Positions 1-64,000 of a stretch of DNA of 64,000 nt are shown here, in pieces (the first letter of the stretch is position 1; the number at the start of each line of letters is the position of its first letter). The translations under genes and the position numbers were made by a program. The DNA comes from Dunaliella salina. Its lineage: Eukaryota; Chlorophyta; Chlorophyceae; Chlamydomonadales; Dunaliellaceae. The notes under the pieces were generated by a model. It saw only the letters and a list, made by a program, of their open reading frames with translations, ran no database searches and had not been told where the DNA came from. The DNA is taken from assembly GCA_002284615.2 (NCBI GenBank), contig MU069451.1:110394-174393 (forward strand). The letters run 5' to 3'.

Positions 1-300
1 CGTCCCATGCACAGCTGCCCCAAGAAAGGTCTGCCTTGCTTGCTCACTCGCACCTTCCCCCATCATCCCAAACCCTCGCACCTCCCCACCATCCCAAATA
101 TGTTCCCATTCACTCTTACACCCCCCCCTTACCCCAAATACGCTCTCACTGACCTCGCCTCCGGCAGCGCTTTCCTTGGGCAGCTGCCCCGAGAGACACC
201 ACCCACCTTCGCACACTTCGGTACTCATCAATTGTCCCGACCACGATCATGCATTTCCCCTCGCACGTGCCCCTCCCTCTTCACCTCTTTCCCCCCACAC

Positions 301-475
301 ACACACAATTCACCTGAGGCGGCGCTTCCTCTGCTGGAGCCTCCTCCAGGGCAGTAACCCTTACACATGCCCCTCCCTCCCCATTTTTCCACCCACACCC
401 ACCCCCCCACACCGCTCACCTCAGGCGGCACTTACCCTGTTGGAGCCGCCTCTGAGGCAGCAGCTTCGTCCTGCT
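301..475 (-). repeat. Two downstream copies of a MOR1 exon end and donor site
   Basis: The 3' end of the exon at 696-526 (reverse complement of ctcacctcaggcggcgcttc) recurs twice further into the following intron, near 306-345 and 416-460. Both copies keep a GTGA-type donor after the CCTCAG or CCTGAG. The copies differ from the exon at scattered positions, so they are old duplications rather than an assembly echo. Confidence 0.75.
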
Positions 476-525
476 GCACACCCTCCCCACCTCAACCACC
501 CCAACCCCCCATACACACAGCTCAC

Positions 526-2389
526 CTCAGGCGGCGCTTCTTGTGCTGGAGCCGCCTCCGGGGCAGCAGCTTCGTCCTGCTGCGCGCCCGCCTCTGCTGC
601 AGGGCTGCCGTCCTGTTGTGCTTTGAGGGCAGCGATGCGCGCCTGCTCCTTGCGCGTAAGACGCTCGGGTTGGGGCCGCCCCAGGCTGGACACCTCCTGC
701 ATGATGGTTGCGCAGCGGCAAGCATACATGAGGCACTGAATGGATGGTTATGTGCGAGGCCTCCCTGTGCTTGAGCCAGCCAGGTTGAGAATGTCCCAGG
801 CTCAACACCTCCTGCAAGATGCAGCATACATATTTGGTACCAGGGTTGGGTCATTCGCAGGTCTGGGGGGTAGCGAGCGTGTAAATCCGCATTAAATGCG
901 CGAATTGACAATTTATTCGTGCATTTGGAGGGCCATTTTGGGAAGGGGGGGGGTTGGGTGGGAGGGACCAAGGCTCGAACCTGGGACCCATGCCCAACCA
1001 CCCCAAACCACCCCCTGCCACCCCCCAAACCCCACAAACATTAAATCATGCCCAGAGAGAAGGGTCCTGAGTGGGATTATGTCACGGACTTCATTCCTGA
1101 AGGGACAAACTGGGCCAGGCTGGGCCTGCCAAGCAATTTTGACCAACGAATTTTACAGCGCTCTCCAAACAGCAAATTTTAAAGTTCTCGAATTTTACGC
1201 CATTTGTAGCGTTCTTCAAAATTTTTGATTCGTGAATGACTCAATCCTGTTTGGCAATGTGTAGATAGTGATGTGCGCCTGCTCCCTGCAAATGAGCCAC
1301 CCCGGTTGAAGCCGCCCTAAACTTAACACCTCCTGCATGTTTGGTTGCGCAGCAGCATGAATTTGAGGAGCCATGCGGATGGTAATGTGCGCTGGCTCCC
1401 TGTGCTTGAGTCGCCCAGGTGGAGGCTGTCCTAGGCCAGACACCTCCTGCATGTTGGGTTGCGCAACGGAAAGCATACATGAGGGACTGTGCTGATGGCG
1501 ATGCGCACCAGCTCCGTGTACTTGAGTTGACCGGGTGGAGGCTGCACTAGGCCGAACGCCTCCTGCATGTCAAGTTGCGTGGCAGCAGGTATATGAGGCT
1601 TCGTGCGGATGGTGATGTGCGCCTGCCCCCTGCAAATCAGCCGCTGAGGTTGGGGCTGCCTAAGGCGGGACGCCTCCTGCATGTTGGGCTGCGCGGCAGC
1701 AAGTATTCCAATCATCCTGTTACATCCCTACCATGTAAGAACGTATATGAGGCAGTGTGCGGATGGTTATACGCGCCTGCCCCTTGCACATGAGCTGCTC
1801 CGGTTGAGGCTGCCCTTGGCTGGACACCTCCTGCGTGTTGGTGATCGCAGCGAACAAGTGCATGAGGCAGTGCATGAATGGCGCTGCGCGGGTTGCACAA
1901 TGTGTGCCGCTGGGGTTCAGGTTCAGGGGGCTCAGGGGGCTGGGTACCTGTGCTCCTGCGGGCAGGGCAGCAATGCTGACTGAGGCACCCTCGGGAGGGT
2001 ATCGCTGCGCGGGGTGCACTGCGTGAGCTTTTGGGAGGCCCTTTTAGGGGGCCTTTTTGGCTGGACACCTGTGCATCTCTGAGCACAGCAGTATGGTGTG
2101 TGGGTTCCATGGTGTGAGCAGCTTCAACTCAGGGGAACCTTATAGCTGGACACCTGTGCACTGCGAGCACTCCCCACGATACGCATGGCTTTCTGACCCA
2201 CAGAAGCCCAACCACATGGGCACGAAACATGTGTGTTGCACATGGCTGGCGCTGCTGAGCAGGACCACAACTTGCTTCCTAGCCTGGGCATGACTGTTTA
2301 CTACCAAACAGCGACAGCAAATTTGGCAACAATCTGACAACCCCTGATTTTAATTGTTCCCTGTACCTACTTACGTAAGCGTTCGCTCN

Positions 2390-2480
<91 letters not shown>

Positions 2481-4551
2481 GCTGGTGACTGTGCTACATT
2501 TGAAAGGCTGAAGCATACTTGTGCATAAATGCGAGCCCTTACACATCTATCTCTCTCGAGCGCTCGATGGAGGTTACGCGCACCCACCTGCTAGCGACTC
2601 TGCTACATCCAAAAGGCTGAAGCAGTACTTGTGCATGATGGTAAGCGACTCATTGGCGGCTCTTCCGACCGCAGGGTTCTTCTCCTTGAATTTCTCCAGC
2701 AACACCTGCCAGTCAAGACACAGCACATTCAGTTTGGCCCAGCCTGGGTGCCTGCTCCACATCTGGCATACCTCCAGTGCTTTTCTGTCTCCAGTGCTCC
2801 GTCTCCAGTGAGGGTCCAGTGCTCCATCTCCAATGCTTCGTTTCTGTGGACATGCAAGACAGCATGCATACTTGGCCAACCCAAGACTGCTGTGAGCTGA
2901 TCTACAAATGGCTCGGTGATGTGAGTGCTGTCGGAAGGCACACTCACAAAAAAGCTCAATCCTCACCTCTCTCTCTTTGCACTCCAAGGGATCATGGTAA
3001 ATAGAAGCTGAGTCATGCCAAATGCGGAGGAGGAGCATGGAGTTGGCCAAGCAATTTCACCTCTGTAAAACCTCCCCAAGGACGGCCTTGGGACAACCCC
3101 TTGTTTGAAAATGCAAAAACTGCAAAATGACCTTACTCCACTGCCTGATTCAGGTCAGCCAGTAGCAGGAGTCCAAACTTCAGGCAGTTCAAAGTTGCAC
3201 ACATGAGTCTGGACGCTGAGGATATGCACTAAGCTCTGAAAATAGCCTTCTTATTTAACCCGATTCTGGTCAGCCTGTGGCACAGGCTTCCACAAAGGCT
3301 TCAATATTGGGTCGCTATTTGTGATGAATACTTCGGACCGGAGAAAAGCCTGAGCAATTCCCCGCCTGCTCCTCAACACTTGCCCGACCCTACCCCTTGG
3401 TAAACTTCAGAACACCACAACCACCTCCAGGGCACCACAACCAGCTACACCCAAATCTTAAAAAATCCACGCCTGCCTCCGCACCCTAACCAGTTTTTGA
3501 GTACCACTTCCCCTAATCCTTACAATGATCTTCGCCAAGTAAGTTCTGGCAGTGTCTGGGTGCCACTGCCCCCAGCCAAACCCTTTGCAGCGCCTAAGCG
3601 CACCCAAGAAATCCCGAGAAATCCTCACAACCACCTCAGCCTAGCCTTGAGTGCCCCTGGTAGAACCTTTAAATGTTGGCAGTGCCTGTTAACACAGAAA
3701 AAGAAGAATGTTGCAGAAAAAGACCCCTCCCACACCCACCTCCACCAGCCCCATTACAGTGCCCCTGACACATGCCCTTGGCAAAGGCACCAGTGCAATG
3801 CACCGCCTCAGCCACAACAGCAGTGCCTGAACACGCCCAAAGAAGAAGTATGTAATAAAGAAGGCTTCCCCCCACACCAACCTCCACTAGCCCCTTGGCG
3901 GTGCTTGAGTACCCCTGACGCATGCCTTTGGCCAAGGCACCAGTGCAATGCACTGCCTCTGCCACGACAGCGACGTTGTTGTCCTTTGTGATGATCTTCC
4001 GCAGCTCGCGGTTCAGGTCGCCATAGTCGACATCCCTGCATAAGCAGGAACACGCCACAGTATGAGGTTGTGGCCGCTTGTGTGCCCATGCTGTGCAATT
4101 CAAAGAGTGTGAAGATCGGCGTGCAGGTGAGCATGACCGGGGCACTCCTCAAGGATGAGGATGCAAGAACAACGCAGAATGCTTTGGTGGGAACGCCCAG
4201 CACACATCAAAGCCAATGGAAGTGGTCAACTCGCAAGTGAGAAAAGGATTTTTTTGCACATGCATCACTAGCACTCTGTCTTCTTCACGAAGACACAAAA
4301 GCATTTGTTCATTGTGTAGATATCTGCGCAGGTAAAGATCTGTGCAGGTAAGAAAGCCCAGCACTCTGAATTGCAAAAGGGAGCAAGCAAGGGAGGACGT
4401 TTTTGCACAACCCATCCCAGAGTTTGCTGCGGCCTGCAGAAGAGCGTGGCATTCGCACATGCGAAGCCATGGAGACCATGCTGTACCAGCAAATCTGCCA
4501 GCTTCAAATCAAAAGTGAACATGTTGGAACACTTGATACTTTAAATGCACG

Positions 4552-4614
<63 letters not shown>

Positions 4615-7151
4615 GCATGGCCCGCTCGATGTCTTCCTTCATGGCGTCCCTCATCTCCTTGAAGAGTGAGGCCCGGATGACCTCCATGCCCACCCATCGT
4701 GACAGCTCCACCTGCGCACATGCCCTCATTATCTCAGTCTCACATGTGTGTGGACGCCCACTGCCACTGTCTCAGGATGACATCCGCCCTCACTGACTCA
4801 GTCCCACATTTGTCTGCACGCGCACAGCCACTGACTCAGGATGACATCCGCCCACACTGACTCAGTCCCATACTTGTCTGCACACGCAGTCACTGACTCA
4901 GAATGATGTCTGCCCACACCGACTCAGGACCACATTTGTCTGGGCGCCCACAGCCACCGACTCAGAATGATGTCTGCCCACACTGACTCAGGACCACATT
5001 TGTCTGGGCACCCACAGTCACTGACTTACAATGACACCTGCCCACACTGACTCAGGGCCACATTCAAATGTGGTCTGATGTCTAAATGCGCACAGCCACT
5101 GACTCAGGACCACATTTGTCTGAACGCATGCCCTCACTGCCTCCATCCCACATTCCCATATAGGCGTCCACTTGCTTGCGAGCAAGTTAGGAGAGGGGGC
5201 TGCTGAGACCCGACATGCAGCCACAAAGCGCAAGGCAAGCCCGGGCTTGATGGCACTGCCAGTCAGTGAAGGCTGGCTGGCCAGTATGTGTCAAATTTAG
5301 ATGCGTGTTGTTGTTGTTGTTGTTGTTGTTGCAATGGTGAGCAGAATGCTAATGAAAGCATGGGAAGCCAAACGTAGGTTTGGCCAATTCGGTATCTATC
5401 CCACTCATACTTGCTGTGTATTTCCTTTTTTTGCAGTGATGATGTGAAATATATGGCGCATGTACACGGAATTGGCCAACCCTGTAAATATGTGTCTCAT
5501 AGCAATGTGTCACTATCCGCATTGCTCCTGTTACTTCTCCATAGCAAGGACACACTTAGGCCCTGAACGGTCCACATTGTTACTGTCCACTGTGGTTTTC
5601 CGAAACTGCTGTGCTTCGCCATCCATGCTTTCCACCACTCATGCAGTCCAGATGAGGTCATGGGCTGCTGCAAACTCACCACCAGCTCCTTTGCTTTGTC
5701 GCGCGCTTTCCCGTCCTTTGACTCCAGCAATGGGGGCAGGGCCTTGAGGATGGGTTTGGGCTCCACCACCTTGGTTCCAAATTGGCTGCGTAAGCAAATT
5801 GCAACGCAATGGAATGGCTTTACCAAAAACCCTGCCTGAACTTGACACAGTTACTGTGGTACACCGCATGCCATCACAGCAGGTCCCAGGTTTGTAGCAG
5901 TAGGCCGAAAAGGGCCTTCCCCACGTACAATGATATACTTGCATATTTCACGTTCGCAATCAAACGCATGCAATCCTTGTACCCATGCGGGTGCATTCAT
6001 GCACCATACACATAGGCTTGCATGGCCATGTCATGTATGCAGGTGCCTTGGTAGGTGTGGGAGCAAAATGTGCATAATGTGTTCCTTTATGCAAATTGCT
6101 CAGAGAGAGCAAGTGAGCCTCTTTTCAGTGGCACACACTGTTTCATACAGCAATACAAGCTCATGAATTTCAAGCAGGTACACTGTCAATACGTAAGTGA
6201 GAGCAAGTCAAAGAAAATTTAGCTTTCGCATGCACTCCACTTTCCCTCCGGGCCAGAAGCTCAGCTCAGGCTATTGCTCACCTGACAGCTTGCACAAGCA
6301 AATCAATGCACGCCACCGCAACCTTCGGAACTTTGTGCTTGAAGCCCGCAATCAATGCCTCCTGCAACATGAGGGAAGCAATGGGGAGTAGTTTGGGCAA
6401 AGAGCATGCATGGCAACCCTAGAATACTGCCATCATCATTAGATGATGTTCATAGAGCTCCTGTGGTCAAACTGCTGGATGTTAGCAAGTGCATGCAGGT
6501 CCATGCTTTACCGTGACAGCTGGGGCTTGCTCCAGTTCCACATAGTTGAGCAGCACCACTCCAGCTCGCTGCACTGTCGTAATCCTTCCAGCCAGAGCCT
6601 TGTTGATGATATTCGTGCATGTTTTTTCGACACTCCTGCGACATTGGTGAGGAGGATAATGGGGAAGAGGAAATGCAAGCCCATATGGTCAACCTGTCCA
6701 GTCCACTCTTCTGCATCCTTCATCTCTGCAACGTCCATTTGAACTCATTCCTGCCTTCTGTTCTATCTTGCATAAGCTTACCTTGCAACATGTTGTTCAG
6801 TGGCCTTGGCCTGGAACGCTGCCAGGGCATCCAGGGCTTTGTCTTGCGCAGCTGCGTTTGAGTCCTGGACGGCCTTTGGGAACAGGGATGCTGCAGGCAC
6901 ACCAGTCGCAGGTGGTTAATATGAAGCATAAACAGTGGCACCTGCTGGTGCTGTCCAGAACCTGGCACCAGAGCAGCAAGCTTGCCCCTACCAAATTCTT
7001 GCAAGCGGGGATCATTTTCGTCATACACCCCGTTGCAAGCCACGTTGATGTCATCAAAGGCTGCACTGCGCACTTTCCAGTTCGCATGAGCAATACGGTC
7101 AGGCCACGGGAGCTTCTTGGCCTCTGCAATGGCCGTGGCCTCGTCACTCAT
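526..7151 (-). CDS. MOR1: XMAP215/MOR1-family TOG-domain microtubule protein, 5' part
   Basis: Members of this family bind tubulin through TOG (HEAT-repeat) domains and act as microtubule polymerases. Exons read on the minus strand are 7151-6992, 6890-6782, 6635-6512, 6361-6282, 5785-5680 and 4711-4613. They splice in one continuous frame (226 codons) and give a complete TOG1. Landmarks are KLPWPDRIAHANWKVR near residue 13, LFPKAVQDSN, AGRITTVQRAGVVLLNYVELE, the EALIAGFKHKVPKV repeat and GTKVVEPKPILKALPPLLES. Exons 4035-3882 and 2705-2588 give the middle of TOG2 (ELRKIITKDNNVAVVAEA, VLLEKFKEKNPAV). Exon 696-526 (57 codons, PERLTRKEQARIAALKAQQ, then Ala/Glu/Gln-rich) is probably the post-TOG2 linker. 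The start of TOG2 between 4613 and 4035 and its end between 2588 and 696 were not found, and phases show that exons are missing there. The ATG at 7151 begins the family's usual short N-terminus. The gene leaves the window on the left. Family call sure; exon set incomplete. Confidence 0.86.
697..1905 (-). repeat. ~114-bp tandem array copied from the start of a MOR1 exon
   Basis: Units recur with the plus-strand signature cacctcctgcat at about 694 (the exon itself), 807, 1327, 1441, 1557, 1671 and 1824. Spacing is about 114 bp once the inserted element at 841-1249 is removed. Weaker relatives lie near 2065 and 2150. Each unit carries the acceptor (ATGCAG then GAGGTGTCC on the minus strand) plus the first part of the exon. 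Translated units still resemble the exon (MQEV, LG, QP, then a basic stretch). The period is a multiple of three, so reading frames stay open across units. The array lies upstream of its source exon, inside the intron. Confidence 0.8.
841..1249. mobile_element. hAT-like MITE inserted in the exon-derived array
   Basis: The left end CAGGGTTGGGTCATTCGCAG is matched in inverted form by the right end at about 1229-1249 (reverse complement CAGGATTGAGTCATTCAC). Flanks tttggtac (833-840) and tttggcaa (1250-1257) look like a worn 8-bp target duplication. CAGGG ends and 8-bp duplications are typical of hAT elements. No transposase is encoded in the 409 bp. Related ends occur at 47953 and 52630. Confidence 0.75.
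2389..2478. repeat. (CA)n microsatellite with one N
   Basis: About 45 CA units. On the transcribed minus strand this is (GT)n and it directly follows a copied exon end whose last bases are CAGCAG. Confidence 0.95.
2479..2560 (-). repeat. Copy of a MOR1 exon end (TOG2) joined to (GT)n
   Basis: The bases cctgctggtgactgtgctac and the following AAAGGCTGAAGCA-type stretch repeat the end of the exon at 2705-2588 (cctgctagcgactctgctac). The copied donor GT is continuous with the (GT)n tract at 2389-2478. Confidence 0.75.
2706..3727. other. MOR1 intron, no recognised feature
   Basis: Intron between the exons at 4035-3882 and 2705-2588. It includes short repeated phrases (ctccagtgct-like at 2770-2830). 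I see no further conserved coding stretch here. Confidence 0.5.
3728..3805 (-). repeat. Copy of a MOR1 exon end and donor
   Basis: The end of the exon at 4035-3882, including the stretch encoding GALAKGMRQ and the GGAG donor context, recurs here with changes (GAFAKGMCQ). It sits about 80 bp downstream of the true donor. Confidence 0.8.
4547..4612. repeat. (CA)n microsatellite abutting a donor site
   Basis: The tract ends exactly at the exon boundary 4613. On the minus strand the exon end ATGCAG is followed at once by GTGTGTGT, so the splice donor is the first unit of the microsatellite. Confidence 0.95.
4720..5150. repeat. ~60-70-bp minisatellite upstream of a MOR1 exon
   Basis: Six or more units built around cactgactcaggatgaca and ccacatttgtctg. 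The array lies just upstream (in transcription) of the exon at 4711-4613. The unit is only weakly like that exon's acceptor, so its origin is unclear. Confidence 0.75.
5302..5332. repeat. (GTT)n microsatellite
   Basis: Nine or ten GTT units inside a MOR1 intron. Confidence 0.9.
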
Positions 7152-7369
7152 GGTTAAAGAAGTCCTGAATTCCTTCTTGATCCTACTTCAAGCCATTTTC
7201 ATTTCAATGAATTGAAAAGCGCACAACAAATATGCAACCTAGACTTATGTTCCGCGAAAGAGACGGTAAAGAAAGAGAGGTTTACATTTTCTAAAAGATA
7301 CCCTTTTATTCACATACTGTAATGAATGGATGGTCTCCCGCGGGAAAGCGCAACTCCGATGAGAGTCAA

Positions 7370-7393
7370 GATTGGTCAAACTCGTGACCAATC
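7370..7393. promoter_or_regulatory. CCAAT-containing palindrome upstream of MOR1
   Basis: GATTGGTCA, a 6-nt spacer and TGACCAATC form a perfect 9-bp inverted repeat about 220 bp upstream of the MOR1 start codon. It carries a CCAAT box on each strand. Regulatory function is inferred from position and motif only. Confidence 0.35.
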
Positions 7394-8016
7394 CTGTTTG
7401 CCCGAAGTGCTATAACTGAGCTTCAATTATATATCTTGGCCTGTGACCTGGCTTAATTACAACCACTTTTTCCTGCTTCAGGTAAGCTGCCCCTTCAGTG
7501 CCCACACGACTGGGAAAAAAACTAGTGCAGTTACATGACAAGCCGCGCTGGCAATACAAATTAATTAACTGATTTAACAATATTGTTATCGAGATGTGCA
7601 TCGTATGCGCAGCTTGCAGAGAAAGGGTGTGCTTTGTGCAAGTGTGTTCCCTTAGCACACCAGGTCATTTCCAGGCTGCTGCCATTATGGATTTTTGAAA
7701 ATTTTGTTTGAGCATTCAGTCATGCGAATTTAGTTGAATGAGAGCACGAGGCTTGTGTGGGGTGGTTGGACGGGAATTTGTCATTTTCCGACCACCTGGG
7801 ATCATCGCCGGGCTGTGCTTGAATTGCATAATCCATTCATTGTGATTATTTTAAACGTTTCCATGCATTTCAATAAATTTACAAGCGCAAGGAGCGGGTC
7901 AAGCGTTTCATCTGCTATGGCGCTTGTAAGGTCACAGAGGCCTTCCTAAGTACTTTGAGTGTCCGAATAAAATTTGAAACAGACAGTGACAAGACCCCCA
8001 AATACTATATTAAGAG
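7394..8016. other. Intergenic 5' flank of MOR1
   Basis: AT-richer DNA between the MOR1 start and the 59-bp duplication. No conserved coding sequence or RNA gene seen. Confidence 0.5.
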
Positions 8017-8134
8017 CCAAGCGCGCCGCGTCTAGTCACGTGGTACCTGCTACCTGTTACCTGCGCGGCTTGTAACCAAGCGCGCCGCGTCTAGTCACGT
8101 GGTACCTGCTACCTGTTACCTGCGCGGCTTGTAA
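8017..8134. repeat. Perfect 59-bp tandem duplication with CACGTG
   Basis: Units 8017-8075 and 8076-8134 are identical. Each contains the palindrome CACGTG (G-box/E-box core) and the internal repeat ctacctg/ttacctg. Identity of the two units implies a recent duplication. Confidence 0.9.
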
Positions 8135-8432
8135 AGATACAGCTAGGCTCTGGAAAAACCTTTGAAAGGTACATCCCGCAGCTAGGCTTTAGAAAAAAAT
8201 GCAAGGTTTACAAGGTTTACAAGGGAACATAACCATCAGCCAGATAGTTTGGCTGCTCTGTGTGGTGAAAGAAATCCATAAGCTCAGAGATGAAGCGATA
8301 AGTCTGAGTATATTGATTTTAAAAGAAACGAGCTACATCCAGAGAGCAGGCATCAGAAAAAAAGAAAGATCCTGTATCATCTGACACTCCTCTGTGAGCA
8401 GGAAAGGCACTAAAACGTTGTGCATACTTTCT

Positions 8433-9071
8433 CAGAGGTGGGCAACAGGCCCAAATTCCTGAAAATGTTCTTTCCCGCCAATATTTTCCAAATCTGACCA
8501 GGCCACCTATCAAAATATGAATAAAAAACACACCAAGAAATTATGAAAATCGGTTGACCCCATATCACTCTCTAGGCCTCAGATCACCCTAGAATGGCCC
8601 ACAGCTCCACCCTGGGACCATTTTTCACCCCCAAAATGTTTTCTTGATAACCCTTATGTGGTATTCTAACATCCTGCATATACAAAAGTGGGAATGAAGA
8701 AGGTCAAGAACTGGTACTTTTGGCACCCCGAGTGCTGGCTTTTCTTTAAGGGAAATGGCTGAAATTCAGTACCTGACCAACCACTGGGTCTCTTCACTCC
8801 ATTTTTTTTTGCATTGGTATGTTTTTGGTTTAAGGACACCAAGTCATTAAAATCATCCGATTTGGTACAGTGGCTGGTCAGATATGGTGGGTGCCTGCTC
8901 AAAAAGTAGGGTTCACATTTTGGCAAATAGTAGAAGTGGCCCCGAGTCTTGATTTTCAAATTAAGTAGCTATGGAAAACAGGCTACCATTTGATGCTAAG
9001 CACAAAAATTACCAAGTCGCAGGGAACATTTCAAAAGGACCCCTGTTTGGGGCTTTCGTCGCCCACCTCTG
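8433..9071. mobile_element. Non-autonomous Mutator-like TIR element, copy 1
   Basis: Ends are inverted (CAGAGGTGGGC at 8433 and GCCCACCTCTG ending at 9071). They are flanked by an exact 9-bp duplication, atactttct, at 8424-8432 and 9072-9080. A 9-bp target duplication is typical of Mutator-like elements. The 639-bp body has no transposase and aligns along its length with the element at 20420-21205. Confidence 0.85.
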
Positions 9072-9544
9072 ATACTTTCTTCTATGTCAACAAAGGAAGG
9101 GCAGAGAAAGATGACGTGCTTTTCACCCTGCCATAGTTCTGAAACACATTAATCACATTGAGGTGCATGTCCATGCCAATGGGGAGTTTCAACTCGAAGT
9201 TTGTGGGAGTGCAATCAGAAAACAAGCAATGTTCCTCTGTATATGCCTACCCAAATCCAAATGCAGATACCTAGGAGTATGGAGAGGTTTACCAAGATTA
9301 GAATTATGCCGGAAGGGAAGCGCTACCCAGTTATGGTACTTGGCTATCTTGTTTAAATGAGCACCATGTTCAGCCTGATCCTCAGTTGGCCACACGCTCC
9401 AATGCCTTTTCCGTAAATCAACAACAAAATCGTTTATCCTAATGGGCAGGCCTGAGTGCACGCAATATATGAAGAGTTGCATCTGTCCAATCCCTGAAAA
9501 GCAGGTATAAACTCTGACGCCCAGCACGAAAAAAAGATACAGGC

Positions 9545-9735
9545 TCTAGAGCATTAAATGCTTCCAACAACCCCTCCAGATCCCCTTTTGTCCCTTCTGC
9601 CTCGAATCTGGTTGTGGAAGGACTCACGGCTCTCCTGAGCCAATGTGTCTCCTCTATCTTCATTGTACTACTAGTAGAGAGCTTTTCTGCCTTCGCAGTT
9701 TTTTCTTTTCTTCCCAATTTTTTGCCCCGGCATGC
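9545..9735 (+). mobile_element. Diverged LINE 3'-UTR fragment
   Basis: The segment ccctccagatcc, then acggctct..gagccaatgtgtctcc, then gtagagagcttttctgcc follows the same order as the 3' UTR of the LINE at 62.0-62.2 kb and of the copy at 40.4 kb. Confidence 0.55.
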
Positions 9736-10201
9736 AGGTTCTTCGCATCCCAGCAAGGAAAGGAAATTGTTGGCTAGGGCCAGATTATGGCGGTTTTCAT
9801 TTATGCTTTCCTTTGGCGTATGTCCATTCCTGAAAACCGGGAAAACCGGAAGAATTTCCACGAGCTGTAGTTTCTAATATAGAGACCTGTCAGGCTGAGA
9901 AGCTGACGCGGCCAAAACAGTGTCAGGCTGAGAAACTGCGCAGCCAAAACAGTTTGCCATGCTACAATGACAACTGCCAACCAATTCAACAAATTCATTC
10001 TTGCAGCAGCTTGCTGCAGCACACTCTGGGTGTGACAGGCCTTTCAGTGACCCAAAACAAAGCAAGGAAAAGAATGTGCACATGCGGCAAAAGTTGGAAC
10101 ACAGCCGTAATAGCCGCAAAGAGCCCCAATGGCGACTTCGGCAGGAACTGAGCCAGAGAGGAAAGTGTTTGCTTTTGGTTTCATTTGGCCCGGTTTTCCA
10201 G

Positions 10202-11373
10202 ATTGAAAAAATAGAATAGTTGGGAAACTGCAAATGTAAGCACAAACAAAGCCTCTCGTGCCCTGCGCTTGGGGGAGCTGAGTGCCCTAAGCCCGTGGTC
10301 GGGGGGGGTCTGGGGAGCTGAGTGCCCAGGCTTCTACGATGCAGCTAACCACAGCAATGACCAGCATGGCAGCTCCTACACTAGTGATGACTTCGATTGG
10401 TTTGAGGAGGTTGCTGCATCCGGAGGACTGGGCCTTCTTCAGCGGCCGCAACGCTCAGGATTCTAACATCAGAACCAATTTACTACAGTGTTTGTCTCAG
10501 CACCCAATGAGCCTCCCTACCCTTGGAAGAACAGCAGCTTTTTGCCTGCGTGCTGGTTGGATGGCTAAAACATGAAGGTNCACTGCCGACACAGTACCCT
10601 GAGGATACCCCCGCGCCCTCACTTACATTNCGTCAANTCAAGCGCAGGCGCGAGAAGGAAAGGAAGAGGCAAAGGGAGTGCGAACACCAAGAGCGTGCAC
10701 ACGAGCAAGCTGTGAGCCAAGCCCGAACATGATGAATGAATGAATGAGGTGTGGAGTGGGCTGAGTGAGGGCCACACTGAGGCTTGTGGTATGTAGCTCG
10801 GGGGTCAAGCTGGCATTGTAAGGCAGGGGACTCACGAGGGGCCGGGTCTGAGGGCAGTTCATAGTGTGTGCGCGTGCTGCATGGTGCACAATGTGTGAGG
10901 GAACCCGGGCTCTCATACCTTGGGGTCCATGTAGACAGAATTCACTTGTGGTCCCTCGGCCGTGGGCGCTTGTGAGTGCGCTGTTTTCCTTTGTGGTTTG
11001 AGCGCTGAATTGCATACTGCTTGCCCTTGTGGGCAGAACACGCGCCAGCTCTGTGCATATATGGCAATTTTTCTGGGCTTGTCTGAGTGCTGTGGAAACC
11101 TGTACTCGTGTGCATGCTTCCTGAGCATGATGACAGACTGTGCACTTTATTGAATAACTCGAGCTACTTCTATTTTGCATGCTCCCTTTTTGCTGCTTGC
11201 TTTTCTGCTTTACATGCAGACACTGCCATGTTTCTTTTTTACATGTCTGCTTTTTATACCTGTGTTTTTTCCCCTGCCTGTGTGTTATACCGCTTTCACT
11301 TGGTTTTCTAGGGAAAGCTGAGCAGCCAGACTTCATGGCTGAAGGCTAAAACTTACCTTGTAACCTTGTAACC
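10202..11373 (+). mobile_element. 5'-truncated or non-autonomous retroposon with 18-bp TSD
   Basis: An exact 18-bp direct repeat, tttggcccggttttccag, occurs at 10184-10201 and 11374-11391. The inserted 1172 bp ends in ggctgaaggctaaaa followed by two CTTGTAAC units, a short-repeat tail as in many non-LTR elements. Internal ORFs such as 10269-10466 and 10523-10732 (Arg/Lys/Glu-rich end, three Ns nearby) have no family I recognise. The phrase cttcatggctgaaggctaaaa recurs at about 43050. Confidence 0.75.
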
Positions 11374-11391
11374 TTTGGCCCGGTTTTCCAG

Positions 11392-13072
11392 TTTTCTCGG
11401 TTTTTAGGATTGGGTACCCCCAGGGGGAAACATAAATGAAAATCGCTGTAATGAGTGGTATGATTGTGTGCTCACTGAGCACATGGCATGCAAATATTGC
11501 AGATGTGGCCAAGCAAGTTGCACGGAATGAGTGCAGGATCCTGCTTTGAGCTCACACATGGAAGTTGAATCAGCCATCTTGCAGTTTTGAATTTCAATGC
11601 TTGAATTTAGTTTTCCATTTCATCAGACCAAGCTGAAGCACGTACTAAATGCACTCATGTGGAGGTGGGAAGGGTTTGCTAGGATGACTGCAAGAGGCAT
11701 TAACTACACTGGCAGTGATGTACCCTATAGGGTAGCTACCTTACATGCAGTCAATTAGACCAACTGCAAAGATTAGAAAATTGCTTATGCACCACAAAAT
11801 TCTAATCTCATGAAGTCTGTTTTGAAACGCAGCGTCATCGTTGTCCTTTACTTTGAAACACGCAACTGGTTGCGTTGCTGCCGGGAACGATCAGTCAAAT
11901 GGATGGTATTCCTAAAATGGAATAGAAAGAGTGGAATTTGTCCTCAGAAAGAGCTTGTTTAGTACTGCCAAATTCGTGCAAGCACGGAGTGCCATCAGCC
12001 AGAGCCTGAGGCTGCACGCTATTTTGCAACCGTGCCACCATGAATGCATGGACCGTTCCAGCCAATTTGACAAGTTGATTCCCATTTGCCTCCATAACGA
12101 AGCTCAGAAGCTTTTCCTGTTGGCTCACCAACACCAATTGGTTTAAGCATGTATGGCTTTATGTTTGGCTCACCAAGACCAATCGCAATTTGGATTTGGG
12201 AATACATGTGCAGCGGAATATGTCTTGTTTCAGGCTAAGGGCCCACACGGCAGACTGGTTTGAATGGTCAAGTGATCTGCAAAACGTGAAACATGGTGTG
12301 AGTGGTATAGTGATCTGCAAAACGAGAAACATGACTTTTCCTTGTAATTGTGCAAGTATTTGTGCTCAAGACAAGTATGCTAATCTCTTCTTTGAGGTTT
12401 CTCCTTAAACACGAATTTTTCTTGATCAGACTTTTATCGGGAAACCAGAGGTTTGCACCAGTACCAGACCCAGTAGTCCAATTTGATGCAAGACAGACAC
12501 AACAAACATGTTTGTTCGTACACCTGTAGACATGATAGGCTCTTTTACTGCAGTTGTTGTCAGCCACTTAGTTGGATAGGCAGGGTAAGGCTTCCCGCGT
12601 CAATGAAATAAAGCAAGATACAAAATTCCCAAGCACCACCATGACATGGCGATATACATTCCACCACCGAAATATAAGAATAGGGAAGAAAGAGAAGGGA
12701 AAAAGGACAGAGAAGAGGAAAAGGTCCGAGCAACGGGAAAACATCAAGAATTACTGGACTGGTATTTCTGGCCATCTAGGGGAGGCAAACATGGTCAGCC
12801 TAAGAGGAAAATTCAAAAATCTCAACAGCCTGAGATGCAACATGAGAATAACAAGCTCCAGAACTTTTTCTTCTCAAAATTTGCAATGTCAGGAGAACAG
12901 GAGAAAAATACATGGGCTGCTGACGTGGAGGTACATCCGTTCAAAACAGGGTAGACATGAGGAAGAACACAAGATGGCAGACGCTTGTATTTGGCTAAAG
13001 AATGACATTCAGGGGCAACAAAAGTTGGTGCGCATCTACAAACAAACAATTGCAGCAGCTGTTCTGTAATAA
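11392..13072. other. 3' flank of MOCOS, no recognised gene
   Basis: Between the retroposon and the MOCOS stop codon. The open frames at 11895-12137 (minus) and 12572-13069 (plus) show no conserved motif, and the latter would overlap the likely MOCOS 3' UTR. Confidence 0.45.
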
Positions 13073-13743
13073 TCAATTATTAACCCTCTGTGGGCACACA
13101 GAGTCGCCTACTCGGAACCACCTAGGTGCCAGACCCTTCGGCACTGTTGACTGCTTATCACCACCTCCGCCTCCCATGTGCTGTCCTGTCACTTCATCGC
13201 TAAGACCAGAAGGAGCCGCAAGGTCTTCACTGCCCTCGGTTGAACTTCTCTGGATTGGCAAGCAGCCTGCCAGAGGGCCAGAGCCTTGATCGACCCCATC
13301 TGCTGTCAAGAGGATGCCGAAGTGCATGCGCCCATTGTGCCGCCTGTACTGGGCAAGCGCCAGAAGCACCTCAGGCTTGCCACGGGTGCCTGTGCTCTGG
13401 TCAACCTAAGAGCAGGAGGCGGGCACAGAAGCACAGGTTGCTTTGCGACATGATGCCCGTGCTCTAGTCAACCTGGGAAGGCACAAAGATGCCTATGCAA
13501 GATGACACTAGTGCCCAGGTCCACCTAGGAGCTGGAGGCAAGCAGAGAAACAGGGAGTGCTGTGCAAGAGGACACCAGCCCTTTAGTCAACCTGAAACAG
13601 CAGGAAGCGGGCAGAGAAGCACAGGGCAGGATGACGAGAAAGGAATGCAAATCACTGCCCGGGTCATGACAGCAAAATAGAGGGCACATATCATTTCAGA
13701 AACACATGGCGAGGGTGAAAATGTGTGCACGCGCACACGCACA

Positions 13744-13775
<32 letters not shown>

Positions 13776-13869
13776 CACGCACACGCACACGCGCACACGN
13801 NNNNNNNNNNNNNNNNNNNNNNNNNNNNNNNNNNNNNNNNNNNNNNNNNNNNNNNNNNNNNNNNNNNNN

Positions 13870-13929
<60 letters not shown>

Positions 13930-16900
13930 GCAAATAGAAAAAAAAACTGTGTCACACCTGCAGCATCTCGCAGCGCGGGCACGTCCCCAGCACATTGCAG
14001 CTGCAGGTCCCAATCTGGAAACAGAGTGTGCAAGTAAAGCATGTAATAGCACTTCCGCCAAGAATGCTAGCTAATTGACAATACATGAAAAAGCACTCAG
14101 CTGGTGAGATGGCTAGGTTGTAACAATACCCATCACCAGAAACCGAATTTCCCAGTGTGTGAGCAAAACTCATGGGTCTCTGTTTTGGAAGTCTTAGGTT
14201 CAACCGGTAATTTGCGCTGGCATTGCAGCATCGGTGCGCAGACTGCCACACCATTAGAGGCAATCATACATAGACTGTTATTTTTTGCTTGAGCAGAACT
14301 GGCATCAATAGACTGCTCCTGCCCCTTCCCTTAATCCACGCGGCCTTTGGCTTGCGTAGACTTTTCTTTTCTTTTCTTTTTGCTCCTGCTTCTTATTCCC
14401 AATAGAATGCTGCTTCCCAAGAGACTGCTCCTGCTTCATATTCCCACTCGACTGCTGCTTCCCAAGAGACTGCTCCTGCTTCATATTCCCAATAGGCTAC
14501 ACCAAGATTGAGCAGACCTAGGATCAATAGGCTGCTGTCTGTCCCTCCCAGCTTGAGCAAAACTGGGATCAATACACAGCACCTGCTTCTTGTGATCAGG
14601 GCATAGGGGCTGCTTTTGCCCTTGAAAGGTCAGCATGCACAGGGTCCCAACTCATGCATGCAACTTTGAACTGCCATAACTTTGCACAAACTGTGGGTAC
14701 CAGGATGAAAAAGAGTGTGTTAAAAAGCATTTGTTAGCATTACTTTTTATTCTGGTACCAATTTTGTTAGCTTTACTTTCTATTGTTGTACCAGGGCTCT
14801 GTGGTGAGCTGTGTGTGGTCAAAGTTTGGCTGGAAATCCAGTCAAACCTCAGAATTTCAATTTCAACCGCAATTTTTGAATTTAGGCCTAAAAACGGTAG
14901 AAAAGGTGTTATAATTGAAGAATTGTGAATGAAAGCTCCTGAGAAGTGCTCCTTGACCGAACATAGGGGTGAAAGCTTTCGGGTCCACCGTACCTCCCAG
15001 AAGTTCTTGCCAACCCTGACCCAGCCAGACCATCAATTGACCCCATTTTTTTCCAATGGTGTCTGTTACACCACTGCTGCACACCTTAGGGTAACTATGA
15101 CAAAATGGGATTGGGTGGAAAATTCCCATTTTCCGCCACATGGCCTCCTTTTCCCCTTTTTGGGCGCCCTAGCACACACACCTAGCCGGTTTTTTGCCAC
15201 AACTTTTTTTGCAGAGTCGTGTCTTCTGATCGCAGAAGAGGACTGCACAAAAACGTTTGGGGGCGGGGTGGCCAGGGTGGCTCAGAAAAGTTTCCTGTGA
15301 CAGACCCCCCCAGAATGGCCAAATTAGGACCCCCTGGTCAGCATGCGGGAACTGCTTTTGCTCCTTATGAAGATCAGTACCTGGAACTACTCCAGCTCCT
15401 TGTGACCAGTGCACAGGTGCTGCTACTGCTCCTGTAGATTACCAGCGGACAACAAATGCTCCGTCCCTCGTGATCAGTACACACGGCTCACTTGTCTCCT
15501 TGTGACCAGCGCACACAGAAATTTGCCTAAACGATGGAAGCATGACCACCACATACCTCTGCACGGGCCAAGCAGTTCTTCTCATGCACCAGGAAAGCAC
15601 CAGCAGTTGAAGAAGTGACCAGCGCACACATAAATTTGCCTAAACGATTGACATATTGCCACCCATGACCTGCACATGCGCCCAGTGGTCCTCGTCATGC
15701 GCCAAAAAGCACCAACAACTCACACCCAGCGCACACAGAATTTTGCCTGGGCAACTAACCACCCTGCACATGGGCCCAGTGGTCCTCCACATGAGCAAAG
15801 AAAAGCACCAATAACTGGTGGCCAGCGCACACAGAATGATGTCTGAACAATGGAAGCGTTGCAACCCCATACCTGCACACGAGCCCAGTGGTCCTCCTCA
15901 TATGCTGGAAATCCGCCAACAACAAAATTGGGCCTGAACCTGCATTTCATGGGGCAGAAAGCAAGGCATTCAGCTCACCAACTCTTAATCTAAGAACTGC
16001 AGCACCTGCTTGCGGTCCAGGGAGGAGAAAAGCACAGGACAGTGCCAGCAGGGTATCGTCTGAGGAGGGCTTTACGTCCAAAACAGATATGGCTTAAATT
16101 CTTTTTTTCCTGGCCATGATAAAATTTGCAATCTGAAACGAAGCCCATTTGCCACGAGACAGCATTTCATAGGCAGAGCTCTCTGATTCATGCGCACATG
16201 CAAACAGACGATTTCATGTTTGCTTGCAAATGGTCACACTGCAAATAGCTCTCCAATTCATGCGCACATGCAAACAGACGATTTCATGTTTGCTTGCAAA
16301 TGGTCACACTGCAAGTAGCTCTCATATTCATGCGCACATATGCAAACAGACGATTTCATGTTNCGATTTCATGTTTGCTTGCAAATGGTCACACTGCAAG
16401 TAGCTCTCATATTCATGCGCACATATGCAAACAGACGATTTCATGTTTGCTTGCAAATAGTCACACTGCAAGTAGCTCTCATATTCATGCGCACATATGC
16501 AAACAGACAATTTCATGTTCGCTTGCAAATAGTCACACTGCAAGTAGCTCTCATATTCATGCGCACATATGCAAACAGACGATTTCATGTTTGCTTGCAA
16601 ATGGTCACACTGCAAATAGCCACACGGACAAAAATTGATGTGTGGATAAGCCGCAGTAGATTCGCTGCTTGATGACTCTTGCACTAACATGTCTCAAACC
16701 AAGCCTGAAGCACGCTTTACACCAGCAGCCCTGCATGTCACCCCTTTCCAAAAAGCTTCATACCAGTAGCCCTGCATGTCGCCCCTTTCTAAAAAGCGTT
16801 ACACCAGCAGCCCTGCTTGCCGCCTCTTTCCAAAAAGGAACCCATGATGCATATTTGTGCCTCAACACAAAACCAGTGGCTCAACACAAAACCATAACTC

Positions 16901-19900
16901 AGTACCCCAGCGGCCCCTCTGATCTCAGCAGCTCCACAAATTCCCCCTTCTCCGGCCCCTTCCCTATGCAGCCCCTTCCCTTCTCCCCTTTGTAGCCCCT
17001 TCCCATTTCAGCCCCAACCCCAAATTTGCAGCACAAACCCTTGTGCAACCCCTCCCACCTCAGCAGCTCCACAGATTCCCCCTTCTCCGGCCCCTTCCCT
17101 TTTCAGTCTTCCCCTCTGCAGCACCACTCCCACCTCAACAGCTTCATGGGGCTCCCCTTCTTCTTCCCCCTTCCCTTTTCAGCCCCTTCTTTTATTCCTC
17201 TTTGCAGCACCTTCCCTATGCAGCCCCCTCTCTTTCACCCTTTTCCAGCCCCTTCCCTTATTCCCCTCTGCAGCATCCCTCTTGCAACCCCTCCCAACTC
17301 AGCAGCTCCACAGATTTTCCCTCTTCCAGCCCCTTCCCCTTTTCAGTCCCTTCACTTTCCAGCCCCTTACCCTCTGCAGCACCCCTCCCACCTCAGCAGC
17401 TTCATGGGGCTCCCCTTTTCATTCCCCCTTAACCTTAAGCCCCTTCCCTTTTTTCCTTCCCCAGCCCACTTCCCGTTCCTCCTTTTCAGCCCCTTCCCTT
17501 CTCAGCCCTTCCCCTTTTAGCAACCCCGCGTACCTCAGCAGCTCCACGGGGCTCCCCTTTTTGGAAGGCAAAAATCCGCTTCTGCCCTCTTTGGATCCCG
17601 CATCCCCGGATGCAATGCGCGCGTTCACATCCCGCACACTGGCTTCATTCACCAAAAGGAACTGCCCGTCATTCGCAAAGCCCAGCTGGGCCCTGCCAGG
17701 GGTGCTGCTGCCGATCGCCGACCCCTGGTGGTGTTCTTGTTGCCGCGGCTCCGAATGCTGCTGCTGCTGCTGCTGCTGCTGGTCTTCTTTTTCAGTTGCA
17801 GCTGGTCCTGCTTTCTTCTTGGGACCCAGACCTGCAGTGCCGGCCCGCGCCTCTCTTGCCCCCGCAGCCTGCTGTACCAGTCGGCATGGCACACCCACAG
17901 CCTCTGCAAACCACGCTCGCACCATGTCTTCCCCATTCGCTGCACTTGCTTTGCTGCTTGCACCCCTTCCACCCTCAATTCCATTGCACACCCCATTGCA
18001 TTTGATGCCGCCATGCTCTCCCCCTTTGCTACCATCACTGCTGCTGCTGCTGGCGGTGGTGGTGGTGGCTACCACTTGCACACCCACCAATGTTCCGCAC
18101 ACCCTGTCCCCACACACTTGAATGACTTCCTCGGGGCCATGCTGCGATGGGACGTTTGGCCGCTGCTGCTGCTGTTGTTGCTGTTGCTGTTGCTCTGATT
18201 GCGACAAACCAATACCAACGATGAGTGAAGAGGGCATGCCAGGGGCAGTTATGGTGAGGGTTCGGCGCTTCAAGTCCACGCGGGGCTGCGAGCCAATGAG
18301 CGCACATTAATGAATCTTTGTGTGACATCATGCGTGACAGCAACTTGGCGCAAAATCATTGTGTGGCATCATGTCCCAGTAATCAAGTGAGAATATGCCT
18401 CTCATGAGTGGCCACCACGAATGCCACCACGAGTGCCACCATGAGTGTCACAATGAGGCACACTCACAATGAGGCCCATTGAGGGCCTGGGATGAGGCAC
18501 ACTCACAATGGGGCACACTCACAGGCAATGAGGGCCTACAATGGGGGTTTTGCCTCAAGAAGCACTCCAAACGCAGAGCAGGGGCTGTCCTCATGTTGGC
18601 AAACTAGAGGCATGTGTGAGACATACCAATGCAACGGGAGTCGTTCAGATTGAGGATCAAGAGCATGTATGCAGAGCCCCAAAGCAAAGGACGTCATTCA
18701 AGATTGAGGATCCTGGCAGGGGGCGGCTGGTGATTGATAGGCACGCTCTTTTTGTGAAGGGCAGCAGCACCCACCTGCACCAGGGCCATGTGAGGGCAGT
18801 GCTGCTGGGTCACAACATTGCCATCGAGCACTTACTACTCACAAAACACTCACAGAACACTGGGAAAACGTCAGCTGCAAGGGGCAGCCATACCCACCAG
18901 CACCAGGGCCACGCGAGGGCAGTGCTGCTGGGCCACAACACTGCCATCGAGCACTTACTATTCACAAAACACTCACAGAACACTGGGAAAAGGTCAGCTG
19001 CAAGGGGCAGCCATACCCACCTGCACCAGGGCCACGCGAGGGCAGTGCTGCTGGGCCACAACACTGCCATCGAGCACTTACTATTCAAAAAACACTCACA
19101 GAACACTGGGAAAAGGTCAGCTGCAAGGGGCAGCCATACCCACCTGCACCAGGGCCACGCGAGGGCGGTGCTGCTGGGTCACAACCCATACCCATGACAA
19201 CCCATAACAACCCATAACGACCAAGAACAGCCCAAACCCATAGGAGGCAGCCGTACCCGTAACCCATAACAGCCCATCTATAGGGGGCAGCCATCCATAG
19301 GGGGCAGCTATACCCACATGCACCATAGGCTCTGCGAGGGCAGTGCTTCTGGGAGCTAGTTGAATCCAGTTTTTTTAATCACAGTTGCTGGACAGGTAGA
19401 TGAGGCTGATTTGACCATTCAGGCAGCCGTACCCACCTGCACCAGGGCCATGCGAGGGCAGTGCTTCTGGGTCACAACGCTGCCATTGTCGCCCAGCAGT
19501 GCCCACTCCCTGTCGTACAGCAGGCCAGTGGGGCCCAGAGGCCACCATTCAACCTGCGCGCAAGTTGTCATCCAATAAGCGGGGCAATGCTTATGACGTG
19601 AAGCATACAACATTAAGCGTATAGGAGGCCAGTAGGGCCCGGTAACCGCAATTCGACTTGCGCGCACATTGTTATACGATAGGTGAGACAAGGTGTTTGA
19701 TGTGAAGCACACATTACAAAGCAAACAACAGGCCTGTAGGGCCCAGGCAGCAACTTAACGCTATGGACTAATTTTTTTAATGTAATCTAGGTGAATCTAA
19801 ATGTGATGGACCATGTATCCGTTTGGCCCAAATCCCTCCGAAATCTCAGAACCATAGAACCTTGCCAGCAAAAAATTCCAACTGCTGAAGAACACATGCA

Positions 19901-22900
19901 AAAATCACACAAGTCAGTAGGACCTGCTGCCAAAGCACTGGTGGACTAGTCATTCATGGTTTGGACTGACCATGCAAAGCGGCATTCTGCAGGGGCAGGA
20001 TAGACTTGGTGGTGATAAGCATTCAAAAATGGCGGACAGAACTGGCGGGGGAAAGGATGGAGGGGCAGGACAGAGGGGCAGGATAAAAATGGCGGTGATG
20101 AGCATTCAAAAAATCAAGTGATGATGCTCGGCAATCTGGATGAGATGGGTACAAGTGTTGCCCTCGCAAAGCCCTGGTGCAGGTGAGTACCGCTGCCCCT
20201 TACAGCTACATACTTATTTCCAGTGTTGAATGAGCAATCAATCATTTTGACAGATGCCTTTTGCCTCTAAAACCTGGAACCTTGTGTATCACGCTTATCC
20301 GCATCAGGGCCCCCACCCCCCAGCACAAGGCCCGATGATGTCAAGTTCACAGTCAGCAAGGGCTATGCACATCCTTTTGAGCATGCTGGAAGAATGCGCA
20401 ACATTTATTCATAATGTGGCAGAGGTGGGCGACGGGCCCAAACTCCTGAAAAATGTGCTTTCCCGCCAATATTTTCCAATCAGGCCAGGCCATTACATTA
20501 TAATACAAATAAAACACACTTTCACCAAAAAATGATGAAAATCGGTCGACCCCAGATCACTCTCCTGTCCTCAGATCACCCTAAAATGGCCCACAGCTCC
20601 ACCATGGAACCATTTTCCACCCCCAAAATATTCCTTAATAAACTTCTTTATGATATGCTAACATCCTGCAAATTCAAAAGTGGGAATTAAGGAAGTAAAA
20701 AATTGACCTTATTGGCACCCCTAATGCTGGATTTTCTTTAAGGGAAATAGCTGAAATCCAGTATCTGACCGACCACTGGGCCTTTTTACTCCATATTTTT
20801 TTTGCAATTATTTTTTTGGTTCAAGGACACCAAATCATTAAAAATCACCCAATTTGGTACAGTGGCTGGTCAGGTATGGTGGGTGCTTGCTCGAAAAGTG
20901 GGATTCACGTTTGGGCAAATAGCAGAAGTGGCCCTGAGTGCTACTTTTCAAATTTAGGAGCTATGGGTAGCCAGTTGATGCTAAGCAGTTGATGCTACCA
21001 ATTGATGCTAAGCAGTTGATGCTACCAATTGATGCTAAGCACAAAAAATGCCAAGTGGGGCCACCTTGCAAAGGGAACATTGCAAAAGTACCCCTGTTTG
21101 AGGCCTTCGTCGCCCACCTCTGGGATAATTGCAACGATATTCATTTAAAAATCTGGATAAGGGTGTCAGAAAAAGAATGTTTGAGGCCTTTGTGGCCCAC
21201 CTCTGATAATATGGTCATGATTCACTACACACATGACAGCAGTGTCCTTTCCCTGAGAGCTCCACATGGCCTAATAGAAAGCAGCCCTGCACTTGCGAGC
21301 CTAGGATGCTTAAAAATAAATGCCTGCTTCCCTTCAGGGGGCACTATTGTTTGTGAAAAAGGCAACGAGCTGCAGGAAAAGGAAAAGAGAAGCAGTGTGT
21401 TTCCACCTAATACATTTTTTGCCTTGACAGCCCTAGTTGAACGTTCAGGCAACCGCAAGATCAAGGCAATGAACACGCATGGAAGGAGGACTTGCCCACA
21501 ACGTGTGCTTGTGCGAGGACAGCCGCACTTGCTTTCTGAACAAATTTTTTCAGGATTTGGCAGGACCTCTCACTGGCATCAATTCTCCAGAGGAGATTTC
21601 CTCTGGCCCGAAGTTGCCTGTTGTTTGCGTGCGCCCTACGAAGGTGCCTTGTACCTGTCTCTCTTCCAGCTAGATTTTCCTTCTGGAAGCCTTTGCCTCT
21701 GTAGTACAAGCCCAGCAGTCATGCGTTTTGACTGAGTGGCTCTTTCCTTGTAACCTTGTAACCTTGTAACCTTGTAACCTCTGTAGCACAAGAACTCAAA
21801 AGCAGCCTGTTGTGGGGCAAACCAACATCTGCATGAACCCTACTTTTTGACCACCAAATCTCCACGACCAATCTCCAGTAGCACCAAATTGTGTGTTTTT
21901 TAGCGAACTGAAAGTCTTGGAATAAAAAGTAAAACACTGCCAAAGAAATGGTGTGAAAAAGATCCATGGTTGGTGGTAAACAATACTGTACCCTTCCCTT
22001 GTAGAAAACCTGGCACGATGGGTGCCAAGGAGCTTCAATTGCTCCTTCTTTCCATTAAAAATGAAATTGCAGGATGCTACTACTGTACATGGAGGTCACA
22101 GGCACAAAATTTGGGCAGTCGAAAATGGCCTCAGGGTGGAGCTGTGGGCCAATTTGGGTGATCTGAGACCAGTAGATGATCTAGGACCTTCCGATCTTTA
22201 CCACTTACTGTGAGCATGATATTTCAGGGAACAATAATGGTTAGCATAATGTATTTGGGAAGGAAAGGCAGGAAATCATGTATCTGGCAAGACAGGCTTA
22301 TCAACCCCTTCTGTTCTATTTCCTCATGCATACGTCGTCAATCTGAGGTGTCACCAACCTGCTGAGGCGCACAGGACTTGATGGGGTACAGGTAAATGGC
22401 TTGCAGCACCCCACATGAGGTGGCATGGGTGGCACACCAAGTTGGCGGTGGCAGAGATGAGGCAGCCGCTGCCTGTGCTGGAAGATGCTGCGGAGCCTGT
22501 GCACATGGGGACTCATCTACCTGGCCGTGCTGGGCGCTGCCTGCCTGTGCTGGAAGATGCGGGGGGGCCTGTGCACAAGGGGTGAAGTTTGATTGCAGTT
22601 CTAGTGAGCTGCTGTTCTTGTGATCCCGTCACATAGTCACACAGATGTAGCTCCACTTCTATGTGGTAGCAACACAAGTGCAGCTTCTGAACCTGCTTCA
22701 GCAACAAAGTGTCTATCCTGTTCAAAACATCTTGCCAACTTCAGACTCCCTTTTGGTACATGTGTGATGCGGTCCATCTCGCCAGACACATCACAAACTT
22801 GTGTTTGCTAAGATCCACCTTGCCAAACAAACCACACACTTGTGTGTGCACTCAACATGCTGCTGCTGCAAGCCAGGTTGGCCACACATGCGCCCATGTT

Positions 22901-25900
22901 GTTGTTTTCCCCATCTCGCCTGCATCTACCTGGCTACGCTGAGAGCTGCCCGCCTGTGCTGAAAGATGCTGGGAGGCCTGCGTGCAAGGGGACTTGCAGA
23001 CTTCAGGCTCCATTTTGGTAACACAGGTACGCATGATGATTCATCTTGCCAAATGCATGGGTGGCACAGCGAGTTGGCGGCGGTGAAGATGAGGTAACCG
23101 CAGCCTGTGCTGGAAGATGCTGGGGGGCCTACACACAAGGGGACTTGAAGACCTCAGACGCCCTTCTGGTACACAGATATGACTCATCTCGCTGAACAAA
23201 TTGCAAACTTGTATCACATGTACATACACATGTGCACAAAAGAAAGGTAAGCACATGCATGCATCAGACGTGAAGTATTATCCTGTGAAGTGGAAGATGC
23301 ACATGTTGTGAAAAGGATAAATGAGAAATGAGGAAAGGAGAGGAGTGCAGAGGGACAGGAAGAGCTTCCTGCCTGGGCTGGTGGATGCTGGAGTGCTGGC
23401 TGGTTCACATCTGGAAAAAGCTGGTGCGAAGGACGGGACTCATCTACCTGGCTGTGCTGGGAGCTGTTTCCTGCCTGTTCCGGTAGATGCTGGAGCGCTG
23501 GCTGGTTTGCATGTGGAGAAAGTTGGTGTGGAGGATGCGAGTATGAACTCGCTGCTGGTATGTGTGCAGCAGGTGCCACGGCTGCTGCAACTGCTGCTGT
23601 GGATGAGGGCGACGGTAATGGCAAAGATGGCGGAGCAGGTGTGGACAATGGCGGGTACAGTGTAAAGTTGGCAGAGGCCCCAAGAGAGCTTGTGCTGCTG
23701 GGTTGCCCATCTCCAGTCGGAGCAGCTGGGTGTGGGGCTGAGGTGGTCCTCGCATAACCATTTAGGGAAGGCCCATTGGCAGCTCTTGCTCCAGGAGCAG
23801 GCATCGCAGATTCAGCTGTGTTGCCATTACAGCTGCACTCTCCTTGGCCTGGACTCGCTCCTTCCACAAAGTAGTGGCGCAGGAACCTGCACCACAGGCA
23901 TCGCACAGCGATGGACCTTTGAGCAGGACGTGCAAGCTTCCTGACCACGGACAATCCGCAAACAGCTGACAAAGCAGATTAAAGCTCACTGGCCACTGGT
24001 ATGTCATACATAAGACCACCCCCTTCTTTGGCATGCAAAAAAAATCCTGACTGGGAGAGGCAAGGCTTCTGATGTGTGCATCGGTGCTGCCACCAATTGT
24101 GGTGATTCCCCCGTCAAACACAAACGCAAATCTAAGCACCACCAGCCGTTTACCTCGACTTGCGGTAGCCGTCACAAAGTCAGAGAACCCGACTTTCGTA
24201 GGTAATGTGTTTGAAGATAAAACAAGCTGTTTACTTTTTCACATACACACAATGCAGATGCCACCATTGCTTGCTGCAAGGAAGCCAAAAATGCGCACAC
24301 AACTTACGGCAAACCCTCTCAAGTTGATGAACCTTCAGGTCAGAACAGGCTCAAAACAAAAAGGATGTGAACACCTGACAGCTATGTACACTTCAAGGAA
24401 AGTGGTGACGTGGTCCCAAGGATTCTACAGAGCCTGAGGGTCCACCCTCTCAAAAAAAAGCCCTCTCAGAACACATACAAAACGAGAACAAGTGCCCACC
24501 TGACTGCTGTGTACACATCATGGAAGGTGGTGACATGGCCCAAAGAAATGCGCACAGCCCCGGTGGGTTTGCCCCGCACAATATCCTTGTCATCCCAGCA
24601 CACATGGCCACCCTCAAAATTCTCGCGCATCTCATCACCTGTGTTTGACGCCACGTCGCAAGCAGAGCAGCTTCGTTATCGGTGCGCAGCACAGAGAATG
24701 GGCACACACTCAGGCAGAGGCACACACTCAGAAAGAGGCACTGCTAGAAGGTTTGAGAGAGAAGCAGGGCGGATGAAGCTGCAAGCAAAACATGCGCTAG
24801 ACTCAAATGAATGGATCATTATCAAGCATCGTATGCGCAGGATTTGATTGAACATTTGACTTTCAGCGCAAATTTTCCTAGGTTGAGAATGTTTCACCAG
24901 CAGCCAATCAGAGTCTGAGGCTGTAGGCCAACCCCCTTGAGTTCCTTATAACCCTACCCACGCAAGTTTTCCCAGGAGTTCAAATATACACTAAACGCTT
25001 GAGTTTCTTAACCGCTCAAGATTTTGCAGGCGCGTACGCACTGGACTGCGATAATAATTTATAAATAATTTATGGTAATTTACGCAACTTGTTATGGCAC
25101 ATAATCCGGACGTAACCTTGTGCAGACTGAAAGCTACGATCTTAATATTCATTGCGGACAGCAAGGCTGTAAAAGAGAAGCTGTGAAAGAGAAGCTAGCG
25201 CTTCATGGTGATGATGAGTAATAAAACACCAAACTTTGCCTGCGCTGGTAAGTGCATCATTGAATCTTCAACTGACTTTCCAACCACAGAGCGTGCCCGC
25301 ACAAAAAGCTGAGTGAGCGCAACTGCGCTTACCACTGAGTCCGAGGTACTTTGCACAAGCTCCCGGGTTACAGAAGCAGCCAGTGCGCAGAATGATGCCA
25401 TGGAGGGCAGCCAGCCTGCCCACCTACAAACATGGCACAGAAGCAAGCAAATTGGAATGATGAGTCCAGGGTGTAGAAGCATATTGCATCACATAAAAAT
25501 CCAGGTATTTCAGGATATATATCGAATTTGGCGGATAGCAGCCTGACCGCCGGCCCCTCTTAGAAAATGGCTTAGAAGCTTGCAATTTGGAACATACAGG
25601 CAAGGTAGTTGAAGCATATGACATCAAATCCTGTAACTTCAAACCCCTTGGAAGGCAACCAGCCTGCCCATGTACAGACAGGTCACACAAGCAAGCAGAT
25701 CAGAATTCAGATGCTCAAGGGAATTGAAGGGCATGAAATGATTTCCTGCGCTGTCTGATCCCATGGAGCCTGCCTGCCTACCTGCAGACGTGGCACATTT
25801 GTGCAAGTGTGACATTTCTTGGAGATGCAGGCTCCAACACAAAATGATTGAAACTTAAAGCTTCCTCTTCCTCACCTCATTGCACCCCACCCTGCTGCCA

Positions 25901-28900
25901 TCAGCGCGCAGCAAATTGAAGGAAACCACAGGCCCCCATGCCTGTGGGCCTCCCTGCTCCTCTCCTTCCACCAGTCCAGCACCACCAGCGCCTGCATCTG
26001 CAGCACCTTCATTGGCACCTGCACCTGCATCACCAGGGGCAGCAGCAGAGCATTAGGGGCAACACCACCACCGTCAGCACCTGCATCTGCAGTATCAGGG
26101 CCAGCAGCAGCATCAGAGGCAGCAGTAGCATCAGGGACACCCGCATCTTCAGCATCAGGGGCAACACCACCACAGCATCAGAGGCAGCAGCATCAGGAGC
26201 GGCAGCTGAGCACCAGACGCAGCACCACCAGCACCAGCACCTGCATCTGCAGCATCAGGGGCAGCAGCAGCATCAGAGACAACAGTAGCAGAAGGGGCAC
26301 CTGCATCTTCAGCATCAGGGACAGCAGCATAGCACCAGATGCACAACCACCAGCACCAGCACCTGCATCTGCAGCATCAGGGGCAGCAGCAGAGCATCTG
26401 AGACAACAGTAGCATCAGGGGCACCTGCATCTTCAGCATCAGGGACAGCAGCATAGCACCAGACGCAGCACCACCAGCACCAGCACCTGCATCTGCAGCA
26501 TTCGTGGCAGCAGCACCATAACCAGCACCTGCATCTGCAGCATCAGGGGCAGCAGCATTGTAGTCGTGCCCGTACACCTCCACCACAGGCCGCCCATTGC
26601 CGTGCCTCAGGCCCCGCAGCTGCCCAACAAGCCATCGCGTGAGGCAGCCGCAGTGCGCTGCAATCGCCGCCATCGCATCTGCCAGGTTTGTGCCGGCAGA
26701 GGCCTTTGAACTCAGATCACCATGCTGCAGGTGTGGGAAGGAAGGGGCCATCACATCTGCCAGTGTGCCGGCGGAGGCCTTGGACCTGAGATCCCCATGA
26801 AACGGGTGCGGTTTGGAATGGTCAGAACAGATGTGGGCAGGGATGCTGCTGCTGTGATGGTGCGAAGGGTCGGGGTGGATGCTGGCATGGGTGCTGCTGC
26901 TGTTGCTGCAGGTGCTGAGGCCGTTGGGGCAGTGGTTGGGATGGGAGGAGCTCATGGAGAGAGTGTGTGTATCGGTGCCGCTGTTGCTGCTGGTGCAGTT
27001 CGGGCTGCCGTTCTGGTCGTCCTTGGCGCCCAAGCGGCGCAGGAAAGCAAAGCCATGGCGGGCAGCGGCGATGTTGGTGAAGGGCAGGGTGCCATCCTCT
27101 AGGCCTGCGGGGCCGGGACGCCTGTTTGTCGCAGGAGCGTGTTAAAGAGGTAAGGCGAGATAAGGCAAGGCGTGGTGGAGATAAGGCAAGACACGGCAGC
27201 ATTGTTGATGATTCAATAATAATCATTTGTTAATGATTCCTTTATAATGAAATACAGGGTGGCATCCTTGAGGCCAGCGGGGCTGGGGCGCCTGTGTACT
27301 GCAGAAACGTGGTAGAGGTTGGGCTGGGGCAGATGTGCATCTGCACTGGGTGAGGGTCGGGGAGATAGAAAAAAAAGCTTGGATTGAGGCAATGTTGGTG
27401 GTTAGCAGGGTGCCATCCTCCAGGCCAGCAGGGTCGGAGCGGCTGTACATTGCCAGAGCATGGTGGAGGTGGGGCTGGGGCAGGTGTACGCAAAAATTGC
27501 TTGTGCACTGGGTCAGAGCCAAGACGAAGAAGGAGCACACTCACATTTAGGGAGGGAACAAAAATCTTCAGTTGCTGGCTCGGATCCTAACACAAACACG
27601 AAGCATATCACTCACCTACCAAACATCAAGCACAGACTAGTAATCAAGCATAGCCAGGTGGCTGGAAGCACCAAGCAGGGGCAAGGCAAAGAGCACCCGA
27701 ATCCAAATCATTGTGAGAAGCCAGAAACCCTGGCACTCAGTGCGCAAGAGAGCAAGGGATGCATTGCTTCAATTTGGCCCAGCAATGTGCACAGTTACAC
27801 GCCACGCTTTTCCACTTCAAAAATAAAACACATAACACCGAGTGCTTTTAATGAAAATTTTCGTTTTTCAGGTGACCCTTTCCGTCCCTGTACCATGGCA
27901 GCACTGAAAAACTCAGAACATGCTGACAGGCCCCGCAGCATGAGAACTGCCATCTCTGGGCCATCTCTGCTGACAGCAAATACCTGGAGAAGAAGTCTTG
28001 GTCAGCAATGGACACACCGACGGTACCACCTCCAAAGTACTGCTTGTGCTGCCGCAGCAGCTCAGCCGCCGGCTTGCGCACGATCAATGCCCCCAAGCCG
28101 GTAGGGAAGCCAAACACCTGGGGATCAACGAAGGTGTGCATGGCACAAGTCTGCAGAGCTGCGCAGAAGTATACAGCGCTCAATGCCTTGTATGATCCCA
28201 AGTGTGTGGGGAAACCCAATGCTTGGAGATCAAAAAATGTGTGTGTGTGTGTCACAAGTGTACAGAGCTGCACAGAAGCAAGCACACAGTACTCAACGCC
28301 CCTACATACCCCTAAGCCAGTGTGGGAGCCAAACGCCTGGAGTTGAACAAATGTGCGCGTGTCACAAATACGTCACAAAGAGCTGCACAGAAGCAAGTAC
28401 ACAGCGCTCAATGCGCCTGAATGATTCCAAGCTTGTGAGGCTTCCAAAGCCTGGGGAACAGAAAATTTGCGCACATCACGGGTGAGCTGCACAGAAGCAA
28501 GCCCCTAAATGCCCTTAAGCCAGTGTGGAAGTCAAACATTTGGAGTTGGACAAGTTCGCGCATGTCGCAAGTATGTTACAAGAGCTGCACAGAGCAATCA
28601 CAAGAAGTCCTCAACGCCACCTGAGAGCCATTGGAGCCTGTGGGGAAGCCAAACACCTGGAGGCAAACACATTTCATGTGCAACATGTGCACAAGACCGT
28701 GATAAAGCACAAACACAGTGCTAGGCTGATGGGGCTCATGGACAGGGTAGCAGTCAGACGTTTGACGAAGGCTCCCTCACTTTGAAGCGTGCAGTCAGCC
28801 ACGGCAGATCCGTAGGACAAGCATGCAAAGAATTTCATCACACCACTACGTACTCGAAGACAGCAGAAACCAAGCGGCTGCAAGTGATGACGTTGATTTT

Positions 28901-29241
28901 GATGAAGTTGATGGTATTTGTAGTGGTAGTGTAATGTGAACACGCAGACCCAATCAACCTGCAGCAAGGCGCAGCTGCACGTAGCTAGGAAAAAGGCAGG
29001 ATTACACTGTCCTTTTGTTACATTCGCACTGCTTTCAGCATCCCCAACTGTCGTGGCCATGGAACTGTGAAGTTCACGGCTGTGATGGCCACAAAGATGG
29101 TGTTGGTGGTGATGGCATCTATGGGTGCATTGCTTACAATGATGGTGATAACAGATATAATTGCATTATTCATGATGATGATGGCAGTGATAATTGCATT
29201 GCTGATGATGATGGTAATTGCACTGGTGGTTGCAATGATAG

Positions 29242-29321
<80 letters not shown>

Positions 29322-30095
29322 GTAATGACGGCAATCCTGCCATATGTCAACATTTAGATCTACAGTCATCAGAACCGCACAAGGTGCTGCTGCTAATGGC
29401 ATTGATGTAGTCTGACCACCATGCTACCCACCAAGTGTATTATCGCCACAGAAGTCAACAGCATGCATCGCTGCTACTGCTGCTCCTGCAGAGCAGAATA
29501 TTTACCTAATTTGTCTTAATGTAGAAAAAGAATTATGTGTATGGCTGCCGCTCGTGATGATAATGACTCCATTGATAACCATGCCATGTACCTCCTATGA
29601 TGACTCTTTCATGATGGCCTGTTACGACTCCAATGATCACCATACCGACTCACCAGTTGTTAGGATGACTGCAATGTTGATGGCCCCTTGAATGAAGACT
29701 TCAATGATGATTACCACGATCACTTTCCTTACAATGGCACATGGCCATAGAGTTGGCAGCATGCACCACTGTTGCTGCAGCTGCTGCCCCTGATGGTCAC
29801 CATGCACCTGATTTAGCACGGCCACTATGTGTATCCCACACATAATCTCACAACAGGACATGGCCACGAAGTCCGCATCATGCACTTCTGCAGCTGCTGC
29901 AGCGCCTCTGACGGCTTCCATGCACCAGACACATTGAAAGAGTGCGACCACTGCGTGTTTTGCGCACCTTGTAATATGACATGGCCACGAAGTCAGCAGG
30001 GTGGCGAGACAGGTCTGGGGGGCTGGTGGCACAGCTCTTGGCAGCATCTAGCAGCACCAGCCACCTGTGCTTCTGAGCTGAGTGGTCTGACTCAA

Positions 30096-30140
<45 letters not shown>

Positions 30141-30447
30141 TTGTAGCAGCGCAGCCTGCGCAGCTCCGTAATGCGTCAGGCTGAGGGTCGCACGTACAGG
30201 GTTCAGTGCCAACGCCCTGGCTCTGCACCCGCTTCACCAGCCCCAGGTCAAAGCGCCGCCCCGAGAAGTTGCACTCATGCGGCATCGCAAACAGGTGGTA
30301 CACACACCCCTCGTTTGGGGGGTCACTGCATTCATCAGTGTTGTCATTGTTTGCATGCATGTGCGAGGGTTGGAGGTCAGACTCAGGGGTCTCCCCATTC
30401 TGCTGTGGCAGCACCTGCTGCTGCTCCTGCTCCTGCTGCTGCTCCTG

Positions 30448-30537
<90 letters not shown>

Positions 30538-31343
30538 AACTGGTATACTCCCATCCGGCTGCCCTTCCTGCTCCGGCAGTGCAACTTTGGTGACGTGCTT
30601 CTGCAACAGCTGTACAGGGCCCTGTGCACCACCTCCCGGCTGCTGCTTGCACATGCGCAGGCTACAGGCCACCAACCTTGCTGGCCTTCCTGTTGCCTGT
30701 GCATGCGCTTGCGCGCACCCACCATTCTGCCTTGAGATAAACTGTGTACCCTGTCGTTCCACAAAAGCACCACCTACTGCCTCATGCCTTGCAGCTGCCA
30801 ACTCCTTGGCCCCCTGTACGCCCTCCCAGCATGGGCGTGGCAGTCCACCGCTGTTCCCTCCTGCTGCCTCCATCTGCTGTCCCATACGGTGGCCATACTT
30901 TCCAGCTTTTGCATCCTGCTGCAGCTGCACTGCAAATGCATCAGCACCCGCAGCCATTGCCACCTCCCGCATGCCCAGCACGCTGTTGTGGCTCTGATCC
31001 ATGTACACAAAATGGGAGCTCCCAGGCGTCCAAGGGAAAGCCTCTGCAACCTGTAACCGCAGAAAATACACCAGACTTCGCAGATGGTGTTTCTCTCAGG
31101 CAGCCCCCTGTTGAATGTCTAATGGATTTCATCATGGGATTTTATGCTTTAAGCACACCTCTGTACGCAAGATTCACAAGACTGATACCAAGCGCCTGTC
31201 AAGATTGGAAAGATGGATGAAAAGCAAGCACAGCAAATATTTACGATGCACACGATTGCACAGGTCTTAGCAGAGCAGTTTTTTGTTCGAAGATGACATC
31301 AGGAACCTGCAAGGTATGTTTTTGGTGCCCTTCCTTCCACTCA

Positions 31344-31397
<54 letters not shown>

Positions 31398-31462
31398 NNN
31401 NNNNNNNNNNNNNNNNNNNNNNNNNNNNNNNNNNNNNNNNNNNNNNNNNNNNNNNNNNNNNN

Positions 31463-31501
<39 letters not shown>

Positions 31502-32237
31502 ACGCACCAAGCGCAGCGAGGCTGTGGCTCCTGAGGTCAGCACTACCTCATACTCCCGGCCAGAGGCATTGCAGAGCTCCAGGGTGAGGCGTCTCAAACT
31601 GTCTTCTGCTTCCAGAGCAGCACTCGTGCTACTGCTTCCCACACTGTGACAGAGAAGCGCACACGTGGCATCCAGTTCTGGAGCATTGTCTACACTAACA
31701 GTCAACATTGAAGGACAAGCGAGGAAGGCTCTGCCAGTTCCATACTTGGGAACAACATGAGCAACACAATGCAACTTTGGACCAGACTTAAGTTGCAAGA
31801 CAGCAACTTCTGATCTCATGAACAACACAAGAATTCCATGTGCTTATTCCATCTGTAGTACAGAAGCTGATTGATGTGAACAATTGACATGAACGCCTGG
31901 TGTGTCACCTGTGGGGATTGCTGAGCAATATTGCCCGCAGCTCCTCAAATGCATGCTCCAGCTGATTCTCTGAGTAAAGCGCACTGCCTGCATGGTCCAG
32001 GTACGCTATGGGCTGCTGCTGTCCACAGGCAACATTGTTGGTGGTTGAATACTCTCCTCCTCTGCTCAGCCTGCTGAATTCTGTGTGACGGATGTGGTCA
32101 AGCTTGCAAGTTGTGACAGTCTTGTGGACCCTTTTGGGTGCAGGTGCAAGTGCCTGGGTATCAACACCATATCCATAAGCATGTGAAGCAGAGTTGAGGA
32201 AAGATTGTAACGCAGTGCTGCCTTCATCAGGCGCCAT
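13073..32237 (-). CDS. MOCOS: Molybdenum cofactor sulfurase (aminotransferase V + MOSC)
   Basis: It transfers sulfur to the molybdenum cofactor of xanthine dehydrogenase and aldehyde oxidase; it is the homologue of plant ABA3. Fifteen exons in one frame (about 1493 aa): 32237-31909, 31643-31508, 31050-29968, 28117-27984, 27121-26529 (3' end uncertain), 25949-25876, 25423-25333, 24638-24500, 23886-23448, 22496-22359, 19553-19437, 18285-17534, 15939-15873, 14014-13958, 13405-13073. The NifS-like half shows [41 protein letters not shown], the PLP-lysine region [25 protein letters not shown] and the sulfur-carrying cysteine region [11 protein letters not shown]. The MOSC half shows [61 protein letters not shown] and GTCPRCEML. 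Usual length is about 820-890 aa; the excess is low-complexity insertions in exons 3, 5, 9 and 12. The ATG at 32237 is preferred; an in-frame ATG lies at 32276. Confidence 0.93.
13411..13625 (-). repeat. Copies of MOCOS exon 15 acceptor region
   Basis: The start of the last exon (plus-strand ctctggtcaacctaagagc) is repeated upstream near 13455, 13510 and 13580 as gctctagtcaacctggg, gcccaggtccacctaggag and cctttagtcaacctg. Each keeps an AG-GT junction like the true acceptor. Confidence 0.75.
13724..13926. repeat. (CA)n / (CACG)n microsatellite with 70-bp gap
   Basis: The 70 Ns at 13800-13869 sit inside this tract, about 30 nt downstream of the MOCOS exon 14 donor in transcription. Confidence 0.95.
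15430..15870 (-). repeat. Copies of MOCOS exon 13 donor region
   Basis: About four diverged units of 90-110 bp contain the exon 13 end (plus-strand cacatgggcccagtggtcctc) with following intron sequence (ccagcgcacacagaa). The true exon end is at 15873-15905; copies lie near 15560, 15675 and 15765 on the intron side. Confidence 0.8.
16190..16625. repeat. 72-bp tandem array, six units
   Basis: The unit runs from catattcatgcgcacatatg through gcttgcaaatggtcacactg. The 72-bp period leaves long open frames on both strands, which are not genes. An N at 16363 lies inside a duplicated phrase and marks an assembly join. The array sits between MOCOS exons 12 and 13. A CTTGCAG acceptor-like end occurs in every unit, but no source exon was identified. 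Confidence 0.85.
16920..17530 (-). repeat. Copies of MOCOS exon 12 donor region in a pyrimidine-rich tract
   Basis: The exon end (plus-strand tacctcagcagctccacggg, boundary 17534) recurs near 16925, 17055, 17135, 17295 and 17390 as cacctcagcagctccac variants, each followed by short CCCCTTCCC-rich filler. Each copy keeps a GTGGGA- or GTTGAG-type stretch at the donor position. Confidence 0.85.
18755..19200 (-). repeat. 123-bp tandem copies of MOCOS exon 11 donor region
   Basis: Four units contain the exon 11 end (minus-strand TGCCCTCGCGTGGCCCTGG then TGCAG and GTGGGTATGG) and about 75 bp of intron. The period of 123 bp (41 codons) makes a 218-aa plus-strand open frame that is only an echo. The true exon is 19553-19437. 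Confidence 0.88.
20155..20205 (+). repeat. Inverted copy of MOCOS exon 11 end
   Basis: The plus strand reads ccctcgcaaagccctggtgc, then ag and gtgagtaccgctgcccc. This matches the minus-strand exon 11 end and its donor, but in opposite orientation and upstream of the exon. Confidence 0.65.
20420..21205. mobile_element. Non-autonomous Mutator-like TIR element, copy 2
   Basis: The left end CAGAGGTGGGCGAC (20420) and right end CCCACCTCTG (21205) are flanked by ataatgtgg (20411-20419) and ataatatgg (21206-21214), a 9-bp duplication with one mismatch. A second right-end-like sequence ends at 21122. The copy is 786 bp against 639 bp at 8433-9071. It lies in the intron between MOCOS exons 10 and 11. 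Confidence 0.82.
21711..21777 (+). mobile_element. 67-bp retroposon tip with (TTGTAACC)4 tail
   Basis: Flanking repeats cctctgtagtacaag (21696-21710) and cctctgtagcacaag (21778-21792) are a 15-bp duplication with one difference. The insert ends in four CTTGTAAC units, the same tail as the retroposon at 10202-11373, so it is probably an extremely 5'-truncated relative. Confidence 0.65.
21830..22200 (-). mobile_element. Diverged Mutator-like element fragment, reverse orientation
   Basis: Phrases such as gaaccctactttttgaccacc, gccaaagaaatggtgtgaaaa and agggtggagctgtgggcc are the reverse complement of the 8433-9071 element's interior. Confidence 0.6.
22500..23447 (-). repeat. Copies of MOCOS exon 9 donor region
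   Basis: The exon 9 end (plus-strand ctacctggctgtgctgggag, boundary 23448) recurs near 22525, 22930, 23100 and 23380 with the sentence-like order ctacctgg, gctgcctgcctgtgctgg, agatgctgggggg and cctgtgcacaagggg. The copies fill the intron between exons 9 and 10. Confidence 0.8.
24345..24425 (-). repeat. Copy of MOCOS exon 8 end and donor
   Basis: Plus-strand cacctgacagctatgtacac and ggtggtgacgtgg-like sequence repeats the exon 8 end (cacctgactgctgtgtacac) 75-150 bp further into the intron, with the GTCAG-GTG junction kept. Confidence 0.8.
25635..25835 (-). repeat. Copies of MOCOS exon 7 acceptor region
   Basis: The exon 7 start and acceptor (plus-strand ggcagccagcctgcccacct, then acaaacatggcac) recur near 25652 and 25770 as ggcaaccagcctgcccatgt and gcctgcctgcctacctgcag, upstream of the exon at 25423-25333. 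Confidence 0.75.
26030..26528 (-). repeat. Ala/Asp/Gly-coding repeat array at MOCOS exon 5 end
   Basis: Units of roughly 60-130 bp contain agcacctgcatctgcagcat and gggcagcagcag. On the minus strand they encode [16 protein letters not shown] sequence, and every unit has GATGCAG followed by GTGC, a possible donor. The exon 5 boundary is therefore ambiguous; 26529 fits the phase of exon 6. Confidence 0.75.
27240..27465 (-). repeat. Two copies of MOCOS exon 5 acceptor region
   Basis: The exon start with its acceptor (plus-strand ccatcctctaggcctgcggg, gccgggacgcctgt) recurs at about 27250-27300 and 27410-27450 (catccttgaggccagcgggg, ggcgcctgtgtact). Copies lie upstream of the exon and share a following ggtagaggttgggctgggg stretch. 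Confidence 0.85.
28170..28700 (-). repeat. Five copies of MOCOS exon 4 acceptor region
   Basis: The exon 4 start (plus-strand ccggtagggaagccaaacac, then ctggggatcaac, boundary 28117) is repeated near 28205, 28325, 28440, 28530 and 28650 as gtgtggggaaacccaatgct variants. Translated copies still read like [10 protein letters not shown] against [10 protein letters not shown] in the exon. Confidence 0.88.
29236..29322. repeat. (GAT)n microsatellite
   Basis: A run of about 27 GAT units in the intron after MOCOS exon 3. Confidence 0.95.
29735..29905 (-). repeat. Copies of MOCOS exon 3 end
   Basis: Two diverged copies of the exon 3 end ([10 protein letters not shown] in the exon) occur near 29760 and 29865; the latter reads [11 protein letters not shown] and lacks a GT donor. 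They lie within 230 bp downstream of the true donor at 29968. Confidence 0.8.
30098..30140 (-). repeat. (CAG)14 poly-Gln tract in MOCOS exon 3
   Basis: In-frame poly-Gln between [11 protein letters not shown] and the [11 protein letters not shown] segment of the aminotransferase domain. Confidence 0.95.
30418..30536 (-). repeat. Long poly-Gln tract in MOCOS exon 3
   Basis: About 28 uninterrupted Gln codons followed by mixed Glu/Gln. It lies in an insertion of over 200 residues between HNSVLGMRE and ECNFSG, which are normally close together. Confidence 0.95.
31344..31497. repeat. (CA)n microsatellite with 65-bp gap at MOCOS exon 2 donor
   Basis: The exon 2 boundary is 31508; the minus strand then reads GTGCGTGCACGTGTGTG into the tract. 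Ns at 31398-31462. Confidence 0.95.
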
Positions 32238-32281
32238 TTTTATTTGACATAAAAATCGCATACATATTTTGGGCAAATGTA

Positions 32282-33020
32282 GGGTGCGTTCGCATTGGCA
32301 AGAGAAAAAATAAAGAAAATCCGTGTCCTAAAGAATTTTTTCAGTATTTTGGTGGTCCGTGTTCGCATGGGCGGTATTCCAGAGCTCTGTTGCTTGGTGG
32401 TCCGCGTTCGCATTGGGGGTAGCAGTTTTCTCCTGATTGAGGGTCAAATTCCTGCAAAGCCTTCGTTGCAGTCCTTCACGCTGAGTGAATTTTAATTCAT
32501 GGAAGGAATTAAGTGCTGCTGCTTGGCTGTGCCCAGGGAAGCACGCGGGATGGACACCAGGCAGGCCCCCTGCACCAGCCATGGACAGGCTGGGGACCAT
32601 TTGTGGCATGGGCATGCTGCCCAGCGGTGTCATGGGCTTGCTGGTGCCCATCTGCCTCTCCATCCGCTCCCGCGGGATGAGCAGGTTCCCTGAAAGCCCG
32701 CCAGGCATGCCGCTGCTCGCGGGCATGTTGTCCAGCTGCGTCGCGGGGAAGGAGGGGGCCAGACTTCTAGGGCCACTCCGTCGCGCTCGGTCAACCACGG
32801 TCAGAACGTGGTGGGAAGACCCCGCTCTTTTTAAGTATTTTTTCTCGTTTTCAGTATTTTTTCTACAGCTAGGGGGGTGAGCTATAGAAAAATTACTCTT
32901 TTTCAGAAAAATTTCTAAAAAAATTTCCCGCCATGCGAACGCAGACCACCCAGAATAATGCCATCAGGCAACCAGTATTCGCGAGAAAAGAGGAAAAACC
33001 TCGCCAATGCGAACGCACCC
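32282..33020. mobile_element. TIR element carrying a GC-rich ORF, 44 bp upstream of MOCOS ATG
   Basis: Perfect 18-bp inverted ends (GGGTGCGTTCGCATTGGC at 32282, its complement ending at 33020) are flanked by gta on both sides (32279-32281 and 33021-33023), a 3-bp duplication as in PIF/Harbinger-type insertions. AT-rich arms surround a GC-rich core at about 32520-32810. Internal repeats of tggtggtccg(c/t)gttcgcat lie in the left arm. Confidence 0.85.
32328..32798 (-). CDS. Unrecognised ORF inside TIR element (possible captured exon)
   Basis: A 156-aa open frame rich in Met, Pro, Gly and Ser (GMPGGLSGNLLIPRERMERQ is its most protein-like stretch). It is not a transposase I know. Its core is GC-rich against AT-rich element arms, which suggests capture of a host gene segment. 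The C-terminal part runs into element arm repeats and is unlikely to be conserved protein. Confidence 0.35.
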   Translation of the reverse strand: MVDRARRSGPRSLAPSFPATQLDNMPASSGMPGGLSGNLLIPRERMERQMGTSKPMTPLGSMPMPQMVPSLSMAGAGGLPGVHPACFPGHSQAAALNSFHELKFTQREGLQRRLCRNLTLNQEKTATPNANADHQATELWNTAHANTDHQNTEKIL

Positions 33021-33023
33021 GTA

Positions 33024-34052
33024 ATGGCATCCATCTTCGACCCGTTCATTCTCTGGTCCAATTAGAAATTAGAAATTAACATGTGTTGCAAGAATTCTAT
33101 TGAACCCTCGATCAAAGAACAACCGACACGGCAGGACCCCGCCTCCTTAAAAAAAGTCTGGGCCTCTTCCTCCGGCATTTCTAAAGCTTATCAGATTATC
33201 TAAATCGCCTTATACCAAGCCCATCTGGATACTATTTCAGTCACCCTAGGTCAAGCCCATCTGGACACTGTTGGCGCTTGGAAAAAAAAGAGTTCCTCAG
33301 CATATGAATGCCCGCTCTGCACTAGTGTGGGAGTACTCCCTCAGTAGTTGATATCAGGAGAGTTCTCCCTGCCTTTGCAGCTTTTTCCCCTGGAAGCATT
33401 AAACTTGTGGCCATCCCTCTTAGATTCTAACTCCCGAACAGTGTCCCTGCACTCACGCCTCTCAATAAAGGGTTTCAAGAGCATCTTTCCTTCAGCTGAC
33501 CTTATTGGCAGATGACATCATGCAATCTCCTCAACCTTATGTGCCATTTAAAGTTTAAAAAAGACTCCTCTTCCTCTGTCAAGATCCATTCAGAGGACAG
33601 CCAAGACCACAGAAATTTGTCATTTGCACACCTGACGCATTCATTTTGCGTGCTGATGGTTGATCTGCACCATCAGGCAGGGGATGTGTCTTAGCTTAAA
33701 CATCTTATGTGGGTGAAGAGATGAGGCTATAGCCTATAGCCTATAGTATAGGCTGACTGAGGAAGGTGATCTTGAAGTGTACAAGCTTCACTAACGTTCA
33801 GCGACGAGAACACGCATGACACATCAATGTGTGCCACTCAGTTAGTAATCAACCACACTGAGTTATGACAAGATCAGATTGGCTCCAATAACACTCAACT
33901 GTCCATTGCATGGCCAGAGATGATTCAGTGCCCATACTACAACCTGGATGCAGCAAATACAACTAAGAAGCCCATACAATTGTAGGCCACAAAAAGAGGT
34001 CATTCTCACAGTCAGAAAGATTTCTAGTAGTGCAACATTCAGGCCAAAGACC
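33024..34052. other. Intergenic between MOCOS and C11orf68-like gene
   Basis: No conserved coding sequence seen. A short iteration of tatagcc lies near 33728-33750. Confidence 0.5.
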
Positions 34053-36121
34053 TCAGACAACTTGGAGGGTGTCTCGGCTGTTTGAGGCATACTTGGTGGG
34101 GGGCAAGTTCTTGTGAGTCCCCCAATAAATACCACAGCACAATAAATACCACAGCATGTGTAGGCGTCCTTGCAAACAGGGAGAAGAGGAAAACGCATGG
34201 TTGAGGACTCAAGGAATAGAAGAGGATAGAAGACTTCATAAACTCTCAAAATCATTCAGAAAAGCAGGCCGCATTGCTTTAAAGGCCATGTGATCAAGAT
34301 GAAATGCACACTTTCAAACCTGCAATGAAAATGCATCATTAATTAATGCTGCAAAGCCATATAACTTGCAAAGCGCTAACAATCTGCAGGGGTAATAGTG
34401 CGGCAAGGCAAGAGACATGTGCAAATCAAATTGGAAATAACTCCTTACCGTTTTGTAAAACAGTTTTTTGCGATGCCCCAAGTCCCAGAGTTTTGCACGC
34501 ACACGTCTCACATCCTCCTTATCAAAAAAGTTAGCAGTGTACACGCATACAAACTGCAGGCAACAATTAAGTGAAATGCAAGTCTTCACCGAGGGGCTTC
34601 TTTTTTTGCTTGTATGCTGTGCCAGGTCAGATGTTGAATTTCGCTTTGGGCGATCGCGTTCACAAAATCAAACAACAGTTGACGCCCAAAAATGCATGCA
34701 TCTCTTGTGCTTGCCTCTACAAAAAGGATTGGTGTAGACAGACCTATCAATAATCACCTCTTTTTTTTTGGCCACCAGAAACTTTAGCACAGGTACCGAG
34801 GCCTACAGAAACCACCTCCCTAATGGATGAAACGAATAAAAAGTACTTCGGTTTCTGATGGTGGATGATCTGGAGAGCAGCACAGGAGGACAGCACACTT
34901 TAGAGTCAAACGAACCCGTACCTTGCAATTGCTGCCCAGACGTTGTCTATTTCATTGCTTGGGACCCCGGTGATTAGCCATTTACCATCAAGGACGTTAT
35001 GCTTAAGAGATAGCCTGTGAAAATGGAAATGTCAAATTTTGAGCAAGCAGCACAAATGCAGGACACGATGTGATTGAATGCCACAGCACTCCCTTGTACT
35101 TTGTCTCCTCTCTGGTACCAGCAGCATGAAAGCGGGAATGCTTCTGAAGCAATCTGTACAAACAAATGCACCCTGCATTATCATAGCTCACCTGTCCAGA
35201 TCTTCTGCACCTGGTGGGCTTCTGATCCCCTCCTGTGCATATCATATTGGACTGGTAGCAAGTTATCTCACATATGCACGATGAGTATTGTCCACACTAA
35301 TTGCAGGTGGTAACTGAAATGTGTGTGTGCTCTGTGCAGCAAAGCGTCCAGATCACTTGTGTTGTAGCAACTTGGAATGGGGCCCTGTTGTTCAAACTCG
35401 TGTTTGCATTAAACAGCACTCTGGCAGAAGTGCAACTGCGCCTCGTGTGCCATGCTCGAATCTAACAGCAAGCACTCAAGCGCAGCTTGCTTCAAGCACA
35501 CCTACGCCTTGTGTTCCATGCTAGCATTAAAAAATGCATTCCGGCGCAAGCGCACCTGCGCCTCGTGTTCCAATCGCTGCCATTCTCCCACAAGGCGGTC
35601 CACCCTGCTGATGACACACAAACTACTGCTGTGAAGTTGCATGTGCAAGGGTGCAATAGCAGTGTGGCCCCCAGGTAAGTATGCTGAATCACCATCACCT
35701 GCTCTCCTCATTGAAATAAGCATCATCTGGCAGTGTGTGGTGTCGGCGTAAGCCCGAACAGTTGTGAACGTAAATGTAGCCACCTTTGCATGTGCAGGGG
35801 AAAGCAAAAACCATGCTTTTGGTTGAGTCGAGATTGGTGATTTTTCCAGGTTGGCAGCGTGGCTCAAGGAAAAAATAAAGATTTAAACAGAATAAGCGCG
35901 GGACCCCGGGGTGGTATTGCATGTTGGGCAGGTCATGGTACATGTAGGAACTTTCTACATGCCATGTCTGTGTGAGTCTATTGGATAAAGGCAGGGAGGG
36001 ATTGAGGTTTTCGGGGTTGTCAATGGAAGGAACAGCGCTGTGGACAAATCGCCAAGACCAATGAGGCCACATCTTGCAATTTGTAATGAGGACACCTCCT
36101 GCAGGATCGTGCTTGGATGGN

Positions 36122-36203
<82 letters not shown>

Positions 36204-36359
36204 GCACAAGCACATGCACTCACACCCACACCCATATCCCCCCACCCCACCCACACACATACACACATCTTGCAATGCGGTTTGGATTCACACACACACC
36301 TTGTGCAGAATTGTGTGCAGAGGGCGGATTCTGACGCAGCCAAGCCTCCAGATCCTCAG
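34053..36359 (-). CDS. C11orf68/UPF0696 (BLES03, DUF1917)-like protein, frame disrupted
   Basis: A conserved eukaryotic family of uncertain function whose known structure resembles eIF4E. Exons: 36359-36300 (AEDLEAWLRQNPPSAH), 35783-35699 (GGYIYVHNCSGL), 35604-35556 (VDRLVGEWQRLEHEAQ), 35014-34922 (LKHNVLDGKWLITGVPSNEI, then DNVWAAIA), 34819-34758 (EVVSVGLGTCAKVS), 34553-34449 (FVCVYTANFFDKEDVRRVR, ending YKT) and 34168-34053 (DAYTCCGIY, then LPPTKYASN in another frame). The order matches the family. A short exon is missing between 35556 and 35014 by phase. Exon 34819-34758 contains A9 and its phase does not fit the next exon. In the last exon a 17-bp tandem duplication at about 34124-34157 shifts the frame; beyond it the family-like end and stop (34053) lie in the shifted frame. 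Possibly a decaying gene or assembly error. Confidence 0.78.
35430..35552 (-). repeat. Copies of a C11orf68-like exon end and donor
   Basis: The exon 35604-35556 end (plus-strand gcgcacctgcgcctcgtgtt, then ccaat) recurs near 35438-35455 and 35500-35520 as caactgcgcctcgtgtgcc and cacctacgccttgtgttcc. Confidence 0.85.
36121..36210. repeat. (CA)n microsatellite with one N
   Basis: Lies 90-180 nt inside the intron after the 36359-36300 exon, whose donor itself reads GTGTGTGTGTG. Confidence 0.95.
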
Positions 36360-36361
36360 CT

Positions 36362-36725
36362 GCATTGTGAAGTGCAACAGTGGATCGCAAAGTGCTGTAC
36401 TGCAAGGTGCGAGGGTGGATGCTAAGGCAGCCAGGCCTCCAAATCCCCAACAGCATTGTGAAGTGCAACAGTGGATCATAAAGTGCCGCATTGCAACATG
36501 CAAGGTGGGTGCTTTGGCAGCCAAGTCTCCAGACCCTATCTAGCTAGTCAGGGGACCTTTCACCATCCAGCCACCTGTCCAGGACTCAGGAACTGAAATT
36601 ATGGGCATTCTATCACGTCAAGAAGTCCAACAACACCCTTAATGCACTTAGCCTCTGGCATGCGTAGACTTTCCTTTTTTTTCCTCCAGATCCTCAACAG
36701 CATGGCGAAAGGCAAGCCTCGAGGT
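36362..36725 (-). repeat. Copies of a C11orf68-like exon acceptor region
   Basis: The exon start (plus-strand gcctccagatcctcagctgc) recurs near 36440 (gcctccaaatccccaacagc), 36520 (tctccagaccctatc) and 36690 (cctccagatcctcaacagc), each with flanking attgtgaagtgcaacagtgg-type intron sequence. Confidence 0.82.
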
Positions 36726-36837
36726 AAGCAAAAAAGGTGAATCAAAAGTGCCATGGCTGCAGCACATGGGAACGGATAGGTAAGCACTGGGCAAACAGAG
36801 CCACTAATGGCTCACAACTATTATTGCAACATTGCAC

Positions 36838-36895
36838 AATGTTGTGCAGTAGGGCAATATTGTGCAGTAGGGCAATCTTGTGCAGTAGGGCAGTA
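36838..36895. repeat. 18-bp tandem repeat, three units
   Basis: Unit ttgtgcagtagggcaata with one or two changes per copy. Confidence 0.85.
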
Positions 36896-37600
36896 TTGCC
36901 GGGCCCTCATGCTGCAAAAGCAATTGATTTTGGTCTTATTGATAGCGGTCTGCTTGTAACGAGGCCCGTTTACTTTGCAAACACACGTGATGGGTGATAA
37001 GTGTCAAGTGGGAAAAACTGCAGCAAAACATTGCTGCACACCCGCAGGATGAGGTGGAGAAATGCCTTTTTCCTTATGAAACTCCTTGTCGCTGCTGTGA
37101 AACTCCTTTTCTGCCACACTGTGAGGAACCAATTTTTTTATGTGGAAGTTTGGAAATGTTTTGGGTGCATGCAACAGACCTGTTCCGCCTCGAAAATGTG
37201 GGCTTTCTTGAAGGTGTGCCGACGCCTGTACCTGTGATCAATCATCAGAGCTGGTCTGGTCTTCAATGTTCAAGAGACTGGACCAGGAGTCTAGTCAAAA
37301 TGACCTAGGTCACTTATCCTCACCTCTTGTTCTTGTGAATCGCCGCTGCTACCTGATGATCCCATGGGTTGAGGTTAGTTACACAATGCGCATGAAGCTT
37401 TTTAAATAAATAGCAAAAATATCAAACAACATGGTTTGAGAGCAGCCACTGTTTACCAGATAGTCGTCCAAAACACTTTGGCATGCTCTCACAGGTGCTT
37501 CGTCCGCACAGCTGCAATGAATGCAGCACAAAATTTGGTTTGTTTGGCAGGGCGATTGCATTGCATTCTGGCACGGACAACTTTGACACGGATGCCTGAC

Positions 37601-37707
37601 CTGCTGCCATCATCCAAGCATTGCTGCACATGAGCCTCAAGTGATGAGATGCTCTTGAAAGAGGCTGCACCGCAAATGGGGCAGGGCCCTAGCTGCTGCC
37701 TCTCTTT
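37601..37707 (-). CDS. Exon with UBZ/Rad18-type C2HC zinc finger
   Basis: After an AAATATGCAG acceptor the exon encodes CPICGAASFKSISSLEAHVQ followed by QCLDDGS and a CAG/GTCAGG donor. CxxC then HxxxC with CLDxG is the ubiquitin-binding UBZ pattern. It lies 1.2 kb upstream of the first C11orf68-like exon on the same strand and may be its N-terminal part. Phases do not join directly, so at least one exon is missing or it belongs to another gene. Confidence 0.55.
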
Positions 37708-38429
37708 CTGCATATTTCAATGCTTTAATTGATTTCAAAAACATTGTTTCGTTGCTGAAAAGGGATGTGCCCGAGATCGCATGCAGGTGTGCCTCGATAG
37801 GCTCCCTCGCATCACTTTCGTTTTTTTGCTGTATGCAGGAGTTTGTGAGCCTGTATTCATTTTTACATTGACCCCAGGCGAAGTTGCCTGGTGCTAACAC
37901 TTGGACTACTGTGCCTGGCTGCTGTGCTCACTTATAGACAGAAGCAGAAAGCAGGTGCTGATGATGTGAATGATCCTCTTTTGTGCAGAATTTTTTGGTT
38001 TGAGCAGGAAACCTTGAACAGTTGAGCAGAATTTGAGCTGAATTGTACAAATTCAAAAGACAAAGCATGCAAGAGACGCCACCGAAGTCAGCAGGGCAAA
38101 CTCTCTTTCTGGACTTGCCAGACGATTTTTTTGGCAGCCTCTATGTCATCCTCGGAACAGAAAGGAGGACAGCACTTCGGCATGCATGCGTGACTCTGTA
38201 CAAGTGAGGGAAAAAAAGTACTCATGCACTCCTGGAAGAACTTGATGATTCGTTCCTTGAGTGTCCTGCTGACATGCATGAGCCCAACTGGGTGCGTCAG
38301 GCCACAGATGTCCATGCTCATCACGGCGTCTTCCTCAGGTCACCTTCCATTAACGCCAATATCCACACAATATTGGCGTACACATGTCGAGAACAAAGGT
38401 ATAATCAGCAAATTGATAGCCTTCCCAAA

Positions 38430-39942
38430 GCATGCCATGCTGAAGAAGCTGCGATTGGAGTCCGTAGACCTCAGGCGCACAGCGCAGCAGATGTGTCTCC
38501 CAATATTCCCAAGTCAGGGCACGCTTGAGCAACGTGAAGGAGCTGGCACTATAAGTGAGTGTGGACTGATTGCCTGCCTGTGTACGGTTTTTGCAGACCA
38601 TGTGTGCATTGACACTTGAGAGCAACTCAGCAGGTAGGCTGTGGGAGTATGCATGCACCCACCCAACGATTCATCCTAGCATTTAAAACACAGGGAAAAT
38701 GCATGATCAAGTCTTGCTGCCCAAGAGAGGATTGCTCTGATGCAATGCTTTCAGTCTTTAACAAAATATTCTCGTCCTTTCCTCTGCGCTGCTGAATCTT
38801 CAGTGTAAGCTGTTTACCTTTTCTTGCACTCAGCACTGCAAGCTTGGTGTAGGCGATGCGCCCTACCTACGCGCAGCAAGTTTGAACAATTGTGCCGTTT
38901 TCCCTTTAATGTCATCAATGGAGAACTTCATCTACCTTGATGTCCAGTTCAACTGCGCCACAGAAGAGCTGATAAAGGGATTGGGCAAGTGCAAAATTTG
39001 CAGAGGCTAGACATTCGTATTGCAAAAGTCCGAGGGCTTGACGTTGCTGGGCTTTCTGGCGTGCGGCAGCTGAAGGAACTGTGATTGGAAGGGCGTTTGT
39101 ACAGGGGCTTCTCGCCCATAAATCTTCATAGTGTTCTTTTGTGTGTGCCCCTGCGCCATCTGTTGTTGAAGGGTGTCAAGACACCAGCGGACGTGCCCTA
39201 TGCGTCCAACACACTTCAAACAATGCACGTAGAAAATTCAGATCCTTCCTTCTCGACCCTGGAAGCTCAGGACTTCCCAGTCCTGCAAGCTTTTCACTTA
39301 GGTGGTCTGAATTTCCCTGGGTTTGCTCGCGTTTCCAGCGATGAATGCTTTCAAAGGCGAAGCAGTTTGTGGCATGGATTGCTCGCCTTCCATTCACTGC
39401 ACACAAATGGGATGGTCAGGATGATTCTGGATTGACCAGCAGCTTTTTCAAAATCACCGGTGAGCAAAGATGGTCTGCGTCACAATAAACAGCACTTCTG
39501 GTTGAGTTTCTTCCCCTCAAGTCCAGGAAACTTGTAGTCAGACGCTGCATGGATGGAAGTTTGCGCTTGGTAATTTGAAACTGAGGGCTTACTGATTTCG
39601 GGGATGCTGAGAACTTTCACTTTCAAGGAGGTTTGGCAACTTTGGTGTTACAGTTGCAAAGTTGAAAATAATGCAGGGATAATGGTAGGTGTGCTGCAGG
39701 CACTGCCTCACCTGCGTACTCTGCGACTTCATGGCTTGCGACATATTTCCACAGACGTCTTTGCTGCTCTCTTTGTTGCTCAACGTGCCAGCAGGCCATT
39801 TCATCTCAAAATTTACCCCAATGAATACAATGATGATCTCCTGGAAGCAGCCCAAGTCATAAGTGAGCAGTGGGAGAATGTTTTAGCAAACATGTTTGGG
39901 TCACAGCATGGTGCAATTTGTTTATCATTTGTAGACAACTAA
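38430..39942 (+). pseudogene. Leucine-rich-repeat-like gene fragment, decayed
   Basis: Plus-strand stretches have LRR spacing: AMLKKLRLESVDLR (38430), LQRLDIRIAKVRGLDVAGL (39000), LRHLLLKGVKT (39160), VLQAFHLGGLNF (39280) and ALPHLRTLRLHGLRHIS (39705), then a plausible C-terminal FHLKIYPNEYNDDLLEAAQ (39810) with a stop at 39940. A TGA interrupts the frame after QLKEL near 39080, and a frame change is needed near 38990. The pattern recalls F-box/LRR proteins, but no F-box was seen. Confidence 0.4.
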
Positions 39943-40364
39943 GTCAGCATTTCTTGCCCATTTTTTGGCAATTTGTGGACACTGAGAAGGCCTTCCAAGT
40001 CCTTCATGCATTTTCATTTTCTGTAGAATGTTTGGGCTGCATCGCAAGAGACAAAACGCAACTGGTCCCTTAGGCCCGTTGGTGTTGCATATAAACATTA
40101 AAGTACTCTGTGCAATTTGGACCATACAAATGATGTGAAGGGCAAGGTTACATAGCTATATCTGCCTATTTGGGCAGCTGAACGGAAAGCACAGAGGCCT
40201 GTAACCAGACAAGCCCAATGGGGATGAGTGATAGAACAGGGCTAGATGTTCAGAATGCGGAAACAAAGCCTTGAGCTGAGTTCACAAGTGTCAACTGCCG
40301 AAGGAAACACGCAAACATTCCCTCTACATGAAATGAGCATTCATTAAGTTGCTGCTTGGGTTGG

Positions 40365-40675
40365 GTCCGGCTGCCCAACAACTTGGGTAGTCGGGCTGGT
40401 TCTTACTAACCCATTCTGTTCAATATGCCCACAAACTTGTCACCATACGCTGCGCAATCAAAAATAAGAATATTTCCCACAGCAAGCCTCTAGCCAGGTG
40501 CTTCTAGTAACCCTCCAGATCCACATAAGCATTCTCTTTTTCATACCTTGAGGTGGAGGGGGTGCACGGCTCTTTTTTGAGCCTTTGTGTCTCCTTTTCC
40601 TTAATTGATGTAGGGAGAGTTTCTCTGCCTACGTAATTTTTTCTTTTTTTCTTTCTTTTTCTGAGCATTCGAAGT
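40365..40675 (+). mobile_element. 5'-truncated copy of the 62-kb LINE
   Basis: Contains cattctgttcaatatgccca and gccaggtgcttctagtaacc in the same order as the last codons and 3' UTR of the LINE at 62.0-64.0 kb, in opposite orientation. Similarity runs on through gtggagggggtgcacggctc to the T-rich end. Confidence 0.75.
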
Positions 40676-40970
40676 TAAGCACACAGATTCCCAAATGCTA
40701 CATTCCAGTGGTTGGTTGGGCTTGCAGGGCCGTTTTGCAAATGCTGGTCTGCCAATCCACCCAACATGTTCTATACTTCCTTTTGGAGGGGTTCACCAGG
40801 TACTATATCTTTAGCTGAGAGGCTCGTGCTTCAAATAAAGGTTTTACAAAGGGTGGCCTACAGTCGGAGGCTCTGGCTGATCGGCTGCGGGTGAAACATT
40901 GTGAAAAACCTGTACGAGTTTTGATTTAGAAAAGCGTTGATCTTGAGGTCAACGAGAGTCACAAGAACAG

Positions 40971-41158
40971 GACAGAAAAGAAAAACTGCTCAGGCAATGA
41001 AATACTTCCCACATCAACTAAGGAAACGAGGATACCTCGGGCCAAGACACCGTGTATCCCCCAGGACAGAAAAGAAAAAACTACTCAGCAGTGAAATACT
41101 CCACACATCAATTAAGGAAACGAGGATACCTCGGGCCAAGACACCATGTATCTCCTTC
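40971..41158. repeat. 94-bp tandem duplication
   Basis: Units start with gacagaaaagaaaaa at 40971 and 41065 and share ggaaacgaggatacctcggg. A few differences separate the copies. Confidence 0.85.
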
Positions 41159-42650
41159 ACCAAGAGAAAATGAGAAGTCAGTCAGGGGATGAGACCCCCC
41201 CACCCACCCCCCGACCTCCTGATTGGACCCCCATGTAAGGAAAAGGAAAAGGAAAAGCTACGCAAGCGGGACTAGCCCCAAAGCATCACGGGGATGTGAT
41301 TCAAATGTCCACACCAGGTTCCCGCCTGACCCCCATATAAATCAATCAATAGCTCTTGAGCTCAGGATTCCGAATATCGAGCTTTTAAAGGGATCGACAT
41401 GAAGTTACACCAAATCTATCCTCCTAAGCTCAAAAATTTCCACTTGCCTAGAATGTTCCCCCTGCAGGCAGTCTGAAAGTGCCCTTCACATCCTCTCAGT
41501 TTGTAAAGGTTTAATCATGTCAAACATGGTGCCAAACGTGGTAATCAAGCGCCGCACTATTCCTAGCCACACTCAGGTTTACAGGTTTATACAGGTTTAA
41601 ATTTACAGGTTTACAAGAAGTCATCAATCAAAATGCATGACTACTGGGCTCACAGTCTATTTTGCCTACGGACACTTTGTGCCTATGAACACTCAGCTTA
41701 TTTTGCCTTTGAACACTAGGCTGCCTACAAAAACTTGGACCTAGCTAACCACGTGACTCTCCACCTTCGGAAGCTGGTATGGATCCTCGCATTCTCTCTG
41801 TTCTGCAGCCAAGACAGCACTGGGCACCAAGACCAAGAGCAGCTCAGTTAGTAGGAACTTGCTGACAAGCAACATGGAACTTTGCATGCTTAACGGCAAC
41901 CCTGGCTGTGTTGCCATGTAGGGGGGGGGCTATGGGGCCGCATGGAACATTCAGCGCCAGCGCCAGCACCTCCACCTGCTTCTCCTATGTCCGTTATTGT
42001 TGCCTGACCAGTTTGCTGAGCTAAGCAGTTCAAGGATAGCTGCAGGTGCTTTACCAGGTCGCCGTCAATCCTTGTGCATCATCATTCATGTTTGGCTGAA
42101 CTTTCTCTTGCTCATATCCCTGACGTTCTCCAGTGGGCGCCAGGAGCAAATCTATTGTAAAAAATGGTCTTGTTTACTAAAAAAGTAAAAGTCTACGCTG
42201 GTGCCTACCAGCGTGCATTAAGGAAAGACCCAACAGTTAGCACTGGCACTGGCCCCACCTTGTTTACTTATTGCTAATATTGATAGCTGGTTGCGTATGT
42301 TTCATCAGCAGCTGATCAGACAGAGATTCGGGCTGTAGGTTAACCATTGTAAGCCCCTTGTGAACCTCTCTTCCTAGGTCCGCTTACCCAGCCAGCTCTT
42401 TCCAGATCGCAGGCATATCCTTCTTGTAGACTCTCGGAGGTTAGTCACTACAAAGTCACCAAGCCCAAGAATCAGCTCGAGGCCCCTAAACAGCAACACC
42501 ATGACCCCTGCCACCATCTTTCAAGAGCTTCAGCTCAATTCATTCTGCATACTTTTATATTAGATGCGGGCAGGGTAACCCACACTCACAGACTGAAGGC
42601 CCCTGTCAGAGCTCGGCCTTGACACTGATAAAGCCACCAAAGTTTGCTTT
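41159..42650. other. Repeat-rich intergenic DNA
   Basis: Holds a sequence shared with 57.85-58.03 kb (atcaatagct, then ctcaggattccgaatat), (ggaaaa)n at 41238, (caggttta)n at 41574-41620, and a TIR-like fragment at 42185-42265 related to 44365-44580. No gene recognised. Confidence 0.5.
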
Positions 42651-42654
42651 GAAA

Positions 42655-43090
42655 AATGTAAAACTTCAAGCTCATTCCGTTCAGTATGCCTGCAAACTTG
42701 CTAGCACCTGCCACACTCTGGAGAAGACTGCTCTCAACGCTCATCATTATATTTTGGCACGGGGTGCTGTCAGTAACCCTCCTTAATCTCATTGTATTCA
42801 ACTTCTCTTGTTGAAGAGTTTACATGGCGCCTCAAACTTAGGTACTATCTCTCCTTACTTGATAAGGGGAACACATTAACTGCCTGTATTCTTTTTCTTT
42901 GTTTGCTTTGAATTGCCTGCCTTCGAGCTGGAAACTTCCAGCATCAGGCCTATCAGCCCAAATTCAAGGCTGCCAGCCCATTGTCTGAATTCGTACAGCT
43001 TACATAGTTTGCTATAGCTATTCTATTAGCTAATAGAACTGAGCAGCCAACTTCATGGCTGAAGGCTAAAAGTTCATGTAAAATAATGTA
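42655..43090 (+). mobile_element. Diverged LINE 3' fragment
   Basis: Starts with attccgttcagtatgcctgc, like the LINE C-terminal codons, followed by gtaaccctcct. It ends with cagccaacttcatggctgaa then ggctaaaa and a short ATGTA-like tail. Confidence 0.55.
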
Positions 43091-44364
43091 ATGTACTCCT
43101 GCATCTGCCCCCCCCCCCCCAAGGAGGCAAGCTGTGTCTAGTGTTGGGTTGAGGGCCCTCTGTTGAAGATCCTTGTCAGTATGTTAGCACGGGAAAGGAA
43201 CCTTCCCTTAACACCCACAGCTTACTAATAGTATGGCTTCTTTCTCAGATCCCGCCCTTTCCCTCTATCCAGCCAATTTGTTTCCTTCTCTTTTGTTGAT
43301 ACAGGAGGTTGCCCCTGTCCTCTGCCTATGCAAATAATCCTGCCCAATTAACTCTCGGTCCATAACTCAGCAAAGACTCACTACCAGAACTGGCATCCCC
43401 CAGCAATAACTTTCCTTGGACAAGGATCACAAGCGGAAAAACCGGAAGCCAGGCATAAGGTGATCAGGGAAAAGGTATAGCAATGCGATCAAAAACATGA
43501 CACGACAGGAAAAAAAATAGGGAAGGGCTTGCATCAAAACAAGTCGAGAACTGTTGCATTTTCTGTTGCTTGGCACCTGATCAGGTCATGACGCATAGTT
43601 GCTATTTAGAGACCATCATTCTTTAAGCCCCATTGACGACACACTATGTCTTAAAAGGAAATGCCCAATCGTCCTTTTTATACATTAGACCTACAGGTAG
43701 CTACCTGGGCAATCATTGAAACAAAACATGTACAAGAAAGCACTTGTATAGAACCTTGCAGACTTCCATCTAGGACCCCTTCCTTGCTAACAATACTGCA
43801 TGCCAACAGGTACTGTTTAAAGCTACATTCTGGAGCGCTTTCACACACAGGTGCCTTATGAAGAGCTACAAGCCCTTCAATGCAGCACAATGTCTATTTC
43901 GAGACTTTTCTCACAGTCTCACTATCAAGATGCAGCAACCCTAGAGCATCTTGGGGACCACCTGAAGTTGCATGGTGCAGCAGGTGACTTGCAGCCATGC
44001 CAACGCAGAAGATCCTGAGCTTGAATGTTTTTCAGGGTCAAGGGGCGCTAGAGGTGCATCCATTTCTGGACGCCAGCGGCCAGGAGCAGAGCTCACTTCT
44101 TTCCCTCTTCCCAACATTCATACACTTACCCCTGAACAACAGCAGCGAGCGGGAGTGCCTGCATCTGTACACCGCCTCAAAAAGCACTCTAACAATGTGA
44201 GCTCGAACATGGAGCATGTCGGCCGTCACATCCCAGCAGTACTCCATCTCTTATGTCAAGGGCAAGGATTGAACTCGTGTTGAACTCACACAATTCTATG
44301 CCAATGCCCATGCTAGTTCAGAGCTGCTCCTCTGAGGTCCACCTGCAGTAAAAATGTATAAGTA

Positions 44365-44580
44365 AAAATGTATGCTGGACACAGCCAGCGTGCATGAAGA
44401 ACCCAACGGTCAGCGCTGGCACTGACAGTGAGCCCCACCTGCAAGCAGATACCTTTCCATGAGGACCTCCACTCCATCCAAATATGAGCTCAATTGCAAA
44501 CCATTGCACGCAATGAAGCCAACCAAAAAATGATTTCCTTTCCTCAATGCACGCTGGCTGTGCCCAACGTAGACTCTCTT
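44365..44580. mobile_element. MITE with ~30-bp inverted ends
   Basis: The left end tgctggacacagccagcgtg and the right end cacgctggctgtgcccaacg are inverted relatives about 200 bp apart. The same end occurs at 42190 and, interrupted, at 61275. Confidence 0.6.
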
Positions 44581-44939
44581 TTCTTCTGTCTTCTTCATTC
44601 AGAAAAGGATGTGCACGTACAGATGTTGACGAGCAAAGCTCCAGGTGGACAACAGGACACACTCTGTAGATGTCGTACATCAAACAATGAATAAATGAAT
44701 GGTGTTAAATGTGATACAGTGCTCAGGGTGGACGACAGGGTCGTGAACGCAAGTACAACCTAGCAATGCTTGCTCGCGCGTGCTTGCAGCAAGAGCTGAA
44801 GATGCCATGCCTCAAGTGAACTGCAAGACCTGCAAATGCTTGCCTGTGTTACTTTTTATGCAAACCACCACCAAGCGATACATGATTGGAGCGTGCTTTT
44901 CAGATTCCATGCAGATCTTGTCTTTGACCTAATGCTGCA

Positions 44940-46830
44940 ATAATGCTGCAACAAGTGTGGAAACATACCGCACACACCCCTTTTCACCCCCCGGCTATCC
45001 AGGCCCCCATTGCTGCTGCCTGCCTTAAAGCTACTAAATTCAGCACCAGACGTATGCTCCCACATGACATGCTTCCGGACATCATGCGCTTCTCTTACCT
45101 AGCCATTGAGGCCTACATTGCTGCTGCCCTGGGCCTTGAGGCACTTTGCTGCCAGGAATCCAACACGCGACGTGCTTCAGTATGACATTCTCCCCCATGA
45201 CATGCGCTGCACTTAGCCGGCCATCAAGGCCCCCAATGCTGCTGCGTGCTTTGAGACCCTTCGCTGCCGAGACCCTTCGTTCCCTTCGAGAATTCATCAC
45301 ATGACATGCTTCCACATGACGTGCTACCCAGTGATAGAGGCCTCCAATGCTGCTGCCCTCGGCCTTGAGGCCTTTTGCTGCCAAGAATTCAACATGCGAC
45401 GTGCTTCAATAAAACATACTTCCACACGACATGTTTCCACATGGCATGCAATATGCGCTGCACTTACCTGACAATTTAGGCCCCCATTGTTGCTGCCTGA
45501 GACCCTTTGCTGCCATGTACTCAGCATATGACATGCTTCAATATGATATGCTTCCTCACAAGATGCGCTGCGCTTACCTGACCATTGAGGCCCCCATTGC
45601 TGGTGCCTGCCTTAAGACCCTTTGCTGCAAAGAATTCATCACATGACATGCTTCAACATGGCATGCTTCAACATGGCATGCAACATGTGCTGTACATACG
45701 CGGTGATCGAGGCCCCCAATGCTGCTGTCTGCCTTAAGACCCTTCGCTGTCAAGAATTCACCACACGGCGTGTTCAAGACATGACATGCTTCCATATGAC
45801 ATGTACTGACCCGGCCAATGAGGCCCCCATTGTTGCTGCCTGCCTTGAGGCCTTTTGCTGCCGAGAATTCAACACGCGACGTGCCTCCACATGACATACT
45901 TTCACATGACATGTTTCCACATGGCATGCAATATGCGCTGCGCTTACCTGACAAGTGAGGCCCCCAGTGCTGGTGCCTGCCTGAAGACCCTTTGCTGCCA
46001 AGACTTCACCACATGACATGCTTCAACACGGCATGCTTCCACATGGCATGCGACATGTGCTGTACATACGCGGTGATCGAGGCCCCCAATGCTGCTGCCT
46101 GCCTTAAGACCCTTTGCTGCCAAGAATTTATCACATGGCGTGTTTCAACACGACTTGCTTCCATACAACATGCGCTGCACTGACCCGGCCTATGAGGCCC
46201 CCATTCTTGCTGCCTTGGGACCCTTTGCTGCCAAGAATTCATCACACGGCATATTTTTATATGACATGCTTCCAAACAGCATGCGCTGCACTGACCCGGC
46301 CAACGAGGCCCCCACTGTTGCTGCCTGCCTTGGGACCTTTTGCTGCCAAGAGCTCATCACATGACGCGATTAAACATGACACGCTTCTACATGACAAGCA
46401 CTGCACTGGCCGGCCGTTGAAGCCCCCAGCGCTGCTGCTTGCCTTGAGGCCTTCTGCTGCCAAGAATACAGCACATGACATGCTTCCACATGACGTGCCC
46501 TATACTTACCCAGTGATTGAGGCTCCCAATGCTGCTGCCTGCCTTAAGACCCTTTGCTGCCAAGAATTCATCACATGCGTGTTTCAAGATATGACATGCT
46601 TCCACATGACATACGCTGCACTGACCCGGCCAATGAGGCCCCCACTGTTGCCGCCTGCTTTGAGACCCTTTGCTGCCAACAATTCATCACATGGCGTGTT
46701 TCAAGATATGACATGCTTCCATACATCCTGCCCTGCACTTACCTGGCCATTGAGGCTCCCATTGTTGCTGCCTGCCTTGAGGTCCTTTGCTGCCATGTAC
46801 TCAGCATAGGACATGCTGCAAATCGTGGAC
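44940..46830 (-). repeat. ~115-bp array of about 16 units, each with acceptor and donor
   Basis: Units contain plus-strand ttgctgccaagaattcatca and acctggccattgaggccccc. Reverse-complemented, each unit reads TTCTTGGCAG as an acceptor-like end, then a 45-50 bp exon-like body (AAGGGTCTTAAGGCAGGCAG), then a GGCCAG/GTAAGT donor-like junction. Spacing ranges from 97 to 136 bp. No neighbouring gene was recognised as the source. Confidence 0.85.
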
Positions 46831-47589
46831 TGGTGCAGCGAGGAGCAGGCAAAAGAGCAAGTCAGTCACTGTATGCCACGAATGGAGGGTTGTGCGAAAG
46901 GAGGCCCACTGCTGCCATGCATTCAGCAAACGACATGCCGCAAACCGTGGACTGGTGCAGCGAAAAGCAGGGAAGGGAGCAAGTCAGGGAGCAAGTCACT
47001 GAACACAGTAAATTGGGGGGTTGAATGAAAGTTAATATGCCGCACATGATTGTCATCTTTCTGGTGCAAAATCTGTCCTACTTTGCCCCCCCTCACCCCC
47101 CCAGAAGTATTTATGCCTGGAGAAAAATTGCATGTCCCTACATTGGCAATAAGCTACCTATCGCCCACAAAATTTGAAGGCGTGTGTGCTTAGACTATAA
47201 GGGTGCTTAAATTATAAGGGTAAGCTCCAGCACCTGGAACCCTGACAGGAAGCACTGATCCTTACACTCTGAGGAAAGCTGATGCTCAAGGGCGCATTAA
47301 GTCTAACTGTTAATGATCTCAAAAACCCAACAAAAAATGAAATCTTCTTACTAGCATGTAGACTCCTTTCCCGTACGCAATGAAATTCTGCGGTGCTCAT
47401 GTGTACCACACTCCTCAAACACGTCTTTTGCGGGATGTTGCCAGAGCTGTACAGCTCCCCCAAAAGCAGGCATACTCTTTACATGCTCCCAGCACAGGAG
47501 TCCCAAAACCTTAATGCTTCAGGTAGAATATGAAATGTAGATTTTAGGCAATTGGAGCTCCATTGTTCAGGGTTTGGAGAATTCTGCCT

Positions 47590-47945
47590 AATCAGCTGTG
47601 GCATGAGCCCTACTTTTTGGCCACCCAACCACCATTCTGGACCACCTACTGCACCAATTGGGTGACTTCTGGTGTTTTGGAGTCCTGGAGGCTGAAAAAA
47701 CACCATTGCAAAAGAAATGGAGTGAAAAGACCCAGTGGTTGGTCAGATACTAAGTTTCAACCATTTCCCTCAGCAAAAATCCTGCACTGGGGGTGCCGCC
47801 TTTCTTCCCACGCCAGAATATGCAGGATGTTTGTATTGCATATGAGGGTTACAGGTCCACAAGTTTAGGAGTGGAAAAAGTGGTCCCAGGGTGGAGCTGT
47901 GGGCCCCAGGATGATCCAAGACCAGGTTAGGGATCCGATGTCCTC
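47590..47945 (-). mobile_element. Mutator-like element fragment, reverse orientation
   Basis: gagccctactttttggccac, gacccagtggttggtcagat and gtggagctgtgggccccagg are reverse-complement relatives of 8433-9071. A second short piece with gctgtgggccccaagatgat is at 48118. Confidence 0.65.
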
Positions 47946-47952
47946 TGATTCA

Positions 47953-48030
47953 GGGTTGGGTCATTCGCCAGTTTGACAAATAAATTTGCCAATAATGCGA
48001 AAAAAAAGTGAAATTTGATGAATTATGCAA
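47953..48030. mobile_element. hAT-like MITE left-end fragment
   Basis: cagggttgggtcattcgcca is nearly identical to the left end of the element at 841-1249. The right end was not located. Confidence 0.55.
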
Positions 48031-48825
48031 CGCATGTTTGCCTGTAGACGGGGGGTGAAGACGGGGGTACCATCACCACCGTCAAGGACCCTCACATTGG
48101 AGGCCCCCCCAACCTCAAGCTGTGGGCCCCAAGATGATCTGATACCAGGATCATGATCCGACGCCTAATTCCTTGTTTTTGGCTGGATGCAGTGCTATTG
48201 TTTGAGATAATGGTTGGATGGAAATCAGGAAGAAGTCCGGCAAAGAGCATGTTTAGCAATACAGGGGAATCGTTGTCCGGCTCTGGGGTGTTGCTTTCAT
48301 TTCAGGTTGTGAAGCAGTGTCCCGGTTCTGTAAATTCAAACAAACTAATCATGAAGTGTATTGGGCCTACACTCCTCACAAATGCTTTTTGATAGGATAT
48401 TTTTCCCTTACTTCAATTAATGTTTAAGGTTGGATTGCCTCTTTGTCTCCAAGTGAAGACAAAGCAGCAAAAACAGAGGCACAATTGACTCAAGTGTCAT
48501 AAGAGGGTTGCATGGAGGCTAGTGCATAGTCCAAGTGCTGTAATGCCTTGAGTTGCTGTCCAGAGCCTTCTTTTAATGTTCAAGGAGGCCAGTCAGGCTC
48601 CCCCCACTTCACCAGCCACACTCGACAGTGCTTGCCATTTGCATGTGTCCTTGTGTGCCTTGACAATTGCTGAACAGCTCATCACGTGCCAGGCATGCAT
48701 ATGTGCTGAAAAGTTGGCATGTGGAGACACAATGTGTGGTTAGGCATCAATTTTCGCAAGAAAGTTGGCATGTGGAGACACTATGTGTGGCTCTGAGGCT
48801 GCTTTGCATCCATTTTGAAAAAATG
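48031..48825. other. 3' flank of AMMECR1
   Basis: Transposon debris and a short duplicated phrase gttggcatgtggagacac (48713 and 48765). No gene recognised. Confidence 0.45.
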
Positions 48826-49616
48826 TTATTTGCATTTCCCGACTTGCACCCAAGGACCCGTACTCTTGGAAACAAGCTGCTCTTGGGCCGCATTATCATG
48901 CTGCAATGTTAGATTTTGCAGGGGGTTTGGCTCTTGGGGAAGAGCGCCCCTGGAACTCTTTGTCCAAAATGTGTGCAAGTCTATGCAGAAAGTTACTCGC
49001 TTTGCAACCAATGCATCCTTGGCAACCTGAACACATCCTCAGGTAATGGTTGAGCTTGTGCTCCAATCAAAGCAGAAGTGAGGCCAATAGGTGGCCTGTG
49101 CGAGAAGCGGGGGGCTTTTGACCATCTCGAGGGACACATTTTTGTGCCGCAATTGCAAGCACAGACAGCTCTACACCTAATTTCAAGTTGAGGGTGCTGT
49201 CCAACAATGGATTCAGGAATATGGAGGCATAGTTTGGCTCACTGTGCCTTGCATGGAAAACATTCCAGCATCTTCCTGAATCCTTTCCAGATTACCAACT
49301 TATTGTAGCCCACCCCCAGGTTTTTAACATTCTTGACGAGCAAAAGCAGCAGCAACCCAACACCCTTTACAGGTCCTGGTATGATGCGGGAGGTGCAGAC
49401 ACATTTTCAAAACTGTCTTGTGTGACCATTTGGTCTGACATGGGAAGGGTAGGGAGGGGGTGGGGTGGAGGGGGGGATCCCTAAACCTTAAAACCTATTA
49501 AGGGCAGGCATGGTAAAAAAAATCGCTTTTGGCTGCAAATCATCTGTGCTCCACCCCTATCAACAAAAGAAAGGTGTCCTGAACTAACTTATCATAGGAC
49601 ACAACTTCACACAGAG

Positions 49617-49687
<71 letters not shown>

Positions 49688-52600
49688 GGTAGCGGATGAC
49701 TTGCAGGGAGTTCCGTAAAGCTGCGTTAGGGCGACTCTCGCAGCCTGACTTGCGTATGAGGGCATCAATGGTTTGGACCACGTCCCATCCCTGAGCAATG
49801 CAAGCCATGGCCACAAAGAAGGCTGCTGTCCAGTTATGAATGCATTCTGTCCAGTTACAAATGCATTCTTAAGCAATGCAAGCCATGGCAGCAACAAAGG
49901 CTGTTGTCCAGTTACTGAAGCATCCCTGAGCCATGCAGGCCATGGCAAAAAAAAGGCTGCTGTCCAGTTACGGAAGCATCCCTGAGCCATGCAGGCCATG
50001 GCAGCAACAAAGGCTGCTGTCCAGCTACGAAAGCATCCCTGAGCCATGCAGGCCATGGCAGCAAAAAAGGCTGCTGTGCAGTTGAAAAAGCATCCCTGAG
50101 CCATGCAAGCCATGCAACAAAAAAGGCTGCTGTCCAATTATGAATGCACTCTTGAGCAATGCAAGCCATGGCACCAATGAAGGCTGCTGTCCAGTTACGA
50201 AAGCAACCCTGAGCAGTGCAGGCCATGGAAAAAAGCAGCAGCTGTCTTGTTACCAATACGTGTGGAATTAAGACTGGCAGGCAACACAGCTCAGTTTTCC
50301 TCAACTTGAATGGAACCTGGGCCATGGCCAACAGCGCACACCATAATAAGGCTGTGATAAATCATCGCCAAATCAGTGTACAGAATGTAAGCCATTGCAA
50401 GCAGCACATTGAGTTGAGGCTCATCTTGAAAAACTGAATTAGCAGTGCAGTTTGAAATGGATAGGCTGCGCAGTTTGAAATGATAAGGCAGCATAGTTTG
50501 AAATGAATAGGATGCTGTTGACCTCTTGAAGCAGCGTAGATTGCAATGAATATGCTGCTTTCAAACTCTTGACTTTAATGGAAGCCCGGCAAGTAGCACA
50601 GCTGACAAATAAGTTGATTAATCAATAATCCCATCAAAATAGAATTTGAGCTGTGAAGGTAGGTGTTTCACTAATTTTTTAGTTGGATTTGAGCCATGGC
50701 AAGCAGCACAGCTGAATTTGAGCAATGCTTTCATTTTTGCTTAAATTGGTCTGGTTACAGGCCTCTAAGTCTCCGCTCAGCTGCCCTTGTAGGCGGATAA
50801 AGCGATGTAATCTTACCTTTTACCTTACCTTTCCAGATGAATTGAGCCACGGCAAGCAGCACAATGAGGTAAAGCAGATGTTTAGCTAGTACATGCTTAA
50901 GTTGAGAAGGCTGCTGTTGACCTAATTTAACCAAAATGGAACCTGAGCCACGGCAAGCAAAGCAGTTTGCAATGGTCAGGGCTGCCCACACTCCTGGAAG
51001 GAGTTCCAGCAGTGCACTACATAGAAGCTGCACAAGAAAGCAGGTCATCGATAGAGCACAGGGTCAGAAGTGATCAAGGAGGGCAAGGGCAAAGGGAAAA
51101 TCAATCAGATCAAAGGCCCATATCCTTTTTCTAAGGCGGAAAACCGGTGGGGTCAAATCGCACTTGTGTGGCTTGGTCGGATGTGCGTCGACCTCCTGAA
51201 ATCAGGAGGTCGGGGGTTCGACCCGCTTAGATGCCCTTGTAGGCATATACAGCGGTAACACTTCCTACCTTCCTTCCTTTTCTAAGAAGGACATCAACAA
51301 TGATACGTCTTTCCCCCCAAACAAACCACAGGAGCCACTCACCTGTTCAGGAGGTACATCTGGCAAGAATGTGGCGGTCCGCAGGCAATTCAACTGGGGG
51401 TCCACAAACTCTATGATGATGCCATGCTTGCCCACTTGCCAGTCTTCCCTGTGAGGGCAAGCAAGTTTCATGAAAGCTCTTGCCCAACACATTCCAGCAT
51501 GAAATATCATGCTTACCAATCAATGCCTGTGCCAAGAAGTTGAGCGCCCTGCCCAAAATCGAGGTGCATGAAACCTTGCCATGCACAACAGCGCATGCAA
51601 AGGGAATTTGAGAACAGGGGGTTGTGCTGAAAGGTGCGCAGGTGTACAGTGAGGTATACTGAAATTGCTTCATGTTGAGGAAAAATGGAACAGTGTCACA
51701 CAATGTGTGCATGTTGTCGGAAATCGATAATGCCACTCACGCAGGCGAGAAGGAGTGACGCGAAAAATGGTGTGATAATGTGCAAGCATTCTGGTTTATG
51801 AGACAATTCTACTGGTTTCAATCCGGAGGTCAGGGGTTCAATTCCGCTAAGATGCCCACTTGAGGCAAATATGGCGATGTATCCTTACCTTATGAGATGA
51901 TGCCGATGGTAAACATTGAACAGAGACCAGTTCCAGTAAGAAGGAAAATTTGCATGCCCTCTTTGGATCCAAAGACAGCATGCAAATTATCCTTCTTGAA
52001 AGAGAACACTTTATTCTTTTGCTGATGCTGACGCATGAGGCAAGGCTCAAGGAGGCCTGCTGATCTAGAGACGGAAAAACAACCCTCTACTTCATTCATT
52101 CCAGAAAGAATGGTGCCTGCTTAAATAAGCACAGTCTGTTCTGCATCCAGCACATTTTCTCATGTGTTTCATTGTTGCTGCGCTTCATGAACCCCTCTGC
52201 CATCTGGGCTTGTCAAACATTCCACAGTTCTGCACCTGGAGTTGCCTCTAACAACACTTGCCTTTGACAACACTTGCCTTTGACAACACTTGCCTTTGAC
52301 AACACTTGCCTTTGACAACACTTGCCTTTGACAACACTTGATACTCCCTGCATTGCACATCCTCTCAACTCATTTTCCTACAGACAACTTTGCAAAATGT
52401 CACCAAATTACCCACCCACACACACAAAGAGCCTTCACGCAGGGAGAGAAAGGAATACTGTAGAGAGTTGCACTTGTACAACTCTCTACAGGAGGCGGGA
52501 GCGCTCTCTCCAAAGAAATAGTACTGCAACCAGTGCAGCCCAAAAATACGTATCTCTACATTGGCGCATCAACCATGCAAAGCCCTGCATGCCCTTGTTT

Positions 52601-53354
52601 GCCCCTGGAGGGGCAAGGGCATCAGATTAAGCAGGGTCAGGTCATTCGTAATTTGCAGGTTTTGAAGAATGCCACGCATCATCTTAAATTCGCGAACGCT
52701 ACACATAGCTGTTTGGAGTGCGCAGCAAAAATCATAGGTTAACCGCTCAGGCAGGCCAGGAGAGACCTTCAAGAGACCGTCCAGAGACCTCCAAGAGACC
52801 TTCGCGAAACCTTCAACGACAGCTGCTGTGCACTTGGTCACCCGGGACCCTTCTCTTCTGGCTGGATTAAGTTTTTATGGGCCCAAGGGTGGGAAGATGG
52901 GCGGTTAGGGGGTAGTTGGGACCCTTCAGGTTGCCTCCCACCCAAGACCCTCCCTTCCCAATCATTGTTTCCAACCTGCTTGATGCTGCAAGACATCCCA
53001 GTCTACCGTTGGTTGCCGCAAAAAATAACGAGTTTTTGCAACCCACCACTAACCACACAACCAAAAAAATCAGTTACAAAAAAATATGACGAGCCCTAGC
53101 CCCTTGTATGCCCTTGCCCAACACAATAAAATAATGTAAGGGGGCCCCATGCAAAGCGAGGAGCACCAAAACATGTTTCTCTTAAATGTAATCTACTCCA
53201 TGAATTGAACCATCTTGGTGCCAGCCAACATGATCATGCAAACATGTCTAGCTGCTCACTTCTACCCAAGCCGGCTTGAACACCTTCTGTCAAAGTAACT
53301 TATTTGGCTTTGATGTTGCACTAGGGTCTCCCAATGATGATTTGATGATGATGA

Positions 53355-53397
<43 letters not shown>

Positions 53398-55360
53398 CCC
53401 CAGATGATTCCCCTGATGATTTCCCTTGATGATGATTTGACGTTGATTTGATGCTGCATTTGGGCCCCCCTACCTGATCCCCTCCTATTCGCGCAGCACG
53501 CTCCCATAACTTCCTCTCTATCCATTACACCTGCTTGGGCTCTCCCCTCTTATTGCTTATGAGGTGGCTTGCCTTGCTGCTTGCCATCTTGGACTTCCAC
53601 CGACTTTGCAGCTCAAATGTATAATGGGTTCTAAACAACAAAGAGTCATTCCATCATGTTTGGAATGGACTCCCTGCTTCTTGTGCCTAAAAGGCCCAGT
53701 CCTTGATTTCCCATTTTTCAAGATGGGGCTTGCCTATCCGCTGAGCCTTCCCGAGCGTTAATTTGTACCACGCACAACCATGCACCAACACACCTCTCCA
53801 TGCATGCAGTCACCGCGCAGGGCCAAAAAACATAAGTATGAGCAGTGACTTAGACCCTCTATGGCAGGGCCAGCTGGGGCCAGGAAAGAGCTGAAGTCAG
53901 CAGTTGACAACAATGAGGTGCACAGACAAACAAGATGCAAACATTTGACTTTGGTGGTGAAGTCAGCAATTGACAACAATGAGGTGCACAGACAAACAAG
54001 ATGCAAACATTTGACTTTGGTGGTGCTCTTTCAGGCATTTCATGTTGGGAGAAAGAAGGCGGGGGGAGGGGAGGGGGACAGACAAGCGAAAGGAGGAAGG
54101 CAGGCACTTTCCATACCCAAAAATTCCTGCACAGAGACGACAGAAGGCTGTAACAACTCTGCCAGAAGCGTTTTTGTGACATGAAAGGTATTGCCTGAGC
54201 ACCCACCAGTTGGCAGCATTCTCAAAACATGAGAGCAAGGAAACCTTGCATTCCAAGTGTGGCAATTCCTTCAGGCGGATAGGAGAGAACCGGGAGTCCC
54301 GCACTGTGTGCAAAATATGGCAGCAACGATCATGAGAGAGGACTACATCAATCACCCTCAATGAGGATACAGGTCTGGCCTGTCCTAGCACGTCCTTCTG
54401 AATGTACTTACTAACCTAGAATCACGTCCATCAACACACAAAGAGTTTCCCTTGTCCGTTTTACATGGTGTCCTCATCCCCACAAGTTAACAAACCACAG
54501 CAGTGTTTGAGGGAGGGTAATAGAAAACAAACCCAGTTTGCCCATTTCACAAACTTGGCGTCATGTCATGAACCATGCAAATGAGCATGCACAACATGCA
54601 CAACTGGGGATTTGTACTCGCTGGAGGGTGACTTCATGATAAAAGATCTGCGCGCGCGCGCGCTCACATGTGTGTTCGCTCGCGCGCGCGCGCGCCTGTG
54701 TGCATATAAGTGTGCGCGCGCGCGCNNNNNNNNNNNNNNNNNNNNNNNNNNNNNNNNNNNNNNNNNNNNNNNNNNNNNNNNNNNNNNNNNNNNNNNNNNN
54801 NNNNNNNNNNNNNNNNNNNNNNNNNNNNNNNNNNNNNNNNNNNNNNNNNNNNNNNNNNNNNNNNNNNNNNNNNNNNNNNNNNNNNNNNNNNNNNNNNNNN
54901 NNNNNNNNNNNNNNNNNNNNNNNNNNNNNNNNNNNNNNNNNNNNNNNNNNNNNNNNNNNNNNNNNNNNNNNNNNNNNNNNNNNNNNNNNNNNNNNNNNNN
55001 NNNNNNNNNNNNNNNNNNNNNNNNNNNNNNNNNNNNNNNNGTGTGTGTGTGTGTGTGTGTGTGTGTGTTGTGTGCGCGCAGCAAAGCAAATACCCTGGTC
55101 TCACCTGCAGAGGTCAGGGCATAGTCCTTCAAAGCCTTGTGCAGCATCCTGGGCTCCAGTGTGCCTATGCATCCTCTTAAACGGTGGTTCATGTTCCAAG
55201 TCACGAAAAGCGCCGTGTTGACATTCTCAAACCCTGGAACCTCATCATGATCCTCATTGTTCAGGAATGCATCCAGAACAGAGAAAGCAAAGTGAGCGTG
55301 CTCAGGACCCGCTTGGTGTACCAGCGCTGTTGCCGCGTTACTATTGCCGTAGTCGCGCAT
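48826..55360 (-). CDS. AMMECR1: AMMECR1-domain protein, complete, five exons
   Basis: Conserved eukaryotic/archaeal family of unknown biochemical role; the human homologue is linked to a midface hypoplasia/elliptocytosis syndrome. Exons 55360-55105, 54303-54207, 51448-51343, 49790-49686 and 48999-48826 join in one frame to 245 aa. Family landmarks in order are LFVTWNMNHRLRGCIGTLEP with the signature LRGCIGT, ALTSA/VRDSRFSPI, ELPHLECKVSLL, DWQVGKHGIIIEF, RTATFLPDVPPEQ, GWDVVQTIDALIRKSG and VIRYQ, then a C-terminal segment ending SSRG plus a tail. The RYQ end and short N-terminus resemble the plant form. The exon 1 donor is GTGAGA and a 315-bp gap lies in intron 1; a (GT)n tract starts at the exon 4 donor. 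The last exon is the least conserved, but its phase and SSRG fit. Confidence 0.92.
49620..49685. repeat. (CA)n microsatellite starting at AMMECR1 exon 4 donor
   Basis: The exon ends CGCTACCAG at 49686 and the minus strand continues GTGTGTGTG for about 66 nt. Confidence 0.95.
49791..50260 (-). repeat. 57-bp tandem copies of AMMECR1 exon 4 acceptor region
   Basis: About eight units of plus-strand catccctgagccatgcaggc, catggcagcaacaaaggctg, ctgtccagttacgaaag. Each unit has GCTCAG/GGATG as at the true acceptor (49790). The 57-bp period (19 codons) leaves a long minus frame repeating MACMAQGCFRNWTAAF. Confidence 0.9.
50762..50832 (+). mobile_element. SINE 3' fragment
   Basis: gctcagctgcccttgtaggc then ggataaagcgatgtaa and CTTACC-type tail match the 3' part of the SINE at 51136-51277. 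Confidence 0.6.
51136..51277 (+). mobile_element. tRNA-derived SINE with TSD
   Basis: An A-box-like TGGCTTGGTCGG (51168) and a B-box-like GGGTTCGACCC (51215) flank an anticodon-arm-like hairpin (GACCTCCTGAAATCAGGAGG). The tail is CCTTCC-rich. The flanking TTTTCTAAG at 51127-51135 and 51278-51286 is an exact duplication. The body is too degenerate to be a functional tRNA. It lies in AMMECR1 intron 3. Confidence 0.78.
51804..51889 (+). mobile_element. SINE, 5'-truncated copy with TSD
   Basis: Shares the B-box region (ggaggtcaggggttcaattc) and aagatgccca with the 51136 copy and ends in ccttacc. TTATGAGA at 51796-51803 and 51890-51897 is the target duplication. Confidence 0.75.
52251..52340. repeat. 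16-bp minisatellite
   Basis: Five to six exact or near-exact units of acaacacttgcctttg. Confidence 0.95.
52458..52491. other. Perfect 13-bp hairpin
   Basis: ctgtagagagttg, an 8-nt loop and caactctctacag. Located within AMMECR1 intron 2; no further context to assign a role. Confidence 0.6.
52630..52735. mobile_element. hAT-like MITE end fragment
   Basis: cagggtcaggtcattcgtaa, ttttgaagaatgcc and gctgtttggag match the reverse-complemented right part of the element at 841-1249. Confidence 0.6.
53335..53396. repeat. (GAT)n microsatellite
   Basis: GAT-rich run, 12 or more units, with TTT interruptions. Confidence 0.9.
53893..54024. repeat. 66-bp tandem duplication
   Basis: Units 53893-53958 and 53959-54024 differ at about one base (cagttgac against caattgac). 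Recent duplication 180 bp inside AMMECR1 intron 2. Confidence 0.9.
54649..55067. repeat. Alternating (CG)n/(TG)n tract with 315-bp gap
   Basis: Several (GC)5-8 blocks, Ns at 54726-55040, then (GT)14. Lies just inside AMMECR1 intron 1. Confidence 0.95.
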
Positions 55361-56652
55361 AAGTTTTCAATATCCGTGCTGGAAAATTTCAAACCAAGTT
55401 ACACTGTCGTTGCTCCACTATTTGGGCTGCTGGTGAAATTGAGGTATAGAATTTCTATCAGGTCGAGGAAAATGACGAGTAATACACGAGTAATAAAATC
55501 TAAAGGCCTTATAATTGCGCAATGGCCTTACACTGACTCGGACGTTGGAATCCCTACAAATCTCGAGAGAAGTCTCATGGTATTTACGATGGAGATATGT
55601 ATGCAATGGGTTAGAATGATTGAAAGGTATTTGTACGGATCAATAGTGCCGGGTGCCAAACGGCAGCAGTCTATCCCTCACACTGTGCACTTTGAAGAAA
55701 CAGAGATTACAGATGCATCAATGCTTGCCCCACACAGCAATAAGATTTTTGAGCCACACAAACACCTCTAAAGTGCAGAGATCACTCTTCACACAATCCT
55801 GCTCCATTCTATACATATTCCATGTTTGCAACTTGCCTATGCCTGGTAGTAGTTTTCACCCCAGACCAAGATGCTCGAATCCCATTTTTGACATCATGAG
55901 TGGTTTTATGGTGCCAAACTGGTTGGAAACCTGGTCTCGTGATCATCATGAAGGTGGCAATTGGATCTATTATTTGGAGGGAGGATTGCACTGCGTGGCG
56001 CAGGAGTTTAAAGATTGTTACATCATCATGTGGGGGATGGCAGAAGGAGAAGCCAGTTGTCACATCACATTAGTGGCATTGCTGAATCATGGTTCAAGCA
56101 AGTGTGTGATGTGTGACCTTATTTAAGTGGGGTTGTTTTATTGGGTTCTCTCTCTCTCATTTAACCTTTGGTTCCACCTTTCCTTGAGGTTTGGCTCCAT
56201 TTCTGTTATCCCTGGCCTTGGGCCAGGGGTGCCCTGTCCCTGATGTAACGCTAACCTGGTGAAGCTGGTCCACACCTGCTGTGTCTGCCCCAAGAATTCT
56301 CTTATGTGCTGCAGCCAAGCCAGCACTCTGCAGCCAGCCCAAGAACAGCTAAGCAGCAGCATGAAGAGCAAGCAGAGTAGCAGTCCACTTGCACCCCAAG
56401 CCCTCAGCTCGAGTGAACCTGTCCCTTGTCGGATGGCTTTTGCCGACTCTGGACGATAAAACCAACCTGTTCACACATCTTCATCGTGCGCACTCTGAAG
56501 TATTATAATTCTGCTGTCGTCTGTTTCTCATCCTTGCATCTGGCAAGAATTAGGGGGGTAGTGATCTGTGCTCTCAGGTTGGTGATGTGTGTGTGACACT
56601 GATCTCGCATGGCAGCTGTCATGCTTGGTTTTGTTGAATCCTGGTCATGCAG
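55361..56652. other. 5' flank of AMMECR1
   Basis: The plus-strand frame 55184-55771 starts inside the AMMECR1 exon and shows no known motif. A TC-rich run is at 56148-56158. No gene recognised. Confidence 0.4.
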
Positions 56653-57184
56653 TCAGTTAGTTAGTTTGTTACCTTTATTCTTAGACTGGCTCAACAACTG
56701 GTCGGCCTGAATTGCCTGCTTCGAGAAAATTAAAAGTGTAATGATAGTGATTGAGCATGACACAGTGTAGCGCACAGAGAGGGCGTCTGTGTGCGCTCTA
56801 AAGACCTGGTCCCGCCAGTTCGTGCTGAAATAGGTGTTATAGGTCTCACCAAATTCAAGGGGGTTGGAAAATCTCTCTATTGAGACCATGCACCATTTAT
56901 GCAGGGCTTATCGGATGTGGGGAGGTGTGATCAGCGTGTTGGAAGTGTGGAGCTTTTTGCTCTTGGCTGAAAGGTCTTTGTTGAGCCTTTTGACGAGAGA
57001 ACAGTCCCATAATTTCAGTTGCTGGATCTTGGACAGGTGGTTGAATGGCATTTATTCCTGCACTTTTGGCTGCTTCATAGGCTTCAAGCAGGGACACGAG
57101 CCTGTCTACAGTGAGCATGCCAACGCACTTGCCATTGGTCAGCCCAGGCATGTTATGCCAAAAAGCAAGGAGTTCTTGCCCCAC
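56653..57184 (-). CDS. Unrecognised ORF pair, possibly transposon-derived
   Basis: Minus frames 57184-56897 (GMLTVDRLVSLLEAYEAAKS, then AGINAIQPP) and 56889-56653 (NPLEFGETYNTYFSTNWRDQ) have protein-like composition but no family I can name. Both could be exons or remains of a mobile-element ORF. Confidence 0.25.
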
Positions 57185-60100
57185 AGGACTTCAAGCAAAC
57201 TGAGGATGCAGAGTAGTTAATATTGATACATTGGACACTTTTGCATCAAAAGATGTGAGGAAGAGGTGTTGCAGGTGAGCCAGGTGCCTTTTTTTAAGGC
57301 ACTTGAGGCCAAAATATGCCATTGCCCGCAAAATGGTTGCCGTAATGCATGCTCTGCCCCCATTTGCCCCGTTTTTGTGCTCTCGGGCAGGAGGGTAGAA
57401 AAAAAATTCTCGTGGACGGCATGTGTAAAAAATGGGCTGGACCCTCCTGACCCACCACCCACCCCCAAAACCCCCCTTCCCGTGCTCCAATCCAAACGAA
57501 AAGGGTACCAATCTGCTCCTTTTCAAATTCCCTATCCATCTGCATACTCATCTCCAAAAATTGGATTGGCGCAGAGTTATGGGGCAAAACCTGGTACTCG
57601 GACGCTCATGCATGCATGCCCTGCCAGGCACACACAGCTGGCTTGAAAGTCCACAACCTGCATTTCTAAGTTCATAATGCAAGTGCACATCTTGTGTTCT
57701 CACTATCCTGTTTGGTATGATTTGCAGCACCTTTGCACTCGTAACCACTGTGGCCCACACCAGTGCGCGTGTGGCCTTGACACTCTACCACACATAATGA
57801 CCCCCCTTTTTATTCAAATTGCTCAAAGATGGTGCCAATCGACAGTTCTCGAGCTCAGGATTCCAAATGTATACTTAAAATTTCGAGAAAGTGTTCCAGA
57901 AAAAAACTGGAGGGGGGGTCCCAAAAACTCGAAACCCCCCTCAGACACCCACCCCTACCGACCTTCACCGTTCGGACCCATACATATACCAATCAATAGC
58001 TTTCGATCTCAGGATTCCGAATATGGGTGTCCCGATTAGATTAACGCGTGCCGTCCAAAAGTTACACGAACTCCAGCCTCCTGTCTCAGGTAGTTTTTTT
58101 TGTCAAACCTGACCCATCGGAGCCGAAAAAGGGGGGTGTGAAAATTGGCCCCAAAGCACTTGGAGCATGAGTGCGTCTGCCAGGCAAAAGTGGTGCAAAA
58201 CTGGAAATCAGGCATGCGCAGCATCTGGCCACAATCTGAGTATGAGATCTTGTTGAGTATGTTACTCAAGCATGCCCTACCAAGTTTGGAAGCCCAGGTG
58301 TGTGTGTGTGCGCGTTCCTGAGGCTTGGTAAAGTCTGATGAGGCAGACCTGATTTTTGTTGCACAAATCTTGGCAATGAGACCTCGTGCGACCTAAGCCA
58401 ATAATGGAAAAGAGCAAGTCGCTCAATTTGGTGCACCCTGTGCCTCTTGCACAGAATCCAGCTTTTCCGTGCCAGAATTGATAGATTTTTTGGTCCTCTG
58501 CTCCAGCCCCCCGGATCCCCCAGGATATGCTCCTGATGAAATGCCAACCATCGCTGCAGGTCAGGTAAGCCAAAGGAGTGCTTCCTCAGGACCTCATTTA
58601 AAATTTTGGCAGGCATTTTGACTGATTCCAGGCCCCCGCTCTGAGCCCCCCCACAGCTCAAGCTGAGTATGCAGGGTTGCTCAGAAAGGTCAAATTAAAG
58701 GTTGCATACTCAGACTTGGCTGGTCCCACTGGGGCAAGAACTCAAATCTAGATGCCTGGCCTGACCATTAGTATGGTAAAATATAGGCGCATTCAGTGGT
58801 GGTTACCTCCGACATTTGTGTTGGTGTGACAACTTCATCAGATGTGTCAGGTTGAAGAGGCTCCTTCTTGAGATCAACACTTCTAATGGTAATATCACAT
58901 TGCCATGTTGGCATGATATCTGTCTGGTGGTTGGTAGGTTAAAATCAAGGGTGACATTCTTGCGAATGACGCAGCTGGTGATTGAGAGCCATGGAGAGTC
59001 AGATAGGCTCTGAGGGTTGCCTTCGAAGCCTTGGTCAACAAGATTGTCTAGGTCTATCACATCGTCTCAGGAGTTCTCTGTTTGTTCTGGTCTTTCCTCC
59101 AAGTCAAAGGCTTGCTGTTACAAACCTAAATTAGTTGGAACAGTATCTTTGTGAGAATGTGTGAACCTTGCCTGAGATCTTGAGTTCTGCCCCTTTTAAT
59201 TAATGTCAAATACACATGTAAAGGAGTTCACCCTCTCAACCGGTCCTCCTCGTCAGCGTCAGCCAGCCATGTAACCACAGCAACATAACAGTTTGGTAGC
59301 GAAGCCGCCCTCCTGGGCAGGCTGAGCTGATGGTGCAGCCATGGCGCCTTTGGGCTGGTGCCGTGGGCTGCACTGTGTGGCCCAACGCCGACGCGAAGCT
59401 AAGTAGTGGCTTTGATGCAGATTGTTTAGTGGGCGCAAATCAGATTCGCATAGCGCCCAATGAAGCAGCTTTTGTGCTTATGTGCAGAAGATTGTGGATG
59501 CATCAGCACGAGCAATTACAGATGCAGTTCTGCGTCCTGAGTGGACATGGACAGCTGCTTGCATGAGCAGTAATGGTAGACGTTCTAGACGGCCTGATAT
59601 TTAAGGTATCTCCATGGACATGTAGATGGACAAAAGACTTTAAGTCCTGAATGGCTGCCTGTGGATGATGTATGATGAGTGCAGGCTGGACCTTTTGGGG
59701 CTTTTGTTGGCCTTGATGGATGCTAGGGGCTCACGTCCTGACCACCTCCCAGTCCCCAGGAGCGAGCGCCCCAAGTGAGAGAGATCGACCCGCATTATAG
59801 AATTGCAGTGAGGTGCTCGCGAGTGGCAAGTGATGTTACATGAATGGAGACAGGACATTTTGGCTGTCCATGCTTGTTGTGCATTGGCGTGCTCTTATTG
59901 CACAAGTTAGTGTGCACAGCTGGACGTGCAAGGTGATGCTTTTGGTCTGGCATTCGGGTGTGACCTGATGTTGTTTTGGTGCTGTCCTCAGAGTGAAAGC
60001 CGCCTGTTGCTCGCCAGAGCCCTGTTTTGTGGAGGAGTGTGGTTTGTTGTGTGAGAACCGGGACCCCTTTCATGATGGGTCTGGATTTGGCACGCGAGTG

Positions 60101-60568
60101 CAAGACCCAAGTGCTGTGCCATTGTATGGACGGTGGCATGAGTAGGATATGGACTGAGATGATGTGTTCCGCATATCCATGGAAGGACTGTGCATTGGGC
60201 GGATAGCTGTAAGGCCCCGAAGTGTTGGCATGTATCCGTTGGCAGGTGATAACATGCTCACCTTTGCAGGCGTGCACTTGTTGGAACCACTGGCATGTGT
60301 TTTTGGTCTGGTCTGTTCTCCCCACTCATTGTGTAGCAGTACCCTTGGAATCCAGGTGCTGTGAATTGCTGGCTCTGTGGTGAAGGTGTGCATTGCGTAC
60401 ATGGAAGTACAAGCTGTGTGCATTGGACCCATGGACTGGTTGTAGAGGGCCTTGCTGGTTGAAAAAACCCGTGTGCAGGAAGGATGCGCAAGGTTGTGTT
60501 GACTGTTGTGGATTTCAGCGGCTTCTTACCGCACAGCAGAAGCCAACTTCTGGGATGCATGGTACAGT
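57185..60568. other. Repeat-rich intergenic DNA, no recognised gene
   Basis: Includes the 57.85-58.03 kb repeat shared with 41.34 kb. Open minus frames at 58266-58661, 58803-59060 and 59795-60325 lack identifiable motifs. Confidence 0.4.
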
Positions 60569-60685
60569 CTGCTCACAAGTGGCATAGTGCAATGGAGAGC
60601 ACAGCATCTGCTCACAAGTGGCATAGTGCAATGGAGTGCACAGCATCTGCTCACAACTGGCATAGTGCAATGGGGTGCACAGCAT
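60569..60685. repeat. 39-bp tandem repeat, three units
   Basis: Units ctgctcacaagtggcatagt plus gcaatggagagcacagcat, with one to three changes each. Confidence 0.92.
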
Positions 60686-61264
60686 CTTTGATCATGAGAT
60701 TTGTGGAAAGAGGCTTGAGAAGCCTGTTGCAAATACACTGATTCAAAAAGACTTGCCTGAATTGAGAGGCATGTGAGAGTGCTGGTTTTATTCAATGCTG
60801 CAAGAAAAAACCCGGAAGGTTTGGAAGACTTGAGGAAGAAGGTTGATGGAAGCCTTCTGCAGATGCGCTATTTTAAGTGCAAAACAGTGTCCTCTATTGC
60901 ATGCTGCCCACAAACAGAACCGTGGCTGCCTATTCCACATTCCCCTCTCAGACTCCCCGATCGGGTACATGTTTCTTGATCTCCCACAGGTTGTAATTTG
61001 CAGCGTGACTCGCTTTAGACTCCGAGTCCATACCATTATGAGACGGCAACCTGGAATCCTGGCCCTTACAGAGGGGGCTATCTGAGGCCCAAAATCAGGT
61101 GTTCTTTGCGTGCGCACAGCGTTTCAAACTTGGTCTCCCCTCGCAGCTTTGTGTTGCGCTGAAGATTCGAAACTGCCATTTTGGGGCAAGTGTCTAATTA
61201 GCTGAGGCATGAGCTTTATTCTTCACCACCAAATCTCCATTCCAGATCACCCACTGCACCAAAA

Positions 61265-61890
61265 TAAAAAGTAAGTCTACGCTGGACACACCCAGCGTGC
61301 ATAAAGGAAAGATCTGGGTTGCACGCTACTGCTACGCTACGGCTACGGAGTCCATAAACGTAGCAGTAGCAGTAGCCAAAACTGTATCTGCAAAATTGCT
61401 GCCGCATGGCACACAAAGCATAAGTTTGTTGTGTTTGCACTTGCTGAGCACTTCAACATAATACAAATAGGAGCTGCACAGGTGGCTTCACACTTCAAGA
61501 TGCATGCAGGGAGCTGCACACTTCGTCCTGCATGCATACGTGTGTGTATGCATGGGCAGTTGTTCTGCAGCACTCCCCTGTCAAAGACATGCTTGATGTC
61601 CCTGTCCTTTGACCTGAGGATATTAGTTTTGAGATTCCCAACCGCACATACCCATTTGCCGTGGCCCACGCATGTCCTTTCCTTCTTCTTTAGCGCTCCC
61701 TCACTGGTTTAATAACTTAAATTATATAAATATATTATTCACATCAAAAATATATAATTCACGTAAATTGCCAACTCTGCTACGCTACGGCTACTCTACT
61801 CTACGAATTCGTGTCCGTAGCACCGTAGCGTGCAACCCTGGGAAAGACCCAACAGTCAGCGCTGAAACTAACAGTGAGCCCCCATTGCTT
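61265..61890. mobile_element. MITE interrupted by a hAT-like insertion
   Basis: tctacgctggacacacccag, cgtgcataaaggaaaga, then after the insert cccaacagtcagcgctgaaa match the uninterrupted relatives at 42190 and 44365. Confidence 0.7.
61314..61840. mobile_element. hAT-like MITE nested in another MITE
   Basis: Ends CTGGGTTGCACGCTAC and GTAGCGTGCAACCCTG are inverted (one mismatch). Flanks ggaaagat (61306-61313) and ggaaagac (61841-61848) give an 8-bp duplication with one change. Subterminal repeats of gctacgctacggctac occur near both ends. No transposase. Confidence 0.8.
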
Positions 61891-62166
61891 ATGGCCAGGC
61901 GGGGAGCCAATGTCGTGTTCGCGTGAATCGCGGGTGAAAAATTTTCCCGATTTGGGAAATTTGTGAATTTTCGGAAATTGTCTTTTTTGCTAATCAGAAG
62001 AAGAAGAAACTCTCTACATCAATGAAGGAAAAGAAGACACATTTGCTCAAAAAGAGCCGTGTGCCCCCTCCACCACAAGGTATGAAGAAGAGAATGCTAA
62101 TGTGGTTCTGGAGGGTTACTAGAAGCACCTGGCTCAAGAACCTGGCTGTGGGGAGTATTCTTGTTT

Positions 62167-62992
62167 TCAATAGCGCGGCGTGGTGACAAGTTTGTGGGCA
62201 TATTGAACAGAATGGGCATGAAGTTGTTGAGCAAGCTTACTGGCATGTTGATGATCCAGTCCTAGTTGCTTGAATTGCTTCAGGGTATGCTCAATGTAAA
62301 TAGAACCACCAACATTAACGCCCAAGAGAATAGGGTGAATAATCGTAGCTTTAGCACCAATTAGTTTACAAAGGTCTGCATGCTGCTGCCTAGCCACGTT
62401 TAACTGATGTTCTGGCCTTGTGTCTTCACAGAACTTCACTTCTATGAGGTGCACATGACGTTCATTCATATACAGTTCATGAGGCTGCCTCATGCGGCAA
62501 GTTCTGGTTGTCCTCCTTGTGGACCTGCGCAAAGCATGGTGCGAATGAGAAGGAGAAACACAGTTAGATGTAGGCTTGGCATTAAAAGGGGTGATCAAAA
62601 TAGCATCTGGTCGACTTAAGTTGAGTCTTTCCCTCTCTTGAAGGTTTCGAGGGAACAAGTACTTAGGTATACTTCTGTTAGAGGCATGTGTAGGTAGTTG
62701 GAGATTGTGTTGTTCAAGTTTGAAATCGCTGCCAATGTCTGTGTAGACCAGGCCTGCTCCCACAGGGCTTTTACTGAGGGCTTAAGTGATCATTCTGCCT
62801 GCAATGTTATGTCTTTCAGCCTTCATGTTGGAGATGATACGGTTTTGGCAGCCTGAGAGCATGTGGAGAGCGCTGTCTAATTGATGGCAGCCCAAAAGGG
62901 GGCATGTTGGGTCAGTTGACCTTTAAAAGCGTACAGCATGCTTTTGGTTGTAGAGGGTGCCTGTACGGTACTGCAGGATGGTACGCTTCATT
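62167..62992 (-). pseudogene. LINE C-terminal CCHC + restriction-like endonuclease, with stops
   Basis: Following RTGTLYNQK, the frame shows a CCHC knuckle (CPLLGC, then HMLSGC) and ERHN, then RPDAILI and, about 55 residues later, HLIEVKF, matching a PD-(D/E)xK nuclease of the restriction-like class. Two TAA codons interrupt it. The last uninterrupted part is 62763-62167, ending TPRY and a stop. Confidence 0.8.
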
Positions 62993-64000
62993 GGTACAGA
63001 TATGTTAGACATATTTCTAAAGGCATTGCTGTTTTTTTGTCTACATGTGGTAATAAGTTGTGATAGTACGAGTAGTAACCTGATTTGGCATTGGCATATC
63101 CAAGTTTATGTTTAGTATGCATGTGGAATTTGAGATCATCTTTAAGATTGGGGAGATAGGTGAGTTTGGGGGCAGGTGGGGGACTTGTAGGTGTACCTGC
63201 GGCATGCGCCCTTTTTTCTTCCTTGGCTAGCCAATAAATATGTGTATATGGATTTCCACCAGGACCCGCCCCGGGAATCTCAATGTCTGCCATGCAGCTG
63301 TTGGCTCTGTTTGCCTGATATTTCGCAATAGCATCTGCACATTCATTTCCAGCAATGCCAGTATGAGCCTTCAATTTGTATAGTTGAATTTTGGTATGAG
63401 AATTGCTAATGAGAGATGAAATCATTTTAAAGACGTCTCCTTGGATATGCCTGGGGTGTCTCTCAGGGTAAAGAATGTGTTTACGTATTTGTTTGAGAGA
63501 GGTGAGGCTGTCTGTTCCAATATCTGAATGTTTGGTAATGAAAGCAGCAGCAATGGCTGCCAATTTAGCTCGAGTCATGGTGTTAGTGATCCCAGCACCG
63601 TTAAGCTCTACAAAGGTCTTGCTGTCAGTAAGTGGGCAGTAGACGCCTGCCCCAATTTCTTGCTTACCGTTATGGACAAGGCAACTGCCATCTGTGTACG
63701 CCCATGTCCTCCAGTCAGCAATTTTGGGAGTAAGGGTGGTATTGGATTTGGTTGGCACCGAGTCTGTTTCTTGGATACTCATATGTGGAGATTTTGGGTA
63801 TTTAGACACGTGTTGTTTGTCAAATGGGAGGTGTTCCAATTTACTGAAACCTGGCATGTCAGCATGCATGGGATTAAGAACAGGGTGGCTGCCGACACTC
63901 TTTAGCTTCCACTCTGTGGCCTCTGGTATAGCAACTCTCAGGTCCTGTAGCCAGTGTTTGTTATTGTTATTAAGATGGATTCGAGCTGCAGTGTTCCAAA
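62988..64000 (-). CDS. LINE RNase H domain region (partial ORF)
   Basis: The frame is open to the right window edge. The RNase H fold motifs are present in order: YTDGSC (first Asp), TRAKLAAI where a Glu is expected, GTDSLTSL (Asp) and HTGIAGNECADAIAK (last Asp). The catalytic Glu is replaced by Lys (codon at 63564-63566). The frame ends artificially at 62988 because of a missing or extra base in the A7 run upstream; similarity continues in the next frame. Confidence 0.85.
   Translation of the reverse strand, partial: WNTAARIHLNNNNKHWLQDLRVAIPEATEWKLKSVGSHPVLNPMHADMPGFSKLEHLPFDKQHVSKYPKSPHMSIQETDSVPTKSNTTLTPKIADWRTWAYTDGSCLVHNGKQEIGAGVYCPLTDSKTFVELNGAGITNTMTRAKLAAIAAAFITKHSDIGTDSLTSLKQIRKHILYPERHPRHIQGDVFKMISSLISNSHTKIQLYKLKAHTGIAGNECADAIAKYQANRANSCMADIEIPGAGPGGNPYTHIYWLAKEEKRAHAAGTPTSPPPAPKLTYLPNLKDDLKFHMHTKHKLGYANAKSGYYSYYHNLLPHVDKKTAMPLEICLTYLYQ

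Follow-up and report, generated by a model that had tools for sequence, protein, structure and literature searches.

What process could fill the introns of a green alga with copies of the edges of their own exons? The question is raised by a 64,000-nucleotide stretch of Dunaliella salina DNA (contig MU069451.1; hereafter the window), in which a sequence-only reading had listed 18 ranges of donor-type (exon end plus GT) or acceptor-type (AG plus exon start) copies. Each range was aligned to 220 bases of flank on the side where its parent was presumed to lie, with 100 block shuffles as control. The listed arrays proved real in 17 of the 18 cases, which outscored all 100 shuffles with best-alignment identities of 0.73-1.00, a result that at the level of sequence demonstrates local repetition; in 18755-19200 and 15430-15870, for example, the best match was another copy of the array rather than the exon. 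The exception, 49791-50260, fell below 84 of 100 shuffles because the listed range omits the parent; it is a true 57-bp array (49786-50256; Tandem Repeats Finder, shuffle test), but its units, an intron tail ending in CAG, carry only about five exon bases and lie upstream of an exon. This and all features located below are on the minus strand.

Across the window, self-BLAST returned repeat pairs at most 3 kb apart (E<=1e-3), 106 of them direct and 10 inverted, and Tandem Repeats Finder 99 rows, while Rfam, tRNA and phage searches gave no matches. Boundary copies of a modelled exon overlap 11 of the 18 listed ranges, one of them (26030-26528) weakly; together with an array at 19514-19744 this makes 12 boundary arrays at modelled exons, including the weak one. 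Four further ranges (15430-15870, 22500-23447, 25635-25835 and 36362-36725) are real local repeats without a modelled parent exon, and 29735-29905 and 35430-35552 hold matches of 21 and 20 bases, with no self-BLAST pair at E<=1e-3. Junction copies had been claimed in all four genes of the window; this holds for an XMAP215/MOR1-type and a molybdenum-cofactor sulfurase-like gene, the two of the four that were identified. The copies were also said to lie on the intron side, as is indeed seen for the boundaries of exons R7-R9 of the former gene and M5 and M9 of the latter, mostly with GT or AG.

The XMAP215/MOR1-type gene, whose first coding exon (6992-7151) has a TOG domain match in its reading frame, accounts for the listed ranges 301-475, 697-1905, 2479-2560 and 3728-3805. 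Its exon R9 (526-696, placed by eye) is duplicated at both ends, with two donor-type copies of its end, both with GT (258-525; self-BLAST, shuffle test), and acceptor-type copies of its start with a period of about 114, AG being kept in all five aligned (697-1889; Tandem Repeats Finder, self-BLAST, shuffle test). Self-BLAST and the shuffle test also support single donor-type copies of the ends of R8 (2472-2587), whose copied GT continues into a long (GT)n tract, and of R7 (3679-3881), with its GT kept. An array of 64-bp units lying some 10 bases upstream of R6 was classed as intron-only (4721-5127; Tandem Repeats Finder, self-BLAST). Long (GT)n tracts at donors in the window suggested a related effect, but such tracts are rare at the donors of the dynein genes described below (1 of 8 runs).

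The other seven listed ranges with boundary copies (13411-13625, 16920-17530, 18755-19200, 24345-24425, 26030-26528, 27240-27465 and 28170-28700) fall in the molybdenum-cofactor sulfurase-like gene. A Pfam search with ten of its exon readings gave one match above the cut-off, MOSC_N, and beyond this match we take the gene to be such a sulfurase from a comparison by eye with known features. Donor-type copies were found by self-BLAST at the ends of M11 (16914-17534; period about 135, GT in one of four aligned copies), M9 (18759-19353; five copies, all with GT and most about 91-93% like the exon; also Tandem Repeats Finder) and M8 (24340-24494; GT lost; also shuffle test). The array at the end of M7 (25976-26551; periods 62, 124 and 160 bp; Tandem Repeats Finder, self-BLAST) is weak, with 6-7 exon bases only. 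Acceptor-type copies of the starts of M12 (13406-13625, exon start placed by eye), M6 (27105-27487; two copies, AG lost in both) and M5 (28118-28662; AG in one of three aligned) were supported by self-BLAST and the shuffle test; one of the start of M9, with AG lost, was found by self-BLAST at 19557-19744 within the array 19514-19744, which the earlier list lacked. At the end region of M4 a shuffle-test alignment gave a weak 21-base intron match of 95% identity (29857-29998). The repeats without a modelled parent include a 113-bp array (15499-15901; Tandem Repeats Finder, self-BLAST), a cluster at 22423-23535 (self-BLAST) and a pair at 25398-25706 (self-BLAST, shuffle test). The window also holds short donor-like copies below the BLAST threshold (GGCGCAG/GTGCGC and relatives; 35430-35572), a 92-bp pair without a modelled parent junction (36315-36531; Tandem Repeats Finder, shuffle test) and, absent from the earlier list, an array of about 120 bp without a modelled parent, each unit of which combines stretches resembling an acceptor, an exon and a donor (44990-46987).

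Whether junctions are favoured was assessed in two dynein genes on other contigs, chosen by Pfam domain search independently of their repeats. Local duplication clusters lay over an exon junction in 27 of 55 cases, with 8.3 expected under uniform placement, and about one-quarter of the intron bases of the main dynein gene fall within detectable local duplicates. The other 28 clusters lay off any modelled junction, and duplication is therefore not confined to junctions. Exons 18, 19, 20 and 26 of dynein piece A were omitted from the counts; for the 27 of 55, so were the final exon of piece B and the sites furthest out in B, C and D. Also uncounted were stretch L032, which is without a protein match, and three further stretches with 2, 0 and 3 clusters, while L038 is all N. 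Four settings were chosen during the work rather than beforehand: the rule defining a cluster, the overhang of 6 bases, the cut between young and old events and the extremes used for the uniform null. The tests covered two dynein genes and two window genes, and clusters within one gene are partly dependent.

The most serious competing explanation, which we nevertheless consider unlikely, is that ordinary local tandem duplication strikes at random, that exon events are purged and that the conserved exon half keeps old junction copies recognisable for longer. Comparable duplicates confined to introns are indeed plentiful (the 28 off-junction clusters), and in real sequence at a divergence of 0.2 detection was 0.50 for junction events vs 0.114 for intron-only ones, so that many old events arising together would look like an excess. 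With uniform ages, however, this bias amounts to about 1.35-fold and raises the expectation to only 10.6 (P 6e-7), and a 1.82-fold bias raises it to 13.4 (P 6e-5); a 4-fold bias would be needed to absorb the excess (P 0.15). Among young events alone, moreover, 14 of 35 still lay over junctions, where placement would put a share of 0.115-0.20. Neutral forward simulation yielded about 6-8 junction clusters per 34-38, none of 120 replicates reaching the observed fraction of 16/35 and none of 96 further replicates reaching 16 junction clusters, while adding 25% junction-placed events reproduced the data (15.5/37.7). Masking the exons left near-junction coverage, relative to that deep in introns, above the neutral model, although in absolute terms near-junction coverage (0.12-0.14) was barely over the neutral range (0.09-0.14). 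Uniform placement alone is thus disfavoured by the simulation, the young events and the masked-exon ratio, and would be rescued by the 4-fold detection bias. The excess is probably real and 2- to 3-fold, junction-spanning events being probably that much commoner than uniform placement, purifying selection and detection bias together predict. The proposal of a recurrent duplication process that lengthens introns and is enriched at junctions thus stands, and 'junction-focused' is apt as enrichment but not as an exclusive focus. Exon-biased duplication was rejected: in 28 junction rows the exon made up 0.37 of the unit on average (maximum 0.65) vs 0.45 under the uniform null.

The copies themselves are direct: the main dynein piece held 109 direct and no inverted local pairs, its three inverted pairs all being more than 3 kb apart. 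Units measure about 60-230 bp (in the main gene founding periods run from 60 to 170, and elsewhere they reach 228) in 2 to about 9 copies, and both donors and acceptors are hit; the alignments cover 33 copies of donor type and 38 of acceptor type, with a few doubtful rows. Exons have a GC content of about 0.56-0.57 and non-exon sequence 0.47-0.50, a difference with which duplication may be linked. That such copies serve as alternative exon ends or regulatory decoys under selection appears very improbable. GT was kept in 21 of 33 copies (19.3-24.1 expected from local divergence) and AG in 30 of 38 (22.4-26.3 expected); both persist about as neutral sequence would, AG somewhat over expectation, which would favour function slightly. 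Copy-copy differences were also highest at codon position 3 (0.170/0.139/0.256), an excess that strict neutrality does not predict and that may stem from base composition or from inherited changes in the exon. Against function, GT survival is neutral, periods modulo 3 (10, 13 and 12 of 35) show no preference for multiples of three, as would mark a coding tandem repeat, 7 of 37 copies are frameshifted, and copy divergence is at the neutral level expected if only the parent exon is constrained. Purging of decoy splice sites was likewise rejected, GT and AG survival not being reduced.

Two explanations are more remote still. A family of introner-like mobile elements inserting at splice sites would place repeats at many exon edges, as observed, but every array copies its own local exon edge with no common family sequence, and an own-genome search with one array (301-475; simple and very common words skipped) returned nothing beyond the query site and the copy next to it. 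An assembly artefact, equally improbable, is hinted at by single Ns and N runs adjoining some (CA)n tracts, yet copies within arrays mostly differ by 5-30%, unlike assembler stutter, and three contigs show the pattern.

We therefore favour, as the likely overall account, that the arrays are mirages, short direct tandem duplications of DNA straddling exon edges. Copies settling in the intron beside their parent would leave the protein unchanged as long as the outer splice site is used; a dynein model spliced on the outer sites reads through 1441 codons with no stop. Repair of breaks or nicks lying close together (by fill-in plus end joining) could produce the duplications, a source that we put forward tentatively. 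Fresh junctions made in this way should carry little or no microhomology; the two cleanest young arrays of the window show apparent microhomology of 0 and 2 bases (n=2 only). Such repair may be more frequent in gene bodies, multi-copy arrays may expand by later slippage or unequal exchange, and selection on splicing would retain units that include some 37 nt or more of intron sequence. More speculative, and in our judgement rather doubtful, is a mutational process in this algal lineage that targets exon-intron junctions, possibly by way of nicks associated with transcription, chromatin or splicing, and that would be a main engine of intron lengthening, carry exon-edge copies and decoy splice sites into introns and could explain the long introns of chlamydomonads. 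Introns of these algae are described as unusually long, the passage concerned giving no mechanism (PMC8226300). Should the excess hold across the genome, it would give introns a concrete and datable way of growing and of acquiring extra splice sites. Such an excess would also offer a natural setting in which to test how the spliceosome passes over close replicas of its sites some 100 bases away, and to test the idea, raised for lancelets (PMC3087553), that mirages can turn into new introns.

Several known systems resemble these arrays in part. Introner elements share a family sequence over many introns, unlike the one array searched here (301-475). In mammalian cells with induced breaks, repair by CST and Pol alpha-primase makes small tandem duplications, and a similar origin via nearby single-strand breaks is proposed for natural plant insertions (PMC8355091); those duplications are likewise short and direct, but the portion of that account consulted does not link them to splice junctions. 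In a potato RdRp case described in part of PMC4974935, tandem duplication also took in splice signals or exon-intron structure, but there a new intron arose, whereas existing introns lengthen here. Rogers-type intron gain builds a new intron out of a duplicated exonic segment with AGGT. Chlamydomonas reinhardtii and Volvox have tandem repeats with 1-50 bp units, mostly GT/AC in introns, close to their intron-exon junctions (PMC3887541), a green-algal concentration towards intron ends like the present one; the units here are mostly longer, and duplicated exon edges are not described in the survey's relevant sections. The sequence-only reading knew of no described repeat class with this behaviour, but the lancelet mirages, as presented in the relevant parts of PMC3087553 and PMC3902484, are the same class. 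These are tandem copies spanning exon-intron boundaries in a handful of genes (the BflGb6 and BflGb9 globins, Adh3, troponin C and PGBD5), with normal splicing backed by RT-PCR; they affect 5' and 3' exon boundaries as minisatellite-like imperfect repeats, often in several copies, and their copy number differs between haplotypes or individuals (PMC3087553, PMC3902484). Boundary-spanning tandem copies, at both exon ends and as imperfect multi-copy repeats, are all found here as well. Unlike the lancelet cases, ours come from a green alga and from the DNA sequence of one assembly alone, occur in four of four genes checked and have a measured junction excess; what is new is thus the lineage, the density and the measured junction bias, the repeat class itself being already known.

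Seventeen of the 18 ranges in which the sequence-only reading had placed copied exon boundaries (exon end plus GT in donor-type arrays, AG plus exon start in acceptor-type arrays) repeated their parent-side flank, scoring above all 100 shuffles when each range was aligned to 220 bases on that side. The exception, 49791-50260, did not exceed all 100 shuffles because just five or so exon bases are repeated there. At modelled exons, donor-type arrays lay directly downstream and acceptor-type arrays directly upstream, as claimed. Eleven of the 18 ranges, plus one array absent from that list, were tied to a modelled exon (one of these being weak), four were real repeats without a modelled exon and two were supported by matches of 20-21 bases. 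Self-BLAST of the window gave 106 direct and 10 inverted local pairs (≤ 3 kb), and Tandem Repeats Finder returned 99 rows. In a ~120-bp array at 44990-46987, every unit combines what looks like an acceptor end, a piece of exon and a donor start, giving the impression that a complete small exon was multiplied.

The window (C16:110394-174393; assembly of 284.9 Mb in 1403 contigs), whose 20-kb flank on the low side consists of N, contained an XMAP215/MOR1-type gene, recognised by a TOG domain that passed the cut-off and with exons delimited by eye, and a gene resembling molybdenum-cofactor sulfurase, in which MOSC_N passed the cut-off and the assignment beyond this domain was made by eye. Two long CAG tracts in gene orientation (30097-30139 and 30415-30536), which may be exonic or intronic, would read as polyglutamine beside conserved sulfurase sequence. 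Clusters, i.e. groups of local duplicates, numbered 21 in the ~25.5 kb of these two genes and six in ~33 kb without an identified gene (a tally omitting 45-50.3 kb), a difference that is suggestive only, as the latter parts may include genes. The window's eight long (GT)n tracts (among them 2391-2478, 4557-4612, 49618-49685, also 31464-31497) lay on the gene (minus) strand in seven cases, three of them starting right after CAG at a donor or copied donor; just one of eight shorter runs in the dynein pieces described below began at a modelled donor. A dispersed repeat (8433-9071 and 20420-21122, 77% alike across 707 bases) had a partial inverted copy near 47604-47916, and the open frame at 62991-63998, in which an RNase H domain passed the Pfam cut-off, may belong to a retroelement. 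In EukProt (P0002), a protein under the name Pelagomonas calceolata was 96% identical across 35% of the reading frame at 6723-7187 and continued through the position of intron 1 of the XMAP215/MOR1-type gene; together these suggest a mislabelled or contaminating entry with a retained intron.

Two dynein genes on other contigs, chosen by Pfam search, provided an independent test in their readable sequence. Top identities among the 120 dynein relatives listed were to green algae, with 70% identity over 45% of the query for Chlamydomonas sp. UWO 241 and 65% over 41% for C. reinhardtii. These matches point to a host resembling the chlamydomonad green algae. Alignment to a UWO 241 dynein gave, for the main piece, 36 exons across 39.6 kb and a spliced model of 1441 codons with no stops. 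Self-comparison of this piece detected 109 direct pairs no more than 3 kb apart; its three inverted pairs were all spaced more widely. With four uncertain exons excluded, 16 of the 35 clusters spanned a modelled junction, and 17 of 64 junctions were covered; the three other pieces contributed 4/9, 1/4 and 6/7. Translated searches also found several exon starts or ends recurring next to the full exon.

Random duplication is itself expected to leave some duplicates across junctions, because these leave the protein intact. In a forward model, duplications were placed uniformly, those damaging coding sequence were eliminated, copies decayed and detection was identical; ~6-8 junction clusters among 34-38 resulted, and none of 120 replicates attained the observed fraction; in a second version, none of 96 neutral replicates attained 16 junction clusters. 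As the conserved exon half slows decay, detection was measured on real sequence, and integration of these measurements made junction events ~1.35 times easier to detect over uniform ages and 1.82 times under a linear predominance of old events. The pooled dynein count was 27/55 against 8.3 expected without bias; with clusters treated as independent, expectations rose to 10.6 at 1.35-fold bias (P 6e-7), 13.4 at 1.82-fold (P 6e-5), 16.8 at 2.5-fold (P 0.003), 19.0 at 3-fold (P 0.018) and 22.7 at 4-fold (P 0.15). A burst of old events could inflate the excess. Junctions were spanned by 14 of the 35 events dated as young (< 0.1 substitutions per site), against placement shares of 0.115-0.20. With exons masked, duplicate coverage was 0.12-0.14 within 60 bases of junctions and 0.29 beyond 400 bases, compared with 0.09-0.14 and 0.44-0.45 in the closest neutral setting, so that the near-to-deep ratio exceeds neutrality and the absolute level near junctions is little higher. 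In the tested genes, junction-spanning duplicates are thus probably in genuine 2- to 3-fold excess.

Founding periods were 60-170 bp in the main dynein piece and up to 228 bp elsewhere, with no frame preference (10, 13 and 12 of 35 by period modulo 3). None of the 28 junction rows, among which one copy of a whole exon appears twice, had an exonic share above 0.65 or an intronic part below 37 nt; uniform placement would seldom stay within these limits (P 3e-4 and 9e-4 respectively, at thresholds set from the data). For acceptors, this length would fit the need for a branch point and pyrimidine tract. In the main piece, a second piece and the window (a few rows being doubtful), GT was kept in 21/33 copies (19.3-24.1 expected) and AG in 30/38 (22.4-26.3 expected). 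Identity was 83-85% in exonic and ~76-77% in intronic parts, the pattern expected when copies drift and constraint acts on the parent exon alone. Seven of 37 copies were frameshifted. Differences between copies were 0.170, 0.139 and 0.256 at codon positions 1, 2 and 3, and the maximum at position 3 counts against strict neutrality.

Tandem duplication occurs locally across the junction and the copies remain in the intron. Splicing is predicted to use the outer site. The duplications may originate in repair of nearby opposite-strand breaks, a route to small tandem duplications described in mammalian cells and proposed for plants too (PMC8355091), and arrays might later enlarge through slippage or unequal exchange.

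The observation behind the sequence-only reading is confirmed and its interpretation partly supported: the junction bias probably holds in the tested genes and merits genome-wide examination, and the remark that no repeat class of this behaviour was known is not supported. Judged from DNA, the arrays share the three defining features tested with mirages, lancelet tandem repeats made of segments spanning an exon-intron boundary, which are described in the globins BflGb6 and BflGb9 and in Adh3 (PMC3087553) and also in troponin C and PGBD5 (PMC3902484). No report of mirages in any alga was found among the matches listed, in which subscription literature is thinly covered. Tandem repeats near intron-exon junctions are described in C. 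reinhardtii and Volvox, with units of 1-50 bp (PMC3887541), and long introns of unknown mechanism in related algae (PMC8226300). Rogers-type intron gain is related, yet produces new introns (PMC4974935). The present arrays are a known kind of repeat in a new lineage, at high density and with a probable junction bias.
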